Shown piece after piece: positions 1 to 64,000 of a DNA stretch of 64,000 nucleotides (position 1 is its first letter; every line of letters starts with the position of its first letter). Below the pieces are notes generated by a model. That model did not search any database, was not told the origin of the DNA, and was given only the letters and a program-made list of their open reading frames with translations. The stretch lies in NCBI RefSeq assembly GCF_900099825.1, contig NZ_LT629693.1:806001-870000 (forward strand), in the 5' to 3' direction. This stretch comes from Bradyrhizobium ottawaense (GTDB lineage Bacteria; Pseudomonadota; Alphaproteobacteria; Rhizobiales; Xanthobacteraceae). The translations under genes and the position numbers were made by a program.

Positions 1-703
1 CTCGGCGGGCGAACAACGCGACCGTGCAGCATCCCATCGAGCCGCAGATCTTGAACGTAGGCGCTTCCCCCTGTCACCTTGGCCGGAATGTCGATCCGCT
101 GCACGGGTTGGTTCATCACGGTGAAGTCTGCGGGCAAGGTCAAACGCGCGTTCTGCTTCGCGTCCACCGACAATAGTTGGTCGCGAACCAATTCGCCGTA
201 ACCAAGTCGCATGCGATTAGGGCCGAATACGTCGCCGTTGCGGACCTGTAGTGAGGTGGCGGACACGCCGAGCCTGCGAGCGGCCTCTTCGATAAGTATC
301 TCGCGCGCCTGCGCCGCCGCGTGTCGAATTGCCGTGCCGGAGTCCTGCATCGAGTGGCTTGCGGCCGTGTATCCCTCATTGGGCGTCCGTGCGGTGTCTG
401 CCGTGACCAGCGATAGCCGATCTAGCGGAACCTTGAGTTCCTCGGCCGCGACCTGGAGCAGCGCCGTCTTGAGACCCTGGCCAAGTTCGGCCTTTCCGGT
501 GAGAATCGTAACGGCCCCCGATGCGTCGAGGCGAATCCAGGCGTCGATGCTTGGCGTGTCGTCGAGACTTCCCGGAAGACCGGCTTCGAGGGTGCTCCAC
601 CAGTTCCCGTTTCGGTTTGTCCATGCGCCCCGGAAAGCCGGAAGGCGACGATGAGCGCGCCGGCGCCCGCCAACACGCTGCGCCGCGAGACACCACGCAT
701 CAT
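1..703 (-). pseudogene. Molybdopterin-dependent hydroxylase large subunit (IorB-like), frameshifted and cut by the window edge
   Basis: Xanthine-dehydrogenase-family molybdenum-binding subunit, which hydroxylates an aldehyde or N-heterocycle with electrons leaving through the neighbouring [2Fe-2S] protein and cytochrome. The start overlaps the stop of the [2Fe-2S] gene (ATGA). The N-terminus has a Tat signal (SRRSVLAGAGALIV), so a periplasmic enzyme is expected. After about 40 residues the reading frame changes. The Tat part reads in one frame up to about base 580. The conserved continuation (LPGSLDDTPSIDAWIRLD, then GKAELGQG, TADTARTPNEGYTA and SHSMQDSGTA) reads in another frame that stays open to base 1. 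Adding one base near 576-586 would join the two frames cleanly. This is either a true inactivating deletion or a sequencing error. The rest of the gene lies beyond the window. Confidence 0.8.
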
Positions 704-1188
704 CGTCCTGTCCTCGCATCGGCAGTCTTCGGCTTCATCTCTTCCGCGGCACGCCGGATCGCACGCAAAATTCGCATGTGTGTTCCGCATCGGCAGAGAT
801 GAGGCTGAAGTTCGGCCCTGATCGACTCATCGGGGGCGTGCGGGTCGCGATTCAGCAGCGCCTGGGCACGCATCATCATGCCGGGAATACAATAGCCGCA
901 TTGTGCCGCTTGCTCGGCGATGAAAGCGCGCTGCATCGGGCCAGGCGCGTCCAGACTCCCAAGTCCTTCGAGCGTGGTGATCGTCCGTCCCTCCAACACC
1001 ATCACCGGCATTATGCAGGAGAAAATGGCCTTGCCATCGACGATGACGGTGCAAGCTCCGCATTGACCGAGCCCACAACCATATTTTGCGGAATTCAGCC
1101 CGAGTTCGTCCCTGAGAACGTAGAGCAGTGGAGTGTCTGGGCTCGCCTTGATGGATCGGCTCTCGCCGTTAACGGTCAGCGTTGTCAT
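700..1188 (-). CDS. [2Fe-2S]-binding subunit of a molybdenum hydroxylase (IorA-like)
   Basis: Small iron-sulfur electron-transfer subunit, 162 residues, the usual size for this family. It has the plant-type ferredoxin cluster at Cys38, Cys43, Cys46 and Cys58 (CGCGLGQCGACT) and the second cluster typical of the family at Cys97, Cys100, Cys132 and Cys134 (CGYCIPGMMM and LCRCGTH). It would pass electrons from the molybdenum centre to the triheme cytochrome encoded 42 bp upstream. Its stop overlaps the large-subunit start, so translation is probably coupled. The substrate cannot be told: related enzymes oxidise isoquinoline, nicotinate or aldehydes. Confidence 0.93.
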   Translation of the reverse strand: MTTLTVNGESRSIKASPDTPLLYVLRDELGLNSAKYGCGLGQCGACTVIVDGKAIFSCIMPVMVLEGRTITTLEGLGSLDAPGPMQRAFIAEQAAQCGYCIPGMMMRAQALLNRDPHAPDESIRAELQPHLCRCGTHMRILRAIRRAAEEMKPKTADARTGR

Positions 1189-1230
1189 GGTGCTTCACCG
1201 AACCTTCTGCCCTTTGTTGTCCAGTCCGAC

Positions 1231-2538
1231 TCACGGATTGCCTCTTGCTTGCGCGACCGCTTTGGCTATCCCATCCCACGGCTTTTTCCCGGCAAACTCG
1301 GTGCGCAGATAGTTGGTGAGATCGGAAATCTGCCGGTCATCAAGAATATCGCCAAAGCCGGGCATGATCGGACGCGCAGAGCCGCCGGCGGATGCCGGTA
1401 TTCCCCGCACGACAAGATTGACCAGGTTGGCGGGCGTCTCGCCGGCAACGGCGGTGGAGAGAGCAAGCCTCAAGCCGCCCAGCGGCAAGGGTCTGTCGCC
1501 TTCGTGGCACGACGCGCAAACGGCGGTGTAGATCGCTCCGCCCGGATCGGACGGGATAGACGGCGTGGCAGCCTGCACGCCGGCCACCTGCGGCAGACGT
1601 CCTGGACCTGATGGGTCCGGTATCTTCACATCGCTCCGTCCTTCACCCTTGCCGAGCGACGCAAGATAGGAAGCCATTGCGCTTACGTCCGCGCGGTCGA
1701 CCAAGGACAGATTGTCGACCACGTTCGCCATGGGGCCCTGAGCCGTCCCATGCTGGGGGTGCGAGCCACGCGCGAGATAGTCCGTGAGGGCAGCCACGTC
1801 CCAAGCGATGGGCGATTGCGAGCTTCGACCGAGCGCATAGGCACGCCAGCCCTCGGCTTCGCCTCCTTCGAAACTGGCCGATGTCTTTTCCGCTCCTAGC
1901 AGATTTCGAGGGGAATGGCAGGCGCTGCAATGCCCGAGTCCATCGACCAGATACTTTCCCCTGTTCCACTTCTCATCCTTTGAAGGGTCGATGACAAAAC
2001 GCACCTGACGCAGAAACAGAAGCTTCCAGAAGGCCAGCGTCAGACGAACATTGAGAGGAAACGGAAATTGATTTGGCGGCGCTGACGCCTTGACCGGATC
2101 GATCGACATGAAGAAGGCATACAATGCCTTCGCATCATCGTCCGACACGCGCGTGAAATGATCGTATGGGAACGCCGGGTAAAGGTGGCGGCCCTCACGA
2201 TCCACTCCGGACCGCAGGGCGCGAATGAAGGCCTGCTCCGACCATCGTCCGATGCCGGTTTCGGGATCGGGCGTGATGTTGGTGGAGTAGATCGTTCCGA
2301 AGGGCGTCGGCATCGCAAGCCCTCCGGCGTATGGCGCTCCGCCCGGTGCCGTATGACACGTGGTGCAGTCTCCGAGTAGCGCGAGACTCGCTCCACGACG
2401 CGTCGCGGCAGGATCCAGAGTTCTGGCTGACGGAGGATCAACCGGAGGAATTGGCGATTCCCAGGCGTAGAGAAGTGCCAACGTCCCGCCCATCGCGCCG
2501 ATAGCAAGCAGTGCGAGCAGAACGGACCTGAACTTCAT
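1231..2538 (-). CDS. Triheme c-type cytochrome, electron acceptor for the molybdenum hydroxylase
   Basis: Exported cytochrome of 435 residues with an uncleaved anchor or signal segment at residues 5-24 and three haem sites: C58-x2-C61-H62, C204-x2-C207-H208 and C341-x2-C344-H345. This layout matches the cytochrome subunit of membrane alcohol and aldehyde dehydrogenases. Being first in the operon, followed by the [2Fe-2S] and molybdenum subunits, it most likely carries electrons from the periplasmic hydroxylase to the respiratory chain. A strong ribosome site (AGGAGG) lies just before the chosen ATG. Axial methionines for each haem were not assigned. Confidence 0.92.
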   Translation of the reverse strand: MKFRSVLLALLAIGAMGGTLALLYAWESPIPPVDPPSARTLDPAATRRGASLALLGDCTTCHTAPGGAPYAGGLAMPTPFGTIYSTNITPDPETGIGRWSEQAFIRALRSGVDREGRHLYPAFPYDHFTRVSDDDAKALYAFFMSIDPVKASAPPNQFPFPLNVRLTLAFWKLLFLRQVRFVIDPSKDEKWNRGKYLVDGLGHCSACHSPRNLLGAEKTSASFEGGEAEGWRAYALGRSSQSPIAWDVAALTDYLARGSHPQHGTAQGPMANVVDNLSLVDRADVSAMASYLASLGKGEGRSDVKIPDPSGPGRLPQVAGVQAATPSIPSDPGGAIYTAVCASCHEGDRPLPLGGLRLALSTAVAGETPANLVNLVVRGIPASAGGSARPIMPGFGDILDDRQISDLTNYLRTEFAGKKPWDGIAKAVAQARGNP

Positions 2539-3082
2539 CGCCTTCGCCTCCTGAATGGAGACGCCATATCAGGCGGCCGTGGGTGCTATCTTTTCAGTTT
2601 CACGCGGCACTTGAACAATCTCCCGATCAGGCGTCGACTGCAGGGAACTCTCCTTTTCGATCACCTGCTCGACGAGCAGAGTGTGGGCGCGTTCAGTCGA
2701 ACGAAGCCCGTTGGGTATCGCCTGCTGCCCAGCTTCCCTTTGGTCGACCCCGCCGCCACAATGCATTACGCCCTGCTCGCGACACCAAATCAAAAAGCCG
2801 TCCAAAGCATGAGCGGAGAGTCCAATACGCTCGCAGGGCTGCGGCGTAAGGTGCCTGACGACGACCCGCTCATCTGGAAAACGAGCGTGCCGCCAAGGCA
2901 GCGATTGCCGCGTTTCGCAGAGAATCGTTACCGCGGCCACGCCGCCCGCCGCCCATGCAAGCCATCTATCTTTGACGGCCTCTTGCTATTTATCGTTTGA
3001 TAATTAACTCTCGATCCTGCTTGAAGTCAAGTGTCAGACGTGCCGAACCGAAGCTGCGCGCCGACGAACGAGGATTGCTGCC
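2539..3082. other. Intergenic region between divergent cytochrome and MFS genes; one unrecognised reading frame
   Basis: A 544-bp gap. A minus-strand frame of 123 codons (2569-2940) ends 30 bp before the cytochrome start and could be a small gene or a decayed fragment. I recognise no domain in it, its third-codon bases are only moderately GC-rich, and overlapping frames are also open, so I do not call it a gene. Near the MFS gene are two short inverted repeats: TTATC-GTTT-GATAA at 2990-3003 and CTTGA-AG-TCAAG at about 3020-3031. They lie where an operator for the transporter would be expected, but no regulator for it is seen nearby. Confidence 0.4.
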
Positions 3083-4294
3083 ATGTCTTTGCCGACGCTC
3101 ACGACGGACCAACGGATCCCCGAACTCACCCGCGCACGCACATTTGCCATGGCGGTTTGTGCGGGTATCGCGGTCGCAAACATCTACTACAATCAGCCCC
3201 TGCTGGGCCTGATCGAAGCAAATTATCCAAACTCTTCCGTCATCGGACTGATACCCACGGCCACACAATTTGGTTACGCGGTCGGCCTCCTCTTGTTGGT
3301 GCCATTGGGCGATCTCGTCGAGAGACGACGCCTTATCGCTGTCCAATTCGCTGTTCTGGCGGCTGCCCTCGCATTCGCGGCGCTCGCTCCGTCCACGCTG
3401 GCGTTGATCGCGGCGTCGCTCATCCTGGGCGTAGCCGCCACTGTGGCCCAACAGATCGTCCCATTCGCTGCGACGCTCGCCGATGACCGGACCCGGGGCG
3501 CCGCGGTCGGCACGGTGGTAAGCGGAATCCTGGGCGGCATTCTTCTCAGCCGCACGATAGCCGGCTTCGTCGGATCACACTTCGGATGGCGCGAGATGTT
3601 TTGGCTAGGCGCGCCATTGGCCCTCGGCGCCGCCGCGCTGGTCCGTTTGATCCTGCCACGCCACCATCCGACGCAGACCATCGGATACGCTGCCGCACTG
3701 CGTTCGCTCGTCCACCTGCTCATCGAGGAGCCGGCGCTTCGGCTGGCCGCAGCGACGCAAGCGATGCTGTTCGCCTCGTTCATCGCTTTCTGGACCGTTT
3801 TATCTCTCCATCTGCAGGAACCGGCATTTGGGCTCGGTCCGGAGATCGCTGGCCTGTTTGGCATCATCGGTGCGTCGGGAATACTCGCTGCGCCGCTCGC
3901 AGGTCGAGTAGCCGACAAGCGGGGCCCTCATCTCGTGATTGCGATCGCTGCGGCTATCTCGCTTTCGTCCTGGGTTGCTTTCGCTGGCTGGAACACCGTC
4001 GCGGGACTGACCGTCGGCGTCGTGTTGCTCGACGTGGGAGTAAACGCAGCGCTCGTTTCAAATCAGCACCTGATTTTCGCCCTGCGTCCGGAGGCTCGGA
4101 GCAGGCTGAACACGGTGTTCATGACCGCAATGTTCATCGGTGGCTCGCTCGGGTCCCTCGGAGCGAGTTGGGCGTATGCGCACCTGTCATGGCTCGGCGT
4201 TTGTGGCTACGGGGCTGCGCTTGGGACAGCAGGCCTGCTCCTGCAGCTGCCGACGCTTCTGCCTCCGACCGGCCGGAAGGTCTCACATCACTGA
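3083..4294 (+). CDS. MFS transporter (DHA1-type drug/metabolite exporter)
   Basis: Inner-membrane major facilitator protein of 403 residues with about 12 hydrophobic segments. The N-terminal stretch ANIYYNQPLL and the loop PLGDLVERRRLI (MFS motif A region after helix 2) are typical of the small-molecule efflux group. The start ATG follows GAGGATTGCTGCC, an acceptable ribosome site. It is followed after 50 bp by two FAD monooxygenases on the same strand, so it may export or import an aromatic compound handled by them. The substrate is unknown. Confidence 0.88.
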   Translation: MSLPTLTTDQRIPELTRARTFAMAVCAGIAVANIYYNQPLLGLIEANYPNSSVIGLIPTATQFGYAVGLLLLVPLGDLVERRRLIAVQFAVLAAALAFAALAPSTLALIAASLILGVAATVAQQIVPFAATLADDRTRGAAVGTVVSGILGGILLSRTIAGFVGSHFGWREMFWLGAPLALGAAALVRLILPRHHPTQTIGYAAALRSLVHLLIEEPALRLAAATQAMLFASFIAFWTVLSLHLQEPAFGLGPEIAGLFGIIGASGILAAPLAGRVADKRGPHLVIAIAAAISLSSWVAFAGWNTVAGLTVGVVLLDVGVNAALVSNQHLIFALRPEARSRLNTVFMTAMFIGGSLGSLGASWAYAHLSWLGVCGYGAALGTAGLLLQLPTLLPPTGRKVSHH

Positions 4295-4344
4295 CCCCCA
4301 CTCTTCGGATTTTGTGAACGGCCCCCATCAGGAGATTGCACGGA

Positions 4345-5454
4345 ATGCGCATCGCGGTCGTCGGAGGTTCTCTTGCGGGACTATTCACGGCAACGCTGCT
4401 TACGCAGGATGGACACGACGTCACCGTTTACGAGCGATCGGTCCATGGGCTCGAAGGGCGCGGGGCCGGCCTGCTGGGCAGGCGCGAGACATTTGCCATT
4501 CTGCGCGCCTCGGGATGCGAGCACGTGGCTCGCGTCGGGGTGGTTGCGCGGGACCGCATCGTGTTCAGCGATGCGGGATCTACCGTTGACCAAAAGATGC
4601 CGCCTCAGACACAGATATCGTGGGACTACATCTATCGTGTCTTTCGGCAACGGATGTTGGATGGAGCGTATCTGGTCGATCGAAACGTCGAACATCTTCG
4701 CGAGCAAGCCGATCATGTTGTTCTTCGCTTTACCGACGGAAGCGAAGCGGTTGCCGACCTCGTCATTGGTGCTGATGGAATAGCATCCGTCGCGCGCGCC
4801 ATCGTCGATGGCCCAACGGCCGCCAATGCGTACGCGGGCTATGTCGGATGGCGCGGCCTTCTTCCAGAACTTGCCTTGCCGGGCTTTGCGGCCGACGACC
4901 TCCTCGAACGTTTCGCATATTTCCGGATGCCCCATTCCCATGTGATCGGATTCCTGGTGCCTGGACCGAACGGCGAAACCGAGACCGGAAGTCGACGATA
5001 CAACTGGGTCTGGTATCGGCCGGCCGTCGAACCGACCGCGCGGGACCAGGTGCTCACCGACCTCGAAGGCCGCGTCCACCCGTACTCGCTTCCTCCGGGC
5101 GCGGTTTCCGAAGGAGCCCGCGAGAATCTCGTTGACGACGCCAGGCGTCTGTTACCTCGCGCTTTCGCTGCGGCGATCGAAGCGACGACCCGCCCGTTCG
5201 TGCAAGGGATCTTCGACTACGAAACGGAGCGCATGGTCTCGCGACGGATTGCGCTGGTGGGTGACGCGGCATTCGTCGTGCGACCGCATACGGGAATGGG
5301 AATTGCAAAGGCTGCGGCAGACGCGCTCGCGCTGCGAAAGCACCTGTCATCGGCGACGCTCGCCGACGCACTCCGGGGGTACAAGCAAGAACGAGTACAA
5401 GTGGGCACAGCCATCGCCGCATCTGGCCGCGAATTGGGTGCGCATCTCATATGA
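4345..5454 (+). CDS. FAD-dependent aromatic monooxygenase (first of a tandem pair)
   Basis: Class A flavoprotein hydroxylase of about 369 residues. It has the N-terminal FAD fold IAVVGGSLAGLFTATLL, the central DG motif (LVIGADGIASVAR) and the C-terminal GD motif (LVGDAAFVVRPHTGMG) that contacts the FAD ribityl chain. I chose the ATG at 4345, 10 bases after AGGAG, over an in-frame TTG nine bases earlier. It most resembles the 2,6-dihydroxypyridine 3-hydroxylase/salicylate hydroxylase-like group, but the substrate is not certain. The next gene is a clear paralogue 42 bp downstream. Confidence 0.88.
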   Translation: MRIAVVGGSLAGLFTATLLTQDGHDVTVYERSVHGLEGRGAGLLGRRETFAILRASGCEHVARVGVVARDRIVFSDAGSTVDQKMPPQTQISWDYIYRVFRQRMLDGAYLVDRNVEHLREQADHVVLRFTDGSEAVADLVIGADGIASVARAIVDGPTAANAYAGYVGWRGLLPELALPGFAADDLLERFAYFRMPHSHVIGFLVPGPNGETETGSRRYNWVWYRPAVEPTARDQVLTDLEGRVHPYSLPPGAVSEGARENLVDDARRLLPRAFAAAIEATTRPFVQGIFDYETERMVSRRIALVGDAAFVVRPHTGMGIAKAAADALALRKHLSSATLADALRGYKQERVQVGTAIAASGRELGAHLI

Positions 5455-5496
5455 ACCCCTTTGTGGTCGTCGAAACAGCGAATTTGGGAGAGGCGG

Positions 5497-6645
5497 ATGA
5501 GTTGGCATGCCGACCGTGACTTCACGGTTACGATCAGTGGTGGATCGGTTGCGGGGCTTTGCAATGCGATTACCCTTCGCAAACTCGGTGCAACCGTAAG
5601 AGTTCACGAACGCGTGCCGGGCCCGATGATGGCACGAGGGGCCGGCATCGTCGTTCAGAACGAATTGATGGGGCTGCTTGAGCAAAACGGTGCAGGTCCT
5701 CTCCCTTTCACGTCCTGCCGCGGTCGGCGATATCTCAACTCGGACGGCGGAGACGGCGTTCTGCAAGAGATGCCGCAGGAATTCACGTCTTGGGAAGCTA
5801 TCCAGGCGGCACTGCGGGCCGGCGTTCCGAATGAATGTTATCGTGCAGGCTCAGAGGTGGTGACGGTGTCCCAGACGGGCTCCAGGGTCTCGGCGACCCT
5901 TGGCGACGGCTCTGTGGCGGAAAGCGATCTGTTCGTGGCTGCCGACGGCTCGGGCTCTGCAATACGGCGTAAAATGATTCCCGATGTCGAGGCGAGGTAT
6001 GCCGGCTACGTTGCCTGGAGGGGTACGCTGGACGAGAGCAACGTACCTTCTGACCTTCTGGCCTTCTTCGACGACCGTTTCACCTTCTCCGAAGCCCGCA
6101 ACGGCGGGCACATGCTGGCGTATTTCATCCCGGGAAGCGACGGCGCCGTTGCGGCCGGATCACGGCGTCTCAACTGGGTCTGGTATGTGCATGTTGATCC
6201 GACCGAGTTGACGAACGTGCTGACCGACAAGAACGGCATACGGCATCGATCTTCGCTTCCGCGCGGTACGACGCCGGAGAGGATCATTGCCGATCTGAAG
6301 GCGCGTGCTTTGCGCAACATTCATCCGAAGATGGCCGCGCTGGTCTCGGAAACGCGCGACCCTTTCCTTCAGACCATCCTCGACGTGACGGTGCCGAAAA
6401 CCCTGTTCGGTCGGGTCTTGCTGACCGGTGACGCAGCTTTCGTCGTTCGGCCCCACACCGCGGGGGGAACCGCCAAGGCTGCCTACGAGGCGTCGGTTCT
6501 CGCGCGCGCATTGAAGTCGGCGCGCGCAAATGTTGACGTCGCGCTTCAGTCCACGGAGCGGCTGCAACTGGAATATGGCAACGCCCTCTACCAATACGGC
6601 CTCGCGCTCGGGAATCGCTGGTCGCGCGAAAGAAGCACCGACTAG
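5497..6645 (+). CDS. FAD-dependent aromatic monooxygenase (second of a tandem pair)
   Basis: Flavoprotein hydroxylase of 382 residues, paralogous to the preceding gene along its length: the same FAD fold (TISGGSVAGLCNAITL), DG motif (LFVAADGSGSAIRR) and GD motif (LLTGDAAFVVRPHTAGG). Both share the segments RRYNWVWY / RRLNWVWY and YAGYVAWRG / YAGYVGWRG. The ATG at 5497 follows GGGAGAGGCGG. The pair may act as two oxygenases with different substrates or as a cooperating pair. They probably form an operon with the MFS gene. Confidence 0.88.
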   Translation: MSWHADRDFTVTISGGSVAGLCNAITLRKLGATVRVHERVPGPMMARGAGIVVQNELMGLLEQNGAGPLPFTSCRGRRYLNSDGGDGVLQEMPQEFTSWEAIQAALRAGVPNECYRAGSEVVTVSQTGSRVSATLGDGSVAESDLFVAADGSGSAIRRKMIPDVEARYAGYVAWRGTLDESNVPSDLLAFFDDRFTFSEARNGGHMLAYFIPGSDGAVAAGSRRLNWVWYVHVDPTELTNVLTDKNGIRHRSSLPRGTTPERIIADLKARALRNIHPKMAALVSETRDPFLQTILDVTVPKTLFGRVLLTGDAAFVVRPHTAGGTAKAAYEASVLARALKSARANVDVALQSTERLQLEYGNALYQYGLALGNRWSRERSTD

Positions 6646-6650
6646 CTCGA

Positions 6651-7544
6651 TCAGCTGGCGCCCGGTCCGAACCGATCGACCAGAAAATCGATGAAGAGCC
6701 GGACCTTGACCGCAAGATGTCGCGTAGGTGGATAAACCGCGTAAAGGGCAAGCGGCGGCGCCGAATAGTTCGCAAGGACGGCTTGAAGACTGCCATTTTT
6801 TAGGGCCTCCGCCGCGATGAACTCCGGTATCAATGCGACCCCCCTACCCTTCGCCGCCACGTCGCGCAGCACCTCCGCATTGTTGACGCACAACGACCAG
6901 GCCGGCTGGATCCAGTGGTCGCCGTCGCCGCCCGTCAACTTCCACTGATTGCCCGTCAGCAGGAAACCGTAGGTCAGGGACACGTGATCGCGGAGGTCTT
7001 GCGGATGCATCGGCGTGCCATGACGCTTCAGATAGTCAGGCGACGCACATACCACCCGCGCGACGGGAACAATCTTGCGGGCGATCAGACTCGAGGATTC
7101 CAGTTCGGCGATGCGAAGTGTGACATCGAAGCCATCCTGGACGGGGTCGAGAAGATCGTCACTCAGCACAAGTTGAAGCTGAAGATCGGGATACTTCGCC
7201 ATGAAGTCCGCGAGCGCCGGCCCCAGGCGTATCGTGCCGAACGACATCGGCGCATTGATCCGCAACAGACCGCGCGGTGCCGATTGCAGCTGCGTGACCG
7301 CCTGATCCGCAGCGTCAATCTCCGAGAGGATGGCGATGGCACGCTCGAAATACATCTGGCCGTTTTCGGTTGGACTGGCGTGCCGGGTGGTGCGGTTCAG
7401 CAATTGTACGCCGAGGCTCTCCTCGAGATCGCCGACATACTTGCTGATCGCGGAGCGCGAGAGCCGCAGTTGACGGCCGGCTTCGGCGAAGCTGCCACTC
7501 TCCACAACCTTTACGAAGGCTCTCAGGCTGCCCAGTTTGTCCAT
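6651..7544 (-). CDS. LysR-family transcriptional regulator
   Basis: LysR-type regulator of 297 residues. The N-terminal winged helix-turn-helix is visible (MDKLGSLRAFVKVVESG, then LRLSRSAISKYVGDLEESLG). The effector domain follows and ends near FIDFLVDRFG. The ATG at 7544 follows GGAGGGCGG and fits the family start. An earlier in-frame codon would add seven residues. It is divergent from the VOC dioxygenase/hydrolase pair (122-bp gap) and convergent with the FAD monooxygenases (5-bp gap). By position it most likely controls the dioxygenase operon. Confidence 0.92.
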   Translation of the reverse strand: MDKLGSLRAFVKVVESGSFAEAGRQLRLSRSAISKYVGDLEESLGVQLLNRTTRHASPTENGQMYFERAIAILSEIDAADQAVTQLQSAPRGLLRINAPMSFGTIRLGPALADFMAKYPDLQLQLVLSDDLLDPVQDGFDVTLRIAELESSSLIARKIVPVARVVCASPDYLKRHGTPMHPQDLRDHVSLTYGFLLTGNQWKLTGGDGDHWIQPAWSLCVNNAEVLRDVAAKGRGVALIPEFIAAEALKNGSLQAVLANYSAPPLALYAVYPPTRHLAVKVRLFIDFLVDRFGPGAS

Positions 7545-7666
7545 CCGCCCTCCGATTGTCGCCAAATTGTAGACACAGAGGTCATAAAATCATGGATTGT
7601 CCTCAAAACAAAGCCATCCGATATCTCACGCCAGAGCGATGTTGCTCATTCGACTTGGAGGAAGAG

Positions 7667-8605
7667 ATGTCAGGACTTCATCACGTCACGGCCATTGCCG
7701 GCGATCCGATCCGGAATTTCGGCTTCTATACGCGGGATCTCGGCCTGCGGTTCGTCAAAAGGACCGTCAATTTCGACGATCCGGCCACCTATCATTTTTA
7801 TTATGGCGACGAGACCGGTCGGCCGGGCACGATCCTGACGTTCTTTCCGTGGCAGGGAGTGCCACCCGGTCGTAGGGGCGTCGGCGAAACCCACCAAACC
7901 GCTTTCCGCGTGCCGCTTCGATCGCTGGGCTACTGGACGAAGCGCTTCCTGGAAAAGGGAGTCCATCACGAAGCGCTCGAAAAGCGTTTCGGGGAATCGG
8001 TTCTGTCGTTCACTGATCCCGACGGCATGGCGCTGGCTCTCGTCGGCGTGCCAGGAGCCGAGGATGAGCCGGCCTGGAACGACGGTGACGTGCCGGCCGA
8101 ACATGCAATCCGCGGATTTCACGGAGTAACGTTGCTGCTTGACGATGCCAGGAAGACCGCGGCCATCCTCACCGACGTGCTCGGCTTCAGGGAGACGGCT
8201 CGAGAGGGTTCCGTGACCCGCTACAAGGCGGCAGGCGAGATTTATGGAAGCGTGGTCGACATCTATGAAGCGAAGGGATTCCTGAGAGGCCATGAGGGTG
8301 GCGGTTCGGTGCATCACATCGCATTCCGCGCAGCCGACGACGCCGAGCAAAGCAGGTTGTCTCAACGGCTCGTAGACAATCATGGACTGCATCCGACCGA
8401 ACAGAAGGACCGCAACTACTTCCGGTCGATCTACTTCCGCGAACCGGGTGGCGTGCTGTTCGAGATAGCGACCGACATCCCTGGCTTTGCAGTCGACGAG
8501 CCGGTTGCGACGCTGGGACGCGCACTGAAGCTGCCGAGCTTCCTCGAGCCACACCGCGAAGAGATCGAGGGTGTCCTGCCGGAGTTGGAAGGAGCCGTGT
8601 CATGA
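7667..8605 (+). CDS. VOC-superfamily ring-cleaving dioxygenase (MhqO-like)
   Basis: Type I extradiol-like dioxygenase of 312 residues built from two glyoxalase/VOC modules, starting at GLHHVTAIAGDP and GFHGVTLLLDD. Each module has the paired beta-alpha-beta folds. The His of GLHHVT, the His of VHHIAF and the Glu of LFEIATD fit the metal ligands of this group. The ATG at 7667 follows GGAGGAAGAG; an in-frame start 111 bases earlier lacks family similarity. It overlaps the next gene by four bases (ATGA), the usual MhqO-MhqD arrangement seen with hydroquinone/catechol or quinone stress. A second copy lies at 21091-22032. Confidence 0.9.
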   Translation: MSGLHHVTAIAGDPIRNFGFYTRDLGLRFVKRTVNFDDPATYHFYYGDETGRPGTILTFFPWQGVPPGRRGVGETHQTAFRVPLRSLGYWTKRFLEKGVHHEALEKRFGESVLSFTDPDGMALALVGVPGAEDEPAWNDGDVPAEHAIRGFHGVTLLLDDARKTAAILTDVLGFRETAREGSVTRYKAAGEIYGSVVDIYEAKGFLRGHEGGGSVHHIAFRAADDAEQSRLSQRLVDNHGLHPTEQKDRNYFRSIYFREPGGVLFEIATDIPGFAVDEPVATLGRALKLPSFLEPHREEIEGVLPELEGAVS

Positions 8606-9231
8606 TGGACGAGTCCGCATTCGTCTATCGATTTGAGCCCGGAAGCAGAGCCGGTGCGCCTCCGCTCCTGCTCCTGCACGGCACCGGAGGAGACGAGAAC
8701 GATCTGATGCAGGTCGGGGCTACGATATCGCCGGGTTCGCCGTTGCTCTCACCACGTGGGCGCATCCTCGAGCACGGTATGCCGCGCTTCTTCCGCCGCC
8801 TGGCGGAGGGCGTATTCGACGAAGAAGATGTGCGCAAGCGTGCTCTGGAGCTTGGCACGTTCGTCGACGGTGCGCGGCAGCGCTATGGTATCGAAGCGCC
8901 GATCGCCGTAGGATTTTCCAACGGCGCGAACATCGCGGCCGCGCTGCTTCTGATGAAACCGGAGGCACTCGCCGGTGCAGTCCTGCTCCGGGCCATGGTG
9001 CCTCTGTCGGAGCCACCCAGCGCGAGGCTCGACGGCAAGCCGGTGCTCATTCTCTCCGGGCAAGCAGACCCGATCGTTCCGGCCGGCAATGCCGCCAGAC
9101 TTTCGGCGATGCTCTCGGATGCGGGCGCCAACGTGGTCCATAAGATCCTGCCCGCCGGACACCAACTTTCGCAGGCGGACGTCAGGTTGGCCCGCGATTG
9201 GACCGCCAGCGTTGACGCTCGAGTTGTCTAG
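8602..9231 (+). CDS. Alpha/beta hydrolase (phospholipase/carboxylesterase family, MhqD-like)
   Basis: Serine hydrolase of 209 residues. The oxyanion loop LLLLHGTGGDEND, nucleophile elbow GFSNGAN, acid DPIVP and base GHQLS form the full triad of the carboxylesterase/lysophospholipase-like group. The start overlaps the dioxygenase stop, so the two are translationally coupled and probably act together, the hydrolase cleaving a ring-fission product or ester. The operon ends at the hairpin at 9240. Confidence 0.9.
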   Translation: MMDESAFVYRFEPGSRAGAPPLLLLHGTGGDENDLMQVGATISPGSPLLSPRGRILEHGMPRFFRRLAEGVFDEEDVRKRALELGTFVDGARQRYGIEAPIAVGFSNGANIAAALLLMKPEALAGAVLLRAMVPLSEPPSARLDGKPVLILSGQADPIVPAGNAARLSAMLSDAGANVVHKILPAGHQLSQADVRLARDWTASVDARVV

Positions 9232-9239
9232 CCGGATCT

Positions 9240-9272
9240 GGAGCCGAACTGTCACTCTGACAGTTCGGCTCC
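9240..9272. terminator. Bidirectional hairpin between convergent genes
   Basis: A perfect 15-bp stem (GGAGCCGAACTGTCA and its complement) closed by a 3-base loop CTC. It lies nine bases after the hydrolase stop and 42 bases beyond the end of the minus-strand antiporter gene. There is no clear T-run on either side, so it may act as a shared mRNA-end stabiliser or a Rho-assisted terminator rather than a classic intrinsic terminator. Confidence 0.8.
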
Positions 9273-9313
9273 GATACATGGCCCGCGCCTGCCTCTCGAC
9301 GACGGCGCTATCG

Positions 9314-10917
9314 TCAATCGCTTTCCATCACTTCGACCACTCGAGCCGCATAAAGCTCCTCCTGGTCCAGTTCACCTTCGACCCTGTGCATGACGCTGTC
9401 GTGGATGCGTGCGGAATTGAATAGTTCCAGGAGTTTCTCGCGGCCTGCTTCAACCGCGATCAGGACAGCACGGTAGTGCTGGAGTCTCCGTTCCCCATGG
9501 GATCCCTTGGCGAGAACATGGTCCTCGGCGATCGCGAGACGATGTCCGTACTGTTCGACCAGTCGCGGGTGGGCATGCTTGCCCTCGGCTCCAAGAGAAT
9601 GCGCACGGATGGCATCGAACTGGGCTCGCGCGATTTCGGCCCGGACAGCCTCTTCGGAGAGCGTCTCTTCTCCGTGGAGCAGGAAATCCTTCCCGGCCAA
9701 CGTCTTGGCGACCGGACCGAGCGTCAATCCGAGCACGACGATGGTCGCGGCGACAACGCAGAAGGTCACGAACAGGATGATATCGCGGCCGGGAAAATTC
9801 TCGGGCAATGACAGTGCGGCTGCAAGACTGACGACCCCGCGCATTCCCGCCCAACTCATCACTAACGGAACGGCTAGCGACGGATATGGATCCCGTTCGC
9901 GGAGAGATGGGATCAGCGCTCTCGGAATATAGGCCGTCGGGAAGATCCACGCGAATCGGGCGAGCACGAGCACCGCAAAGATCGTCGCGGCCGCCGGCAG
10001 AAGCGAAAGAACGGTTCCCCAATCCGCACCGAACCGGTGCAGAACGCCGCGAAGAGCCAGCCCGACAAGCACAAAGACCAACGCCTCCATCACGAAGGTT
10101 ACGACAGACCAGACCGCGAGGGCCTGGACCCGAGACGCCGCGCTCAAGGTCTTGTGCTGCAGACGTCCAAGCACCAGCCCACATGCAACCGTCGAAAGCA
10201 CGCCTGACACATGCAGGCCGTCGGCGAGTAGATAAGCGGCCCAGGCGGACAGGAAGGTCCAGACCACGGTGAGCCGTGCATCCGTCAATCTTCCGGCGAC
10301 GAAGGCGCATATCCAGCCGAGCGCGCGAGACCGATCCCGATGCCCACAGCCGAGACGTAGACGAAGCTTCCTGCGGCCGCCCCCGCGCTGAAGGCACCGG
10401 TCAGTGCCGCAGCGACTGCGAAGCGAAAGAGGACGAGGCCCGAGGCATCGTTGATCAAGCTTTCGCCCTCCAGCAGCACGGCGATGCGCGGCGGGACATT
10501 AAGATGGTCCAGCACCGCACGCGCGGCCACGGCGTCAGGCGGCGAAACGATCGCGCCAAGCGCAAAACACGCGGCCCAAGGCAATGCCGGAAAGAATAAG
10601 TGCGTAACGACGCCGACCAGCAGCGTCGTTACCACGACGGCGCCGACGGCCAGTTGCAGGATTATCCGGAGATTGGCCCGAAAATCCGGCCACACCGTGA
10701 AGTAGGCGCCCGAAAGCAGAAGCGGAGGCAGAAAGAGCACCATGACGAAGTCCGGATCGAACTCCACTTGGGGAAGTCCCGGAACGAGAGCCAGAATGAT
10801 GCCGGCCAGCACCAGCACGGACGCGGACGGCAGGCGCAGGCGACGGGCCACCGCGTCGAGCACGACGGCGATCATCAGGAGCAGCAGGATGGTCTGGAAG
10901 GTCTCGGAGGGGCTCAT
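9314..10917 (-). pseudogene. Na+/H+ antiporter of the CPA1/NhaP family, interrupted by an apparent frameshift
   Basis: Inner-membrane cation/proton exchanger. The N-terminal part (10917 to about 10325) starts MSPSETFQTILLLLM and contains the conserved SPPDAVAARAVLDHLNVP and EGESLINDASGLVL motifs. It then runs out of frame and stops at 10285. The remaining helices (LTDARLTVVWTFLSAWAAYL onward) and the cytoplasmic tail continue in another frame to 9314. Between them the alternative frame reads LGWICAFVAGRLTDARL, so a single missing base in the GCGCGCG run at 10321-10327 explains the break. The joined protein would be about 534 residues, normal for the family. It is the last gene of a long minus-strand operon. 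Confidence 0.85.
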
Positions 10918-10925
10918 CGCGAGCG

Positions 10926-11621
10926 CTAGGCCGTCTTTTGCGGGGCGGGTTCGGACCCCGCTAAAAGCACCGCCGGCAGCGCGACAAGCGGGGGCAGCAC
11001 GAAGCACCAGGTGCCAAACCTGGCATAGAGGCAGGCGCCAGCCGCGCACCCCAACGCGAATGCAGCCACACTCGCCGACATCTTGCCCAAGCGGGGCTTG
11101 GCAACGGTCAGAACAGAGACAGGCGCGCGTCGCAACACATCCGCGACATCGATCATGATCTGGGTTGTCGTTCCCGTCATCAGGGTGCTGGGTGGGTCCG
11201 TCCCCATGTGGATGCGATGGGCCGCGTTTTGAATGGCCATCGCGGCGACAAGGATCATCCCGGTGGCAATCGCGTGCCAGCTATCGCCTTGCACAAATGG
11301 TCCGAAATAGACGGCCGCGGCGCCACCCACGGCGAGAAGCAGCGTCTTGATGGCCAGCATCGAGCGGAGGATCGGCAGTCCCATGGCGGGGAGATAGAAG
11401 CTGAATATCCTCGTGACGATCACGACGACACAGAAGACGGGAAGGGCAAGAAGCTTGGCCAGCGCACCGGACGTTCCGAGCACAATGGCGGCACCGAACG
11501 TGACGAAGTTGCCGGTCACGTGCGCAGTGAAGAGTCCCTGAAGAGCGAGAAAGCCGGCGGTATCAACGAAGCCGGCGTTGAGAGTCATCAAGAGAGCGAG
11601 AAGGGAAATGGACTTCGACAT
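10926..11621 (-). CDS. DUF1275 (YoaK-like) membrane protein
   Basis: Integral membrane protein of 231 residues with about six hydrophobic segments and the signature region DTAGFLALQGLFTAHVTGNF typical of the family. Its function is unknown; it is often called a YoaK family protein. The ATG at 11621 sits two bases after the stop of the upstream porin gene. The gene ends eight bases before the antiporter start, so it belongs to the same transcript. The start was chosen because the preceding 49 in-frame residues overlap the porin and look unlike a membrane protein. Confidence 0.88.
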   Translation of the reverse strand: MSKSISLLALLMTLNAGFVDTAGFLALQGLFTAHVTGNFVTFGAAIVLGTSGALAKLLALPVFCVVVIVTRIFSFYLPAMGLPILRSMLAIKTLLLAVGGAAAVYFGPFVQGDSWHAIATGMILVAAMAIQNAAHRIHMGTDPPSTLMTGTTTQIMIDVADVLRRAPVSVLTVAKPRLGKMSASVAAFALGCAAGACLYARFGTWCFVLPPLVALPAVLLAGSEPAPQKTA

Positions 11622-11622
11622 G

Positions 11623-13047
11623 CTACCAGCCGTATTGGAGTTGGACACCCAGATAGTTGCTCGTGTGTCCACCGGCGCGGATGATCGTGTTGCCGACATC
11701 GAAATGCACGGCCTCGATGGCGCCCGCGAGATGGTCGTTGAACGCGTAGTCGACGCGAAGCTGACCATAGGCTCCGGTCCAGTTGCTACCGATGCCGGCA
11801 GTGCCCGCGATGGGCACGTTGGGCTGGACGTAGATCGCGTCGGCCGTTGTTTCCCGCCATTGCAAGCCGATGGCGCCCATCACCTTCAGCCGGCTCACCG
11901 GACTGACGGTGATAGAGGGTTTGAGATGCACCAGGTTCACGTAACCCGTGTAACCGGCAAGCGTGAAGTAGTAGCCGTTCGGGAAGAGCGGGTTGAACGT
12001 GCCCACCGTTCCGTCCGCCGGGCGGTGGTCTCCGGAAGCAGTATCGAACTGGATACCCAGGCGGGGCTGCCATGGTACGCTCGCCAACGTGTAGCCCGTT
12101 CGCGCACCGACGGCCCAGGCGCGAATGTCCGTGGTGCCCACCTGGCCTACCTGCCCCATGGCCTCCAGGTCCCAATCGAACTGCTGAGTCTTGCCAGCGA
12201 ACCGTCCATCAAAGACGTGCCGGTGCTCCGCGCCAAAGGCGTCGAGGTATTTGGCGTTACTTCGTTCGTAGAGCGAATAGTAGCCGGACAGTTCGTTGTC
12301 TCCGAGCACCTTCCGTTCCACCCGCAGCGTGCTGAACTGGAACTGATCGTTCGACGTATCGTCGAAGGGGCGCCCGTCGAAATACTGGACGGGTCGGCTG
12401 ACGAATCCGATGAAGCGCCAAACCCCGGTCTCCCAGTCAGCCCAGATGGCATCAAAGGATTGGCGTACGTTCGGTCCGTCTCGCGACGATACGAAACGCT
12501 GCAAGTCGAATGCGAAGTCCTGCCGCCCGGCGCGCGCCTTCAACGTCCCGCCGTCAAACCTGTTGACGTACTCCACGAAAGCGAGCCGGAGATCCAGGCG
12601 ATCCTGGTCGACGGGTGTGACGTTGAACTTATGGAAAGATCGATCGTCCTCGAGTTGAACGAACGCGCGCCAATTTTCGTCGAAGTGAACATCGGCATGG
12701 ATCTGCAGGCGCTGTAAGAGATAGCTGTCCACCGGCGTGTTGCCGGTACCGAAGCCGGCTGCGTTGTTGGTTTCGAAACGTTCGCGCAAGGTGACGCCCA
12801 ACGAAATGTAGCTTTTCGGATCGGTGGCCCACAGCGGGATGTATTTGAGCCCGTCGAACGGTTCGGTGCGCAATCTGGGATCGGCAAGGACCGACCAGTC
12901 CTCCGCCCAGCGGTTCGCCTGAATCGCGGGCCTCTTGGGTAGAGCGGCGTCCCCGTCGTCTGCCTGCGCGCAATCGACGCCGGCGCCGAGAAGCGCAAGC
13001 ACCAGGACGATCCAAAAAGAGTTGCGCAGACCGGCCCGTGCTGACAT
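11623..13047 (-). CDS. Alginate-export-type outer-membrane beta-barrel porin
   Basis: Secreted protein of 474 residues: signal peptide at residues 1-29 (NSFWIVLVLALLGAGVDCAQA), then a long run of alternating aromatic/polar strands ending in a C-terminal LQYGW. The outer-membrane barrel fold and the segments ISLGVTLRERFET and KARAGRQDF match the Alginate_exp family. In soil bacteria such porins usually accompany catabolic enzymes and admit small organic substrates rather than alginate, and there are no alginate genes here. It sits between the glyoxalase-fold gene (14 bp upstream) and the DUF1275 gene. Confidence 0.85.
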   Translation of the reverse strand: MSARAGLRNSFWIVLVLALLGAGVDCAQADDGDAALPKRPAIQANRWAEDWSVLADPRLRTEPFDGLKYIPLWATDPKSYISLGVTLRERFETNNAAGFGTGNTPVDSYLLQRLQIHADVHFDENWRAFVQLEDDRSFHKFNVTPVDQDRLDLRLAFVEYVNRFDGGTLKARAGRQDFAFDLQRFVSSRDGPNVRQSFDAIWADWETGVWRFIGFVSRPVQYFDGRPFDDTSNDQFQFSTLRVERKVLGDNELSGYYSLYERSNAKYLDAFGAEHRHVFDGRFAGKTQQFDWDLEAMGQVGQVGTTDIRAWAVGARTGYTLASVPWQPRLGIQFDTASGDHRPADGTVGTFNPLFPNGYYFTLAGYTGYVNLVHLKPSITVSPVSRLKVMGAIGLQWRETTADAIYVQPNVPIAGTAGIGSNWTGAYGQLRVDYAFNDHLAGAIEAVHFDVGNTIIRAGGHTSNYLGVQLQYGW

Positions 13048-13061
13048 CGGCTGAAATCACC

Positions 13062-13997
13062 TCATTTGCTGTCGGCCCGGGATGCGCTCTTCGGCCCGGG
13101 CGAGTGTATTTCGGCGACATAGCCGCCCGGGAACATGACGAACGCCGCCGAGCGGCCGTCCGACGTGTAGGGTTCAACGAGTACCGTGGCGCCGGCGTCC
13201 TTTGCCTTGCCGAGCGTCGCGGCGAGGTCAGCCACTTCATAGCCCGTCGTCTCCCGCCCATAGGGATAAGGCAGATGACCATCCGTGACCAGCACGACCA
13301 TCTTCCCGAAGGGGGACTCAATCCGGATGCGTCGGTAGGTCGCGTCGGACCTGCCGATCTCGATCCCGGGCGCCTTCGCATCGTCGGAGACGACCTTGCC
13401 GCGGGAGAACGCGACGAAGCTCCGGGTGAAGGCGGCCGCCCTGTCGGCCGAAACGTACACCCGATTCTCCGGGATCTTCTCGAAGGGAGCGTAGTTCGAT
13501 TTGGTCGTGTGCCAGTAGAGCTGCATATTGACGCCGCCCGGCCACTGGATCACCGCGTCGCGCCCGATCGGATCCGGGAAGGTCGCGACGATCACGTCGG
13601 CGCCGGCTGCACGGGCGGACTTGATCGCAACGTCGATGTCGCTGACCAGGTATCCGTTGCGCTCGGCACCAAACGGGTACGGCACGGGCGTCTTGAAACC
13701 AAACACCGAGACCGTGCCGACCGGTGTCTGAAGCAGCTGCGAAGTCGTACTGCTTGGCGTGGGCGTGACAGTCGCAACCACCTGCTTGGTGCTTTGACCA
13801 CCAAAAGTCGCGAGAAAACTCGATACGAACTTGTCCACTTCCTCGGGTGCGACATAGACATGGGTCGTATCGTATTGCGGCGCGACGGAGACCGTCTCGC
13901 GCCCGGCCCTGCCCGTATCCTTGGCGATCGCCGGCATCGCTGCGGCGGCGACAGCCGCGACGGACAGGAGCAGAATCGATGCGGATAGCCTTTTCAT
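13062..13997 (-). CDS. Exported glyoxalase/VOC-fold protein
   Basis: Protein of 311 residues with a clear signal peptide (MKRLSASILLLSVAAVAAAA, cleavage near AIA-KD). The mature part carries two VOC-like halves: THVYVAPEEVDKFVSSFLATFG onward, and residues from about 165 on (RVYVSADRAAAFTRSFVAF). I chose ATG 13997, preceded by a GGGAG site, over a TTG two codons earlier. A periplasmic VOC protein is unusual, since most are cytoplasmic. Metal ligands cannot be assigned with confidence, so its reaction is unknown. Confidence 0.8.
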   Translation of the reverse strand: MKRLSASILLLSVAAVAAAAMPAIAKDTGRAGRETVSVAPQYDTTHVYVAPEEVDKFVSSFLATFGGQSTKQVVATVTPTPSSTTSQLLQTPVGTVSVFGFKTPVPYPFGAERNGYLVSDIDVAIKSARAAGADVIVATFPDPIGRDAVIQWPGGVNMQLYWHTTKSNYAPFEKIPENRVYVSADRAAAFTRSFVAFSRGKVVSDDAKAPGIEIGRSDATYRRIRIESPFGKMVVLVTDGHLPYPYGRETTGYEVADLAATLGKAKDAGATVLVEPYTSDGRSAAFVMFPGGYVAEIHSPGPKSASRADSK

Positions 13998-14021
13998 GGG
14001 CAACTCCCTAAGCGAGATTTA

Positions 14022-14462
14022 CTACGAAACGTGGTTTCGACGAGATGCCGTCGCTTCGGCGTAAATCGACGCGACGACTAAACCGGCGATGAGGCCGAGG
14101 TGTTCGAAGAACGCATTCATCGCCACGAACTGTTCGTGGCCGGTGGATAGCCAAAATGCGTTCGCGGTCAGCATCGCTACAAAAGTCAGCACACCGAGTC
14201 CACCGGCCCCGACCCACACAAGCCGATTAGCGACGACGAGCAGCGAGCCGCCCAGCTCGATGACGATCGCAAGCGTCGCCCACAGCCAACCTGGATTGAG
14301 ACCGAACCTTTCCTGCTCGGCTACGGCGCCGGCGAAGTCTGAGAGCTTGGCGACACCTCCGATCAGATAGGCCGATACCAGCGCGAGACGCACCAGCGGC
14401 CAAAGCCACGGCCAGGCGAGAATCTGGCGGATCAGGCGCGGCGTGTCGATGCGGCCGATCAT
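14022..14462 (-). CDS. DoxX-family membrane protein
   Basis: Protein of 146 residues with four hydrophobic segments. The motif ALVSAYLIGGVAKLSDF near residue 30 and the later GLNPGWLWATLAIVIELGGS are typical of DoxX/DoxD-like proteins of the inner membrane. The ATG at 14462 lies one base after the stop of the amidohydrolase gene, indicating coupled translation. DoxX proteins are linked to redox or quinone-related stress in some bacteria; no specific role can be read here. Confidence 0.85.
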   Translation of the reverse strand: MIGRIDTPRLIRQILAWPWLWPLVRLALVSAYLIGGVAKLSDFAGAVAEQERFGLNPGWLWATLAIVIELGGSLLVVANRLVWVGAGGLGVLTFVAMLTANAFWLSTGHEQFVAMNAFFEHLGLIAGLVVASIYAEATASRRNHVS

Positions 14463-14463
14463 C

Positions 14464-16344
14464 CTAGACCGCCCAGCAGGCACATCCGAGCGCGCCCCAG
14501 AAACTCCTGATGTCCGAAACCGGAAGTTTGCTGGACCAGGCGCGGGCGTGATCATGCCCATGCACGCCGCAGGCGCTGGCGCAGCCACACATCTGCATCG
14601 CCTGCGACCGTATGGCCTTCGCCTTCCCGTCCGACCCGACCCAGTTACCATAACCGCCGAAGCTGCGCACCGGCGACCAATCGGGCATTGCGGGCGGGGG
14701 CGCGGTGTCGTCGAGCGCCTTGAAATCTCCGGCGCCATAGACGATGCGGCCGCCCACGACGGTGAGATCGCTCGTCGTGTCCGCAATCTCGTTTTCGGCG
14801 CAGGAGAAATAGTCGCGATCCGGAACAATGAGGTCGGCGAACTGTCCAACCTGGATCCGCCCCTTCTTGCCCTCTTCATTGGAGAACCAGGTCACATTCT
14901 CGGTCCACATCCGGAGCGCCGCTTCCCTGTCGAGGCAATTTCGCTGCGGATAGAGGCGCAGACCTCCCACCGTCAAGCCGGTCACCAGCCACGCCAGCGA
15001 GACCCAGGGATTGTAGGACGCAACGCGCGTAGCGTCTGTTCCAGCAGAAACCTTGACGCCCTTGTCGATGATCTTCTTCACCGGCGGCGTCGCTTCGGCC
15101 GCGCCATAGCCGTAGCGCTCGACAAAATATTCGCCCTGATAGGCCATGCGGTGCTGCACGGCGATGCCGCCGCCAAGCGCCGCGATGCGGTCGATCGATT
15201 GGTCGGAGATGGTTTCGGCGTGATCGAAGAACCAGTGCAGACCTTCGAGCGGAGTGTCCTGGTTGACCTTTTCGAACACGTCGAGCGCGCGCGAGATCGT
15301 CTCGTCATAGGTTGCGTGCAGGCGCCAGGGCCATCTGTTCTGGACGAGAATGCGGACGACGTCCTCGAGCTGGCCCTCCATCTCGGGCGGCATGTCCGGG
15401 CGCGGCACGCGAAAATCCTCGAAGTCGGCGGCCGAGAACACCAGCATCTCGCCGGCGCCGTTGTGGCGGAAGTAATCGGTGCCCTGCTTGTACTTGGACG
15501 TCCGGGTCCAGTTCAGGAAGTCGTCCTTCTCACCCTTCGGCTTCTGGGTGAAGAGGTTATAGGCAAGCCGGATCGTGAGCTGTCCTTCGTCGGACAGCTT
15601 TTGAATGACCTCGTAGTCCTCCGGATAGTTCTGAAAGCCACCGCCCGCGTCGATGGCGCCGGTGACGCCGAGCCGGTTCAGCTCGCGCATGAAATGCCGG
15701 GTGGAATTGACCTGGTAGTCGAACGGCAGCTTCGGCCCCTTCGCCAGCGTAGCGTAGAGGATGTTGGCGTTCGGTTTCGCCAGCAGCAGTCCGGTCGGAT
15801 TGCCATTTGCATCACGCATGATCTCGCCGCCGGGCGGCTCCGGCGAGTCCTTTGTGTAGCCGACGGCGCGGAGCGCGGCGCCATTCAGGATGGCGCGGTC
15901 ATAGAGATGCAGGATGAAGACGGGGGTATCGGGCGCGGCCGCGTTGAGCTCGTCGATGGTCGGCAGCCGCTTCTCGGCGAACTGGTGCTCTGTGAAGCCG
16001 CCGACGACGCGCACCCATTGCGGTGGCGGCGTGATCGCGACCTGCTTCTTCAGCATAGCCATGGCATCGGCGAGCGACCACACGCCGTCCCAGCGCAGCT
16101 CCATGTTGAAGTTGAGCCCGCCGCGAATGAAGTGGAGGTGGTTGTCGATCAGGCCGGGCAATACGCGACGGCCCTTGAGATCGATGACCTTCGTCGACGG
16201 ACCGGCGAGCGGCATGATCTCCCGATCGTGGCCGACGGCGCTGAACACGCCGTCCCTGATCGCCACGGCGCTGGCGGTCGGGTTGCCATGGTCAAGCGTG
16301 GTGAAAAGACCGCGGTGGAAAATGACATCAGGCGCGCCATTCAT
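14464..16344 (-). CDS. YtcJ-like metal-dependent amidohydrolase with a Cys/His-rich C-terminal tail
   Basis: Amidohydrolase-superfamily enzyme of 626 residues. The N-terminal metal-binding LPGLIDNHLHFIRGG supplies the HxH pair. A distal His lies in LHWFFDHAETIS, and the metal-binding Asp in VSAGTDATRVASYNPW. The composite beta domain closes with GQFADLIVPDRD, the usual end of YtcJ-type proteins. The sequence then continues about 100 residues more, ending in a Cys/His cluster (MCGCASACGVHGHDHARAW and later GALGCACWAV), which looks like an added metal-binding segment. The gene overlaps the XapX gene start-to-stop. The substrate is presumably an amide or N-acyl compound. Confidence 0.88.
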   Translation of the reverse strand: MNGAPDVIFHRGLFTTLDHGNPTASAVAIRDGVFSAVGHDREIMPLAGPSTKVIDLKGRRVLPGLIDNHLHFIRGGLNFNMELRWDGVWSLADAMAMLKKQVAITPPPQWVRVVGGFTEHQFAEKRLPTIDELNAAAPDTPVFILHLYDRAILNGAALRAVGYTKDSPEPPGGEIMRDANGNPTGLLLAKPNANILYATLAKGPKLPFDYQVNSTRHFMRELNRLGVTGAIDAGGGFQNYPEDYEVIQKLSDEGQLTIRLAYNLFTQKPKGEKDDFLNWTRTSKYKQGTDYFRHNGAGEMLVFSAADFEDFRVPRPDMPPEMEGQLEDVVRILVQNRWPWRLHATYDETISRALDVFEKVNQDTPLEGLHWFFDHAETISDQSIDRIAALGGGIAVQHRMAYQGEYFVERYGYGAAEATPPVKKIIDKGVKVSAGTDATRVASYNPWVSLAWLVTGLTVGGLRLYPQRNCLDREAALRMWTENVTWFSNEEGKKGRIQVGQFADLIVPDRDYFSCAENEIADTTSDLTVVGGRIVYGAGDFKALDDTAPPPAMPDWSPVRSFGGYGNWVGSDGKAKAIRSQAMQMCGCASACGVHGHDHARAWSSKLPVSDIRSFWGALGCACWAV

Positions 16345-16631
16345 GATCCACTCTCCGTGGTCTTTACCGTCGCAGCGGCGTTGGATTGCAAACTACGGCC
16401 GCCGGGCAGCATGCCGAACATGTGGGGCGCGCACTTCGCCTGCCGCCAGGCAGCGGCGAGTCCATGACCCGCGGCGACCTGCTTGGCGATCGGGACGATC
16501 TGCTCGCCCGCCAGAATTCCCAACAGCCCAACCAGCGCCACCAGCGGCGGCGCCGGCGATCGGACATCAAGCAGGCTGTAGATGACGCCGACCAAAAGGC
16601 CGGCGCCGAGGGACAGAACATAGATCTTCAT
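16341..16631 (-). CDS. XapX domain-containing (DUF1427) small membrane protein
   Basis: Protein of 96 residues. Two hydrophobic helices at the N-terminus (MKIYVLSLGAGLLVGVIYSL and PLVALVGLLGILAGEQIVP) match the XapX/DUF1427 family almost exactly. The C-terminal 40 residues are unrelated linker. The stop overlaps the amidohydrolase ATG by four bases. XapX proteins are commonly encoded beside YcaC-like hydrolases and amidohydrolases. The function is unknown, possibly a membrane anchor or transport accessory. Confidence 0.85.
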   Translation of the reverse strand: MKIYVLSLGAGLLVGVIYSLLDVRSPAPPLVALVGLLGILAGEQIVPIAKQVAAGHGLAAAWRQAKCAPHMFGMLPGGRSLQSNAAATVKTTESGS

Positions 16632-16663
16632 CGCAGGCATCCCGAGGAAGCTATTGAGAGCAA

Positions 16664-17314
16664 TCAGGCCACCTTGGTGCCGGCCTCGGAGGCATGCTCG
16701 CCGAGAGCCCACTTCGAGAAGCGGACCTGAATGCCGTACGGCGAGTGCGCACGCAGGATGTCCATCATGCCTTCGTAGGTCTCGGTGCGCGCCCAATCCT
16801 GCTGGAGCTCAAACGCGTATTGGCACGACGTGATCGGAACCGCACCGGCCTGCACCAGGCGATCCATTGAACGGTTGTGCGCCTCCATCGAAAGATCGCC
16901 GCAGGCATCCGCCGCTACATACACCTCATAGCCTTCCTTGAGCATGTCCAGCGCCGGAAACATCACGCAAGCTTCCGTCCAGAGACCTCCGAGCACGAAC
17001 TTCTTGCGCCCGGTTGCGGCAACGGCCTTCCGAAAATTCGCATTGAGCCACGAGTTCATAGACGTACGGTCGATGACGTCGTGTTTGGGAAACAGCTCCA
17101 CGACTTCCGGCATGAACGGTCCGGAAAATGAATCTTTTGCAACCGTGGACAGGACAGTCGGAATCTTGAACAGCTTGGCGGCCTTCGCCAGAATCTGGAC
17201 ATTGTTGAACACCACGAGCCGGTCGTGTGACTGGACGCCCTGGTACATCGCCGGTTGATAGTCAATGAGCGCAATGGCGCTGTTGTCGGGGGTCAGCATT
17301 TCGAGTTTGGACAT
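16664..17314 (-). CDS. YcaC-like isochorismatase-fold hydrolase
   Basis: Cysteine hydrolase of 216 residues. The expected triad is present: Asp in ALIDYQPAM, Lys in STVAKDSFSG and nucleophile Cys in GLWTEACVMFPAL. It has the cis-peptide region and C-terminal segment ETYEGMMDILRAHSPYG of the YcaC group. Such enzymes cleave C-N bonds in amides or N-carbamoyl compounds. It is first of the long minus-strand operon and 349 bp from a divergent hydrolase operon that contains a paralogue. Confidence 0.92.
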   Translation of the reverse strand: MSKLEMLTPDNSAIALIDYQPAMYQGVQSHDRLVVFNNVQILAKAAKLFKIPTVLSTVAKDSFSGPFMPEVVELFPKHDVIDRTSMNSWLNANFRKAVAATGRKKFVLGGLWTEACVMFPALDMLKEGYEVYVAADACGDLSMEAHNRSMDRLVQAGAVPITSCQYAFELQQDWARTETYEGMMDILRAHSPYGIQVRFSKWALGEHASEAGTKVA

Positions 17315-17663
17315 CGAGATTTCTCCTTGAATTGACGATCGCTGGCTGAAGCGAATGGCATCCTGCGTCCGCGCACCTTGCGTGTATGATCCGCGCCGAC
17401 GCCGCGTGATTGGACAAGTTCATCACTGCTTGGACGAAGTCGCGATGAAGGCTTGCGTGCGACGAACCGTCCCTGACGACGCCTCAAGCTGGGATCGCCT
17501 CCCGCAGAACCTGGTTGGTGCGTCCGCCAGAAACGCGACGACGTGCAAAGAGCGCCGAGATCGTCCAAGCCATCGCACTTTCCATCCAGGATTTTGGCGA
17601 AGGATGGCCAGCCGCGCTCATGACATCAGCCGCTCGGCCACAGCCATAATGAAGGAATGATAG
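17315..17663. other. Divergent promoter region between two hydrolase operons
   Basis: A gap of 349 bp with no convincing reading frame of its own. It must hold the start signals for the long minus-strand operon and for the plus-strand alpha/beta hydrolase pair. I could not assign -35/-10 boxes or an operator palindrome by eye. The AraC regulator at 19147-20073 is the nearest candidate regulator for both units. Confidence 0.4.
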
Positions 17664-18479
17664 ATGGCGCTGCTGAAACTGCGGGATGGTACCGACCTCT
17701 ACTTCAAGGACCGGGGTAGCGGAAAACCGATACTCTTCAGCCACGGCTGGCCGCTCAGCGCGGATATGTGGGACGCCCAGATGCTGTTTTTCGCCAGCCG
17801 CGGTTTCCGAGCGGTGGCCTTCGATCGCCGTGGTTTTGGCCGGTCGGGTCAGCCGTGGGGCGGCTACGACTACGATACGTTCGCGGATGATATCGCCGAG
17901 CTCATCAAGTATCTCGATCTCGGAGACGTCGCCCTGGTCGGCTTCTCGATGGGAGGCGGAGACATAGTGCGCTACATGGCGCGCCACGGCTCCTCGCTCG
18001 TGTCAAAACTGGCGTTGGTGAGTGCCGTGACTCCCTTGTTCGGCAAGACGGTAGACCACGACGGGGTCGACAAGTCCGTCTTCGACGGCATCAAGGCCGG
18101 GCTCGTCGAGGATCGTCCGCAATTCCTGGACGACTTCAGTACGCTTTTCTATGGAACCAATCACGGCATGAAAGTGTCCCAAGGGGTGTTTAAGCAGACG
18201 CTGCAGATCGGCTTGCAGGCCTCCATCAAGGCGACGATCGACTGCGTGACCGCATTCTCCGAGACCGACTTCCGTCCAGATATGGCCAAAATCGACGTGC
18301 CAACGCTCGTGATCCACGGCGACGACGATCAGGTGGTTCCGCTTCAATACACCGGAAAGCTCGCGGCCGAGTTGATCACGTCCGCCAAGCTCAAGGTCTA
18401 TTCGGGAGCCCCGCATGCGACCGCTATCACTCATGCGGATCTGCTCAATGCGGATCTGCTCAAATTCCTGAATTCGTGA
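17664..18479 (+). CDS. Alpha/beta hydrolase (non-haem chloroperoxidase/esterase-like)
   Basis: Protein of 271 residues of the arylesterase/perhydrolase group. Visible parts are the oxyanion region LFSHGWPLSADMWDAQM, the nucleophile elbow GFSMGGGD, the acid in VIHGDDDQVVP and the base His in SGAPHATAITHAD. The family is usually annotated as cofactor-free haloperoxidase but mostly hydrolyses esters or lactones. The ATG is 349 bp from the divergent YcaC-like gene and is followed by a second isochorismatase-fold hydrolase after 15 bp, probably on the same mRNA. Confidence 0.9.
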   Translation: MALLKLRDGTDLYFKDRGSGKPILFSHGWPLSADMWDAQMLFFASRGFRAVAFDRRGFGRSGQPWGGYDYDTFADDIAELIKYLDLGDVALVGFSMGGGDIVRYMARHGSSLVSKLALVSAVTPLFGKTVDHDGVDKSVFDGIKAGLVEDRPQFLDDFSTLFYGTNHGMKVSQGVFKQTLQIGLQASIKATIDCVTAFSETDFRPDMAKIDVPTLVIHGDDDQVVPLQYTGKLAAELITSAKLKVYSGAPHATAITHADLLNADLLKFLNS

Positions 18480-18494
18480 AATTAAGGTGACCAC

Positions 18495-19127
18495 ATGACG
18501 GACGGTACCCCGCATCTTCTCGAACCGAAGGACTGTGCACTTCTCTTCGCAGATCAGCAGGCCGGGCTCGCCTTCGGCGTGGGGTCGGTCGACCGCCAAG
18601 TCCTCCTGAACAACGTGATCGCGCTGGCCAAAACGGCCATGGCGTTCAGCCTCCCGATCATTGCCTCGACCTCCGCGACGAAGGTTTACAGCGGGCCGCT
18701 GATGCCGGCGGTCAGCGCGGCTTTGCCCGGTATTGTGCCGATCGAAAGGCGCAACATGAACGTTTGGGAGGACGACAACGCGCGCAACGCGATCCTCGCG
18801 ACGGGGCGCCGGCGCCTCGTCGTGTCGGGGCTGCTGACTGAAGCATGCGTTAGCTTCGCTGTTCTATCTGCCTTGGCCGCCGGCCTTCAGGTCTACGTGG
18901 TCGGCGATGCCTGCGGAGGTCTCACCACGGCCGGCCATGACCTGGCGCTTCGCCGTATGGAAGCAGCGGGGGCACAAGCAACGTCCTGGATCCAGGTCCT
19001 GTTGGAATTGCAGCGAGACTGGACCCGCCGAGAGACGTATGACCGCGCGCGGGCAATCGTAGAGGCTCACGGCGGCGGATACGGTATCGGGTTATCGTAC
19101 GCGCGCGACATGATCCATCCGACCTAG
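18495..19127 (+). CDS. Isochorismatase-family hydrolase (paralogue of the YcaC-like gene)
   Basis: Cysteine hydrolase of 210 residues. The triad is readable: Asp of LLFADQQAGLA, Lys of SATKVYSGP and Cys of GLLTEACVSFAVL. The central segment RNMNVWEDDNARNAI and the C-terminal pattern ETYDRARAIVEAHGG match the YcaC group. It is paralogous to the gene at 16664-17314 across the divergent promoter and to a decayed remnant at 32240-32475. It pairs with the upstream alpha/beta hydrolase. Confidence 0.9.
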   Translation: MTDGTPHLLEPKDCALLFADQQAGLAFGVGSVDRQVLLNNVIALAKTAMAFSLPIIASTSATKVYSGPLMPAVSAALPGIVPIERRNMNVWEDDNARNAILATGRRRLVVSGLLTEACVSFAVLSALAAGLQVYVVGDACGGLTTAGHDLALRRMEAAGAQATSWIQVLLELQRDWTRRETYDRARAIVEAHGGGYGIGLSYARDMIHPT

Positions 19128-19146
19128 ATAATTCGGCGGATACCGC

Positions 19147-20073
19147 TCAACCTTCAGAACGAGCCCGACGCCAAGCGCCAGGGCTCGTTCCCACGCTGCG
19201 GGAAAAAACCCTCGTGAAGTAGCTCTGGTCGCCAAACCCGCAGATCAGCGCGATATCTGCCAACGGCAGTTTGGTGGTCGTCATAAGGCGTTTGGCCTCT
19301 TCGATCCGCAGCCGGGAGAGATACTCGTGTGGCGCAACACCCATACTGCGCCGGAAAGAGCGAGCGAAATGACTCGGCGTCAGTCTGCACTCGGCTGCTA
19401 CATCGGCGATCGTCAAGCTGCTGGCGAGGCGAACACGCATGATATCCTTGGCGCGGCGTTCCTGCCACGGCGCAAGGCCGCCCTCCTGAATGCGCTCGCA
19501 TGAGCGAATATCCCCGTAGGTCTGGGCAAAGTGGGCGAGCAAGCTCAATCCGAGCTGATCCAGAAAGAGCTGATTATTCGCCTTCTCCTCTTCCAGAGCG
19601 CTCAAGAGAACGCTTGAAAGCGTGGACAAATAGGGATCGCGACGATCACGAGCCCACTTGAGCGTAAAAACCGGCTTTGCGTTATTCTCGTAGGCGAAAT
19701 CGTCAAGTGCGCGGCGCGGAATGTAGTATTGGACGGCGTCAAACGGGCCTCTGAATTCACACTGCGGATTGTCGCTCAGGTCAATGACGCTCACCGTTCC
19801 GGCGCCGAACGATCCGGAATATCTCTGGCGTCCCGCGAGCCAGCATGAATGCCTGTCCAAATCCCCCAGCTGATAAAGGATGCTAAACGCAGGCTCTGAG
19901 GGAATCGCGGCGGTCCGCTCACGAACAAAGCGGGTACATGTCAACCGCGTGACCGCAAGTGCGAGCTTGCCCTGGCGATTGACCTTGTGAACACAATCGC
20001 CTTCCATTCCGAGGTGCTTGCTGAGGCGACGACCAAAAAAGCCATCGGAGGAGGTATCGACGTCTTCGATCAT
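19147..20073 (-). CDS. AraC-family transcriptional regulator
   Basis: Regulator of 308 residues. The N-terminal ligand or cupin-like region is poorly conserved. The C-terminal 100 residues hold two helix-turn-helix units: LTIADVAAECRLTPSHFARS, then LADIALICGFGDQSYFTR with the family signature ending FSRSVGTSPGAWRR. It is convergent with the hydrolase pair (19-bp gap) and divergent from a LysR gene (101 bp). It may control either set of neighbours. Confidence 0.92.
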   Translation of the reverse strand: MIEDVDTSSDGFFGRRLSKHLGMEGDCVHKVNRQGKLALAVTRLTCTRFVRERTAAIPSEPAFSILYQLGDLDRHSCWLAGRQRYSGSFGAGTVSVIDLSDNPQCEFRGPFDAVQYYIPRRALDDFAYENNAKPVFTLKWARDRRDPYLSTLSSVLLSALEEEKANNQLFLDQLGLSLLAHFAQTYGDIRSCERIQEGGLAPWQERRAKDIMRVRLASSLTIADVAAECRLTPSHFARSFRRSMGVAPHEYLSRLRIEEAKRLMTTTKLPLADIALICGFGDQSYFTRVFSRSVGTSPGAWRRARSEG

Positions 20074-20121
20074 CGGAGCTCATTCGGATTTATCGGGCCT
20101 ATGATATGGTATCGACCAAAC

Positions 20122-20138
20122 CCGGTTAAGAGAACCGG
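20122..20138. promoter_or_regulatory. Short inverted repeat in the AraC/LysR divergent promoter
   Basis: CCGGTT and AACCGG arms (6 bp each) separated by AAGAG, centred midway between the two divergent regulator genes. The position suits an operator for one of the regulators, but the arms are short and no second copy was seen, so the assignment is weak. Confidence 0.35.
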
Positions 20139-20174
20139 CTCCGTCGGACGTTTTTCACGGACCTAACTTCCGCA

Positions 20175-21098
20175 ATGGACAAAATAGCTGGAATTTCCGT
20201 CTTCGTTCAAGTCGTCGACTCGGGAAGCTATGTCGCAGCCGGCAGAGCCATGGGACAGACCGCTTCATCGATTGGAAAGACGATTGTGCGTCTGGAAGAA
20301 CGGTTGGGGGTACGCCTCTTTCACCGCAACACCCGAAGCATCAGCCTTACGACCGAAGGTGCGCGTTTCCTTGAGCGCTGCCGCGCGATCATGAATGAGA
20401 TAGCGGCAGCGGAATCCGATCTCGCCGCGGCTCGGGAAGGCCCGCACGGTCGCTTGAGGGTAAGCGTCCCGATGGTCAGCGATGCATGGAACGCTGTCTT
20501 CGTCGAGTTCATGACACGCTTCCCCGAGATCGAACTCGAGCTGAGCTACAGCAACCGGAATGTTGACCTGATCGAGGAAGGGTTCGAGGCCGCCCTTCGG
20601 ATTGGAAATCTCGAGGATTCCAGGCTCCGATCGAGAAAGATCGGTTCGTTTCGACTCGTCTTGGTGGCGGCGCCCTCATACTTATCCCGCCGGCCGGCGC
20701 CAACCCGTCTGGATGATCTTGGGGATCATCTGTGTCTGAGAACTCAAAATTCTTCGACAGGCAGACTATATCCCTGGCCCCTGGGGCGGGAGTTCATACG
20801 ACGCAGCGAGCGCCTGCTGAAGCGGCTCGTGGCCGATCACAACGCCATGCTGCTCTCAGCCTGCCTTCAGGGACAAGGCATCGCCTGCATACCCGAGTTT
20901 TGGGCGCGCCGGCACGTCAAGTCCGGTGAATTGGTAACGATCCTCGAGCAGGAGACCGACAACAGGAGAACCGTGTCGGCGCTTTGGCCTATGGGACCAT
21001 CCTCGCCAAAAACCTCGGCCTTCGTCGAGTTCATCGCCGACGAACTTCCCGCCATCCTACTGCCAAGCAACTGCACAACAACAACCCCGGCTAGTTGA
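20175..21098 (+). CDS. LysR-family transcriptional regulator
   Basis: Regulator of 307 residues. The N-terminal winged helix-turn-helix is clear (MDKIAGISVFVQVVDSG and AMGQTASSIGKTIVRLEERL), followed by the substrate-binding-fold effector domain. The stop overlaps the stop of the convergent VOC dioxygenase by eight bases, so the two genes share their 3' ends. It is closest to the CrgA/aaeR-like LysR group by N-terminal style. Its target is probably the dioxygenase, but the tail-to-tail layout is not the classic divergent one. Confidence 0.92.
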   Translation: MDKIAGISVFVQVVDSGSYVAAGRAMGQTASSIGKTIVRLEERLGVRLFHRNTRSISLTTEGARFLERCRAIMNEIAAAESDLAAAREGPHGRLRVSVPMVSDAWNAVFVEFMTRFPEIELELSYSNRNVDLIEEGFEAALRIGNLEDSRLRSRKIGSFRLVLVAAPSYLSRRPAPTRLDDLGDHLCLRTQNSSTGRLYPWPLGREFIRRSERLLKRLVADHNAMLLSACLQGQGIACIPEFWARRHVKSGELVTILEQETDNRRTVSALWPMGPSSPKTSAFVEFIADELPAILLPSNCTTTTPAS

Positions 21099-22032
21099 GC
21101 GGGGGCAGGATGCTTTGCAATTCGGGACGACGTTGTTCGAGAAATCCCGGCAATTTGAGACCTTCTCCAAGGCGATCACGCGCCTCGTCAACTGCGAAGC
21201 CGGGTCCGTCGGTCGCTATCTCGAAAAGAACGCCGCATGGCGCCCGGAAGCCGACGGCAGTCAGATATGTTCTCTCAATCGGCTCAGTTACGGCGATGCC
21301 GTACATTCTTTGAAGCTTCTGGATCATGCCTGACTGATCTTCGGTGTCGGCCGCACGGAAGGCCACATGTCTGATCGTGCCTCCCCCCAGTCGGCCCCGA
21401 GACGAAGCCCCGACCGTCCGCAGCGTCAGCGTGCCTCCGGGACCGTCATGCGCGACGAAACGGATCGAATCCTCGGCTTTTGAAACGCGTTTGAATCCCA
21501 GTACGTCCTGGAGAATATCGACCGTGGCGTCCTCTCTACGGACGTTTAAAGTTACCTCATTCAGACCCATGACCGCTTGAAGGTCTTCGCTGCGCTCCGC
21601 TTCACGATGAATTCGCTTCGACTCCACCAGGGCAAGCGCGGTTCCATCGGGGTCGACGAAGCAAAGCATCGCCTCTCCAAATACCGAATGGTCCAATCTG
21701 CAGGCCACGTTTGCGGCTTTGAGCCGCTCCGACCACCATGCGGAGGATCCCGCCGGCACACGGAAAGCCGTCTGTACGACTTCACCGACTCCGACCATCC
21801 CCTTTGCGACGCATCGCCATGCCAAGGTACTTATCACCGTACCCGGGCTCCCCACGTTGTCGCCAAAATAGAGGTGGTAACTTCCCGGGTCGTCATAGCA
21901 GACGGTCTTCTTTACCCGCTTCAGACCCAAAATGTGGGCATAGAAATCTGCGGTGCGCTGCACATCGCCAACGACCGTCGTGATGTGATGAAGTCCACGT
22001 GCTGGCCGGCACGATCCATCTAGTTCAGCCAC
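21091..22032 (-). CDS. VOC-superfamily ring-cleaving dioxygenase (second copy)
   Basis: Protein of 313 residues with two VOC modules (GLHHITTVVGDV and GLNEVTLNVRRED), homologous to the dioxygenase at 7667-8605: matching DDPGSYHLYFGD, VGEVVQTAFRVP, IRHVAFRAAD and LFEIATDGPGFAVDE. The first-module His of GLHHIT, the His of IRHVAF and the Glu of LFEIATD fit metal ligands. The only fitting start is GTG at 22032. No hydrolase partner follows it, unlike the first copy. A role in quinone or aromatic ring processing is inferred. Confidence 0.88.
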   Translation of the reverse strand: MAELDGSCRPARGLHHITTVVGDVQRTADFYAHILGLKRVKKTVCYDDPGSYHLYFGDNVGSPGTVISTLAWRCVAKGMVGVGEVVQTAFRVPAGSSAWWSERLKAANVACRLDHSVFGEAMLCFVDPDGTALALVESKRIHREAERSEDLQAVMGLNEVTLNVRREDATVDILQDVLGFKRVSKAEDSIRFVAHDGPGGTLTLRTVGASSRGRLGGGTIRHVAFRAADTEDQSGMIQKLQRMYGIAVTEPIERTYLTAVGFRAPCGVLFEIATDGPGFAVDEARDRLGEGLKLPGFLEQRRPELQSILPPLN

Positions 22033-22578
22033 GACACGCGCTCACCGCTGCCTTGCTGAATGTGACTAGAAGACTTTCCATAGCCGATATGCATTCCCTG
22101 ATGATGCGATCCAGATCGCGCACGAACGCAAATCGTCCCTCTGTTCGCGCCATTTGGTAGTCGCCGCTCCTGTGTGAGCGCATATTGAGGGCCACACCGG
22201 CCGAAATGTCTTGGATTTTAGCCCGATCACGAAAATGGGAGCCAAATGGAGCCGGGAGCCACGACTGGCATCTTAATTTCAATCTGGACGCAATCGTACA
22301 ACCGCGCGCCAGAACGTGCAATCAGCGGGGCTTGCCTTGGATCAACATCGCAACAAAATTCTACCCGCCGAGCGCGACAAAAAACGTCGCCGACCTCGAC
22401 CTCCTGCCTGGCGGCCGCCCCGTACCAAAACGTCCAAACGAGGTGGAGGATATGCAAGCCGGATGACTCCAAAGATGCTTCTCTAAGGCTCAGCCCCGCA
22501 ACAGTGTTCGTTGGGCTCAACTCTCGGTCATCCGGCCGGAGGCTGCATCAATGCGCCGATCCTCGAAGGGTGAGAAAC
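22033..22578. other. Divergent intergenic region before the Old Yellow Enzyme gene
   Basis: A gap of 546 bp. Short frames on both strands are open (for example about 98 codons on the minus strand at 22025-22321), but none shows a recognisable domain or ribosome site, and the base composition is less GC-biased than the neighbouring genes. GGAGCC is repeated near 22240-22260 without clear structure. It probably holds both divergent promoters plus decayed sequence. Confidence 0.4.
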
Positions 22579-23688
22579 ATGGCGGGTCTCTTTCGTTCGA
22601 CAGCCTTGGGCGATCTCCATCTCACAAACAGGATCGTCATGGCGCCGATGACGCGCTCGCGCGCCGATGAGCGCGGTGTCATCAATTCTTCCGCTTCCGA
22701 ATATTACGCAGCGCGTGCTGGCGCCGGCCTGATCATAAGCGAGGGCATCAACGTTGGACCGATGTCCAACGCCTTTGATCGAACGCCCGGCCTATGGACC
22801 GACGAACAAACCTGGGGATGGAAAGCCGTCGTCGATCGAATCCACGAGAAAGGAGGCCGCATCATCGCGCAGCTCTGGCACGCTGGACGCGCAAGCGCGC
22901 GTGGTCTGCTGTCCGACAAACAACCGCTGTCGCCATCGGGCGTGAATGACGATCTGGATCAGCTGCAGGTATGGGCTCTCCTCGCCAACGGTGCCTATGT
23001 GCGCGTCGCAGCTACGCCTTCCCGCGCGATGACCCTCGCGGAGGTCCAGGGCGCCGTGAACGAGTTCGGGCTGGCGGCCGCCAACGCTGTTCGCGCAGGA
23101 TTTGATGGCGTGGAGATTCACGGCGCAAACGGCTATCTGGTCCATCAATTTCTGTCGCCGGCGATCAATCAACGAACCGATGAATATGGTGGGAGCATCG
23201 AAGGACGCTCCAGACTGCTTCTCGAAATCGTTGCGGCGATCTCTGATGTCATGCCGCGATCACGGATTGGATTGAGGCTATCGCCCTTCGCTGATTACAA
23301 CAGTACACGCGACCCGAAACCGGAAGACACCTACGGATGGCTCGCACATTGGCTGCAAACCACCGGGCTTGCATATCTGCACCTGGCCGACACCAACGCC
23401 TGGACCGGCGCGCCTGATTACGAGAGAATGTTGCCGATATTCGGCGAACACTATCGCGGGCCTCTGATCGTCAATGCGGGCATCACTCCCGAGCGCGCCG
23501 ACGAAATCGTAGTTTCCGGTGAGGCGGACGCAGTCGCGTTCGGCCGTCTCTTTCTCGCCAATCCGGACCTCCCGGCGCGGATACAAGCTGGCGGTCCGTA
23601 CAATTCGCCGTGGCATTTCGGAATCTATGGTGGTTCGGACACCGGGTATCTCGACTATCCGAGCCTTGAGACCGTTGCGAAGGACTAA
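22579..23688 (+). CDS. Old Yellow Enzyme-type ene-reductase (NemA-like)
   Basis: FMN-dependent alkene reductase of 369 residues. The start region LTNRIVMAPMTRSRA, flavin-contacting AQLWHAGRAS, the active-site pair in GVEIHGANGYLVHQFLSP and the Tyr in DEYGGSIEGRSR follow the OYE pattern, ending with AFGRLFLANPDLP and NSPWHFGIYGG. It would reduce activated C=C bonds of enones, quinone-like compounds or nitro-esters with NADPH. I chose ATG 22579 after GAAGGGTGAG because the preceding 111 in-frame codons have no similarity. An SDR follows six bases after its stop. Confidence 0.92.
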   Translation: MAGLFRSTALGDLHLTNRIVMAPMTRSRADERGVINSSASEYYAARAGAGLIISEGINVGPMSNAFDRTPGLWTDEQTWGWKAVVDRIHEKGGRIIAQLWHAGRASARGLLSDKQPLSPSGVNDDLDQLQVWALLANGAYVRVAATPSRAMTLAEVQGAVNEFGLAAANAVRAGFDGVEIHGANGYLVHQFLSPAINQRTDEYGGSIEGRSRLLLEIVAAISDVMPRSRIGLRLSPFADYNSTRDPKPEDTYGWLAHWLQTTGLAYLHLADTNAWTGAPDYERMLPIFGEHYRGPLIVNAGITPERADEIVVSGEADAVAFGRLFLANPDLPARIQAGGPYNSPWHFGIYGGSDTGYLDYPSLETVAKD

Positions 23689-23694
23689 GGCGCG

Positions 23695-24558
23695 TTGGCC
23701 TGGCCCAAGATCCTCATCACCGGCGCCACCGATGGCATCGGCCAGCTCGCCGCTCTGGAATTAGCTCGTCGTGGGGCGCATCTCATCCTGACGGCACGCA
23801 GCGAGGCCAAGGCCGAAGTGACGCGTGCCGCGATCGAAGCCGCAGCTCCAGCCACACCCGTCGACATGCATTTTGTTGATTTCTCCGATCTGGCGGCCGT
23901 TGCCGCCACCGGACAGGCCATTGCGGCACGGCATCCTCACATCGATGTGCTCATCAACAATGCCGGCCTGCACGCCTTCCAGCAGCGCGTCACGAGGGAC
24001 GGCTACGCGGAAATGATCGCGGTCAACTATATGGCCCCGTGGCTGCTCTCCGATGCCCTGCGGGAAACCCTGGTGCATTCCGCCCCGTCGCGCGTCATCA
24101 CCGTCGGCTCGGAAGCATCTCGCCAGAGCAGGAATCTTGAGATCGAGAAGGACCTGTTCGACACCGCGCCCTTTACCGCGCGCGGATCGTCAAGAATCTA
24201 TGGCCGCACCAAGCTGCTGGACATCATGTTCTCGCTCGAACTGGCCCGGCAGCTCGAAGGGACCGGGGTTGCCGTGAACTGCCTATGTCCGGGCTTCAAC
24301 GTCACCGGGCTCGGCCGCGAACTAAGCTTCGCCCGCCCACTTGCCACGGCGCTGAACTGGTTCGGCATCGGCAACCCTGCGCGCGGGGCGCAGATCATCG
24401 TGCACCTTGCCACCGATCCGACCTTTGGCAAGCAGACCGGTGCGTATGTCTCCGTGAAGAACACCCGCCCACTCACCCCCATAGCCCCGGCAGACAGCGA
24501 GCAAGCACGGCGACAGTTGTGGGACACGACGGCAGCGGCACTTGCCCGCTTCAGATGA
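23695..24558 (+). CDS. Short-chain dehydrogenase/reductase, retinol-dehydrogenase-like
   Basis: SDR of 287 residues. The cofactor motif is ITGATDGIGQLAALELARRG, the NNAG motif is INNAGLH and the catalytic pair is Tyr/Lys of RIYGRTKLLD. The long insertion before the catalytic Tyr is typical of the retinol dehydrogenase-like subgroup. The likely start is TTG at 23695, six bases after the ene-reductase stop, so the two are cotranscribed. They may act in sequence on an unsaturated ketone. It converges with the LacI gene (nine bases apart). Confidence 0.85.
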   Translation: MAWPKILITGATDGIGQLAALELARRGAHLILTARSEAKAEVTRAAIEAAAPATPVDMHFVDFSDLAAVAATGQAIAARHPHIDVLINNAGLHAFQQRVTRDGYAEMIAVNYMAPWLLSDALRETLVHSAPSRVITVGSEASRQSRNLEIEKDLFDTAPFTARGSSRIYGRTKLLDIMFSLELARQLEGTGVAVNCLCPGFNVTGLGRELSFARPLATALNWFGIGNPARGAQIIVHLATDPTFGKQTGAYVSVKNTRPLTPIAPADSEQARRQLWDTTAAALARFR

Positions 24559-24567
24559 ATTCGCGGA

Positions 24568-25596
24568 CTAGCCATGTTCGCTCGGGAGTATCGCTCGCGT
24601 CGAACCTCTCACGATCAGTTCTGGACGAAGTACGACATGGCGGATTTCGGTCGAACCGCTCTTGATCGTATCGACGAGCATTCTGGCGGAAATCCGCCCC
24701 ATCTCCCTGTGCTCGATGCGTATGGTGGTCAGCGGAGGCGAGACGACGTCCATCAGCGGCATGTCGTTGTGTCCGACCACCGACATGTCGTCAGGACAGC
24801 GCAGCCCCCGTTCCTTCAGCGCGTCGAGTACGCCGAGCGCCAACAGATCGTTGGCGGCGACGACCGCCGTGATGCGGCTTTCGGTGTCGAGCATCGGCGC
24901 CGCAGCTTGAGCGCCCGCGTCGCGGGTGTAGCCCGTCGACTCGCGCACGACGCCTCGCAATCCGTGATGGGACATGGCGCGCTCGAAGCCGTCCCGCCGC
25001 AGCGCCCCCGTCGACGTCGACAGGGGGCCGGCCACGTGCGCGATGCGCCGGTGCCCGAGACCGACCAGATGATCGACCGCCAGGCGCATTCCGCGGTCGT
25101 CGTCGGACACGACGGACGACACGCGGTCGCGCGCTTCGGATCGATTGACGAGGATCACCGGAATCCCGCGCTGAATACAGAAGCCGACGAGTTCGTCGTC
25201 CTGCGAAACCGTGGCCAGGATCAGGCCGTCAATCCGCTGGCTGAGCAGAGTCTCCACGAACGAAATCTGCTGCGAGGAAGCGTTGCCTGCATCCGCCACG
25301 ATCGGCGCGTAGCCGTCCGCCGAAAGCGTTTCCGTGATGCCACCCAGGATCGGCGCAAACACCGGATTGGCGATATCGGGCAACAAAACGCCTATGAGAT
25401 CTGATCGGCCCAAACGCAGGTTCGCGGCCAGGCGGTTGGGCTGGTAGCCGAGCGACTCGGCTAGCGTGACGATCCGCTTGGCAACGTCCTCCGCCACCAG
25501 GTGTCGCTTCTTGGGATCCAATGCCCGCGACACCGTGGACGGATGTACCCCGGTAGCGTCGGCGATTTGCTTGATCGTGGCGACAGGTCGATTCAC
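24568..25596 (-). CDS. LacI-family transcriptional repressor of the hydroxyquinol/BKACE operon
   Basis: Repressor of 342 residues. The N-terminal LacI helix-turn-helix (ATIKQIADATGVHPSTVSRA) and hinge (LGYQPNRLAANLRLG) are clear, followed by a periplasmic-binding-like effector domain (LIGVLLPDIANPVFAPIL to the end). The best start is GTG at 25596; the frame is open further upstream, but that part contains the operators. It faces the catabolic operon across a 127-bp promoter that holds three palindromes of the kind LacI proteins bind, so it most likely represses that operon and perhaps itself. Confidence 0.93.
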   Translation of the reverse strand: MNRPVATIKQIADATGVHPSTVSRALDPKKRHLVAEDVAKRIVTLAESLGYQPNRLAANLRLGRSDLIGVLLPDIANPVFAPILGGITETLSADGYAPIVADAGNASSQQISFVETLLSQRIDGLILATVSQDDELVGFCIQRGIPVILVNRSEARDRVSSVVSDDDRGMRLAVDHLVGLGHRRIAHVAGPLSTSTGALRRDGFERAMSHHGLRGVVRESTGYTRDAGAQAAAPMLDTESRITAVVAANDLLALGVLDALKERGLRCPDDMSVVGHNDMPLMDVVSPPLTTIRIEHREMGRISARMLVDTIKSGSTEIRHVVLRPELIVRGSTRAILPSEHG

Positions 25597-25647
25597 CCAG
25601 CAATTCCCATCATTTACCTCAGTCCAAAACCAAGGATATACCGCCTC

Positions 25648-25677
25648 TTGACAATATGCAATCGATTGCAATATGAC
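25648..25677 (+). promoter_or_regulatory. Sigma-70-type promoter of the hydroxyquinol/BKACE operon
   Basis: A perfect -35 box TTGACA at 25648-25653 and a -10-like TATGAC at 25672-25677, separated by 18 bp. The first operator (25657-25670) fills the spacer between the two boxes, so bound repressor would block RNA polymerase directly. The start codon of the first gene is 47 bp beyond the -10. Confidence 0.7.
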
Positions 25678-25712
25678 TGCAATCGATTGCATCGTGACCG
25701 CAATCGATTGCA
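25657..25712. promoter_or_regulatory. Three phased LacI-type operators
   Basis: Three copies of the palindrome TGCAATCGATTGCA at 25657-25670, 25678-25691 and 25699-25712 (the last begins with C instead of T; the 12-bp core GCAATCGATTGC is identical in all). Start-to-start spacing is exactly 21 bp both times, two turns of B-DNA, so three repressor dimers would sit on the same helix face. The central CG and the symmetric arms fit LacI/GalR-family operators. They lie between the divergent LacI gene and the operon it faces, overlapping the promoter and the leader up to 12 bp before the first ATG. Confidence 0.9.
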
Positions 25713-25723
25713 GAGAGTATTCC

Positions 25724-26623
25724 ATGGCGACAGGCATTATCGAGAAACTGGAGGACGTGACGCCGACCGTACTGCGGGCCATGTCCGGCACGGACAACGC
25801 CCGGCTCCGTAGCGTGATGGAAGCGTTCATCAGGCACGTGCACGCCTTCGCCCGGGAGGTGAAGCTTACCGAGGCGGAGTACGATCTCGGAATCGACTTC
25901 CTCAACCGGATTGGGCAGGCCACCCATCACAGCCACAACGAGGGCATCCTGTTCGCGGATGCGATCGGCTTCTCGACGCTAGTCTGCCTCCTCAACAACG
26001 GCAACGCTGGCGCGACCGAAACCGCCGCGGCGTTGCTGGGGCCGTTCTGGCGGGCCAACTCCCCCAAGACGGAGAACGGCGGATCCATCGTTCGCTCCGC
26101 GACGCCCGGCCCCGGACTATTCGTCGCGTGCGAAGTCGTCGACGTCGCAGGCAATCCTCTCGCGGGCGTCGAGGTCGACGTCTGGCAATCGTCGCCGGTC
26201 GGTCTCTACGAAAACCAGGACGATACGCAGGCGGACATGAACCTGCGGGGCAAGTTCACTACGGACGCCGCGGGACGCTTCTTCTTCAGATCGGTCAAGC
26301 CGGCAGGCTATCCGGTCCCCACTGACGGTCCGGTCGGCGACTTGCTTCGAGCCCAGAACAGACATCCCTACCGGCCGGCGCACATCCATTTCCTCGGCTT
26401 CAAGCCCGGCTACAAGACGCTGATCACGCAAGTCTTCGTTGACGACGACGAACACCTCGAAAGCGACGTGGTGTTCGGCGTAACGCGTGCGCTCGTGGGC
26501 GACTATCGCCGCAATGACGAGACCGAATCGGCCGCGTCCGGAGTCGAGGCGCCCTACACGCTGAATTATCGGTTCGTCATGGAAGTCGGCGAAGCGATCC
26601 TCCCCAAACCACCGATCAAGTGA
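25724..26623 (+). CDS. Intradiol ring-cleavage dioxygenase, hydroxyquinol 1,2-dioxygenase-like
   Basis: Non-haem Fe(III) dioxygenase of 299 residues. The N-terminal catechol-dioxygenase helical domain covers about residues 15-110. The catalytic domain has the four iron ligands in order: Tyr162 (GLYENQD), Tyr196 (PAGYPVP), His220 and His222 (RPAHIHF). The motifs ADMNLRGKFTTD and VGDLLRAQNRHPYRPAH follow hydroxyquinol dioxygenases, which open 1,2,4-trihydroxybenzene to maleylacetate. That fits the maleylacetate reductase at the end of the operon. The ATG at 25724 lies 12 bases after the third operator; an earlier in-frame ATG would make the operators coding and is rejected. Confidence 0.92.
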   Translation: MATGIIEKLEDVTPTVLRAMSGTDNARLRSVMEAFIRHVHAFAREVKLTEAEYDLGIDFLNRIGQATHHSHNEGILFADAIGFSTLVCLLNNGNAGATETAAALLGPFWRANSPKTENGGSIVRSATPGPGLFVACEVVDVAGNPLAGVEVDVWQSSPVGLYENQDDTQADMNLRGKFTTDAAGRFFFRSVKPAGYPVPTDGPVGDLLRAQNRHPYRPAHIHFLGFKPGYKTLITQVFVDDDEHLESDVVFGVTRALVGDYRRNDETESAASGVEAPYTLNYRFVMEVGEAILPKPPIK

Positions 26624-26631
26624 GTCAGAAG

Positions 26632-27387
26632 ATGAATCAGTCCATGAACGGCAAGGTCGTACTCGTCGTCGGCGGGGCCGGCAGCATCGGCGCGGTTGCC
26701 GCCTCACGTTTCGCTGAACTGGGCGCGCGCGTCGCGATCAGCCATCGCGATGTCCCGGAGGAAGCCGCGGCGGCGACGAAAGTGGCGCAGTCCCTGCCCG
26801 GCGAAGGTCACGCCGCGCTGATGGCCGATGTGGCACAGACGGACACCTTGAAGGGGCTGCGCGTCGAGATCGAGTGCCGCTTCGGGAGGCTCGACGTGCT
26901 GGTCAACGCCGCGGGCTTTACGAGGCCCGTCCCCCACGCCGATCTGGAAGCCCTGGACGACGACTTGATCGACAGGATGTTCGCCGTCAACTGGCGCGGA
27001 CAGTTCGCGACGATCCGCACCTTCGCCCCGCTCCTCAAGGCTTCTGGAGACGGCTTGATTGTTTCGATATCGTCGATCGCGGGCACCAACGGGATCGGCT
27101 CGTCGATCGCGTACTGCGCGGCCAAAGCCGGTGTCGATGTCATGACCAAATCGCTGGCCCGCGTGCTCGCGCCGGACGTGCGCGTGCTCGCCGTCGCCCC
27201 GGGCGTGGTCGATACAAATTTCGTGCCGGGACGCGGCACTGACTTCAACGCGAAGACCGCGGCGACGACGCCGCTGAAGCGGATCGCCACGCCCGAGGAC
27301 ATCGCCTCGGCGATCATCGCCTGCGCCACGCAACTTGGCTTCGCCACCGGAACGACCTTCGTCGTCGACGGCGGCCGCTCACTCTGA
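26632..27387 (+). CDS. Short-chain dehydrogenase/reductase of the hydroxyquinol/BKACE operon
   Basis: Classical SDR of 251 residues. The cofactor loop is VVLVVGGAGSIGAVAASRF, the structural motif VNAAGFT, the catalytic Ser in SISSIAGTNG and the Tyr/Lys in AYCAAKAGV, and the C-terminal GTTFVVDGGRSL is typical. Possible starts are GTG 26620 (overlapping the dioxygenase stop), ATG 26632 and ATG 26644; I chose the middle one, which follows TCAGAAG. It probably oxidises or reduces an intermediate feeding into, or leaving, the ring-cleavage step. The exact substrate is unknown. Confidence 0.88.
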   Translation: MNQSMNGKVVLVVGGAGSIGAVAASRFAELGARVAISHRDVPEEAAAATKVAQSLPGEGHAALMADVAQTDTLKGLRVEIECRFGRLDVLVNAAGFTRPVPHADLEALDDDLIDRMFAVNWRGQFATIRTFAPLLKASGDGLIVSISSIAGTNGIGSSIAYCAAKAGVDVMTKSLARVLAPDVRVLAVAPGVVDTNFVPGRGTDFNAKTAATTPLKRIATPEDIASAIIACATQLGFATGTTFVVDGGRSL

Positions 27388-27398
27388 AGGAAAATTCC

Positions 27399-28307
27399 AT
27401 GCGATCTCCACGCGACAAGGTCATCATCACCTGCGCCGTAACCGGCAATCTGACGACGCCCGAGCAGACGCCTCATCTGCCCATCACCCCGGAGCAGATT
27501 GCCGAAGCCTGCCTCGGCGCTGCGGATGCGGGCGCCGCGATGGTGCACATCCACGTTCGGGATCCGTTGACGGGGCGGCCCTCGATGCTGCTCGACCACT
27601 ATGCCGACGTCGTTCAGCGCATCCGCGCGCACAATCCCGAGCTCATCCTCAACATCACGACCGGACCGGGCGGACGCTTCGTGCCGTCCCAGCACGACCC
27701 GAAGGTTGCGGCGGAAGGCACGACCTTGATGGTGCCGGAACAGCGGGTCGAGCACATCACCGCGCTGCGGCCTGACATCTGCACGCTCGACCTCAACACG
27801 ATGAATTCCGGTCGAGAGGTGGTGATCAATACCCCCGGCAACGTCCGCCGAATGGCAAAGGTGATCACTGAAGCCGGCGTCAGGCCGGAAATCGAGCTGT
27901 TCGATTCCGGCGACATCGCGCTGATGCACGATCTTCTGGCCGACGGCACGCTGCAGGGGCCGGTGCTGTGCTCGTTCGTCATGGGCGTGCGCTACGGGTT
28001 TCAGCCCGCCACCGAGACCGTGCTCTATGCCCGGGACCTGCTTCCCCACGACGCGGAATTCACCGCCATCGGAATCGGCAAGGCCGCGTACACGGCCGTG
28101 GCACAATCGTATCTTGCCGGAGGTCATGTGCGGGTCGGCCTTGAAGACTCCGTCTATCTCTCCCGCGGACGGCTTGCGACCTCCAATGCGGAAATGGTCG
28201 CCAAGGCGCGCCGCATCGTCGAGGACCTCGGAGGCGCGATCGCGACGGTCGAAGAAGCCCGTCGCATCGTCGGCCTGCCGACGCGCGCGGCCAGAAGCGC
28301 AGCGTAG
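27399..28307 (+). CDS. BKACE-family beta-keto acid cleavage enzyme (DUF849)
   Basis: TIM-barrel zinc enzyme of 302 residues. The N-terminal KVIITCAVTGNLTTPEQTP, the Zn ligands His50 and His52 in MVHIHVRDP, the phosphate-loop-like LNITTGPGG and the glutamate of VGLEDSVYLSRG are all in family positions. BKACE enzymes react a beta-keto acid with acetyl-CoA to give acetoacetate and a CoA ester; the founding member, Kce, works in lysine fermentation. Next to hydroxyquinol dioxygenase and maleylacetate reductase, 3-oxoadipate is an attractive substrate, giving succinyl-CoA directly. The gene follows the SDR by 11 bp. Confidence 0.92.
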   Translation: MRSPRDKVIITCAVTGNLTTPEQTPHLPITPEQIAEACLGAADAGAAMVHIHVRDPLTGRPSMLLDHYADVVQRIRAHNPELILNITTGPGGRFVPSQHDPKVAAEGTTLMVPEQRVEHITALRPDICTLDLNTMNSGREVVINTPGNVRRMAKVITEAGVRPEIELFDSGDIALMHDLLADGTLQGPVLCSFVMGVRYGFQPATETVLYARDLLPHDAEFTAIGIGKAAYTAVAQSYLAGGHVRVGLEDSVYLSRGRLATSNAEMVAKARRIVEDLGGAIATVEEARRIVGLPTRAARSAA

Positions 28308-28316
28308 GAGCGAGCG

Positions 28317-29348
28317 ATGAACGCCATCACCAGCATGACTGCTGGATCGGAGCCGACCGACGTCGAAGCGACGTGCGTACGGCTCAATGCCAAGGCGACC
28401 GATGCGGCATCGATTGAACTACGCATCGAGCGACGCTCCCTTTCACGCCGACAGGACGAGGTCGTCGTGGCGATCGAGGCCGCCGGCGTCAATCCGTCGG
28501 ATGTGAAGGCAGCCATCGGCCTGATGCCCTACGCGGTATTTCCGCGAACCCCGGGCCGCGACTTCTCCGGACGGGTGGTCGATGGTCCGCGCGAGTGGGT
28601 CGGAAAGTCCGTATTCGGCACGTCCGGCGATCTCGGTATCCGCCGGGACGGCACCCACACCTCGCATCTCGTCGTCGAGACGGCGGCGCTGGTCGAAAAG
28701 CCAGCCGGAGTCTCCGCCGACGAGGCCGCAGGAATCGGGGTACCCTTCGTGACCGCGATCGAAGGATTCCGAAGGTCGGGCATGCCGAAAGCAGGTGAGC
28801 ATGTCCTCATCATGGGCGTGAACGGCAAAGTCGGCCAGGCCGCAGCGCAACTGGCAACGTGGCAAGGCGCAAATGTCATCGGCGTGGTTCGCAAGGACGA
28901 ACCCTACGAAGGTCACGCCAATGCACCGATCGAGGTCGTCAACTCCGCCACGACCGACGTCGCGGACAGAGTCCGCGAACTGACCAACGGCAACGGCGCC
29001 GATATCGTCTTCAACACGGTCGGCGATCCCTACTTCGACGATGCGCATCACTCGCTCGCAAAGGGTGGGCGTCAGATTCTGATAGCGGCGGTCCGCAAGG
29101 TCGTGCAGTTCAACATCCTGGAGTTCTACCGCGGGCGGCACACGTACGTCGGCATTGACACGCTTGCCTTCTCCTCGGTCGAGAGTGCCGACGTTCTACG
29201 TAGCGTGCTGCCCGGATTCGCCGGCGGCTTCCTTCGTCCTTTCCCGATCAAGGATAGCTCGATCTATCCCCTGGCCGACGCGAAAGCGGCCTATGCCGCC
29301 GTGATCGGATCGTCGCGCGACCGCATCGTGCTGCGCCCGCGGGTCTGA
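28317..29348 (+). CDS. Medium-chain (quinone-oxidoreductase-like) NAD(P)H-dependent reductase
   Basis: MDR-superfamily protein of 343 residues with a GroES-like N-terminus (EVVVAIEAAGVNPSDVKAAI and GRDFSGRVVDGP) and a Rossmann domain (VLIMGVNGKVGQAAAQLA). The catalytic-zinc cysteines and histidine of alcohol dehydrogenases are not evident, so it belongs with the zinc-free quinone/enone reductases. It lies nine bases after the BKACE gene and two before the cupin gene, clearly in the same operon. A role in reducing a quinone or unsaturated intermediate is inferred. Confidence 0.88.
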   Translation: MNAITSMTAGSEPTDVEATCVRLNAKATDAASIELRIERRSLSRRQDEVVVAIEAAGVNPSDVKAAIGLMPYAVFPRTPGRDFSGRVVDGPREWVGKSVFGTSGDLGIRRDGTHTSHLVVETAALVEKPAGVSADEAAGIGVPFVTAIEGFRRSGMPKAGEHVLIMGVNGKVGQAAAQLATWQGANVIGVVRKDEPYEGHANAPIEVVNSATTDVADRVRELTNGNGADIVFNTVGDPYFDDAHHSLAKGGRQILIAAVRKVVQFNILEFYRGRHTYVGIDTLAFSSVESADVLRSVLPGFAGGFLRPFPIKDSSIYPLADAKAAYAAVIGSSRDRIVLRPRV

Positions 29349-29350
29349 TC

Positions 29351-29710
29351 ATGCACATCGTCCGCTTCGCCGAGGCGCCGGGATACACCGCGCCGGGCCA
29401 TCACGACATGGCGATGGTCCGACTGCAAGGAAGAGAGGCCGGTCCGTCCGCCGATCTTTGGATCGGCGTGTCGGTGATCGCCCCAGGTGGCGGGACGACC
29501 CTGTCCTCGTCACCACAGGAGAAGATGTACGTCGCGCTTGACGGGACCCTCCATGTCTCGAACGGCGAGAACCAGGTCACACTCGGCAAATGGGATTCCT
29601 GCCGCATCGGCGGCGGCGAGGACCGCCGGCTGACCAACAGAACGAATTCGCCGGTGACAGTGCTTCTGGTGATGCCGCTCTCGGCCGACGAGCGCCAGCG
29701 CGGCTTGTGA
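29351..29710 (+). CDS. Small cupin-domain protein
   Basis: Single-cupin protein of 119 residues. The barrel region contains SVIAPGGGTTLSSSPQEKMYVALDG in short strands, with a second half ending TNRTNSPVTVLLVMP. Of the usual cupin metal ligands only a Glu in PQEKMYV is obvious, and the first-motif histidines appear to be replaced (TTLSSS), so metal binding is uncertain. It may be a sensor, an isomerase or a small binding protein for the pathway. It begins two bases after the reductase stop. Confidence 0.8.
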   Translation: MHIVRFAEAPGYTAPGHHDMAMVRLQGREAGPSADLWIGVSVIAPGGGTTLSSSPQEKMYVALDGTLHVSNGENQVTLGKWDSCRIGGGEDRRLTNRTNSPVTVLLVMPLSADERQRGL

Positions 29711-29737
29711 TCTATCATACATAACAGGGAGAAACCG

Positions 29738-31093
29738 ATGAGCAGGATCTCGACTGACGGACGACCGAGGAAGCCCTTCTACGCTGTTCTGTACGTGCAG
29801 GTCCTGGCCGCGATCGCGGTTGCTATCGCGCTGGGTCACTTCTGGCCGGCCATCGCGGTCGACATGAAGCCGTTCGGCGACGGCTTCATCAAGTTGATCA
29901 AGATGGTGATCGCACTCGCGATCTTCTGCACGGTGGTGACGGGTATTGCCGGCATGTCGGACATGAAGAAGGTCAGCCGTGTCGGCGGAAAGGCACTACT
30001 CTACTTCGAGGTCGTCTCGACCGTGGCGCTGATCATCGGATTCGTTGCCGCCCACGTGGCGACGCCCGGCGCGGGCTTCAACGTCGATCCCGCGACGCTG
30101 GATGCCAAGGCCGTGGCGCTATATGCCGGCAAGGCGAAGGAGCAGACCGTCGCCGAATTCTTGCTCAACATCATTCCGAACACGGTCATGGACGCCTTCG
30201 CTCGCGGAGACATACTGCCGGTGGTGCTGATCTCGATATTGTTCGGCTGCGTTCTGTCGCGCCTGGGCAATCGCGCAAAGCCCATACGCGACATGATCGA
30301 TGCGGGATCGATGCTCATTTTTGGCGCCATCAACGTCATCATGCGCTTCGCGCCGATCGGCGCCTTCGGCGCCATGGCGTTCACCGTGGGTCGCTACGGC
30401 ATCGCCTCCCTTGGACCGCTGGCTAAGCTCGTTGGGCTGTTCTACCTGACCTCGGCGCTGTTCGTGTTCGGCATTCTCGGACCGATCGCCTGGTGGGCGG
30501 GCTTCAGCATCTGGAAATTCCTCGTATATATCAAGGAGGAGATCCTGATCGTGCTGGGGACCTCTTCGTCCGATCCGGTGCTGCCGAGCCTCATGGAGAA
30601 GCTCGAGCGTCTCGGCTGTTCGAAGCCCGTCGTCGGCCTCGTCGTTCCGACGGGCTACGTCTTCAATACCGACGGCTCGTCTATCTACATGACGCTTGCT
30701 GCTCTCTTCGTCGCCCAGGCCACAAACACCGATCTTTCGATCTCGCAGCAGATCGCGATCTTCGCCGTTGCCATGCTGACCTCGAAAGGCGCGAGCGGGG
30801 TGACCGGCGCTTCCTTCATCGCTTTGGTCGGAACCCTGTCTGTCGTCCCAACCATCCCGGTCGCGGGCATGGCGCTCATTCTCGGCATAGACCGCTTCAT
30901 GAGCGAGGTGAGAGCCCTGGTAAACGTGATCGGGAACGGCGTGGCGACGATCGTGATCTCGCGGACCGAAGGCGAGCTGGATTTGGCTCGCTTGAACGCC
31001 GTGCTCGACGGTAGGATGGCAGATGCCGAGGAGGTGCAAGCTCCGGCGGGTCTGGTCGAGGACAACCCGCTTCCGGCGCGCCATCAGGCCTAG
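29738..31093 (+). CDS. Dicarboxylate/amino acid:cation symporter (DctA/GltP family)
   Basis: Inner-membrane secondary transporter of 451 residues with eight or more helices and two hairpin loops. The serine-rich hairpin is [20 protein letters not shown], helix 7 carries [19 protein letters not shown] and the second hairpin [15 protein letters not shown], the sodium/substrate site of the family. A ribosome site (AGGGAGAAACCG) precedes the ATG. It is embedded in the ring-cleavage operon, so it probably imports an acidic substrate of the pathway (a carboxylated aromatic or a dicarboxylate). Confidence 0.92.
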
Positions 31094-31131
31094 ACGTTTC
31101 GTCCCGTCTGCCGGACCATTAGGGAATTGCA

Positions 31132-32199
31132 TTGTACCCGTTTGTCTACAAATCGCTGCCGCTGCGGATTGTCTTCGGCGAGGGAACCTCGGCAAGGCTG
31201 GCGGAAGAGGCCGACTTGCTGGCGATCCGCCGTGCCCTGGTGCTGACCACGCCGGGCCACGAACAGCTCGGCCGCGCGATGGCCGGGCGTCTCGGCGACC
31301 GTTTCGCCGGGTTGTTTGCCGGCGCGGTCATGCACACGCCCGTCGGCGTGACCGAGGATGCCCTCAAGCGCGCGGCGGACTTGAAGGCGGACGGCGTCAT
31401 CGCGGTGGGGGGCGGATCGACCGTCGGACTTGGAAAAGCCATCGCGCTGCGCACCGGCCTTCCTCAGATCGCGATTCCGACGACTTACGCCGGCTCCGAG
31501 ATGACGCCGATCCTCGGCGAGACGCAGAATGGCGTGAAGACGACGCGATCCAGTCCCGAGATCATGCCCAGGACGGTCATCTATGACGTCGATCTGACGT
31601 TGTCGCTTCCCGTGCGTGTTGCCACCGTCTCAGGCATGAACGCGCTGGCCCACTCGGTCGAGGCTCTCGACGCCAAGGACCGCAATCCCGTCGTCTCGCT
31701 GATGGCGGCCGACGCGATCCGCGCGATCGTCAGCGCGCTGCCCGACATCGCCCGCACTCCCGACGACGTGAATGCACGCTCGCTGGCGCTCTACGGCGCA
31801 TGGCTCAGCGGGTTATGCCTGGGATCCGTCGGCATGGCGCTCCATCACAAACTCTGCCACGTGCTCGGCGGCACCTTCAATCTGCCGCATGCGGAAACCC
31901 ACGCGATCGTGCTGCCGCACGCGATGGCTTACAATTCCGTCGCGGTGCCCGATGTGGAGAAGCAAATAGCGGAAATCCTGGGAGCTCACGGGGCGGCTTC
32001 GGCGCTCCACGACTTGGCACACCGACTTGGCATTCCCGCGAGCTTGCGCGAGATCGGCATGCCGGAAGCGGGCATCGATCGGGCTGCCGAGCTCGCCATA
32101 GCCAATCCATACTGGAATCCGCGCCCGCTCGAACGTGGCGACATCCGGGAGCTGATCGCTCGCGCCTGGGCCGGCGAACAGCCGCTCGTCGATTCCTGA
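31132..32199 (+). CDS. Maleylacetate reductase
   Basis: Iron-alcohol-dehydrogenase-fold enzyme of 355 residues. The nucleotide loop AVGGGSTVGLGKAIALRTG and following PTTYAGSEMTPILGET, with the later HHKLCHVLGGTFNLPHAETH, are diagnostic of maleylacetate reductases, which convert maleylacetate to 3-oxoadipate with NAD(P)H. The start is TTG at 31132 after AGGGAATTGCA. It completes the hydroxyquinol route begun by the dioxygenase at 25724 and is the last gene of the operon. No 3-oxoadipate CoA-transferase or thiolase gene follows. Confidence 0.93.
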   Translation: MYPFVYKSLPLRIVFGEGTSARLAEEADLLAIRRALVLTTPGHEQLGRAMAGRLGDRFAGLFAGAVMHTPVGVTEDALKRAADLKADGVIAVGGGSTVGLGKAIALRTGLPQIAIPTTYAGSEMTPILGETQNGVKTTRSSPEIMPRTVIYDVDLTLSLPVRVATVSGMNALAHSVEALDAKDRNPVVSLMAADAIRAIVSALPDIARTPDDVNARSLALYGAWLSGLCLGSVGMALHHKLCHVLGGTFNLPHAETHAIVLPHAMAYNSVAVPDVEKQIAEILGAHGAASALHDLAHRLGIPASLREIGMPEAGIDRAAELAIANPYWNPRPLERGDIRELIARAWAGEQPLVDS

Positions 32200-32239
32200 G
32201 CGATCGCTTGCGACCTGCAACTACTTCGTTGAGACAGGC

Positions 32240-32475
32240 GCCAGGCTGCCCAGCGGCCGTCTCCCGCCAAGACAAGAGTACCGAAGGTGACACCCGCTTC
32301 CGTCAGTAGTCCGGAGATTGATAGTCTTTTCCGTCCCGCAGCCTCGATCGCGGCGTCTTCCCAGACATTCATGTTGCGGCTTTCGATCCGAACCACGTCG
32401 GGGACTGCGGCCTGCGCTGCCGGCATCATTGGTCCGCTGCAGACCTTGCTTCCGAGGTCGACAATTCCGAATCCC
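32240..32475 (-). pseudogene. Decayed isochorismatase/YcaC-like hydrolase fragment
   Basis: One frame here reads SKVCSGPMMPAA, then RIESRNMNVWEDA and GRKRLSISGLLTEAGVTF, closely matching the middle of the intact hydrolase at 18495-19127 (KVYSGPLMPAV, RNMNVWEDDNA, GLLTEACVSF). The N- and C-terminal parts are missing, a few residues are deleted after the WEDA segment, and the nucleophile Cys is replaced by Gly. It cannot be a working enzyme. It lies just after the maleylacetate reductase gene on the opposite strand and marks an old duplication or rearrangement. Confidence 0.75.
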
Positions 32476-33025
32476 TTTCAATTATCGGCTTTCCCATTCC
32501 ATAACCGCTCATTCCGCGAATTGACTGCGTTGGCACATGGCCACCGCAAACTCGCGGTTTGGCGAACTAGATCACTCCGCTCCGGAAACATAGGCCCCGC
32601 CGCTGACACCGCAGCGCGTCCAGTTCAGCCTGCTCACCTTGGTTGTCGCTAGATTTTCTTCGATCTCTCGGTGCACACGTCGTGCACACGCCGCCGTCTA
32701 ACTATCTGAAGAAACTATTCTTTCGTTCCAGTCCATCATCGGCGCCATGGAGAACTTCCAGCGTAAGTCATTCATTTCATTTAACTATTTTGTCTCCACT
32801 CGATCCTGTAAGTGATTGGACCGGCTGAGAAATTAAGCGCGACTAAACTACCGCAGATTGGATTTTCTAGGATCATACATGACCAGATTGGAAGCGAAAA
32901 TCACCCGAATACGTTCTCAGTGCACACGGAGAGCCGAGTGCACACGCATGTGCTGGCCTTGAGTGCGTTAGCCTCGTAAGAGAACTCCCGCTCCAAGGGC
33001 CAGGCTGAGCGCGAGAACGCCGCGA
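32476..33025. other. AT-richer intergenic stretch without a recognisable gene
   Basis: About 550 bp between the hydrolase remnant and the end of dhaK, visibly richer in A/T than the neighbouring genes (for example around 32760-32900). No reading frame with a known domain is seen. It contains four GTGCACACG repeats, listed separately, and could be the scar of a deleted mobile element. Both flanking genes end in it, so it also holds the 3' ends of the two operons. Confidence 0.4.
32671..32946. repeat. Two pairs of the direct repeat GTGCACACG
   Basis: Identical 9-mers at 32671-32679, 32682-32690, 32920-32928 and 32938-32946. The pairs are spaced 11 bp and 18 bp start to start. An inverted copy (CGTGTGCAC, 33050-33058) falls in the dhaK coding end. 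The core GTGCAC is itself palindromic. They may be binding sites of a regulator or remnants of an element end; no associated gene identifies which. Confidence 0.55.
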
Positions 33026-34015
33026 TCACGCGCCCCAGCGCAGCGCCGCCGTGTGCACGGGCGCATCCCACAAAGACTTCGCCTGGGCATCGAGCACCGA
33101 TACGGTGACCGAGGCGCCGGCCATATCGAGGGCTGTAACATAGGAACCAGTCAGGAAACGCGTCGTCGTGATCGCCGCACCGTCCAGAATTCGCTTTGCG
33201 CTATTGACCATCAAATAGAGTTCGATCATTGGCGTTGCGCCGAACCCGTTGACGAGAAGCAGCACTTCGCTGCCTTGCTTCGGCGCAAGGTCCTTGAGGA
33301 TCGCGCCAACAAGTTCCTCGGCAATCGCATCGGCAGACGCCAGCGGTACCCTGCGCCGGCCAGGCTCGCCGTGAATTCCGACGCCCATTTCCATTTCATT
33401 GTCGGCCAATGTGAAATTCGGCCGCCCCGCCGCTGGCACGGTGCACGGCAATAGCGCGACCCCCATTGAGCGCGTGCGACGGTTGACCTCGTCGCCGAGC
33501 GATTTGAGCGCGGCAATCGGCATTCCGGTCTCGGCCGCGGCGCCGACCATCTTTTCCACGATCAGCGTGCCCGCGACCCCGCGACGACCGGTCGTGTAGG
33601 TCGAGCTTTCGACCGCCACGTCGTCGTTCGTCACCACGCTCGCAACTTCTCGCCCGGCCATCTCGGCAGCCATGGTGAAATTCATCAGATCGCCTTCGTA
33701 GTTTTTGACGATGAAAAGCACACCAGCGCCGGTGTCGACGGCCTCCGCGGCCTCGATCATCTGGTCCGGTGTCGGCGAGGTGAAGACTTGACCCGGACAA
33801 GCGGCATCGAGCATGCCGAGGCCGACATAGCCCGCATGGAGCGGCTCGTGTCCCGAGCCGCCGCCCGAAATCAGCGCGACCTTGCCCTGCTTCAGGGTGC
33901 GGCGGCGCACGAATTTGCGCCCCGCGCCAAGAAGCAGGATGTCGGTGTGAGCGGCCGCGAAGCCATCAAGACTCTCTTCGAGTACCGCATTGGCGTCGTT
34001 GATCAGCTTTTTCAT
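33026..34015 (-). CDS. dhaK: Dihydroxyacetone kinase subunit DhaK (PTS-dependent type)
   Basis: Substrate-binding subunit of 329 residues. The N-terminal LINDANAVLEESLDGF and LISGGGSGHEPLHAGYVG are strongly conserved. The active-site histidine that binds the carbonyl of dihydroxyacetone as a hemiaminal is in GVGIHGEPG, and the C-terminal NGFGATPMIELYLM completes the fold. It works with DhaL and the EIIA/HPr/EI phosphorelay encoded upstream, all on the minus strand. It is last in the operon, 41 bp after the HTH-like gene. Confidence 0.95.
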   Translation of the reverse strand: MKKLINDANAVLEESLDGFAAAHTDILLLGAGRKFVRRRTLKQGKVALISGGGSGHEPLHAGYVGLGMLDAACPGQVFTSPTPDQMIEAAEAVDTGAGVLFIVKNYEGDLMNFTMAAEMAGREVASVVTNDDVAVESSTYTTGRRGVAGTLIVEKMVGAAAETGMPIAALKSLGDEVNRRTRSMGVALLPCTVPAAGRPNFTLADNEMEMGVGIHGEPGRRRVPLASADAIAEELVGAILKDLAPKQGSEVLLLVNGFGATPMIELYLMVNSAKRILDGAAITTTRFLTGSYVTALDMAGASVTVSVLDAQAKSLWDAPVHTAALRWGA

Positions 34016-34056
34016 GAACGTCCTCCCGATTGTTACTTCCGGTCCGGATGGATCCG

Positions 34057-34488
34057 TCAGCCGACACTCTCGGCGTAGCGCGCGAGTTGCGCCGCGAAAT
34101 CGACGACGAGTTGTTCGAGGGAACGGTTTTTCTTTTCGTCGCCGAGGTCGGGCACGGTCACCGTGATGTTGCGGGTGCGCGCTTCGCGATGGGGCGCGCG
34201 CAGGCGCCCGGGATGCGCCCGTCCATAGGCCTCGATGAATGCCGCGCGCTCGGCTCCGGAAAGATGGCAGACCTCGAAAATGATTGCGACGTGCTTTGCC
34301 GGTATCGGCACCAGATAGGCCGGATTGGTAATCTGGGTTACGAACGAACGGTTCTTGCCCAACGCCGCCGCGAGTTTCAGGCGTGTCCCGGACGGTCTGT
34401 TATCGAGCACCCGCCGCAGGATGGCCTTGTAGTCCGCGACATTGCTGTCGTCCGGCCGGTGGGCTTGTTCGCTTTCATCGTTGGTCAT
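34057..34488 (-). CDS. Small HTH-like protein embedded in the DHA kinase/PTS operon
   Basis: Protein of 143 residues that I do not recognise as a named family. The segment TRLKLAAALGKNRSFVTQITN looks like the DNA-reading helices of a Cro/C1-type helix-turn-helix, followed by PIPAKHVAIIFEVCHLSGAE, which resembles the later helices of such domains. The C-terminal 50 residues are charged and end in a predicted helix (NRSLEQLVVDFAAQLARY). It overlaps the enzyme I stop by four bases and lies before dhaK. A regulator that senses kinase or PTS state is the natural guess, but this is inference. Confidence 0.7.
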   Translation of the reverse strand: MTNDESEQAHRPDDSNVADYKAILRRVLDNRPSGTRLKLAAALGKNRSFVTQITNPAYLVPIPAKHVAIIFEVCHLSGAERAAFIEAYGRAHPGRLRAPHREARTRNITVTVPDLGDEKKNRSLEQLVVDFAAQLARYAESVG

Positions 34489-36110
34489 GGGTTCACCATG
34501 GCAATCGTGGCCTTGAGCCGGGCAACGGCAACTGGCGACACCGAGAGCGTTGTGAGTCCAGTCGCAAGCAGCGCCTTCGTCAGGCTTGTATCGGCGGCCG
34601 CGTCGCCGCAGAGCGAGACCTCGACCCCGCGCGCGCGTGCAGCCTCGACGGTAAGGGCAATCAGCGCCAGTACCGCAGGATTAGCGGTATCGTTGAGGTC
34701 GGCGACCGCGCCGATGTCGCGTGCCGCGGCCATCGTGTACTGCGTCAGGTCGTTCGAGCCGATTGAATAGAATCCGGCCTCGAAGTCCCCGGCGCAGAGC
34801 GCTGCCGCCGGTATCTCGACCATGATACCGAGCGGTGGGCGGGCACAGGCGATCCCTTGCGCCCTAAGTGCCTCGATCTCGTCATCAAGAAGCCTGCGCG
34901 CGCGGTCGAGTTCCGAAGGAACGGCGACCATCGGCAACATCACTTTCAGCGTCCCATGCACAGCTGCACGCGCCAGTGCCCTGAGTTGCAGGCGGAATAC
35001 CTCCGGCCGCGAAAGCGATAGCCGGATGCCGCGAAGACCGAGGAACGGATTGCTCTCACCATCGATCGTCAATCCTGAAATCGGCTTGTCGCCGCCGGCA
35101 TCAAGCGTGCGCATTGTAACGGGCCTTCCTTCCGCCCAATCGAGAATGCGCCGATAGACCGCATATTGGGTTTCCTCGTCCGGGAGGCCTTGAGAGGCCT
35201 CGAACAGGAATTCCGTTCGCACAAGGCCAATGCCGTCGCAGATCGCGGGATCCAGGCCCGCAAGATCTTCAGGTGCTGCAATATTGAGAAGGACCGTGAT
35301 ACGCCGGCCATCTGCCGTGATTGCAGGTTTGGCGCGACCGGCGTCTGCGATGGCACGTGCAGCATTGGCGGCACTCATGCGGTGCTCGAACAGGCGTCGC
35401 GTTTCCGGCTCGGGGTCGAAGACGACGGTGCCGGCATCACCATCGACGAGTGCCACGGCCGGCGGCCGCGCTTCCCATGACAGAGGGCCAAGTCCAACGA
35501 CCATCGGGGTGCCACGCGCACGCGCCAGCATCGCAACATGGGAGGAAGACGAGCCCGCCGCAAGCACGATGGCACCACCGCAGCGCCAATCAGTTGCAAG
35601 GAAGGTCGAGGGCGAAATGTCGTCGCTCGCAATGATGGAACCGCCTCTGATCGCCGCGGGCGTGTCCGCGCCGTTCAGACCCACCAGCACGCGGTCGCGG
35701 ATATCGACCAGATCCGCGACGCGGGCGCGGAAATATTCGTCTTCCGCCGAGCGATAGTCCGCGATCTCTGCATCGAGCACCGCGCGCCAGGCCTGGTCGG
35801 CAGGCGCGCCCGTCGAGATGGCCGTGAACGCGCCCTCCGCCAGCGCATCGTCCTCCAGCATCGCAACCTGGAATTCCAGAATGTCCGCCGCCTCGCCCTG
35901 CTCCGCCTCGATCAATTCGGCGAGCTCGGTTGTCGCACCTTCGATCGCCGCCTTCAGCGCGGCGGCTTCCTGTGCGGGATCGCCCGGTGTCCTGCGGCTC
36001 TCCACGGTGACCGTCAGAACGGTGACGGGTCCGATGGCCAGACCTGGCGACGCGGCACGACCGGTGAGATGGATCTCGGTCACCGCTTCAGGCCTCGCCG
36101 AAGCCGTCAT
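34485..36110 (-). CDS. Phosphoenolpyruvate-protein phosphotransferase (PTS enzyme I) for the DHA kinase
   Basis: Stand-alone enzyme I of 541 residues. The N-terminal swivel domain carries the phosphohistidine loop GSSSSHVAMLARARGTPMVV. The C-terminal PEP barrel has GLVRTEFLFEASQGLPDEE, the metal/PEP region GIMVEIPAAALCAGDF with IGSNDLTQYTMAA, and the near-terminal SLCGDAAADTS with the conserved Cys. It starts the phosphate flow from PEP to HPr, EIIA and then DhaL-ADP. In many bacteria this domain is fused to DhaM; here it is separate. It overlaps the HPr gene by 23 bases. Confidence 0.93.
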   Translation of the reverse strand: MTASARPEAVTEIHLTGRAASPGLAIGPVTVLTVTVESRRTPGDPAQEAAALKAAIEGATTELAELIEAEQGEAADILEFQVAMLEDDALAEGAFTAISTGAPADQAWRAVLDAEIADYRSAEDEYFRARVADLVDIRDRVLVGLNGADTPAAIRGGSIIASDDISPSTFLATDWRCGGAIVLAAGSSSSHVAMLARARGTPMVVGLGPLSWEARPPAVALVDGDAGTVVFDPEPETRRLFEHRMSAANAARAIADAGRAKPAITADGRRITVLLNIAAPEDLAGLDPAICDGIGLVRTEFLFEASQGLPDEETQYAVYRRILDWAEGRPVTMRTLDAGGDKPISGLTIDGESNPFLGLRGIRLSLSRPEVFRLQLRALARAAVHGTLKVMLPMVAVPSELDRARRLLDDEIEALRAQGIACARPPLGIMVEIPAAALCAGDFEAGFYSIGSNDLTQYTMAAARDIGAVADLNDTANPAVLALIALTVEAARARGVEVSLCGDAAADTSLTKALLATGLTTLSVSPVAVARLKATIAMVNP

Positions 36111-36402
36111 TCACCAGCGCGAGCACGGCGGCGAGTGCCGCATCGCCGTCCGGGCCGGCGACGCGGAAATAAAGCATCGCACCCTGCGGGGCCTTCACCC
36201 GCATCACCTTCACCGGACTCTTGGCATCCGTCCACGGTCCGTCCGGTGCGAGAGCGATTTCGATCGACGCGGCAAAACCCTTGGCGCATTGCGTAAGCTT
36301 GACCGAAGGCCGCGCATGAAGACCGACCGGATTGACGAGAACCGCCGAGGCCGTTAGCGGCAAAACCGTTTTGGACGCCCGGCCGGCGTTGACATCATGC
36401 AT
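36088..36402 (-). CDS. HPr-family phosphocarrier protein of the DHA kinase relay
   Basis: Protein of 104 residues with the HPr active-site loop NPVGLHARPSVKL (phospho-His in GLHARP). It shows the usual small alpha/beta pattern with a slightly long N-terminus (about 16 extra residues) and an extra loop GPWTDAKSPVK. The regulatory serine region of Gram-positive HPr is not conserved (SPVKVMRVKAPQGA). It overlaps both the EIIA gene (8 bases) and enzyme I (23 bases), so it is a dedicated carrier for this pathway. Confidence 0.9.
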   Translation of the reverse strand: MHDVNAGRASKTVLPLTASAVLVNPVGLHARPSVKLTQCAKGFAASIEIALAPDGPWTDAKSPVKVMRVKAPQGAMLYFRVAGPDGDAALAAVLALVNDGFGEA

Positions 36403-36796
36403 AGAATTCCTCCGCGCTGCGCTGGACCGCGGTTAGCGGCGACCCGCCGGAGGACTCGGTCGCCGCTATCACGGCCCCCTCAACCACTGGAGCATTGCAG
36501 ACCACGACGCGTGCACGCCGCTCTTCGGGCAACATCTCCACCGCCATCTCCGAATTTGTTTCTGCCCCGCCGAGGTCGACGAGGATTGCAACTCCGGCTG
36601 GCGACCAGGCGATCTCGATCGCCTCGAGGATGCCGGCAACATTGGTGCCGAGCCCGCCCTCAAGGTCGCCGCCTGTCCAGGCAAGCGGCACAGCATTGCC
36701 GACCATCTGACGCACCATATCGGCCGCCCCCTCCGCGATTTTGGCGGAATGCGAAACGATGACGATTCCGACGTTGCCAGAACTTGAATTGCTCAT
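36395..36796 (-). CDS. dhaM: PTS EIIA domain protein, DhaM-like phosphoryl donor
   Basis: Protein of 133 residues of the mannose-type EIIA fold. The phospho-histidine is in VIVSHSAKIAEGAADMV, followed by GGDLEGGLGTNVAGI and LVDLGGAETNSEMAVEML, all typical of the DhaM EIIA domain. Only the EIIA domain is present; the HPr and EI domains that are fused in E. coli DhaM are encoded by the two following genes. It passes phosphate to ADP held by DhaL. Start and stop overlap the neighbours by 4 and 8 bases. Confidence 0.92.
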   Translation of the reverse strand: MSNSSSGNVGIVIVSHSAKIAEGAADMVRQMVGNAVPLAWTGGDLEGGLGTNVAGILEAIEIAWSPAGVAILVDLGGAETNSEMAVEMLPEERRARVVVCNAPVVEGAVIAATESSGGSPLTAVQRSAEEFYA

Positions 36797-37407
36797 AAAT
36801 CTGCCTCGAATTCCAGTGTTACGACTGCTGCGCCGATCAGGAGGGACGCCGAGCGCGAACCCGGATCCATATGACCGATCGAACGTTCGCCGAGAAAGGA
36901 CGCCCGGCCGCGCGTCGCGAGCATCGGCGTCGTACGCTCGGCGGCCTCCGTCGCTTCCGCGGCGATCGCCGCCGCGTCGCCGCCGGCCGCAAGTATCGCC
37001 TGCACCGGCACGAGGACATCAAGCAGGGTCTTCTGCCCTGCTTCCGAGCGTCCGCGCGCCTTGACAGCATCGATCGCCTTACCCGTCGCCGCCACGAGAT
37101 CGGCGCGCGCAGGCTCCTCCGGAAGCGCCTTGCCGAGCTCCATGAAGAAAGTGCCGACGAGCGGCCCGGAGGCGCCACCGACCTTCATCACCAGCGTCAT
37201 GCCGATCGCCTTCAACATCTCGGGCGTCGATTTATCTGCAAGAGCCGGCAGGGTCGCGAGCACCGCCTCGAAGCCACGCTTCATGTTCAGTCCGTGGTCG
37301 CCGTCGCCAATCGCCTGATCGAGGCTGGTCAATTCGTCGGCATGCTCGATCACCGATACTGCCAGCGCCCGCACCAGCTTCTCCCTCGCTGTTCGATTGA
37401 GGCTCAT
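36793..37407 (-). CDS. dhaL: Dihydroxyacetone kinase subunit DhaL
   Basis: ADP-binding subunit of 204 residues. The Mg-ADP aspartates are in LDQAIGDGDHGLNMKRGF, and the helical barrel continues with KVGGASGPLVGTFFMELGK and the conserved RGRASFLGERSIGHMDPGS near the end. The ADP stays bound and is rephosphorylated by the EIIA protein encoded next. The gene overlaps the upstream ABC ATPase by four bases and the downstream EIIA gene by four bases, showing tight coupling of import and phosphorylation. Confidence 0.95.
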   Translation of the reverse strand: MSLNRTAREKLVRALAVSVIEHADELTSLDQAIGDGDHGLNMKRGFEAVLATLPALADKSTPEMLKAIGMTLVMKVGGASGPLVGTFFMELGKALPEEPARADLVAATGKAIDAVKARGRSEAGQKTLLDVLVPVQAILAAGGDAAAIAAEATEAAERTTPMLATRGRASFLGERSIGHMDPGSRSASLLIGAAVVTLEFEADL

Positions 37408-38411
37408 GCCGCAATCCTCCGGCCGGCCGCATCGAAGAACAGCGGATTGTTGAGACAGAGCGACACGATGTCTCCGGCGCCGAGCCTGGCTTCGGGATCG
37501 GACAACGTCACGACCGGTTGGCCGCCGAGATCGAGGTGGAGATGGCTCTGGTCGCCGAGATGCTCGATCCGGGTGACGGTCGCCGACACTTCGCCGCCGC
37601 CGCGCGCGATCGTCAAGTGCTCGGTGCGCGCGCCGATAGTCTTGGCCCCGAGCGGCGCGCCGGCAAACAGCGCCGCCGGCAAGAGGTTGATCGCCGGCTG
37701 ACCAAGCCGCGCGGCGACATGGGCGTTGATCGGGTTCTCGTAAATCTCCCGCGGCGTCCCGATCTGCATGAGCCGCCCGGCCTCGATGACACCGATGCGA
37801 GAAGCCATGGTCATCGCTTCGGTCTGATCATGGGTGACATAGAGGATGGTCGCGCCGAGATCGGTCTGGATGCGCTTGAGTTCAAGGCGCATTTCGCCGC
37901 GCAGCTTGGCATCCAGCGACGAGAGCGGCTCGTCCATGAGATAGATCGCGGGCGAGCGCACCAAGGCTCGGCCGATCGCGACGCGCTGCATCTGCCCACC
38001 CGACAACTGCGTTGCCTTGTTGTCGAGCTTGGTTTCGATGCGGAGCAGACGAGCGACTTCCCGCACCTTGGCGCGGATCTCGGCCTCCGGCACCCGCCGG
38101 ATCGGCGCGCGCAATGCAAAAGCCATGTTCTCGAACACGGTAAGATGAGGATACAACGAATATTGCTGGAACACGAAAGCGACGTCGCGATCGGCCGGCG
38201 CGTCGCCAGTCACGTCGCGGCCGCCGATCCGGATCGAACCGCGGTCCGGCATCTCCAGTCCGGCGATCAGGCGCAAGGTTGACGTCTTGCCGGCACCCGT
38301 CGGCCCGAGCAGTGCGACGAACTCGCCGTCTGCGACGGTCAGCGACAGATCGCTGACGGCCTGCGTCTTCTTGAACGCCTTGGAGACCGCCCTGATCTCG
38401 ACCTCAGCCAT
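37404..38411 (-). CDS. ABC transporter ATP-binding protein (carbohydrate/polyol importer, second ATPase)
   Basis: ATPase of 335 residues of the MalK/UgpC group. The Walker A is GPTGAGKTST, the Q-loop FVFQQYSLYPHLTVFENM, the signature LSGGQMQRVAIGRALV and the Walker B YLMDEPLSSLDA, with a C-terminal OB-type regulatory domain from about residue 240. It pairs with the ATPase at 38404-39501 as a heterodimer, an arrangement known for rhizobial glycerol importers (GlpS/GlpT). The ATG at 38411 overlaps the first ATPase gene by eight bases. Confidence 0.93.
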   Translation of the reverse strand: MAEVEIRAVSKAFKKTQAVSDLSLTVADGEFVALLGPTGAGKTSTLRLIAGLEMPDRGSIRIGGRDVTGDAPADRDVAFVFQQYSLYPHLTVFENMAFALRAPIRRVPEAEIRAKVREVARLLRIETKLDNKATQLSGGQMQRVAIGRALVRSPAIYLMDEPLSSLDAKLRGEMRLELKRIQTDLGATILYVTHDQTEAMTMASRIGVIEAGRLMQIGTPREIYENPINAHVAARLGQPAINLLPAALFAGAPLGAKTIGARTEHLTIARGGGEVSATVTRIEHLGDQSHLHLDLGGQPVVTLSDPEARLGAGDIVSLCLNNPLFFDAAGRRIAA

Positions 38412-39501
38412 GCGCGCCTCCCTCATGCAACGCGGTTCGGACCGCCCGGCCTGACGCCTTGTCGAAGATCGACAGCGTATCGGGGCGGAAATCGAGCCCG
38501 ACATGCTCTCCGGTCCGGAACGACACGCTGGCCGGCGACCGAGCCTTGAGTGCCCCATAGCGCGTCGTCACCGTCACGATCTGCGTCGTGCCGAGATACT
38601 CCGACCCATAGACCTCACCCCGCACGACGCCGAGATCGGAGAAGCGCACGTGCTCGGGCCTGACCCCGAGGACGAGATCGCTTTCCGGCAGCGCCTGGCG
38701 TGCAGCCGGAATGGCGACGTCACGCTCGCCGAGCCGGATTGCCTGCGCGCCGGCCTGTAGGCCACCGCGGAATGGCAGGAAGTTCATCGGCGGCGAACCG
38801 ATGAAGTCGGCAACGAACAGCGACGCCGGCCGGTCATAGATGTCGCGCGGGCTCGCAACCTGTTCGACGACGCCGTTGTTCATCACGGCGATCATGTCGG
38901 CCATCGCCATGGCCTCGAGCTGATCGTGGGTGACGTAGACCGTGGTCGCGCCGAGCCGGTCATGCAGCGCGCGCAACTCATGGATCATCGCTTCGCGCAT
39001 TTCGGTATCGAGCGCGCCGAGCGGCTCGTCCATCAGAAAACATTTCGGCTTGCGCACGATCGCCCGCCCGAGCGCGACGCGCTGCCGGTCGCCGCCGGCA
39101 AGGCCCGAAACTGGCCGATCGAGAAGATGCGAAATGCGCAGGATGCGCGCGGCCTCCACCACCCGCCGGTCGGACTCAGCTGCGCCGACGCCCTCGCATT
39201 TCAGGGGGAACCCAATATTTCGCCGGACGTTCATGTGCGGATAGAGGGCGAACAGCTGGAACACGAAAGCGATGTCGCGTGCCGAGGCGCGGTTCATCGT
39301 GACGTCTTCGCCATCGAGCCGGATGGTGCCGGCGGTCGGCAATTCAAGTCCCGCAATCATGCGCAGCGTCGTCGTCTTGCCGCAGCCCGAGGGTCCCAGT
39401 AGGCAGAGGAATTCGCCGTCCTCCACCGTGAAGCTGGCAGCCTTGACGGCATGGAAATCCCCGAAGGATTTTTCAAGCGCTTCGACCCTGATCTGTGCCA
39501 T
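38404..39501 (-). CDS. ABC transporter ATP-binding protein (carbohydrate/polyol importer, first ATPase)
   Basis: ATPase of 365 residues. The Walker A is GPSGCGKTTT, the Q-loop FVFQLFALYPHMNVRRN, the signature region SGLAGGDRQRVALGRAIV (the usual LSGGQ reads LAGGD here) and the Walker B FLMDEPLGALD, followed by a MalK-like C-terminal domain. The altered signature is complemented by the canonical one in the partner ATPase. It follows the small membrane protein by five bases. Confidence 0.93.
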   Translation of the reverse strand: MAQIRVEALEKSFGDFHAVKAASFTVEDGEFLCLLGPSGCGKTTTLRMIAGLELPTAGTIRLDGEDVTMNRASARDIAFVFQLFALYPHMNVRRNIGFPLKCEGVGAAESDRRVVEAARILRISHLLDRPVSGLAGGDRQRVALGRAIVRKPKCFLMDEPLGALDTEMREAMIHELRALHDRLGATTVYVTHDQLEAMAMADMIAVMNNGVVEQVASPRDIYDRPASLFVADFIGSPPMNFLPFRGGLQAGAQAIRLGERDVAIPAARQALPESDLVLGVRPEHVRFSDLGVVRGEVYGSEYLGTTQIVTVTTRYGALKARSPASVSFRTGEHVGLDFRPDTLSIFDKASGRAVRTALHEGGAHG

Positions 39502-39506
39502 CCGCC

Positions 39507-39719
39507 CTACTCTCTGACCTTCGAGACAATGGTGAACATCACCGTGCCGAACAGCGTGGTCGCGAATGACCAGGAATACAGCGTCAGGGAAAACGGCTGC
39601 ATCAGCATGACGACGCCCGCGGCGATGATCGTCGTAGCGACGGCTTCCAATGGTCCGCGTCGCAGAATTCTATCCGCGAAGCTGCCAGCCGGCATGGAGG
39701 AGTTTGCATCGAGGCTCAT
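39507..39719 (-). CDS. Small two-helix membrane protein of the ABC importer operon
   Basis: Protein of 70 residues with two hydrophobic segments (AVATTIIAAGVVMLMQPFSL and SWSFATTLFGTVMFTIV). Such a short gene sits between permease and ATPase genes in polyol ABC operons of rhizobia, where it resembles the unassigned GlpU-type component. Its start overlaps the permease stop by four bases. The function is unknown, perhaps stabilising the permease. Confidence 0.8.
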   Translation of the reverse strand: MSLDANSSMPAGSFADRILRRGPLEAVATTIIAAGVVMLMQPFSLTLYSWSFATTLFGTVMFTIVSKVRE

Positions 39720-40669
39720 TTGCGAACGGCTCCAAAGGTGATCCCGCGCAGCAAATGCTTGCGCAACAGCACCGTGAAAACAACGATCGGCACCAAGAAC
39801 AGCGTCGTGCCGGCGGCGACTGCGGGCCAGTCCTGCCCGCCCTCACCGATGATGATCGGGATAAAAGGCGGCGCCGTCTGCGCGTTGCCGGAGGTTAGAA
39901 GCACCGCGAAGGCGTATTCGTTCCAGGCGAAGATCAGGCAGAAGATCGCGGTGGCCGCGATTCCGGTGGTTGCCTGCGGCAGTACCACCTTCACGAAGGC
40001 CTGGAAGCGCGTATAGCCGTCGATCATGGCTGCTTCCTCGTACTCGCGCGGGATCTCGTCGATGAAGCCCTTGAGAAGCCAGACGGCGAGCGAGACGTTG
40101 ACCGAGGTGTAGAGCAGGATCATGCCGAGCCTTGTGTCCGACAGCCCGATGGTGCGGTACATCAGGTAGATCGGGATCGCGACCGCGATCGGCGGCATCA
40201 TCCGCGTCGACAGGATAAAGAACAGCAAATCGTCCTTCAGCGGCACCCGGAACCGCGAGAAGCCGTAGGCCGCCAACGTGCCGAGGGTAACCGCGAGCAC
40301 GGTCGAGCCGAAGGCGATGATCAGCGAATTGATGAAACGCGGCACATAGTTCGAAGGTCCGGCGATCACCATGTTGCGGCCGCGCGCGATTCCATCGCAA
40401 AGTCCCTGAGACGGTCCGAGCGTGCGGATGAATTCCGGCGTCTGGCGCGAGCGGGTGGTGAAGAGATTGCAGAAACCTTCCAGCGACGGCGTGAAGACGA
40501 GTTTGGGCGGATAGGAGATCGCATCGTCCGGCGACTTGAACGAAGTCAGAACGATCCAGACCAGCGGAATCATCGTAATCACGGCATAGAGAACCACTAG
40601 CGAACCCGCCAGTCGCTTGGTGCCGGGCGATGGTTCGACTACGGAATGGGCTGTGTTCGCGATGCTCAT
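39716..40669 (-). CDS. Carbohydrate-type ABC transporter permease (MalG-like)
   Basis: Permease of 317 residues with about six helices and the EAA loop EYEEAAMIDGYTRFQAFVKV that contacts the ATPases. The N-terminal helix is LAGSLVVLYAVITMIPLVWI. It contains a longer than usual periplasmic segment after helix 1 (about residues 50-105). The ATG at 40669 overlaps the first permease stop by four bases; the longer in-frame upstream part lies inside that gene and is rejected. Confidence 0.92.
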   Translation of the reverse strand: MSIANTAHSVVEPSPGTKRLAGSLVVLYAVITMIPLVWIVLTSFKSPDDAISYPPKLVFTPSLEGFCNLFTTRSRQTPEFIRTLGPSQGLCDGIARGRNMVIAGPSNYVPRFINSLIIAFGSTVLAVTLGTLAAYGFSRFRVPLKDDLLFFILSTRMMPPIAVAIPIYLMYRTIGLSDTRLGMILLYTSVNVSLAVWLLKGFIDEIPREYEEAAMIDGYTRFQAFVKVVLPQATTGIAATAIFCLIFAWNEYAFAVLLTSGNAQTAPPFIPIIIGEGGQDWPAVAAGTTLFLVPIVVFTVLLRKHLLRGITFGAVRK

Positions 40670-41625
40670 CGGCTTTTCACCCGGTTCAATGCCTTCACAT
40701 AGATGTTGGCGAGGCCAAACACCGTTACGAACAGGATGATCGCGAAGGCTGAGGAATAGCCGGTCCGCCAGCTCTCGAATGCCGCGCGCTTGAGCGTGAT
40801 CGAGGCGACCTCGGTGGTGGACCCCGGCCCGCCCCCGGTGAGCAGGTTGACCATGTCGAACATCTTGAAGTTCTCGATGCCCCGGAACAACACCGCAAGC
40901 ATGATGAACGGCAACGCCATCGGCAGCGTGATCGACCAGAACTGCCGCCACTTCGAGGCGCGGTCGACCTCCGCCGCCTCATAGATGTAGTCCGGGATCG
41001 ACCGCAGGCCGGCAAGGCAAATCAGCATCACATAGGGCGTCCACATCCAGGCGTCGACAATGACGATCGCCCAAGGGCTGAGCGTCACGTCGCCCAGCAT
41101 CTGGAACGACGATGCGGAGCGGCCGGTGAGGAAGGCGAACACATAGTTGAAGAGGCCGATCTGCGGCTGGTAGAGGAACGTCCAGAAATTGCCGACGACG
41201 GCCGGCGAAAGCATCATCGGCAGCAGGATGATCGTGGTCCACATGCCGTGGCCGCGGAATTTCTTGTCGATCAGGAAGGCAAGGCCAAATCCAAGCACGG
41301 TCTCGATGGCGACGGTCCAGAACACGAAATGCGCCGTCACCTGCATCGCCGCCCAGATGTCCGGATCGGTCAGGATGGTCTGGTACCAATCGATGCCCAG
41401 CCACTTTACCGGTGCATTTGCCCGGTTGGCCCGGTAGTTGGTGAACGAAAGATAGATGGTCCAGACCAGCGGAAAGATGTTGATCGCCAGCAGCAGCAGC
41501 ATCGTCGGGGTGATGAAGAGCCACGCCAGCGCCGTATCGGACAGGCCCCGGATTCGGCGCGCCACGGCGGGCTGTACGGGCACGGCGCCGTAGGTTATCC
41601 GCGATGAGGCACTCAAATCGTTCAT
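40666..41625 (-). CDS. Carbohydrate-type ABC transporter permease (MalF-like)
   Basis: Permease of 319 residues with six helices and the EAA loop YEAAEVDRASKWRQFWSITLP. Helix 1 reads ALAWLFITPTMLLLLAINIF and is followed by TIYLSFTNYRANRA. It forms the channel with the second permease. It is separated from the upstream binding-protein gene by 109 bp that contain a strong hairpin. Confidence 0.92.
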   Translation of the reverse strand: MNDLSASSRITYGAVPVQPAVARRIRGLSDTALAWLFITPTMLLLLAINIFPLVWTIYLSFTNYRANRANAPVKWLGIDWYQTILTDPDIWAAMQVTAHFVFWTVAIETVLGFGLAFLIDKKFRGHGMWTTIILLPMMLSPAVVGNFWTFLYQPQIGLFNYVFAFLTGRSASSFQMLGDVTLSPWAIVIVDAWMWTPYVMLICLAGLRSIPDYIYEAAEVDRASKWRQFWSITLPMALPFIMLAVLFRGIENFKMFDMVNLLTGGGPGSTTEVASITLKRAAFESWRTGYSSAFAIILFVTVFGLANIYVKALNRVKSR

Positions 41626-41694
41626 GGTGTCAGCTGGTCCTGATGTACTGCGATTGCCGACTTCAAAAAAGATATGGGTATTGGCGGAGAGAAT

Positions 41695-41728
41695 GGCCTG
41701 GAGCGCTGACGAACCCGCGCTCCAGGCC
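41695..41728 (-). terminator. Intercistronic hairpin between binding-protein and permease genes
   Basis: A perfect 12-bp stem (GGCCTGGAGCGC and its complement) with a 10-base loop, starting seven bases after the stop of the binding-protein gene. No T-run follows. In ABC operons such structures commonly protect or partly terminate the mRNA so that binding protein is made in excess of permease and ATPase. That role is inferred here from position. Confidence 0.75.
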
Positions 41729-41734
41729 GCTATC

Positions 41735-43069
41735 CTAGAACTTCTTGCCCTCTTCCTTGAATATGGCTTTCCAATCTTTCACCAGCCCGTCGAGCGCCTC
41801 CTGCGCGGTGCCCTTGTCAGCGACCACATAGTCATGCACGCGCTTCTGCTCGGCTTGCAGGAGCTGGGCGTAGGAGGGCTCGGCCCAGAAGTCGACCACC
41901 ATGCCCATCGATTTCAGGAACTCCTTGGCGAACGGGGCGCTATCCGGGAAGCTCGGGTCGTTCAGCACCGACTTGGCGCAAGAATAGCCGCCCAGCGCCC
42001 ACCATTTCTTTTGCACATCGCCGCCGGAGAACCATTTGATGTACTGCAGCGCCTCGCCCTGGTTCTTGGAATAGGAAACCACGGAGATGCCCTGTCCGCC
42101 GAGCTGGGTGGCCTGGATGGTGGCGGCCGGATTGGAGAAGAATCCGATCTTGTCACCGCCGACATTCGGATCCTTGTAGAGGCCGGGGAAGAAGGCGAAG
42201 AAGTTCATCTGCAACGCCACCTGGCCGGACTTGAAGGCGTCAAGACCTTCCGACATGTAGGAGTTGGAAGCACCGGGAGGCGTGCAGCACTTGTAGAGCT
42301 CCTTGTAGGCTTCGAGCCCCTTGACGGCGCCGGGCGAGTTGACGAACCCGTCCATCGCATAGGGCTTGTTGGGATCCTGGTATTTGAAGCCGTAGTCGTA
42401 GAGATAGTTCGAGACGCCCATGGTGATGCCTTCCGAGCCGCGCTCGGTATAGATCGAAGCGCCATAGACCTTCTTGCCGTCAATTTCGCGGCCCTGGAAG
42501 AACTGTGCGATGTCGCGGAGCTCTTCGAGCGTCTTCGGCACGGCGATATCGCGGCCATATTTGGCCTTGAAGTCCTTCTGCACATCTGGCCGCGCAAACC
42601 AGTCCTTGCGATAGGTCCAGCCCACCGCGTCGCCCATGGCGGGCAGCGCCCAATAGTTCGGCGTATTCTTCGGCCACTGTGAATAACCGACGACGGTCGC
42701 CGGCATATAGTCGTCCATGCTGATTCCTTCCTTCTTGAAGAAATCGTTGAGCTTGACGTACTGACCGTTCTCCGCCGCGCCGCCGATCCACTGTGAATCG
42801 CCGATGATGAGATCGCACAGCGATCCGCGTGAATTGAGTTCATTCAGGAAACGGTCGGCGTAATTGGGCCATGGCACGAATTCGAACTTCATGCCGATGC
42901 CGGTCTTGGCGGTGAAGTCCTTCGAGAGTTCGACCAGTGCATTGGCCGGATCCCACGCCGCCCAGCACAGCGTGATCGTCTTGCCTTGCGCTTGCGCCGG
43001 CGTCGTTGCTCCGATGCCGAGCGCGGCGACACCGCCCGCAGCAAGGAGCACCTTCAATGTATTCTTCAT
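41735..43069 (-). CDS. ABC transporter substrate-binding protein (carbohydrate/polyol type)
   Basis: Periplasmic binding protein of 444 residues with a signal peptide (MKNTLKVLLAAGGVAALGIG, cleavage near AQAQ-G). The mature part begins ITLCWAAWDPANALVELSKD and shows the family 1 (maltose-like) pattern, including WPNYADRFLNELNSRG. The ATG at 43069 is about nine bases after GGGAGG; an ATG two codons earlier is too close to that site. As first gene of an operon with DHA kinase, its ligand is likely a triose, glycerol-like polyol or a sugar yielding dihydroxyacetone. Confidence 0.93.
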   Translation of the reverse strand: MKNTLKVLLAAGGVAALGIGATTPAQAQGKTITLCWAAWDPANALVELSKDFTAKTGIGMKFEFVPWPNYADRFLNELNSRGSLCDLIIGDSQWIGGAAENGQYVKLNDFFKKEGISMDDYMPATVVGYSQWPKNTPNYWALPAMGDAVGWTYRKDWFARPDVQKDFKAKYGRDIAVPKTLEELRDIAQFFQGREIDGKKVYGASIYTERGSEGITMGVSNYLYDYGFKYQDPNKPYAMDGFVNSPGAVKGLEAYKELYKCCTPPGASNSYMSEGLDAFKSGQVALQMNFFAFFPGLYKDPNVGGDKIGFFSNPAATIQATQLGGQGISVVSYSKNQGEALQYIKWFSGGDVQKKWWALGGYSCAKSVLNDPSFPDSAPFAKEFLKSMGMVVDFWAEPSYAQLLQAEQKRVHDYVVADKGTAQEALDGLVKDWKAIFKEEGKKF

Positions 43070-43227
43070 GCGCATTTCCCTCCCTGTTTGGCCGGCCATC
43101 GACATGGCACGGCGTTCCTGCCCGCTCGAAGGCTTCGAGCAGAGCGACACAGTCCTTGACGAGTTGAATGACTTGAACCGACGTTCCCTCGCGCTCGCGG
43201 ATTCTTGGGATCCGTAGAGCTCGATTT

Positions 43228-43253
43228 GTTTAGTAAATCACGATTTACTAAAC
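43228..43253. promoter_or_regulatory. Perfect 26-bp palindrome upstream of the ABC/DHA kinase operon
   Basis: Arms GTTTAGTAAATC (43228-43239) and GATTTACTAAAC (43242-43253) are fully complementary and separated by two bases (AC). It lies 159 bp before the binding-protein ATG on the minus strand, in an AT-rich patch amid GC-rich DNA. The length and symmetry fit the operator of a dimeric regulator (GntR, DeoR or LacI type). No such regulator gene is adjacent, apart from the HTH-like gene inside the operon. Confidence 0.8.
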
Positions 43254-43354
43254 ATTGCAAGAGGACTGTCGGCAGGATCGGAAAACGTCGCGCTCCTGCC
43301 CCGAAAATTCAGAAACCGCACGCAGGATCATCAATGCCGTGTTCGACCATCGGC

Positions 43355-43756
43355 CTAGGTGAGCCGGTAGATTTGTCCTCGATCACGTACAGCATTGCTG
43401 TACCGGATGAGCGCGTTGATGTGCATGGCCATCGTCCCCTTGGGAACGCCGGTTGTGCCTGACGTGAAGGAGATCGCACATAGATCCCATCCATCGACCG
43501 CCTCGTGTTCGACCGGCTTTGTCCCCGGGGAGCTTAGTTCGGAAAACGCACGCGTCCCCTGCGGCGCCTCGCCACCGATGACGAACACCGCTTCTACGCT
43601 GCCGAGGCCACCGCGCACCGAATCGAGCTTGTCGCTCCAGACTTCCGACGAGACCACCAGCCCCTTGGCACCGACCTTGTTGATCTGCGCCGCCAATCCT
43701 TCCGCGGTCAGCCCGAGATTGACCGGCACAGCGACGCCACCGAGCTCGATGATGGC
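43355..43756 (-). pseudogene. AMP-dependent acyl-CoA ligase fragment
   Basis: A remnant of about 130 codons from the middle of an adenylating ligase. It reads ELGGVAVPVNLGLTAEGLAA, then the AMP-binding loop ISFTSGTTGVPKGTMAMH, and ends soon after in an unrelated RDRGQIYRLT stop. The N-terminal 50 or so residues and the whole C-terminal two thirds of a normal ligase are missing. Upstream it is fused in frame to an aldehyde dehydrogenase scrap. Not functional. Confidence 0.8.
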
Positions 43757-43825
43757 GGACTGCTTGTAACCGCCGAATGGAAGCGCCGGGTCGATCAAGT
43801 TGTGGCAGTTGACCCATCTGTCACG
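43757..43825 (-). pseudogene. Aldehyde dehydrogenase C-terminal scrap
   Basis: About 20 residues (RWVNCHNLIDPALPFGGYKQ) match the near-terminal region of aldehyde dehydrogenases (…NLFDAALPFGGYKQSG type). They are joined without a break to the ligase fragment. Nothing else of the dehydrogenase remains. It records an old deletion that fused two genes. Confidence 0.7.
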
Positions 43826-43830
43826 GCTGA

Positions 43831-44235
43831 TCGGCCCAGCAGCGACTGAAGCGCCCCGAATTCTACCGCATCCTCTACGAGTCCGAGCTGTTCTCGCCGG
43901 AAGCATTTCAGCAGCACATCGACGTTATCGCGCGCGGCTACCAACGCGTACTGCAACGCGCCGCTAACGCCGGCGATGCGCGCGCGGTCGACCCTCGCGA
44001 ATACGAAGTTCTCGCCTTTATGTTGATGGGAGCTCGAAAGTATCTCTCGAGCCGCTTCGCGCGATCGAACGGCTCCATCCGGGAACTGCCGGATTTCGTC
44101 ACGAAGGCCTACATGCGCTTCGTTTGCAACGGCTTCCGGGACGAGCACGCGAGCATCGCGAGCCCTTCGCCCGCAAAGCAGACCAAGAAGGCGATGTTGG
44201 TCGCCGATCGCTCGCTGCGAAGCGAGAAAGCCTGA
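43831..44235 (+). pseudogene. TetR-family regulator, C-terminal remnant
   Basis: The open frame from 43831 to the TGA at 44233 reads RPEFYRILYESELFSPEAF, a helical ligand domain with FMLMGARKYLSSRF and LPDFVTKAYMRFV, typical of TetR regulators. The N-terminal DNA-binding domain is gone: the frame begins after a stop at 43828, where the aldehyde dehydrogenase scrap lies on the other strand. Without the HTH it cannot bind DNA. A full TetR gene lies 1.1 kb downstream. Confidence 0.7.
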
Positions 44236-44367
44236 TTGATCGCCTTCGAACCGCGAATCAGCGACGGCCGCTCGCGTGGGGGAATCTGCTCGAACGTCAC
44301 CGTTGGCTGCCCCGTAAGCCCAGGCCGTTTAGGCGGCGGTTCCGGTTGCTACGCCGGCGGTCCCTCG

Positions 44368-45135
44368 TCACCCATGCATGGTCAACCCACCCGACACGCT
44401 GATCGTCTGTCCCGTGATATAAGCGGCATCGTCACTAAGCAGGAATGCGATCATGCCCGGATAGTCATCCGGCTGTCCAAGACGCCGTAACGGGATCGCC
44501 CGGGCAAGGCCTTCGGCGATCTTGCCGCCGGACGGCGAACTCTTCGTAAAGGCCTCGAACAGAGGCGTATCCGTTGGGCCCGGGCATACCACATTCAGAA
44601 TGATGTTCTTTCGCGCCAGTTCGCGGGCTACTGTCTTGGTGAACGAAATCAGGCCGCCCTTGCACGCTGAATAGACCGCCTCTCCGGAGGAACCGACCCG
44701 GCCCGCATCCGATGCCACGTTCACCACGCGCCCAAAGCTGCGTTCGACCATACGCCTGACCACGACGTGATGCAGATTGAGCGGACCGTAAAGATTGATC
44801 CCGATAACCTTGTCCCAGAAGGCGCGATCGGTGTCCAGAAATGCAATCGGGATGTCCCATCCGGCCACATTGGCAAGCAGTTCAACCGGCCCGGCAGCAG
44901 CTTCAAACTTGTCCGCGGCGGCACCGACCGCATCGCGGTCGGTGATATCGACCTGAAAGGCCAGCACGCGGCCGGGCCTGCCGGCGCAAAGATGCACCGT
45001 CTCCTCCGCCCCTGCCAGATTCTTGTCGAACACGCCGACGACGCAGCCCTCTTCCGCCAGCCGAAGCGTCGTTGCCCGCCCGATCCCGCTGGCTCCGCCA
45101 GTCAAAATCGCCCGTCGGCCATTGAGTCCGCGCAT
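44368..45135 (-). CDS. SDR dehydrogenase resembling 2-hydroxycyclohexanecarboxyl-CoA dehydrogenase (BadH-like)
   Basis: Classical SDR of 255 residues. It has the NAD motif AILTGGASGIGRATTLRLAE, an acidic Asp in VGVFDKN favouring NAD, the motif LLANVAGWD, catalytic Ser in NVASDAGRVG, and Tyr/Lys in AVYSACKGGL. The sequence style is that of the 2-hydroxyacyl-CoA dehydrogenases of alicyclic acid degradation (BadH in Rhodopseudomonas). It would oxidise a hydroxyacyl-CoA to a ketoacyl-CoA. It is divergent from the TetR gene. Confidence 0.87.
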   Translation of the reverse strand: MRGLNGRRAILTGGASGIGRATTLRLAEEGCVVGVFDKNLAGAEETVHLCAGRPGRVLAFQVDITDRDAVGAAADKFEAAAGPVELLANVAGWDIPIAFLDTDRAFWDKVIGINLYGPLNLHHVVVRRMVERSFGRVVNVASDAGRVGSSGEAVYSACKGGLISFTKTVARELARKNIILNVVCPGPTDTPLFEAFTKSSPSGGKIAEGLARAIPLRRLGQPDDYPGMIAFLLSDDAAYITGQTISVSGGLTMHG

Positions 45136-45319
45136 GTCAACCTCCCTGTCTTCTTGTTCTATTGTTGTGCCTGAACCCGATCGTCGGTCGATTGTTTCGG
45201 TTCACCGAGACGACGTCAACATTGGCCTTGTCGCGATCGAGCCTGCCTCTATCGTTCGCGCAGCGGTTGACGAAGCCTCTTGGCTGCGCCAATAATCGCG
45301 CGCAGAAGGCGCTTTGAAC

Positions 45320-46051
45320 ATGCATCCGACACGGCGGTCTTTGTTGGTTTCCAAAGCTCAGAATCGTCTCTCCAGGCCAAAGCGCAGCGCCAACCCCCGT
45401 TCATCGACGATATCGAAGCGCAAGGCGACCGCACCGGAGAAAGTGGTGACCGGCATCGTCCAGACTTCGAAGTCGGAAAAGTCGCGCGATTCGATTCTGG
45501 AAGCCGCGGCCAAGCTGTTTCGCCGCCAGGGCTACTCCGCCACCACGCTACGTCAGATCGCGGCAATGGCCGAAATCAAGGCGGGCAGCATCTATTACTA
45601 TTTCGATTCCAAGGAGCAAATCCTCGACGAGGTTCTGCATCTTGGGCTGCTGGGCGTATTCGAAGCGGTCAAGAAGGCCGTGAAGGATGCAGGCAACGTC
45701 TCGCACCGCCGCCGCATCGGACTCGCAATCGAGGCGCATCTGGCGGCGTTGCTCGAAGCCAGCGACTTCACGTCCGCCAATATTCGCATCTACGGCCAGT
45801 TGCCCGAAACGCTCAAGAAGCGGCATCGCCCTTTGCGCAGGGCTTACGCGAAATACTGGGATCAGCTCTTTCTCGATGCCCGCCGCGCCGGAGAAATTCG
45901 TGCCGATATCGAGATCGTTCCGTTGCGGATCTTCGTGCTGGGCGCGCTGAACTGGACCATCGAATGGTTCAGCCTCGACAGCAAGAACGCGGTCTTGAAA
46001 CTGGCCCGGCGAACCGAGTTGCTGATTTTCGACGGGGTCAAGAAAGCATGA
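45320..46051 (+). CDS. TetR/AcrR-family regulator, candidate controller of the acyl-CoA degradation locus
   Basis: Regulator of 243 residues with an unusually long basic N-terminus (about 45 residues) before the HTH domain (SRDSILEAAAKLFRRQGYSA, TTLRQIAAMAEIKAGSIYYY). The C-terminal domain resembles FadR/PsrA-type acyl-CoA sensors. An ATG at 45320 is chosen; a TTG two codons earlier is possible, and a start nearer the HTH cannot be excluded. It is the only intact TetR gene beside five TetR-like palindromes at 48077-63105, so it is the best candidate to bind them. Its own promoter lacks the motif. Confidence 0.88.
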   Translation: MHPTRRSLLVSKAQNRLSRPKRSANPRSSTISKRKATAPEKVVTGIVQTSKSEKSRDSILEAAAKLFRRQGYSATTLRQIAAMAEIKAGSIYYYFDSKEQILDEVLHLGLLGVFEAVKKAVKDAGNVSHRRRIGLAIEAHLAALLEASDFTSANIRIYGQLPETLKKRHRPLRRAYAKYWDQLFLDARRAGEIRADIEIVPLRIFVLGALNWTIEWFSLDSKNAVLKLARRTELLIFDGVKKA

Positions 46052-46070
46052 TCCCCTGCCGGAAATCGTC

Positions 46071-47243
46071 TCAGCGCATCCGCTTGGCGACCTCCTCCAG
46101 CATGACCTCCGTGGTGCCGCCGCCGATCGATTGCACCCGGGCATCGCGTGCCATTCGTTCGATCGCGCTCTCGCGCATATAACCCATGCCTCCGTGAAAC
46201 TGCAGGCAGTCATACATCACCTCGTTGACGAGTTCGCCGCAATAGGCCTTGACCATCGACACTTCCTTGGTCGCATCGATCCCCTGGGTGACCAGCCACG
46301 CCGAATGGTAGACCAGTTGCCGGCCTGCCTCGACCTTGGCCGCCAGCATCGCCAATCGGTGCCGAATCGCCTGTTTCGACCATAGCGGTGCACCGAAGGC
46401 CTGCCGCTGCGTCACCCAGTCCAGCGTGATTTCGATTGCGGCCTGGGCCTCGCCCATCGCCATCGCGCCGATCACGATCCGCTCGTTCTGGAAATTGCGC
46501 ATGATCGCGTAAAAGCCCTGCCCTTCCTCGCCCAGCAAGTTCTCGGCCGGCACGCGGCAATCCTCGAACAGCAGTTCCGCCGTATCGGAAGAGCGCCAGC
46601 CATGCTTGTCGAGCGCTCGGCTGACGCGAAAGCCTGACGTCTCCTTCTCGACCAGCAGCATCGACAGCCGCTGCGACGGCCGCGCCTCCGGATTGGTGAC
46701 GGCCGCGATGCAGTAAAGATTGGCGTGGACACCGTTGGTGATGAACATCTTGGCGCCGTTGAGCACATAGCTGTCGCCGTCCCGGCGCGCGGTGGTCCGG
46801 ATGCCCTTCACGTCCGAGCCCGCGCCGGGCTCGGTGACGCCGACCGCGACGATCTTCTCGCCGGCGACGACATCAGGCATGAAACGATCCTTCAGCGCCT
46901 GCGAACCGCCGTTGAACAGATGCACCGACGCCATGTCGGTATGCACCAACGCCGTGATAGCCACGCCCGAGAAGGTGGATCGACCCAGTTCTTCGGCGAA
47001 CACCACGGTCGCCAGCGTGTTCAGATCGGAACCGCCATATTCCGCCGGATAACGGATGCCGAAAAAGCCGAGTTCCCCCATCCGGCGCAGCACGTCGCGC
47101 GGCACCATGCCTTCCTGCTCCCAGGCCGCCGCGTGCGGCTTGATCTCCTCATCGACGAAACGCCGGATCTGGGCTCGCAGAAGTTCATGTTCCTCGCCAA
47201 GGTAGACCGAGGCCGCATGGCCATGGGAAGCAAGAGCATTCAT
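46071..47243 (-). CDS. Acyl-CoA dehydrogenase (isovaleryl/long-chain-like active-site layout)
   Basis: FAD enzyme of 390 residues. FAD/substrate motifs include VGVTEPGAGSDVKGIRTTA and KMFITNG, and the C-terminal QFHGGMGYMRESAIERMARD. The usual catalytic Glu of medium-chain enzymes (…YEGT) is Gly here (SIGGGTTEVM), so the base is more likely the Glu in NFQNERIVIG, as in isovaleryl- and long-chain-type enzymes. It follows the enoyl-CoA hydratase gene by 27 bp on the same strand and converges with the TetR gene. Confidence 0.9.
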   Translation of the reverse strand: MNALASHGHAASVYLGEEHELLRAQIRRFVDEEIKPHAAAWEQEGMVPRDVLRRMGELGFFGIRYPAEYGGSDLNTLATVVFAEELGRSTFSGVAITALVHTDMASVHLFNGGSQALKDRFMPDVVAGEKIVAVGVTEPGAGSDVKGIRTTARRDGDSYVLNGAKMFITNGVHANLYCIAAVTNPEARPSQRLSMLLVEKETSGFRVSRALDKHGWRSSDTAELLFEDCRVPAENLLGEEGQGFYAIMRNFQNERIVIGAMAMGEAQAAIEITLDWVTQRQAFGAPLWSKQAIRHRLAMLAAKVEAGRQLVYHSAWLVTQGIDATKEVSMVKAYCGELVNEVMYDCLQFHGGMGYMRESAIERMARDARVQSIGGGTTEVMLEEVAKRMR

Positions 47244-47270
47244 TCCGACGCGCCTTCTCTGCCTGATTAT

Positions 47271-48056
47271 CTATTTGCCCTGCCAGACCGGATTGCGCCG
47301 TTCGGCAAATGCTTTAGGGCCTTCGATAGCGTCGAGACTAGCATAGGTTTCGACATGCAGCCGGTTGGCCTCGACCAGTCCATCGGCACAACCCAGGTCC
47401 ATCGCCGCCAGTACGCTGGCCTTCGCCGCTTTCACCGACAGCGGCGCACCTTCGACGATCTTGCGCGCCAGTTGCAGGGCCCGCGCACGGACCGCATCGG
47501 GCGTATCTTCCAGATAATTCAGGAAACCGTAGCCGGCGAGCTGTTCGATCGGCACCGTCTCCCCGGTGAGGACCAGTTCCATCAGCAACGGCTGCGGCAG
47601 CATCCACAGCATCGGCACCGCCCACGGCGAACCGCGCCCCATCTTAACCTCGGTGATCCCTGCACGTGTCCCGCGAAGGCCGACCCTCAGATCGGACTGG
47701 ATCGCCAGCAACATGCCGCCCGCCATCAGCGATCCCGTCATCGCCGCAATGACCGGCTTTGAAACCCTGCGCATCGCGGTCTGCATCGGATCGCGCATCA
47801 GCGTCAGAATGTCGATGCCATCACGCGCCCGGATCTCGGCGGCCTGCTTGAGATCGAGCCCGGCGGAAAATACACCACAATCGGTCGAAGTGAGGATCAC
47901 AGCCCTCGCCTGCGGCTCCCTCTCGACACGCTCCCACGCGTCGGTCAAGGCATTCATCGCCTCCACCGACAGGGCGTTCTTGCGTTCCGGCCGGTCGATC
48001 GTCACGGTCGCGACGCCATCGTCCAGCGAATAACGCACCGGTTCACGTTCTGACAT
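47271..48056 (-). CDS. Enoyl-CoA hydratase/isomerase family protein
   Basis: Crotonase-fold protein of 261 residues. The N-terminal ATVTIDRPERKNALSVEAM, the oxyanion-hole segments DCGVFSAGLDLKQ and TGSLMAGGMLLAIQSD, and the C-terminal helix ending RRNPVWQG are typical. The catalytic glutamates of true hydratases are not obvious at their usual positions (GSPWAVPMLW in the second site), so isomerase or hydrolase action is possible. ATG 48056 lies 20 bp from a TTCTAACA palindrome. It is first of a two-gene operon with the acyl-CoA dehydrogenase. Confidence 0.88.
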   Translation of the reverse strand: MSEREPVRYSLDDGVATVTIDRPERKNALSVEAMNALTDAWERVEREPQARAVILTSTDCGVFSAGLDLKQAAEIRARDGIDILTLMRDPMQTAMRRVSKPVIAAMTGSLMAGGMLLAIQSDLRVGLRGTRAGITEVKMGRGSPWAVPMLWMLPQPLLMELVLTGETVPIEQLAGYGFLNYLEDTPDAVRARALQLARKIVEGAPLSVKAAKASVLAAMDLGCADGLVEANRLHVETYASLDAIEGPKAFAERRNPVWQGK

Positions 48057-48076
48057 CGTCTTTCTCTTCCGAAGAT

Positions 48077-48094
48077 TTCTAACATCTGTTAGAA
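48077..48094. promoter_or_regulatory. TetR-type operator, site 1
   Basis: TTCTAACA-TC-TGTTAGAA, a perfect palindrome with 8-bp arms and a 2-bp centre. It sits in the 89-bp divergent promoter between the enoyl-CoA hydratase (minus) and PECR-like SDR (plus) genes and is the best copy of the motif in the window. Confidence 0.88.
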
Positions 48095-48145
48095 TACTGC
48101 CGAACCGCGCTCGAATACAACCGGTATTCAACCATCGGGACCACC

Positions 48146-48994
48146 ATGCAGCCACTACCTAACATGCGTTTCGCGCCGGACCTCTTGACCAGCCAGGTCG
48201 CGCTCGTGACCGGGGGCGGAACCGGAATGGGCCGCGCCACAGCGATCGAGATGGCGCGCTGCGGCGCCGACGTCGTAGTGCTGGGCCGCCGCGCCGAACC
48301 GATCGAGGACTGCGCCAAAATTATCCGCGAACTCGGCCGCAAAGCCGTCGCGATCTCCACCGACATTCGCCTGCCCGACCAGATCGACAGCGCCATGCTG
48401 CGCATCAAGGACGAATTCGGCCGGCTGGACATCCTCGTCAACAACGCCGGCGGCCAGTTCGTGACGCCGGCTCGCGAGCTCAACAACAAGGGTTTTGAGA
48501 CCGTGATTCGCAACAATTTGATCGGCTCCTGGCAGATGACCAAGGCCGTGGCCGATCATTTTATGCTGGAACATGGCGGCTCGATCGTGTTTGTGACCGC
48601 CTGCGTCCGTTCCGGCTTAAGCGGCTTTGTGCATACGGCGGCGGCGCGCGGCGGCGTCCTGGCGATGATGAAAACGCTGGCGTTCGAGTGGGCCGAATTC
48701 GGCATCCGCCTCAATTGCGTCGCTCCCGGAACCATCAAAACCGAAGGCATGGATCATTACCCGATCGATCCCGAGCAATGGCTGAAGCTGAACCGCAATG
48801 TGATGGGCCACATGGGCGACGTCGGGGATATTTCGGCAGCCATCATTTTCCTCAGTTCTTCGCTTGGAAAATTCGTCACCGGCGAGGAATGGTACATCGA
48901 CGGCGGCGAAACGCTGCATCTGGCTCACGACGCGCGCCAGATGATCGACGCGGTCAAGTTCTCCAGGCGCGAGCCTGCCGTCCTTAAAAAGTAG
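48146..48994 (+). CDS. SDR-family reductase resembling trans-2-enoyl-CoA reductase (PECR-like)
   Basis: Protein of 282 residues with the NADP motif ALVTGGGTGMGRATAIEMAR and LVNNAGGQF. The usual catalytic Tyr-x3-Lys is not present: the aligned segment reads HTAAARGGVLAMMKTLAFEW, with His and Arg in their places. This resembles, from family knowledge, peroxisomal trans-2-enoyl-CoA reductases and 2,4-dienoyl-CoA reductases, not ordinary alcohol dehydrogenases. It would reduce an enoyl- or dienoyl-CoA intermediate. It is followed 59 bp later by an acyl-CoA dehydrogenase in the same direction. Confidence 0.85.
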   Translation: MQPLPNMRFAPDLLTSQVALVTGGGTGMGRATAIEMARCGADVVVLGRRAEPIEDCAKIIRELGRKAVAISTDIRLPDQIDSAMLRIKDEFGRLDILVNNAGGQFVTPARELNNKGFETVIRNNLIGSWQMTKAVADHFMLEHGGSIVFVTACVRSGLSGFVHTAAARGGVLAMMKTLAFEWAEFGIRLNCVAPGTIKTEGMDHYPIDPEQWLKLNRNVMGHMGDVGDISAAIIFLSSSLGKFVTGEEWYIDGGETLHLAHDARQMIDAVKFSRREPAVLKK

Positions 48995-49053
48995 AGTATC
49001 GGCCAGCGCGGCTCGCCAGACCGGCCGACGCACCCAAGAAACGGAGAACCGTC

Positions 49054-50259
49054 ATGGACTTCGCGCTCAGCGAGCAGCAGCAGGCGTTTCGCGAGACCGC
49101 ACAACGATTTGCCCGGCAGAAGCTCGCCCCTCATTACCAGAAGCGCGCCAAACAGGACCGCATCGACCGCGACATGCTGAAGGAGATGGGCGAGCTCGGC
49201 CTGATCGGCGTCGATCTGCCGGAGAAATATGGCGGCCTTGGCGAGAGCAGCGCCACCGCCGGGATCGTCATCGAGCAAATCGCCTATGGCGATTTCAATG
49301 CCAGTTATGTTCAGTTGCTGGCGTCCTTGATGGGCGGCATGATCGCGCAGCACGCTTCGCCCGAGATCGCCGAGCAATGGCTGCCGCGCGTCACGGGCGG
49401 CAACGCCATCATCGGCCTCGGCCTGACCGAGCCACGCGGCGGTTCGGACGCCGCCAACCTGATCTTGCGGGCCGAAAAGTCCGGCAACGGTTACCGGCTG
49501 AACGGCGAAAAAACCTCGATGAGCTTTTCGGATCAGTGCGACGCCGCCGTTATTTTCGCGCGCACCGGCAACATCGAGGACGGCGCCCACGGCGTCAGCG
49601 CCTTCTTTGTCGATCTCAATCAGCCCGGCATCACCCGCACCCATTTCGACGACATCGGCACCAAGCCGGTCGGCCGCGGTTCGGTCTTCTTCGACGACGT
49701 CTTCATCCCCGCCGAATGCCTGATGGCCGAGGAGAACAAGGGCTTTTCCAAGATCATGTCCGGTTTCGACTATAGCCGCGCCCTGATCGGACTCGAATGC
49801 ATCGGCCCGGCGCAGGCGTCGGTCGACGAAGCCTGGCAGTACAGCACCGAGCGCGTCGCCTTCGAGCGGCCGATCGCGCAGTATCAGGGCGTGAGCTTCC
49901 CGCTCGCGGAAGCCGAAACCCAGCTCACCATGATGCGGCAGCTCTGCTTCTACACGCTATCGCTGCGCGACCAGCGGCTGGCCCACACCGCAGAGGCCGC
50001 GATGTGCAAATGGTACGTGCCGAAGGTGACCTGCGAGATCATCCACCAGTGCCTGCTCACCCACGGCCACTACGGCTACACGACGGATCTGCCGTTCCAT
50101 CAGCGCTACATCGACGTCATGGGTCTTCAGATTGGCGACGGCACCGCGCAGATCCAGAAGCTGGTCATTGCCCGCGAGAAGGTCGGACGGGTCGCGGTGC
50201 AGTATGCCAAGCAGCCCGAGGGGGCCAAGACGACCTCCAACAAGTCGAACTCGAAATAG
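49054..50259 (+). CDS. Acyl-CoA dehydrogenase with Asp in the catalytic position (cyclohexanecarboxyl-CoA dehydrogenase-like)
   Basis: FAD enzyme of 401 residues: start MDFALSEQQQAFRETAQRF, substrate motif LGLTEPRGGSDAANLILRAE, flavin motif KTSMSFSDQCDAA. In the C-terminal signature the base normally read as Glu (…YEGT) is Asp (QIGDGTAQIQKLVIARE). Asp at this place is known from alicyclic-acid enzymes such as cyclohexanecarboxyl-CoA dehydrogenases (AliB-like). The protein has a charged tail of about 20 residues. It shares an operon with the PECR-like SDR. Confidence 0.9.
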   Translation: MDFALSEQQQAFRETAQRFARQKLAPHYQKRAKQDRIDRDMLKEMGELGLIGVDLPEKYGGLGESSATAGIVIEQIAYGDFNASYVQLLASLMGGMIAQHASPEIAEQWLPRVTGGNAIIGLGLTEPRGGSDAANLILRAEKSGNGYRLNGEKTSMSFSDQCDAAVIFARTGNIEDGAHGVSAFFVDLNQPGITRTHFDDIGTKPVGRGSVFFDDVFIPAECLMAEENKGFSKIMSGFDYSRALIGLECIGPAQASVDEAWQYSTERVAFERPIAQYQGVSFPLAEAETQLTMMRQLCFYTLSLRDQRLAHTAEAAMCKWYVPKVTCEIIHQCLLTHGHYGYTTDLPFHQRYIDVMGLQIGDGTAQIQKLVIAREKVGRVAVQYAKQPEGAKTTSNKSNSK

Positions 50260-50267
50260 ACGCTCAG

Positions 50268-50945
50268 TCACCGCCCGCCGTCAAAGGCGTCGTCGTGGAC
50301 CGCCACCCGATCGATACTGGTCTGCCACAGTTTCGGATAGGTGGCGCGAAACTCCTGCAGCAATTGCTCGATCGGAGGATCGGCGAACCAGCCCCGATCA
50401 TTCACGTACTCCATATGCCGATGGCTGTTGGTGTCGAATTCATGAAACAGTGCGTCGCTTTTCCCGTCGAAGATCAGCTGCCGGACGCCAAACCGTTCAC
50501 ACATTTCGGTGTTGAACGCGGGCGTCACCTTGAACTGCCGGCCGTCGAGCCAAAGCGCGACATAGCCATGGTAAATAAAGAGGTCGGTTCCCATCAGCTC
50601 CGCCAGCTTTGGCGAATTCAGGTGGTTGCGGACATCGGCAAATCCGACGGCGGCGGGAATGCCGGCTGCGCGCAGAGCGGCAGTCAGCAGAATCGCCTTC
50701 GGCACGCAATAGTTGGACGCTTTTCCGGCGATCTGGCTGGCGCGGTAATCATTCGCGGCGGTGCCGATGTCGAACGGATTGTACCTGATCCCGTCGCGCA
50801 CGGCATCGAACAGCCGGATCGCCCTGCCGGTCTCCGACAGGCCGCGCGCACCATCCAGACTGTGCGAAACAAATTCGCGAATCTCCGGCGAGTCACAATC
50901 GACAAATTCCGTCGGCGCGAGAAACCCGGCAGCGGTGAAATCCAT
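50268..50945 (-). CDS. Transglutaminase-like cysteine protein
   Basis: Protein of 225 residues of the transglutaminase-like superfamily. The candidate Cys is in ASNYCVPKAILLTAALRAAG, followed by the His region in IYHGYVALWLDGRQFKV; the rest of the triad would be the Asp or Asn shortly after (TPAFN). The family covers peptidases and amidases, and a link to acyl-CoA breakdown is not established. The ATG at 50945 follows GGGAAAGG; the operator at 50976-50993 lies just upstream. It converges with the acyl-CoA dehydrogenase gene. Confidence 0.8.
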   Translation of the reverse strand: MDFTAAGFLAPTEFVDCDSPEIREFVSHSLDGARGLSETGRAIRLFDAVRDGIRYNPFDIGTAANDYRASQIAGKASNYCVPKAILLTAALRAAGIPAAVGFADVRNHLNSPKLAELMGTDLFIYHGYVALWLDGRQFKVTPAFNTEMCERFGVRQLIFDGKSDALFHEFDTNSHRHMEYVNDRGWFADPPIEQLLQEFRATYPKLWQTSIDRVAVHDDAFDGGR

Positions 50946-50975
50946 GTCTTGCGGCCTTTCCCGTTTCGTCAATGT

Positions 50976-50993
50976 TTCTAACAAACGTTAGAA
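50976..50993. promoter_or_regulatory. TetR-type operator, site 2
   Basis: TTCTAACA-AA-CGTTAGAA, matching the palindrome with 7 of 8 symmetric pairs. It lies in the 129-bp divergent promoter between the transglutaminase-like gene (minus) and the 654-residue acyl-CoA ligase (plus). Confidence 0.85.
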
Positions 50994-51074
50994 TCAAAGG
51001 AAAGTGGCCATTGACGCAAAACGTGAGGAAGCGTTAGCTTCCGCGCCTCCGCCGGCAAACGCACAAGATCGTTC

Positions 51075-53039
51075 ATGAACGACACAACACCATATATCTG
51101 GACGCCGCCATCGGAACTGGTGGCGGCGAGCAATCTGACGGCATTTCTGCGCGTCACCGGTCAAAAGGATTACGACGATCTGGCGTCAAAAGCCGAAGCC
51201 GATCCGGCCTGGCTGATGCAGGAAGTGTTCAAGTTCTGCGATATCAGGTTTTACCGCGACTACGACCAGATGCTGGATGTTTCGGGCGGTCAGGCGTGGG
51301 CACGCTGGTGCGTCGGCGGCACCACCAACATCGTGCTGAATTGCCTCGACAAGCATCGCGGCACGGCGGTGTGGGACCAGACCTTCCTGGTCTGGGAAGG
51401 CGAAGACAAGCATGAACGCCGCTCGCTGAGTTACCGCGAATTCGACCGCGACGTCGCGCGACTGGCGCAGGGACTGCACGACATCGGGATCGGGCGGGGC
51501 GACGTGGTCGCGATCTACATGCCGAACCTGCCGGAGACGTTCGTCGCGTTCTTTGCCATCCTGAAGCTCGGCGCGATCGTGATGCCGCTGTTCTCGGGTT
51601 TCGGCCACGCGCCGATTCAGACCCGTCTGAACCATGGTGGGGCAAAGGCCGTTATCACCGCTAACGGTACGTGGCGGCGCGGCGCGCCGGCGCCGCTCAA
51701 ATCGGTGCTCGACATCGCCCTGGAGGCCTCGCCGACCGTGAAACATGTGATCGTCACCCGTCGCGACGGTCTTGCGATCGATACGCCGATGCAGAAGGGC
51801 CGCGACCTCTGGTGGGACGATGCCATCGCCGGCAAGGACGCCACGATCGCAACCGCCGAGATGCAGGCCGAAGATCCGGCGATCCTGCTCTACACATCAG
51901 GCACGACGGGCGAGCCGAAGGGATGCGTCTGGACCCATATCGGCTTCATCGGCTCGATGGTGACCCGCGATATGATCATCTGCGGCGACTTCAAACCGTC
52001 CGATCGCTTCTTCTTTTTCAGCGACATGGGCTGGATGGTCGGCGCGATGTGCGCCTGCATCCCGAGTTTCGCCGGCGGCAGCCTGCTGATCGCGGAAGGG
52101 ACGCCCGATTATCCGGATACGGGGCGGTTCTGGCGCCTGATCGCCGAGCACCGGGTGACCTACCTCGGCGTATCGCCGACCATCGTGCGCAGCCTGATGC
52201 GGTATGGGCTCGAGGTCGAGTTGTACGATCTATCCAGCCTGCGGATGACCGCCTCCGGCGGCGAAGCCTGGACCGCGGCGCCATGGCTGTGGTTCTTCGA
52301 GCACGTCTGCAAGAGGAATATCCCGATCATCAACATTTCGGGCGGCACCGAAGTCGGTGGCTGCATCTTCACGGGCACCCCCAATCACCCGATGAACCCC
52401 GGCTCTTTCTCGCGGCCCGCGCTCGGCGTCGGCGCCGACATCGTCGATATGACAGGGCAACGCGTGCCCGACGGAACGGTCGGCGAGCTGGTGCTGCGGC
52501 ATTCATCCATCGGGCTGACCAAAAGCCTGTGGAAGGCCGATGCGCGCTATATTGAAAGCTACTGGAGCACGCTGCCCGGCCTGTGGGTGCATGGCGATTT
52601 CGCAATGCGCGGCGAGGACGGACTGTATTACATCCTCGGACGCTCCGACGACACCATCAAGATTTCCGGCAAGCGCACCGGCCCGTCAGAACTCGAAGGC
52701 ATTCTGATCGCGACCGGCAAGCTCGCGGAAGCCGCCGTGTTTGGCATTCCGCATCCGGTCAAGGGCTCGGCGATCGTGTGTGCCTGCGTGCCGATGCCGG
52801 GCGTCGAGGGCGATAACGGCCTGGCAAGCCAGCTATCCGCAGCCATCGTCGCGGGAATGGGCACGTCATACCGCCCCGAAACCATCTTGTTCGTCGATGA
52901 TCTGCCACGCACCCGCAACCTGAAAATCATGCGCCGGGTGCTGCGCGCCGTGTTCGAGGACAAGGATCCCGGCGACCTCTCGGCGCTGGCCAATCCCGAA
53001 GCGGTCGACCGGTTGCGCGAGAAACTGGCCGCCATGTGA
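51075..53039 (+). CDS. AMP-dependent acyl-CoA ligase (acetyl/acetoacetyl-CoA synthetase-like length)
   Basis: Adenylating CoA ligase of 654 residues. Conserved motifs are the AMP loop ILLYTSGTTGEPKGCVWTH, FFFSDMGWMVG, NISGGTEVGGCIFTG, WVHGDFAMRGEDGLYYILGR with the hinge region, and TIKISGKRTGPSELEGIL. The lysine near the end lies in PRTRNLKIMRR. The length and the N-terminal 100 residues match acetyl-/acetoacetyl-CoA synthetase-type enzymes rather than fatty-acid ligases. It probably activates the acid substrate or a small fragment of it. It ends in a shared hairpin with the convergent crotonase gene. Confidence 0.92.
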   Translation: MNDTTPYIWTPPSELVAASNLTAFLRVTGQKDYDDLASKAEADPAWLMQEVFKFCDIRFYRDYDQMLDVSGGQAWARWCVGGTTNIVLNCLDKHRGTAVWDQTFLVWEGEDKHERRSLSYREFDRDVARLAQGLHDIGIGRGDVVAIYMPNLPETFVAFFAILKLGAIVMPLFSGFGHAPIQTRLNHGGAKAVITANGTWRRGAPAPLKSVLDIALEASPTVKHVIVTRRDGLAIDTPMQKGRDLWWDDAIAGKDATIATAEMQAEDPAILLYTSGTTGEPKGCVWTHIGFIGSMVTRDMIICGDFKPSDRFFFFSDMGWMVGAMCACIPSFAGGSLLIAEGTPDYPDTGRFWRLIAEHRVTYLGVSPTIVRSLMRYGLEVELYDLSSLRMTASGGEAWTAAPWLWFFEHVCKRNIPIINISGGTEVGGCIFTGTPNHPMNPGSFSRPALGVGADIVDMTGQRVPDGTVGELVLRHSSIGLTKSLWKADARYIESYWSTLPGLWVHGDFAMRGEDGLYYILGRSDDTIKISGKRTGPSELEGILIATGKLAEAAVFGIPHPVKGSAIVCACVPMPGVEGDNGLASQLSAAIVAGMGTSYRPETILFVDDLPRTRNLKIMRRVLRAVFEDKDPGDLSALANPEAVDRLREKLAAM

Positions 53040-53046
53040 ATGGTCG

Positions 53047-53073
53047 GGCAAGGCCGGACGAACCGGCCTTGCC
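53047..53073. terminator. Bidirectional hairpin terminator
   Basis: An 11-bp GC-rich stem (GGCAAGGCCGG and its complement) with loop ACGAA, seven bases after the ligase stop and 25 bases beyond the end of the convergent crotonase-fold gene. There is no long T-run on either side. Confidence 0.75.
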
Positions 53074-53098
53074 AAACCATGTTCCTGCGTGTGCCGCG

Positions 53099-53908
53099 TC
53101 AGATCGGGCAATCCTCCGGAAAAACCGGCTTGCGCTTCTCGAGATGCGACGCCAGTCCTTCCCGCGCCTCGGCGCCGGTGAAGCCGAGGATTTCCAGCGC
53201 TGTCGACGTGTCGAATATCGGTCCGTTGACGCGCAGCCAGTTGTTCAGCGCATATTTGGTCCAGCGGATCGCGCTTTGCGCGCCGGTCGCCAGATCTTCG
53301 GCGGTTTCCAGCGCGACCTTCTGCAGATCGGCGTCCTCGACACACAGCGAGACCAGCCCGATCCGCTCGGCTTCGGTCCCCGACAACGGCTTGCAGGTCA
53401 ACAGATAGTATTTTGCCTTGGCAAGTCCGCACAGCAGCGGCCAGATGATGCAGGCGACATCGCCCGCCGCGACGCCCAGCCGGGTGTGGCCATCGACGAT
53501 GCGCGCGGATTTCCCGCAGATCGAGATGTCGGCGAGGATGCCGACGACGAGGCCGGCACCGACCGCGACGCCGTTAATGGCAGAGATAATCGGCTTGTTG
53601 CAGTTGATGACGTTATAGACGAGGTCCTTGGCCTCCTTCCACGTCGCCATGCGTGCTTTGGGATCGTCGAGAATGCTCTTGATCAGCTCGAAATCGCCAC
53701 CGGCCGAAAACGCCTTGCCCGCACCGGTCACGATCACGGCGTTGATATCGGGATCGTCATTGATATCGCGCCAGATATGGGTGAGCTGGGTGTGGGTCTG
53801 CGCGTCGACCGAGTTGTACGTCTCGGGCCGGTCGAATGTAATCCGGAGGATCCGCTTGGAGGGATAATCGATCTTCAGTTTGGTGTAGGCGGCGTATCGG
53901 TCGGACAT
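53099..53908 (-). CDS. Enoyl-CoA hydratase/isomerase family protein
   Basis: Crotonase-fold protein of 269 residues: ILRITFDRPETYNSVDAQTH, the oxyanion hole in GAGKAFSAGGDFELIKS, INGVAVGAGLVVGILADISI and GHTRLGVAAGDVACIIW. The second catalytic region has VAAGDVA rather than the Glu of crotonase hydratases, so it may be a hydrolase, isomerase or C-C-cleaving member. It is expressed divergently from the AMP ligase/thiolase operon under operator site 3 and converges with the 654-residue ligase. Confidence 0.88.
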   Translation of the reverse strand: MSDRYAAYTKLKIDYPSKRILRITFDRPETYNSVDAQTHTQLTHIWRDINDDPDINAVIVTGAGKAFSAGGDFELIKSILDDPKARMATWKEAKDLVYNVINCNKPIISAINGVAVGAGLVVGILADISICGKSARIVDGHTRLGVAAGDVACIIWPLLCGLAKAKYYLLTCKPLSGTEAERIGLVSLCVEDADLQKVALETAEDLATGAQSAIRWTKYALNNWLRVNGPIFDTSTALEILGFTGAEAREGLASHLEKRKPVFPEDCPI

Positions 53909-53978
53909 GGGCTCCCTTTCTTATTGGCGGGCCACTTTCCGGCCCCCGATCACTTGCATGCAACCGGTTATGGACTGT

Positions 53979-53996
53979 TTCGAACAGATGTTAGAA
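53979..53996. promoter_or_regulatory. TetR-type operator, site 3
   Basis: TTCGAACA-GA-TGTTAGAA, the motif with one changed base in the left arm. It is in the 183-bp divergent promoter between the crotonase-fold gene (minus) and the AMP ligase/thiolase/DUF35 operon (plus). Confidence 0.82.
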
Positions 53997-54091
53997 TTTA
54001 GGTTTGATCGGATACTGCTGCAAGCGTATAGTTTCACACCATATCGACGGGCGCAAAACGACAAGAAAACGCCTTTGGGAGTGGACGAAAG

Positions 54092-55645
54092 ATGACTGGC
54101 GAATTTGACGGCGCCGCCGTAGCCGGCTCCGGTGCCACGGTCGGCGAATTGTTCCACAGTCGCGCGCAAATTCAATCGGCCGACACCGCGATCGAATATC
54201 AGGATCGAACGATCAGCTATGGCCAGTTGTTGCGCCGCGTGGACCGCGCAACAGCCATGCTGGCGGCCAGCGGCCTGGGCCGTGGCGATCGGGTCGCCTT
54301 GCTGTCACGCAACCGGCCTGAATATATCGAAATCGAACTGGCAGCGGCCAATCTGGGCATCATCACGGCCTGCCTGAACTGGCGCCTTTCGCCGCGCGAA
54401 CTGGCCTATTGTGTCGAACTGGTGTCGCCGAAACTTGTGATCGTCGAACCGGACCTGGCCGGCAATCTCGTCAGTCCCGCCGGTGAAGCCTGGCAAACCC
54501 TCGAAATCGGACCGCCCTATGAACGCCTGCTGCAACAGCAGGCCGAACATAGTGCGCCGATCGTCGCGGAGCCCGAAGACGGTCTCGTAATACTCTATAC
54601 CAGCGGCACCACTGGCCTGCCGAAGGGGGCGGTCATTTCCCATCGCGCGATGATCGCACGCGCCCTGGTGTTCAGCTCCGAGTTGGGCATCTCGCCGCGC
54701 GACAGCTTCGTCGCCTGGGCGCCGATGTTTCATATGGCGTCGACCGATCACAGCCTTTCGACCCTGCTTCGCGGCGGCACGGTGGTGATGATCGACGGTT
54801 TTCAGATCGAGCCGCTGCTGGCGGCCGTCGAACGTCACCACATCGGCTGGCTGGTTCTGATCCCCGGCATGGTGGAGGCGTTTGCCGCCGCGTTGAAGAC
54901 GCAGGCAACCAAAGTGAAAGGCGTCCGGGTGTGCGGCGCGATGGCCGACCTGGTGCCGCCGCATGCGATCGCCGAGGTGACCGAACTGCTGCAGGCGCCC
55001 TATCTGAACAGTTTCGGCTCCACCGAAACCGGCCTGCCTCCCGCTACCCGGGCGCTGATCGCGCCGGGCGAAATACCCGAGCGGCTGTCGAAGCAGCAAA
55101 GCGCATTCTGCCAGATCAAACTCGTCGATCCCTCCGATCAGGAAGTAGCGTCCGGCCAGCCCGGGGAACTCGCCATCCGCGGCGCCACCCTGTTTTCCGG
55201 CTACTGGCAAGCCGCCGAGACCAACGCGCATGATTTCCGCGGCGGCTGGTTTCACATGGGCGATGTGTTCCGGCGCAATGCTGATGGCTCACTGGATTTC
55301 GTCGATCGCGTCAAATACCTGATCAAGTCCGGCGGCGAGAACGTTTATCCGGCCGAGATCGAGCGGGTTCTGTTGAGTGACAGCCGCGTCACCGAAGCCG
55401 CTGTCGTCAGGGCCGCCGATCAGAAATGGGGCGAAGTCCCGGTCGCCTTCATCTCCTGCCGCGATGGCAGCGTGACCGAAGCGCAGTTGCTCGAACTTTG
55501 CCGGCGCGATCTGGCGTCGTACAAGCGGCCCCGGCAATTCAACTTCATCGATTTCTCGGAATTTCCCCGCTCAACCAGCGGCAAGGTCCAGCGCCATGAG
55601 CTGGAAGCGAGACTTGCCAAAACCTCTGCCGGAATCACGCCATGA
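54092..55645 (+). CDS. AMP-dependent acyl-CoA ligase
   Basis: CoA ligase of 517 residues, the usual fatty/aromatic acid ligase length. The AMP loop is VILYTSGTTGLPKGAVISH, followed by WAPMFHMASTDH, NSFGSTETGLPP, HMGDVFRRNADGSLDFVDR and the C-terminal hinge with KYLIKSGGENVYPAEIE; the catalytic lysine is in SGKVQRHEL. It probably attaches CoA to a cyclic or branched acid. The stop overlaps the thiolase-like gene by four bases, placing it in the thiolase/DUF35 operon. Confidence 0.92.
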   Translation: MTGEFDGAAVAGSGATVGELFHSRAQIQSADTAIEYQDRTISYGQLLRRVDRATAMLAASGLGRGDRVALLSRNRPEYIEIELAAANLGIITACLNWRLSPRELAYCVELVSPKLVIVEPDLAGNLVSPAGEAWQTLEIGPPYERLLQQQAEHSAPIVAEPEDGLVILYTSGTTGLPKGAVISHRAMIARALVFSSELGISPRDSFVAWAPMFHMASTDHSLSTLLRGGTVVMIDGFQIEPLLAAVERHHIGWLVLIPGMVEAFAAALKTQATKVKGVRVCGAMADLVPPHAIAEVTELLQAPYLNSFGSTETGLPPATRALIAPGEIPERLSKQQSAFCQIKLVDPSDQEVASGQPGELAIRGATLFSGYWQAAETNAHDFRGGWFHMGDVFRRNADGSLDFVDRVKYLIKSGGENVYPAEIERVLLSDSRVTEAAVVRAADQKWGEVPVAFISCRDGSVTEAQLLELCRRDLASYKRPRQFNFIDFSEFPRSTSGKVQRHELEARLAKTSAGITP

Positions 55646-56823
55646 GCGCCAGCACGCTGCGCGGCAAGGTCGCGGTGGTCGGAATCGGAATGTCGCCGGT
55701 CGGCAAGGTACCCGGGAGGAGCCCGCTCTGGCTTGCCGCCGATGCCGCCAAGAAGGCACTGGCCGACGCCGGGCTCGACAAGCGCGATGTCGACGGCGTG
55801 CTGTCATGCCACGCCTTTGCCTCACCATTCCACCGCTTCAGCGTCGCTTTCAGCGAATATTTCGGCATTCAGCCGACCTTTTCGAACACCCTGCAGGTGT
55901 CGGGCGCCACTGCAGCAACGATGTTCAATATCGGCGCCGCGGCCATTCACGGCGGCCTGGCGAAGGTCGTTCTGGTCGTCGCCAGCGACAGCCTGATGAC
56001 CGGCCTGACGCCGGATCTGGCGCTGCGTTCCCTGACCGAAAGCCGCGATCAGCAATATGAAATGCCGTTCGGCATTCCCGTCGCGAACACGTTTGCCATG
56101 ACCGCGCACCGCCACATGAAGGAGTTCGGCACCACGGCCGAACAACTGGCCGAGGTCGCCGTGGTCCACCGGCGTCACGCGGCGCGCACGCCAGGCGCCC
56201 AGCAGAACATGCCGATCACCGTCGACGACGTAGTCAATTCGGGCTGGGTGACGACACCCTACCACAAGCTCGATTGCTCACTGATCTCGGACGGCGGAGC
56301 GGCCTTCATCCTGACATCGGCCGAACATGCCAAGGAGCTCGGCATCGCCAAGCCGGTCTACATTCTGGGCGGCGGCGAGTGCTACACCCACGAACACATC
56401 TTCCTGATGCCGTCGCTGACTACCACCGGCGCGGTCGAGTCCAGCCGCAGGGCCTATGAGATGGCCGGATATGGTCCAAGGGATATGCACACCGCCGGTG
56501 TCTATGACTGCTTTACCGGCACCGTGATCATGATGCTGGAAGACCTCGGATTCTGTCCCAAGGGCGAAGGCGGCCGCTTTGTCGCCGACGGGCAGATGAC
56601 CTATGGCGGCCAGATCCCGTCAAACACCCATGGCGGGCTACTGTCGTTCGCGCATTCCGGAATGCCCGGCTCGCTGTTTCATTTTCACGAGGTGATAGCC
56701 CAATTGCGCGGCCAGTGCGGCGACCGTCAAGTTCCCGGTGCAGAGCTAGGGCTGGTGCACAGCCTGGGCGCCGGCTTTGCGACCAACGCCACGACCATCC
56801 TGGGCACGGAGAACACGCTGTGA
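55642..56823 (+). CDS. Thiolase-fold protein lacking the nucleophilic cysteine (SCP2/Ltp2-like)
   Basis: Protein of 393 residues of the SCP2-type thiolase fold. It begins KVAVVGIGMSPVGK and has the GGLAKVVLVVASDSLM helix. Where active thiolases have Cys in the N-terminal loop (…NNNCATG…), this protein has LQVSGATAATMF with no Cys between residues 57 and 211. It keeps Tyr288 in GVYDCFTG and His338 in LLSFAHSG. Ltp2-type aldolases of steroid side-chain breakdown also lack the Cys and use tyrosines, and also pair with a DUF35 protein, as here. A retro-aldol C-C lyase is therefore more likely than a thiolase. Confidence 0.9.
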   Translation: MSASTLRGKVAVVGIGMSPVGKVPGRSPLWLAADAAKKALADAGLDKRDVDGVLSCHAFASPFHRFSVAFSEYFGIQPTFSNTLQVSGATAATMFNIGAAAIHGGLAKVVLVVASDSLMTGLTPDLALRSLTESRDQQYEMPFGIPVANTFAMTAHRHMKEFGTTAEQLAEVAVVHRRHAARTPGAQQNMPITVDDVVNSGWVTTPYHKLDCSLISDGGAAFILTSAEHAKELGIAKPVYILGGGECYTHEHIFLMPSLTTTGAVESSRRAYEMAGYGPRDMHTAGVYDCFTGTVIMMLEDLGFCPKGEGGRFVADGQMTYGGQIPSNTHGGLLSFAHSGMPGSLFHFHEVIAQLRGQCGDRQVPGAELGLVHSLGAGFATNATTILGTENTL

Positions 56824-57239
56824 TCTCGGCCGAAGACGCGATGAAGAAACCGGTGCCGGCGCCCGACGCCGATTCCGCGGCGCTGTGGCGCGGCCTGCGC
56901 GACGGCGTGCTGCTGCTGCAGCACTGCGGCGATTGCCACCACGTGCAATACTACCAGCAGGGCATGTGCCGGCAATGCAGCAGCGAAAACCTCTCCCATA
57001 AGGTCGCGTCGGGGCGCGGCAGGGTGCATTCGTTCAGCGTGGTCCATCGCGCGCCGGGGCCGGCCTTCAAGGCCGACGTTCCCTATGCTGTCCTGCTGGT
57101 CGACCTGGAAGAAGGGCCGCGGATGATCAGCACCTATGTTGGCGGCAAGCCCGAAGACGTCGCGTTCGACATGGACGTCATGCTGGTCTGCGAGCAGATC
57201 GACGACCGCACAACGCTACCGCGGTTCCGCCGCGCGTAG
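56820..57239 (+). CDS. DUF35/OB-fold zinc-ribbon partner of the thiolase-like protein
   Basis: Protein of 139 residues. The N-terminal half has a rubredoxin-like zinc ribbon (HCGDCHHVQYYQQGMCRQC, two CxxC pairs), and the C-terminal half an OB fold (GRGRVHSFSVVHRAPGPAF, PYAVLLVDLEEGPR). Such proteins bind thiolase-fold partners, and the gene overlaps the thiolase-like gene (GTG start within its stop, GTGA). ATG at 56841 is an alternative start. It probably builds the active site or substrate channel of the partner. It ends the operon that starts at 54092. Confidence 0.88.
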   Translation: MISAEDAMKKPVPAPDADSAALWRGLRDGVLLLQHCGDCHHVQYYQQGMCRQCSSENLSHKVASGRGRVHSFSVVHRAPGPAFKADVPYAVLLVDLEEGPRMISTYVGGKPEDVAFDMDVMLVCEQIDDRTTLPRFRRA

Positions 57240-57297
57240 AAGCACCCCGCCCCTCTCGAATTCCGCCCCGGCAACGCACGCCCATGCCATGTTTATT

Positions 57298-57333
57298 TTC
57301 TAACAAATGTTCGATTTCTAACGATTGTTAGAT
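57298..57333. promoter_or_regulatory. TetR-type operator, sites 4a and 4b in tandem
   Basis: Two abutting copies: TTCTAACA-AA-TGTTCGAT at 57298-57315 and TTCTAACG-AT-TGTTAGAT at 57316-57333. They lie 60-95 bp before the start of the acyl-CoA dehydrogenase/carboxylase operon and share the arm sequences of the other sites, including the TTCGAA variant of site 3. Confidence 0.85.
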
Positions 57334-57392
57334 TGAAATCCTGCTGGCTTCTGCCTAAACAAGGGCGATCCACCACCAACCGGAGCCGATCC

Positions 57393-58556
57393 ATGGACTT
57401 TGATCTTACGCACGAGCAGCGGCAGATCCTTGGCTATGGCGACACCGTCGCCAAGAAATTCGATCGCAAGTACTGGATGGAATGCGCCGACAAACACGTG
57501 TTTCCCGACGCGCTTTATCAGCAGGTCGCAGAGGACGGTTTCGTCGGAACCATGGTGCCCGAGGAATATGGCGGCGCCGGCCAGGGCATGGTCGAGATGC
57601 ATCTTTTCCTGGAGGGACTCTCGAACAACGGCATTCCCCTACTGAACCTCGTCGTCGGTGCGGCAATGAGCCTCGGCTTCATCGCCAAATACGGCTCCGA
57701 AGCGCAGAAGATGCGTTATTTGCCCGATGCCTGCAGCGGCAAGACGCGTTTCTGCTTCGCGATTACCGAGCCGGATGCGGGCAGCAACACGATCCGCACC
57801 ACTACGATGGCGACGAAACGAGGCAACCGCTTCGCGCTGAATGGACAAAAGACGTTCATCACCGACGCCGATGGCGCCGACCACGCACTGGTGGTGGCGC
57901 GCACCACGCCCCACAGCGAAACCGGCAAAAAGACCGACGGCTTCACCCTGTTCATTGTCGATCTCAAAGCCAAGGGGCTGCAGAAATCATACATCCCGGT
58001 CAGCATCCCGGCACCGGAAACGCAATGGCAGTTGTTCTTCGACGATGTCGACCTCGGACCAGAGGACATCGTGGGAGAGATCGACAAGGGGTTCGGCATC
58101 CTGTTCAAGAGCCTCAATCCGGAACGGATCCTGGTGGGCTCGATCTGCTGCGGTCTCGGCCGCTATGCGCTGAACCGCGCCGTCGACTATGTCAAAGAGC
58201 GCAAGGTCTTCAACAACGTGCCGATCGGCGCCTATCAGGGCTTGCAGCATCCGCTGGCAAGCGCGCGGACCGATGTCGAAATGGCCTCCCTGATGACGTT
58301 GAAGGCGGCCTGGATTTTCGACCAGGGCCGCGAGGCCGGCGAATTCGCCAACATGGCCAAGCTCGCGGCCGCCGACGCCGGCATCAAGGCGGTCGATACC
58401 GCCGTGCAGTGCCACGGCGGCAACGGCTTTACCAAAGAGTACGGCATCTTCGACATCTATCCGCTGGTTCGCCTGTTGAAGACCGCCCCGCTCAATCGCG
58501 AAATGATCCTCAACTATATCGGCGAGCATGTCATGGGCTTGCCACGCAGCTATTAG
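57393..58556 (+). CDS. Acyl-CoA dehydrogenase, first gene of the carboxylase operon
   Basis: FAD enzyme of 387 residues. The motifs FAITEPDAGSNTIRTTTMA and KTFITDADGADHALV are normal, and CHGGNGFTKEYGIFDIYPL ends the signature. The usual Glu before GTxEI is absent (APLNREMILNYIG), so the catalytic base is probably the Glu in LNPERILVG. ATG 57393 follows a CCGGAGCC-type site; an ATG 60 bases earlier lies within the operator region and is rejected. The genes for a carboxyltransferase and biotin carboxylase follow directly. Confidence 0.9.
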   Translation: MDFDLTHEQRQILGYGDTVAKKFDRKYWMECADKHVFPDALYQQVAEDGFVGTMVPEEYGGAGQGMVEMHLFLEGLSNNGIPLLNLVVGAAMSLGFIAKYGSEAQKMRYLPDACSGKTRFCFAITEPDAGSNTIRTTTMATKRGNRFALNGQKTFITDADGADHALVVARTTPHSETGKKTDGFTLFIVDLKAKGLQKSYIPVSIPAPETQWQLFFDDVDLGPEDIVGEIDKGFGILFKSLNPERILVGSICCGLGRYALNRAVDYVKERKVFNNVPIGAYQGLQHPLASARTDVEMASLMTLKAAWIFDQGREAGEFANMAKLAAADAGIKAVDTAVQCHGGNGFTKEYGIFDIYPLVRLLKTAPLNREMILNYIGEHVMGLPRSY

Positions 58557-58566
58557 GTGATTTGCG

Positions 58567-60174
58567 ATGGCCACGATGAAGTCCGAGGTTTCGACGGCGA
58601 GCGAGGAGTACCGCCGCAACCGCGAGGCCTATGAGGCGCGGATCGCCGATCTGCATATCCGTCGCGCGGCGGCAGCCATCGGCGGTCCGGAACGAGCGCG
58701 ACGGCTGCACAGGGACCGCAAGCAGCTATTGCCGCGCGAGCGGGTCGCCGCCCTGCTCGACCCCGGCTCGCCCTTCCTGGAATTTTGCCAGCTCGCCGGC
58801 GAAGGCATGTATGAAGGCGTGCCGCCCGGCGGCAGCATCATCACCGGCGTCGGTATGGTGTCGGGCCGCGCCTGCATGATCATCGCCAACGACGCCACGG
58901 TGAAGGGCGGCACCTACTACGGAATCACCTGCAAGAAGCACGTTCGTGCCCAGCGATTTGCGTGGCAGCACCGGCTGCCCTGCGTCACCCTGGTGCAATC
59001 CGGCGGCGCCAATCTACCGGACCAGCCAAATATCTTTCCCGACGAAGGCCAGTTCGGTTCGATCTTCTACAACCAGATTCGGATGTCCAGCGAAGGCATT
59101 CCGCAGATCGCCATCGTTCACGGACCATCGACGGCCGGCGGCGCCTATATGCCGGCGCTGTGCGACGAAACCGTCATCGTGCGCAATCAGGGCGCGATGT
59201 TTCTCGGCGGACCGCAGCTGGTCTACGCCGCCACAAAGGAAGAAGTCGGCATGGAGGCGCTCGGCGGCGGCGAGATGCACAGCCGCGTCAGCGGAGTGAC
59301 CGACCATCTGGCAGAAAGCGACGGCCACGCCATCGCCATCACCCGCGACATCGTCGCCCATCTCGGCGAAATCCCGGCGCAGCGATGGACCGTGACCCCG
59401 CCCCGTCCGCCGCGTGCCGATCCCAACGATATCTACGGGCTGATCAGCGCCGACCCGCGGGTGCCGACCACCAATCGCGACATCGTGGCGCGCCTCGTCG
59501 ATGACAGCGAATTCCACGAATTCAAGCCGCTGTATGGCGACACGCTGATCACCGGCTTCGCGCGCATCATGGGGTTTGAAATCGGGATCCTGTGCAACAA
59601 TGGCGTGCTGTTCTCGGAGAGCGCGCTGAAGGCGACGCACTTCATCGATCTCTGCTGCAAGCGCAACATCCCCCTGCTGTTCATGGCCGACGTCACCGGA
59701 TTCATGGTCGGCCGCGAGGCCGAGGAAGGCGGCATTTCCAAGCATGGCGCCAAGATGATCACGGCGATGGCCAGCGCCAACGTGCCGAAATACACCTTGA
59801 TCATCGGCAACGCCTACGGCGCCGGGTATCTCTCGATGTGCGGCCGCGCCTTCAGGCCGAACGCGATGATGATGTGGCCGAACGGACGTTCCGCGATCAT
59901 GGGACCCGACCAGGCCGCGACCACGCTCGCCATGGTCAAGGACGAAGGGCACAAGCGCGAAGGCACCAGCTGGACCGACGCGGAACGCGAGGCCTATCGC
60001 GCGCCGGTGCGCAAGACCTTTGAGGATTTTGCCAACGCCTACAATTTCGCCCGTAACACCTGGTGCGACATGGTGATCGATCCGCTCGAGACCCGCAACG
60101 TGATGGCGATGCTGCTCGATCTGGCCGGCCGGCTGCCGCAGCAGCACACCGACTTCGGCGTGTTGCGGATGTGA
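58567..60174 (+). CDS. Acyl-CoA carboxylase carboxyltransferase (beta) subunit
   Basis: Protein of 535 residues with two crotonase-like halves. The N-terminal half has TLVQSGGANLPDQPNIFPD and GPSTAGGAYMPALCDE, the biotin/CoA site segment GGPQLVYAATKEEVGMEALG. The C-terminal half has LLFMADVTGFMVGREAEEGG, GNAYGAGYLSMCGRAFRP and WPNGRSAIMGP. This matches methylcrotonyl-/geranyl-CoA-type carboxyltransferases. The gene begins 10 bp after the acyl-CoA dehydrogenase stop and pairs with the biotin protein encoded next. Confidence 0.93.
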   Translation: MATMKSEVSTASEEYRRNREAYEARIADLHIRRAAAAIGGPERARRLHRDRKQLLPRERVAALLDPGSPFLEFCQLAGEGMYEGVPPGGSIITGVGMVSGRACMIIANDATVKGGTYYGITCKKHVRAQRFAWQHRLPCVTLVQSGGANLPDQPNIFPDEGQFGSIFYNQIRMSSEGIPQIAIVHGPSTAGGAYMPALCDETVIVRNQGAMFLGGPQLVYAATKEEVGMEALGGGEMHSRVSGVTDHLAESDGHAIAITRDIVAHLGEIPAQRWTVTPPRPPRADPNDIYGLISADPRVPTTNRDIVARLVDDSEFHEFKPLYGDTLITGFARIMGFEIGILCNNGVLFSESALKATHFIDLCCKRNIPLLFMADVTGFMVGREAEEGGISKHGAKMITAMASANVPKYTLIIGNAYGAGYLSMCGRAFRPNAMMMWPNGRSAIMGPDQAATTLAMVKDEGHKREGTSWTDAEREAYRAPVRKTFEDFANAYNFARNTWCDMVIDPLETRNVMAMLLDLAGRLPQQHTDFGVLRM

Positions 60175-60193
60175 CGACAGAGGATATCGCCCG

Positions 60194-62203
60194 GTGTTCA
60201 AGAAAATCCTGATTGCCAATCGCGGCGAGATCGCCTGCCGCATCGCGCGGACCTGCCGGCGGCTGGGCATCGAGGTCGCAGGCGTCCACTCCTCGGCCGA
60301 CGCCGATGCCCTGCACGTCAAGGTGATCGGCGAGTCTTACCAGATCGGCGGTTCGGCAGCATCCGACAGTTATCTGCGGATCGACGCCGTGATCGGCGCT
60401 GCGAAAACCGCCGGCGCCGAGGCCATTCATCCCGGGTTCGGCTTTCTGGCAGAGAATGCGGCATTCGCGCGGGCCGTCGAGGCCGCGGGCCTCGTCTTCA
60501 TCGGACCCACCGCTGATGTCATCGAACGTCTGGGCGACAAGGCGTCCGCCAAGCGCGAGGCCGAAGCGGCCGGCGTGCCGACCGTACCCGGCAGCCAGAC
60601 GCCGAGCGAAGACGCGGCAGAAGTCGCAGCGATCGTGCGTGAACTCGGCCTGCCCGCGATGTTGAAGGCGGCGGCGGGCGGCGGCGGTAAAGGCATGCGT
60701 GCCGTCGTAGCACTCGATGGCCTGGCCGGTGAAATCGAAGCCGCGATGCGCGAGGCAAAGAACTCATTCGGTTATGCCGGGCTGATCGTCGAAAAGCTGA
60801 TCGAGCATGGACGTCACATCGAGGTACAGATCGCCGGCGATGGCAACGGCAATGTCATTCATCTGTTCGAGCGTGAATGTTCGCTGCAGCGGCGGCACCA
60901 GAAGCTGATCGAGGAAGCCCCGGCCGCGAACCTTGCGGCAAATCTGCGTGCGCGCATGGTGACCGACGCGGTGCGGCTCGGCCAACGCCTGAATTATCGG
61001 GGCGTGGGCACCGTCGAATTCATCGTGAGCGGCGACAGCTATTATTTTCTCGAGGTCAATCCCCGCCTCCAGGTCGAGCATCCCGTCACCGAAATGGTAA
61101 CCGGCGTCGATATTGTCGAGCTGATGCTGCGGATCGCCGCCGGGGACGGCTTGCCCGTGACGCAAGCCGACATCAGGTGCAGCGGCCATGCCGTCGAGGC
61201 GCGGATCTGTGCGGAGGACCCTGCCAACAATTTTCTACCCTGCACGGGAGAGCTCGCTTACGTCAGATTCCCTCACACCGGCGTTCGGGTCGAGACTGGC
61301 GTCGAAAGTGGATCAACCGTTACCCCCTATTACGACTCCATGTTGGCCAAGCTGATCGCACACGCAGAAACGCGCGACGAGGCACTCGACAAACTGAGCC
61401 GCGCGCTCGACCAGACCTCCATCTTCGGCATTACGACCAATCAGGGTTTTCTGACACGCCTGATCGAGCTGCCTGAGACACGCAGCGCCACGTTCCATAC
61501 CAGGTTGATCGACGAGCAGATCGACCGGCTCGTGGACAGGACGAAGGGACCCGACACCGAGGCACTGGCCATCGGAGCCTATTTCTGGATGACCCGGCAG
61601 CGCCCGCCGGCAGCGGACAATCCCTCGCACAATCCCTGGCAGTCGCGCGAGACCACCGGCTGGCAGATGGCGGCCGGTGACGACGGACTGTCGCCGATCC
61701 CGATCCTGCATCTCGAAGCAGCTGGGGCAAGCGCGGAGATCAGGTTTGCGCCACGGCAGGCCGATGGCACCATGCTCGTCGGCATCAACGACAGCAAACT
61801 GCCGGTCAGGCTGGTTCCGGCTGACGGCGACGGCTTTACCGCCGTCGTCGGGAGCCGTCGCGAAACGGTACGTATCCACCAGCACGATCAAACATTGTTC
61901 GTCCACGACCTCCGTGGCGTGCACACGCTGACCGCCATACCCTATCTGACCTACATCAGCGCGGCAGCTGAGACGAGCGGCGAGCTGCGGGCGCCGATGA
62001 CGGGCATGATCCTCAAGGTCAATGTGGCGGTCGGCGACCGGATCAGGGCCGGCGACGTCGCCGCCATTCTCGAATCGATGAAGATGGAACTGCGCATCAA
62101 CAGCGAGACCGACGGCGTGGTTGCCGCCGTAAACTGCCGGGCCGGCGAAACGGTCGAACGCAATGCCGTCGTCGTGGTCGTGGAGCCGGACGGACAAGCT
62201 TAA
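60194..62203 (+). CDS. Acyl-CoA carboxylase biotin carboxylase/BCCP (alpha) subunit
   Basis: Fused biotin carboxylase and biotin carrier of 669 residues. The ATP-grasp part starts ILIANRGEIACRIARTCRR and has the glycine loop AAAGGGGKGMRAVVALD and the carboxylase site LEVNPRLQVEHPVTEMVTG. The C-terminal biotin site is in AAILESMKMELRIN (Lys of MKM). It begins with GTG at 60194, 20 bp after the beta subunit. The enzyme would carboxylate an unsaturated branched acyl-CoA at the expense of ATP. Confidence 0.93.
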   Translation: MFKKILIANRGEIACRIARTCRRLGIEVAGVHSSADADALHVKVIGESYQIGGSAASDSYLRIDAVIGAAKTAGAEAIHPGFGFLAENAAFARAVEAAGLVFIGPTADVIERLGDKASAKREAEAAGVPTVPGSQTPSEDAAEVAAIVRELGLPAMLKAAAGGGGKGMRAVVALDGLAGEIEAAMREAKNSFGYAGLIVEKLIEHGRHIEVQIAGDGNGNVIHLFERECSLQRRHQKLIEEAPAANLAANLRARMVTDAVRLGQRLNYRGVGTVEFIVSGDSYYFLEVNPRLQVEHPVTEMVTGVDIVELMLRIAAGDGLPVTQADIRCSGHAVEARICAEDPANNFLPCTGELAYVRFPHTGVRVETGVESGSTVTPYYDSMLAKLIAHAETRDEALDKLSRALDQTSIFGITTNQGFLTRLIELPETRSATFHTRLIDEQIDRLVDRTKGPDTEALAIGAYFWMTRQRPPAADNPSHNPWQSRETTGWQMAAGDDGLSPIPILHLEAAGASAEIRFAPRQADGTMLVGINDSKLPVRLVPADGDGFTAVVGSRRETVRIHQHDQTLFVHDLRGVHTLTAIPYLTYISAAAETSGELRAPMTGMILKVNVAVGDRIRAGDVAAILESMKMELRINSETDGVVAAVNCRAGETVERNAVVVVVEPDGQA

Positions 62204-62237
62204 TTCACTGACAAGAGCGAATGACGGGAGTGCGGAC

Positions 62238-63005
62238 ATGCGGTTGGGCAGCGTCAACTACGAAACCAGGGGCAAAGTCGCCCTGCTCACGCTCGACGAG
62301 CCCCACAAGCTCAACGCTCTGAGCGCCGGCATTCGCCAAGGTATCCTCGAAGGCCTCGCCAAGGCCGACACGGATGACACCATCCGGGTCGCCGTCATTA
62401 CCGGCAACGGCGACAAGGCGTTTTGCGCCGGTGCCGATATCGGCGAGTTCGATTTCGATCCGGAAAAGGCGCGCAGCTTCCTGATTGCCGCAATCGAGGT
62501 GCTAGCGGCGCCGGAAAACACCCGCAAGCCCGTGATATCCGCCGTCAACGGCATCGCCTATGGCGGCGGGTTCGAGCTCGCCATCGCTTCGGATTTCATC
62601 ATTGCGTCCGACCGCGCGCGGTTCGCGGTGCCGGAAATCAAGCTCGGCCTGCTGCCGGGATTTGCAATCGTACGCCTGCAAGACATCGTCGGCCGCGCCA
62701 AGGCCAAGGAGATGAGCATGCTCGGCGACCCCATCTCCGCGCAGGAAGCCTGCCGGCTGGGCATTGCGCTCCGCGTGGTGCCTCATGCCGATGTGCTCGC
62801 GGACGCCCTCGCCTTCGCCGAACAGATCGCCTCAAAACCGCGGTTGGCGGTGCGGATGGCTAAATCGTTCCACAATCGTGGCCTCGGTGGCGATGATATC
62901 CGTCATGCGATCGACGGATTTCCATTCCTTTTCATGCATGAGGATGCGCGCGAAGGAATCGCCGCGTTCAGGGAGAAACGCCAACCCAAATTCAGCGACA
63001 AATAG
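62238..63005 (+). CDS. Enoyl-CoA hydratase/isomerase (crotonase-fold), end of the carboxylase operon
   Basis: Protein of 255 residues: TRGKVALLTLDEPHKLNALS, oxyanion loop NGDKAFCAGADIGEFDFD and NGIAYGGGFELAIASDFI, then AVPEIKLGLLPGFAIVRLQD, which carries the Glu-containing second active-site segment of true hydratases. After the carboxylase, a hydratase acting on a glutaconyl-CoA-like product would follow the leucine/terpene-type order (as LiuC). ATG 62238 is chosen because the earlier in-frame ATG lies inside the carboxylase gene. Confidence 0.9.
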   Translation: MRLGSVNYETRGKVALLTLDEPHKLNALSAGIRQGILEGLAKADTDDTIRVAVITGNGDKAFCAGADIGEFDFDPEKARSFLIAAIEVLAAPENTRKPVISAVNGIAYGGGFELAIASDFIIASDRARFAVPEIKLGLLPGFAIVRLQDIVGRAKAKEMSMLGDPISAQEACRLGIALRVVPHADVLADALAFAEQIASKPRLAVRMAKSFHNRGLGGDDIRHAIDGFPFLFMHEDAREGIAAFREKRQPKFSDK

Positions 63006-63087
63006 CAGGTATCCGGCCGCTGGGGTCCAATCGGCGCGGCGTCGGTCAAATCGACAAGAGGCCGCACGGTATCGAGCTTGCAAGGAA

Positions 63088-63105
63088 ATCCAACGTTCGT
63101 TAGCC
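63088..63105. promoter_or_regulatory. TetR-type operator, degenerate site 5
   Basis: ATCCAACG-TT-CGTTAGCC, which keeps the CAAC…GTTAG core of the other sites but not the outer arms. It is 76 bp before the ABC ATPase start. It may be a weak or decayed operator that links transport to the same regulon. Confidence 0.5.
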
Positions 63106-63180
63106 TTGCACGGCGATCGATAACAAAATTGGCCGGCCTTCAGGCGCTAAGCCAAGACAACGACGCGTGGAGGAGGAAAA

Positions 63181-63978
63181 TTGGCTTCTGCTGGTGAAAG
63201 CGCCGGTCCGATACTGCAATGCCAGTCCGTCGAGCGACGCTTTGGCGGGATCGTGGCGCTCAACGGCATCGACATGCAGATCGAACGCGGCGAAATCTTC
63301 GGCTTGGTCGGCCCCAACGGATGCGGCAAAACCACCCTCACCAATGCCATCACCGGCTTCTATCCGCCGCAGCGTGGTCGCATCCTGCTCAACGGACGCG
63401 ACATCACGGGACTGGCACCACACTATATCGCGACTCTGGGCGTAGCGCGCACCTTCCAAAACCTTGCGCTCTTTAACGGCATGAGCGTGCTCGACAACAT
63501 TCTTCTCGGCCGTCACATCCACATGAAGCCCAGCGTGGCACGCACGGCGCTGTATTGGTGGCTCGCCCGCCGGGACGAAACGGCGAACCGCGCCGCGGTC
63601 GAGGACGTCATTGACTTCCTTCAGCTCGAGGGCGTTCGTGACGAACTGGTCGACGGGATTCCGATCGGCCTCAAGAAACGGGTGGAATTGGCGCGCGCAC
63701 TGGCCGCCGAGCCAAGCTTCCTGGTCCTCGATGAGCCGATGGCGGGGATGAACCAGGAAGAAAAGGAATACATGGCGCGGTTCATCCTGGATGCCCGCGA
63801 CGAGCGCGGCGTCACCGTACTGCTGATCGAACATCATATGGATGTCATCACCGGCATTTGCGATCGCATGCTGGCGTTGAATTACGGCGCCATGATCGGC
63901 AGCGGCATCCCGGCCGACGTGGTAGCCGACCCGCGGGTGGTCGAAGCTTATATCGGGGGGGCGCATGCCGCGCGCTGA
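63181..63978 (+). CDS. livG: Branched-chain amino acid-type ABC transporter ATP-binding protein (LivG-like)
   Basis: ATPase of 265 residues. The Walker A is GLVGPNGCGKTTL, followed by TNAITGFYPPQRG and the Liv-type GVARTFQNLALFNGMSVLDN. The signature is IGLKKRVELARALA and the Walker B FLVLDEPMAGMN, with the LivG C-terminus (MIGSGIPADVVADPRVVEAY). The start is TTG at 63181 after the strong AGGAGGAAAA. Liv-type importers next to acyl-CoA genes in rhizobia often carry organic acids, so it may import the substrate of this locus. Its partner genes lie beyond the window. Confidence 0.92.
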   Translation: MASAGESAGPILQCQSVERRFGGIVALNGIDMQIERGEIFGLVGPNGCGKTTLTNAITGFYPPQRGRILLNGRDITGLAPHYIATLGVARTFQNLALFNGMSVLDNILLGRHIHMKPSVARTALYWWLARRDETANRAAVEDVIDFLQLEGVRDELVDGIPIGLKKRVELARALAAEPSFLVLDEPMAGMNQEEKEYMARFILDARDERGVTVLLIEHHMDVITGICDRMLALNYGAMIGSGIPADVVADPRVVEAYIGGAHAAR

Positions 63979-64000
63979 CCAGGCCTCGGCCTGGAACTTC
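63965..64000 (+). CDS. Start of the next ABC transporter gene (partial, cut by the window edge)
   Basis: An ATG at 63965 overlaps the ATPase stop by 14 bases and reads MPRADQASAWNF before the window ends. Its position is where a LivF or permease gene would follow. Only 12 residues are seen, so the family cannot be identified. Confidence 0.4.
   Translation, partial: MPRADQASAWNF

Follow-up and report, generated by a model that had tools for sequence, protein, structure and literature searches.

A palindrome shared by promoters of an acyl-CoA locus in Bradyrhizobium ottawaense as the probable operator of a TetR-family regulator

Five copies of the palindrome TTCTAACA-N2-TGTTAGAA lie at the promoters of a locus of acyl-CoA genes in the window (the whole stretch of 64,000 nucleotides that was analysed), and their arms are conserved among relatives. 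The palindrome very probably serves as operator for the TetR-family regulator encoded at 45314-46051, which would act as a repressor released by an acyl-CoA of the pathway, with seven putative transcription units under common control.

Results

Distribution of the palindrome

The five copies, located at 48077, 50976, 53979, 57298 and 57316, carry 0, 1, 1, 2 and 2 mismatches, respectively, and score 28–35 bits with a position weight matrix (PWM). Allowing up to three mismatches, the window holds these five sites compared to a mean of 0.04 expected from 100 dinucleotide shuffles (shuffle maximum 2). Across the 8.34-Mb genome, the window's five sites were the only ones with at most two mismatches (reversed-pattern control 0), while relaxing the limit to three gave nine sites, namely the five and four with exactly three mismatches, against 25 for the reversed pattern; sites with three mismatches are therefore noise. 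We confirmed the coordinates of these copies in the first-pass annotation, all of which were exact, including the perfect copy at 48077, as well as its observation that no copies occur beyond the region, since the genome-wide search at up to two mismatches returned the five only. Equal motif density at unrelated promoters was likewise not found genome-wide. The distances to start codons, given before as 21-96 bp, were measured as 20-95 bp and thus agree.

48077-48094, no strand: operator 1, perfect palindrome, between ECH_47271 (minus) and SDR_48146 (plus), 20 and 51 bp from their starts
50976-50993, no strand: operator 2, between the transglutaminase-like gene (minus) and the acetyl-CoA-synthetase-like gene (plus), 30 and 81 bp from their starts
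53979-53996, no strand: operator 3, between ECH_53099 (minus) and the AMP ligase gene 54092 (plus), 70 and 95 bp from their starts
57298-57333, no strand: operator 4, abutting palindromes 57298-57315 and 57316-57333, before the operon of acyl-CoA dehydrogenase, carboxyltransferase, biotin carboxylase and enoyl-CoA hydratase, at 77 and 59 bp

Genes of the locus

The regulator and the genes that surround the sites are as follows.

45314-46051, plus: TetR-family regulator of 245 aa, predicted reader of the palindrome (TTG start at 45314; ATG at 45320 also possible)
46071-47243, minus: acyl-CoA dehydrogenase, ACAD_46071 (Pfam), 27 bp behind ECH_47271
47271-48056, minus: enoyl-CoA hydratase/isomerase, ECH_47271 (Pfam ECH_1 on ORF 47271-48155)
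48146-48994, plus: short-chain dehydrogenase, SDR_48146 (Pfam)
49054-50259, plus: ACAD_49054, an acyl-CoA dehydrogenase that most resembles cyclohexanecarboxyl-CoA dehydrogenase (AliB type), this genome's best match to TIGR03207
50268-50945, minus: transglutaminase-like protein (Pfam Transglut_core on ORF 50268-50984)
51075-53039, plus: acetyl-CoA-synthetase-like acyl-CoA synthetase (Pfam; PDB relatives)
53099-53908, minus: enoyl-CoA hydratase/isomerase, ECH_53099 (NF005595, 420.9 bits, cut-off 292)
54092-55645, plus: AMP-forming acyl-CoA ligase (Pfam)
55642-56823, plus: SCP2/lipid-transfer-type thiolase (Pfam Thiolase_C_1; PDB thiolase 4u4e)
56820-57239, plus: ChsH2-type Zn-ribbon/OB-fold partner (Pfam on the longer ORF 56715-57239)
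57393-58556, plus: acyl-CoA dehydrogenase, ACAD_57393 (NCBIfam acyl-CoA dehydrogenase models, all below cut-off)
58567-60174, plus: carboxyltransferase, methylcrotonyl-CoA carboxylase (MCC) beta type (PDB matches; Phe163)
60194-62203, plus: biotin carboxylase with biotin domain, alpha subunit (Pfam)
62163-63005, plus: enoyl-CoA hydratase (Pfam ECH_1; ORF extent, start tentative)
63181-63978, plus: branched-chain-type ABC transporter ATPase (Pfam ABC_tran and BCA_ABC_TP_C), whose gene opens a transporter/AMP-ligase block extending beyond the window

ORF 43355 was compared as a possible remnant of the ligase found beside the cluster of one relative (L042), with no match.

Conservation of the sites

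In promoter alignments, the palindrome arms were far better conserved than the flanks, with values of 0.99 against 0.68 elsewhere for operator 1 (n = 20), 0.98 against 0.57 for operator 2 (n = 23) and 0.97 against 0.62 for operator 3 (n = 20), while the central two bases varied. The most conserved 18-mer of each of these three alignments was the palindrome itself or lay 1-2 bp off its register. Operator 4 consists of paired palindromes spaced 17-19 bp in eight relatives, which were chosen for showing a pair, and of a single site in others (e.g. L056, L183 and L188). A site with a score of at least 10 was present within 200 bp upstream of ECH_47271 in 19/19 relatives, SDR_48146 in 7/7, the transglutaminase-like gene in 7/7, the acetyl-CoA-synthetase-like gene in 22/22, ECH_53099 in 19/19, the AMP ligase gene in 19/19, ACAD_57393 in 2/2, the carboxyltransferase gene in 14/15, ACAD_49054 in 3/6 and ACAD_46071 in 2/3, counts that drop relatives in which the gene is missing, is less than 55% identical, has a match that begins no earlier than residue 41 or lies too close to a contig end. 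None was found within 200 bp upstream of the operon-internal genes for the thiolase (0/15), the OB-fold partner (0/15) and the biotin carboxylase (0/14). These footprints, together with sites at operon heads and none before the three internal genes, support the coordinated regulon that had been proposed. The earlier claim of a palindrome at every promoter of the locus was too broad, as the divergent promoter of the TetR gene and SDR_44368 carries none (best score −10.3 bits; 0/22 and 0/5 in relatives). Sigma-70-like sites were not enriched in a promoter scan (4 compared to 4.5 expected), and repression through overlap with a −10 box is therefore only plausible.

A further, weak copy had been placed before the transporter block.

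63088-63105, no strand: weak or degenerate operator (PWM score 2.2 bits), 75 bp ahead of gene 63181, which encodes the ABC ATPase

Its coordinates stood, but the copy is poor: the site has six mismatches and scores 2.2 bits compared to 28-35 for the five sites, and 11 of 20 random 64-kb sequences hold something that scores higher. For that single promoter the site nevertheless beats chance, since a score of 2.2 bits was reached in only 2 of 878 random windows of 240 bp, and the aligned position holds better versions in three of six relatives (8.6, 10.8 and 13.4 bits; the other three −7.8 to −13.4).

The regulator and its co-occurrence with the sites

Pfam matches place the protein encoded at 45314 in the TetR family (TetR_N 7.8e-18, TetR_C_24 8.6e-13, TetR_C_4). 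It remains below the cut-offs of the PsrA model NF053516, the sole PsrA model among the matches listed (40.3 bits, cut-off 300), and of the Bacillus-type FadR model NF053878 (60.0 bits, cut-off 200). Its AF2 model is all-helical, and the nearest structures found with Foldseek include PfmR, KstR2, AibR and FadR, a list dominated by the general TetR fold, which thus lends the ligand class weak support. These fold neighbours (FadR, KstR2 and AibR), together with the target genes, suggest that the signal may be an acyl-CoA.

Among 146 genomes of the genus, the TetR orthologue was found in 20, and all 20 carry 3-8 copies of the palindrome; of the 126 genomes lacking it, one has at least three copies and 12 have one. 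At the family level, at least three sites were present in 15/15 genomes with a TetR match compared to 0/43 controls without one (0 sites in 38, 1 in 4 and 2 in 1), the controls having been taken by handle order from the family genomes with no match at E ≤ 1e-40 (231 of 248). Fisher values for this co-occurrence ignore relatedness and, because the TetR gene is physically linked to its sites, the pattern may partly mirror gain by transfer, or loss, of the island as a unit. One genome, G097 (75% complete), has four sites with no TetR detected. L041, whose contig ends within the cluster, shows a three-mismatch site only. Near remote TetR homologues, the strict form TTCNAACN4GTTNGAA occurred four times per 44.7 kb compared to three times per 899 kb farther off (the former counted outside the TetR gene and up to 400 bp from it, in all 57 distant loci L062-L118). 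Acyl-CoA genes follow most of the additional sites that were examined in relatives; one outside the cluster in G319 (L184:5628) has no adjoining Pfam-recognised gene. Some relatives have the same palindrome next to a tandem double TetR, and the motif therefore need not have this orthologue as its only reader; the TetR matches found in G347 are the double TetR and a copy of 42%. Overall, the earlier attribution of the sites to this TetR (with its start at 45320) gains indirect support from the genome co-occurrence, from the paralogues that lack a good site (see below) and from palindromes of the same class beside some remote homologues.

Alternative explanations

The likelihoods that we attach to the following alternatives are not strictly exclusive of the preferred explanation. 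Another TetR might read the palindromes, for instance the paralogue at G000:881904 (40% identity) or that at 891841 (32%), while the protein encoded at 45314 regulates something else. The lack of a palindrome at the promoter of the 45314 gene would fit this, as would the 29 TetR matches in the genome at E ≤ 0.001 (this one included), but the two closest paralogues have no good site (best score 2.2 bits for L145, which is the 63088 site, the next being 0.0; −0.8 for L146). Moreover, when 18 candidates were scored in each genome at a limit of E ≤ 1e-30, a second single-domain TetR was present in only 2 of the 20 orthologue genomes (G000, 40%; G131, 43%) and a double TetR in only two (G014 and G130), whereas all 20 carry sites; the TetRs of G053 and G064 are only 38% identical, and these genomes have no sites. 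We regard a different reader as unlikely. It is very unlikely that the palindromes are RNA hairpins or repeats that merely travel with the island: they are inverted repeats close to gene starts, but the arms are far more conserved than the flanks around two variable central bases, divergent genes flank three of the four places, and no copy precedes the thiolase, OB-fold or biotin carboxylase genes in 14-15 relatives.

The direction of control is a separate question. That the TetR, once ligand-bound, recruits polymerase from the sites as an activator or dual regulator appears improbable: the gaps between sites and start codons measure 20-95 bp, and such distances are more typical for repressors. 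Divergent promoters that share one site are compatible with either mode, and PsrA acts positively on rpoS according to the available part of a review (PMC13104628), but BkaR (PMC3920632) and PaaR (PMC6651687) are described as repressors in the accessible text of their papers.

Discussion

Proposed mechanism and pathway

Under repression by the regulator encoded at 45314, a TetR dimer would most likely bind each 18-bp site, the abutting pair at 57298-57333 taking up two dimers, and would block transcription at the acyl-CoA gene promoters. The repressor would be released when its C-terminal pocket is filled by an intermediate of the pathway, in all likelihood an acyl-CoA thioester, and this would switch on seven putative transcription units (14 genes, 46.07-63.0 kb) together; a weaker effect is possible on the transporter/ligase block from 63181. 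The gene products would activate a carboxylic acid and then beta-oxidise it, a beta-methyl-branched part being handled by the MCC-type enzyme.

Our best guess for the substrate is a cyclic or branched (isoprenoid-like) acid. At the pocket position, the MCC beta subunit has Phe where geranyl-CoA carboxylase has Gly (available text of PMC4673880), and Phe163 of the carboxyltransferase aligns with Phe191 of human MCC-beta, as in the MCC beta type. Geranyl-CoA carboxylase of the acyclic terpene pathway was rejected for this carboxylase on that ground. Plain leucine catabolism is thought less likely because the genome has another MCC-like carboxyltransferase (8060390, 53% identity) near another TetR match (8062499). 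Within the genome, ACAD_49054 and SDR_44368 come closest to AliB/BadH, both below curated cut-offs (544.9 bits for ACAD_49054 against 575.35 for TIGR03207, so that it falls short of AliB).

This regulon of a Bradyrhizobium-group soil bacterium is well supported yet conventional, its novelty lying in its members and not in its mechanism. A more novel reading, which we consider somewhat less likely than not, is that Bradyrhizobium relatives use a previously undescribed TetR regulon to control breakdown of a carboxylic acid that is cyclic or beta-branched (isoprenoid-type), with the regulator outside its own regulon (no autoregulatory site). In some relatives a tandem double-TetR paralogue would then read this operator at additional acyl-CoA loci, so that one operator code would serve two sensors. 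No described Bradyrhizobium TetR regulon of like kind was recognised in the part of the literature covered, judged by titles and the beginnings of abstracts, and by the same measure the listed papers that contain at least one letter string of the motif look unrelated. The sites provide a ready operator code for a patchy catabolic island (20/146 sampled genomes of the genus), which could help find both the inducer and the member genes of an acyl-CoA pathway that is so far uncharacterised.

Comparison with known systems

Several known systems differ from the one proposed here. AibR, for which PDB entries with isovaleryl-CoA and with operator DNA exist, is 21% identical. Of the two genes here that resemble the AliB/BadH cyclohexanecarboxylate pathway of Rhodopseudomonas palustris, SDR_44368 has no palindrome upstream, and a carboxylase operon is not known to belong to that pathway. 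No bkd-type gene was found among the Pfam matches of the cluster. As far as the available portions of the cited papers go, the operators of EdcR (PMC8700777), PfmR/TTHB023 (PMC7022988) and Thermus FadR (PMC5597230) differ from the palindrome, and the regulons of PsrA, FadP and LiuQ are the subject of PMC5343134, whose available text gives no operator letters. The motif of BkaR, an autoregulatory TetR of Mycobacterium, is GTTA(N)T(N4)A(N)TAAC in the accessible text (PMC3920632), whereas the core here is TAAC-N4-GTTA with the half-sites reversed, and the regulator's own promoter lacks a site in 22/22 relatives. BkaR and PsrA control their own genes in the parts of their papers available (PMC3920632; PMC13104628), whereas the TetR gene at 45314 lacks the site, which counts against the model.

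The likeness is closer to PsrA, a fatty-acid regulator of the TetR family in Pseudomonas, whose footprint at P. putida rpoS is given as TTCAAACN4GTTTGAA in the available text (PMC13104628); its length and skeleton equal TTCTAACN4GTTAGAA, with one symmetric base pair differing. The PsrA operator form (C/G)AAAC-N2-4-GTTT(G/C), as worded there, shares spacing and outer arms, but the sites here have TAAC/GTTA. PsrA also has other targets than this acyl-CoA gene set, and the TetR gene here has no site upstream. PaaR (TTHA0973), the TetR of the phenylacetate pathway in Thermus thermophilus, has the operator CNAACGNNCGTTNG in the available portion of its paper (PMC6651687), and its skeleton CNAAC-N4-GTTNG is found here in the core CTAACANNTGTTAG. 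Among 69 sites, A occupies position 8 in 93% and T position 11 in 87%, against G and C in PaaR, and the PaaR gene, as described there, heads one of its own regulated operons, unlike the 45314 gene. PaaR represses acyl-CoA catabolic operons, as proposed here for a different pathway. The palindrome would add an alphaproteobacterial operator to the AAC-N4-GTT class of PsrA and PaaR, and could be of use in matching residues of the recognition helix with bases of the operator.

Palindromic sites in the acyl-CoA locus

We confirmed the palindrome copies listed in the first-pass annotation: TTCTAACA-N2-TGTTAGAA occurred in the window with 0–2 mismatches at 48077 (perfect), 50976, 53979 and, in tandem, 57298 and 57316, and the five sites lay 20–95 bp from start codons, in agreement with the distances it had reported. 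At ≤3 mismatches the window had five sites, whereas 100 shuffled sequences averaged 0.04. The observation of no copies outside this region also held genome-wide, with no equal density at unrelated promoters: the whole 8.34-Mb genome, in which the window spans C1:806001–870000, contained only the same five sites at ≤2 mismatches, with none for a reversed-pattern control. At exactly 3 mismatches, four more sites were found genome-wide, but the reversed pattern gave 25 matches and this level is therefore noise.

Genes of the locus (window coordinate, strand, Pfam/NCBIfam assignment)
44368, −, short-chain dehydrogenase (SDR), BadH-like
45314, +, TetR-family regulator (TetR)
46071, −, acyl-CoA dehydrogenase (ACAD)
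47271, −, enoyl-CoA hydratase (ECH)
48146, +, SDR
49054, +, AliB-like dehydrogenase, grouped with SDR_48146
50268, −, transglutaminase-like
51075, +, acetyl-CoA-synthetase-like
53099, −, ECH
54092–57239, +, ligase, SCP2-type thiolase, ChsH2-like partner
57393–63005, +, dehydrogenase, MCC-type carboxylase pair, hydratase
after 63005, running beyond the window, branched-chain-type ABC transporter and another ligase

Strand and gap sizes suggest that the 14 genes from 46.07 to 63.0 kb form seven transcription units, all of which have a site at the head. The proposal of a palindrome at every promoter held for these heads but not for the promoter of TetR itself: the divergent TetR/SDR_44368 promoter was without a site (best PWM score −10.3 bits), and no site was found ≤200 bp upstream of TetR (0/22 relatives) or SDR_44368 (0/5). 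The weak copy at 63088–63105 was upheld in part. A score of 2.2 bits, that of this copy, occurred in 2 of 878 random 240-bp windows, and at the aligned place three relatives scored 8.6, 10.8 and 13.4 bits; however, three others scored −7.8 to −13.4 there, and 11 of 20 random 64-kb sequences contained a better match. The copy is read as a putative operator of the transporter/ligase block, either weak or in decay. Before ACAD_57393, the tandem site recurred with 17–19 bp pair spacing in 8 loci, picked for showing the pair, while L056, L183 and L188 have a single site in its place.

The ORF at 43355–43906 matches positions 65–193 of 384 of an AMP-binding model only and thus resembles part of a ligase; no match to it came from the ligase adjoining the cluster of one relative (L042).

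Conservation in relatives

With TetR as query, 80 named loci were fetched, including 23 orthologous clusters (L039–L061; Bradyrhizobium, Rhodopseudomonas, MAGs). Sites with ≤2 mismatches were present in 22 of these (69 in total), the exception being L041, whose sequence ends inside the cluster. In three promoter alignments (n = 20, 23 and 20, window included), whose sequences were not chosen for the motif, arm conservation was 0.99, 0.98 and 0.97 compared to 0.68, 0.57 and 0.62 elsewhere, and the most conserved 18-mer was the palindrome or 1–2 bp off its register. Relatives with a site ≤200 bp upstream were counted per gene: ECH_47271 (19/19), SDR_48146 (7/7), ACAD_49054 (3/6), ACAD_46071 (2/3), transglutaminase-like (7/7), acetyl-CoA-synthetase-like (22/22), ECH_53099 (19/19), the AMP-forming ligase 54092 (19/19), ACAD_57393 (2/2) and the carboxyltransferase (14/15, because many relatives lack the dehydrogenase preceding it), with none for the thiolase (0/15), ChsH2-like partner (0/15) and biotin carboxylase (0/14). 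Further sites in other relatives precede paired acyl-CoA dehydrogenase genes and an operon of the thiolase/MaoC type; no gene recognised by Pfam adjoins the extra site L184:5628. Arm conservation and the sites upstream of acyl-CoA genes support a coordinated regulon, and sequence comparison supports the original interpretation well, apart from the regulator's own promoter as a target.

Base 19, directly after the right arm, was T in 96% of the 69 sites. The right arm and this base often read TAGAAT, which might serve as a −10 box inside the operator; a promoter scan for sigma-70-like sites found no excess over chance.

Some relatives carry an extra palindrome before ACAD_49054 (L149:10483–12552, L040:14572, L043:14633), which in L149 adjoins an FMN 2,4-dienoyl-CoA-reductase-like gene absent from the window's cluster. 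In L042, from the same record as L149, the AliB-like dehydrogenase match at 15875–17064 is in two pieces in different frames (15875–16309; 16312–17064), suggesting that the reading frame may be disrupted in this strain.

Link between TetR and the sites

In a genus sample of 146 genomes, all 20 with a TetR orthologue (E ≤ 1e-75) had 3–8 sites, while among the 126 without, 113 had none, 12 had one and one (G097, 75% complete) had four. All 15 further family genomes with a TetR match at E ≤ 1e-40 had 3–8 sites, including G347, where only a tandem double TetR (49%, 44%) and a 42% copy were found; among 43 family genomes without a match, 38 had none, 4 one and 1 two. As the genomes are related and TetR is linked to the sites, Fisher values overstate independence. 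At 57 remote TetR loci, strict TTCNAACN4GTTNGAA occurred 4 times per 44.7 kb outside the gene and within 400 bp, 3 of the 4 in related Chloroflexi, compared to 3 per 899 kb farther away; two strict control patterns gave none, and a looser form of the motif gave 6 near and 14 far. In L067, a homologue from Acidimicrobiia, the recognition helix reads KAGSLYYYFDSKE, compared to KAGSIYYYFDSKE in the window TetR, and a palindrome with 2 mismatches is present; the shared YYYFDSKE was partly selected for because it was among the search words. The two nearest TetR paralogues in the same genome had no good site nearby.

Single ORFs or open frames of about 435–477 aa that encode two TetR units were seen at L147:9626–11038 (G130:C27), L140, L141, L143, L144, L062:9311–10618 and in G347 (L173/L175). 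In G130, the two units share 50% and 51% identity with the window TetR and the locus holds additional acyl-CoA genes and sites; a same-class palindrome lies directly upstream in L147 and L062. Tandem TetR proteins such as Mce3R are known, and the double TetR is reminiscent of these.

Pathway, mechanism and relation to known regulons

The carboxyltransferase retains the MCC-type Phe (criterion from PMC4673880), and the genome has several carboxyltransferases. No other genes of the genome match better than the AliB-like and BadH-like ones, but both fall below curated cut-offs. The substrate may, as a reasonable guess, be a cyclic acid or one with a beta-methyl branch. A second MCC-type carboxyltransferase, 53% identical and with a TetR match close by (G000:C1:8060390–8062666, same genome), possibly represents a leucine pathway with its own regulator.

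The predicted TetR model had a mean pLDDT of 82; when residues from 51 onward were taken in 20 blocks of ten, 17 blocks were at ≥88. Among the solved structures closest to the model are PfmR, DarR, KstR2, AibR (with isovaleryl-CoA and DNA), FadR and BkaR. Several of these respond to acyl-CoAs; DarR responds to c-di-AMP, so that fold alone cannot name the ligand.

PsrA-type TTCAAAC-N4-GTTTGAA sites, which share the skeleton of the window palindrome with A for T at position 4, were seen at remote TetR relatives, 31–57 bp before the TetR match in Chloroflexi (L078, L079, L085) and about 3.3 kb off in Halomonas (L074:13323, L090:13285).

The putative window operator has the skeleton of both the PsrA footprint, TTCAAACN4GTTTGAA (PMC13104628), and the PaaR operator, CNAACGNNCGTTNG (PMC6651687). 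Together with the fold neighbours, this likeness points to repression by TetR via the palindrome, with release by a pathway acyl-CoA, as the likeliest mechanism by analogy. Acyl-CoA TetR regulons are a known class, and the window system is a new addition to it.
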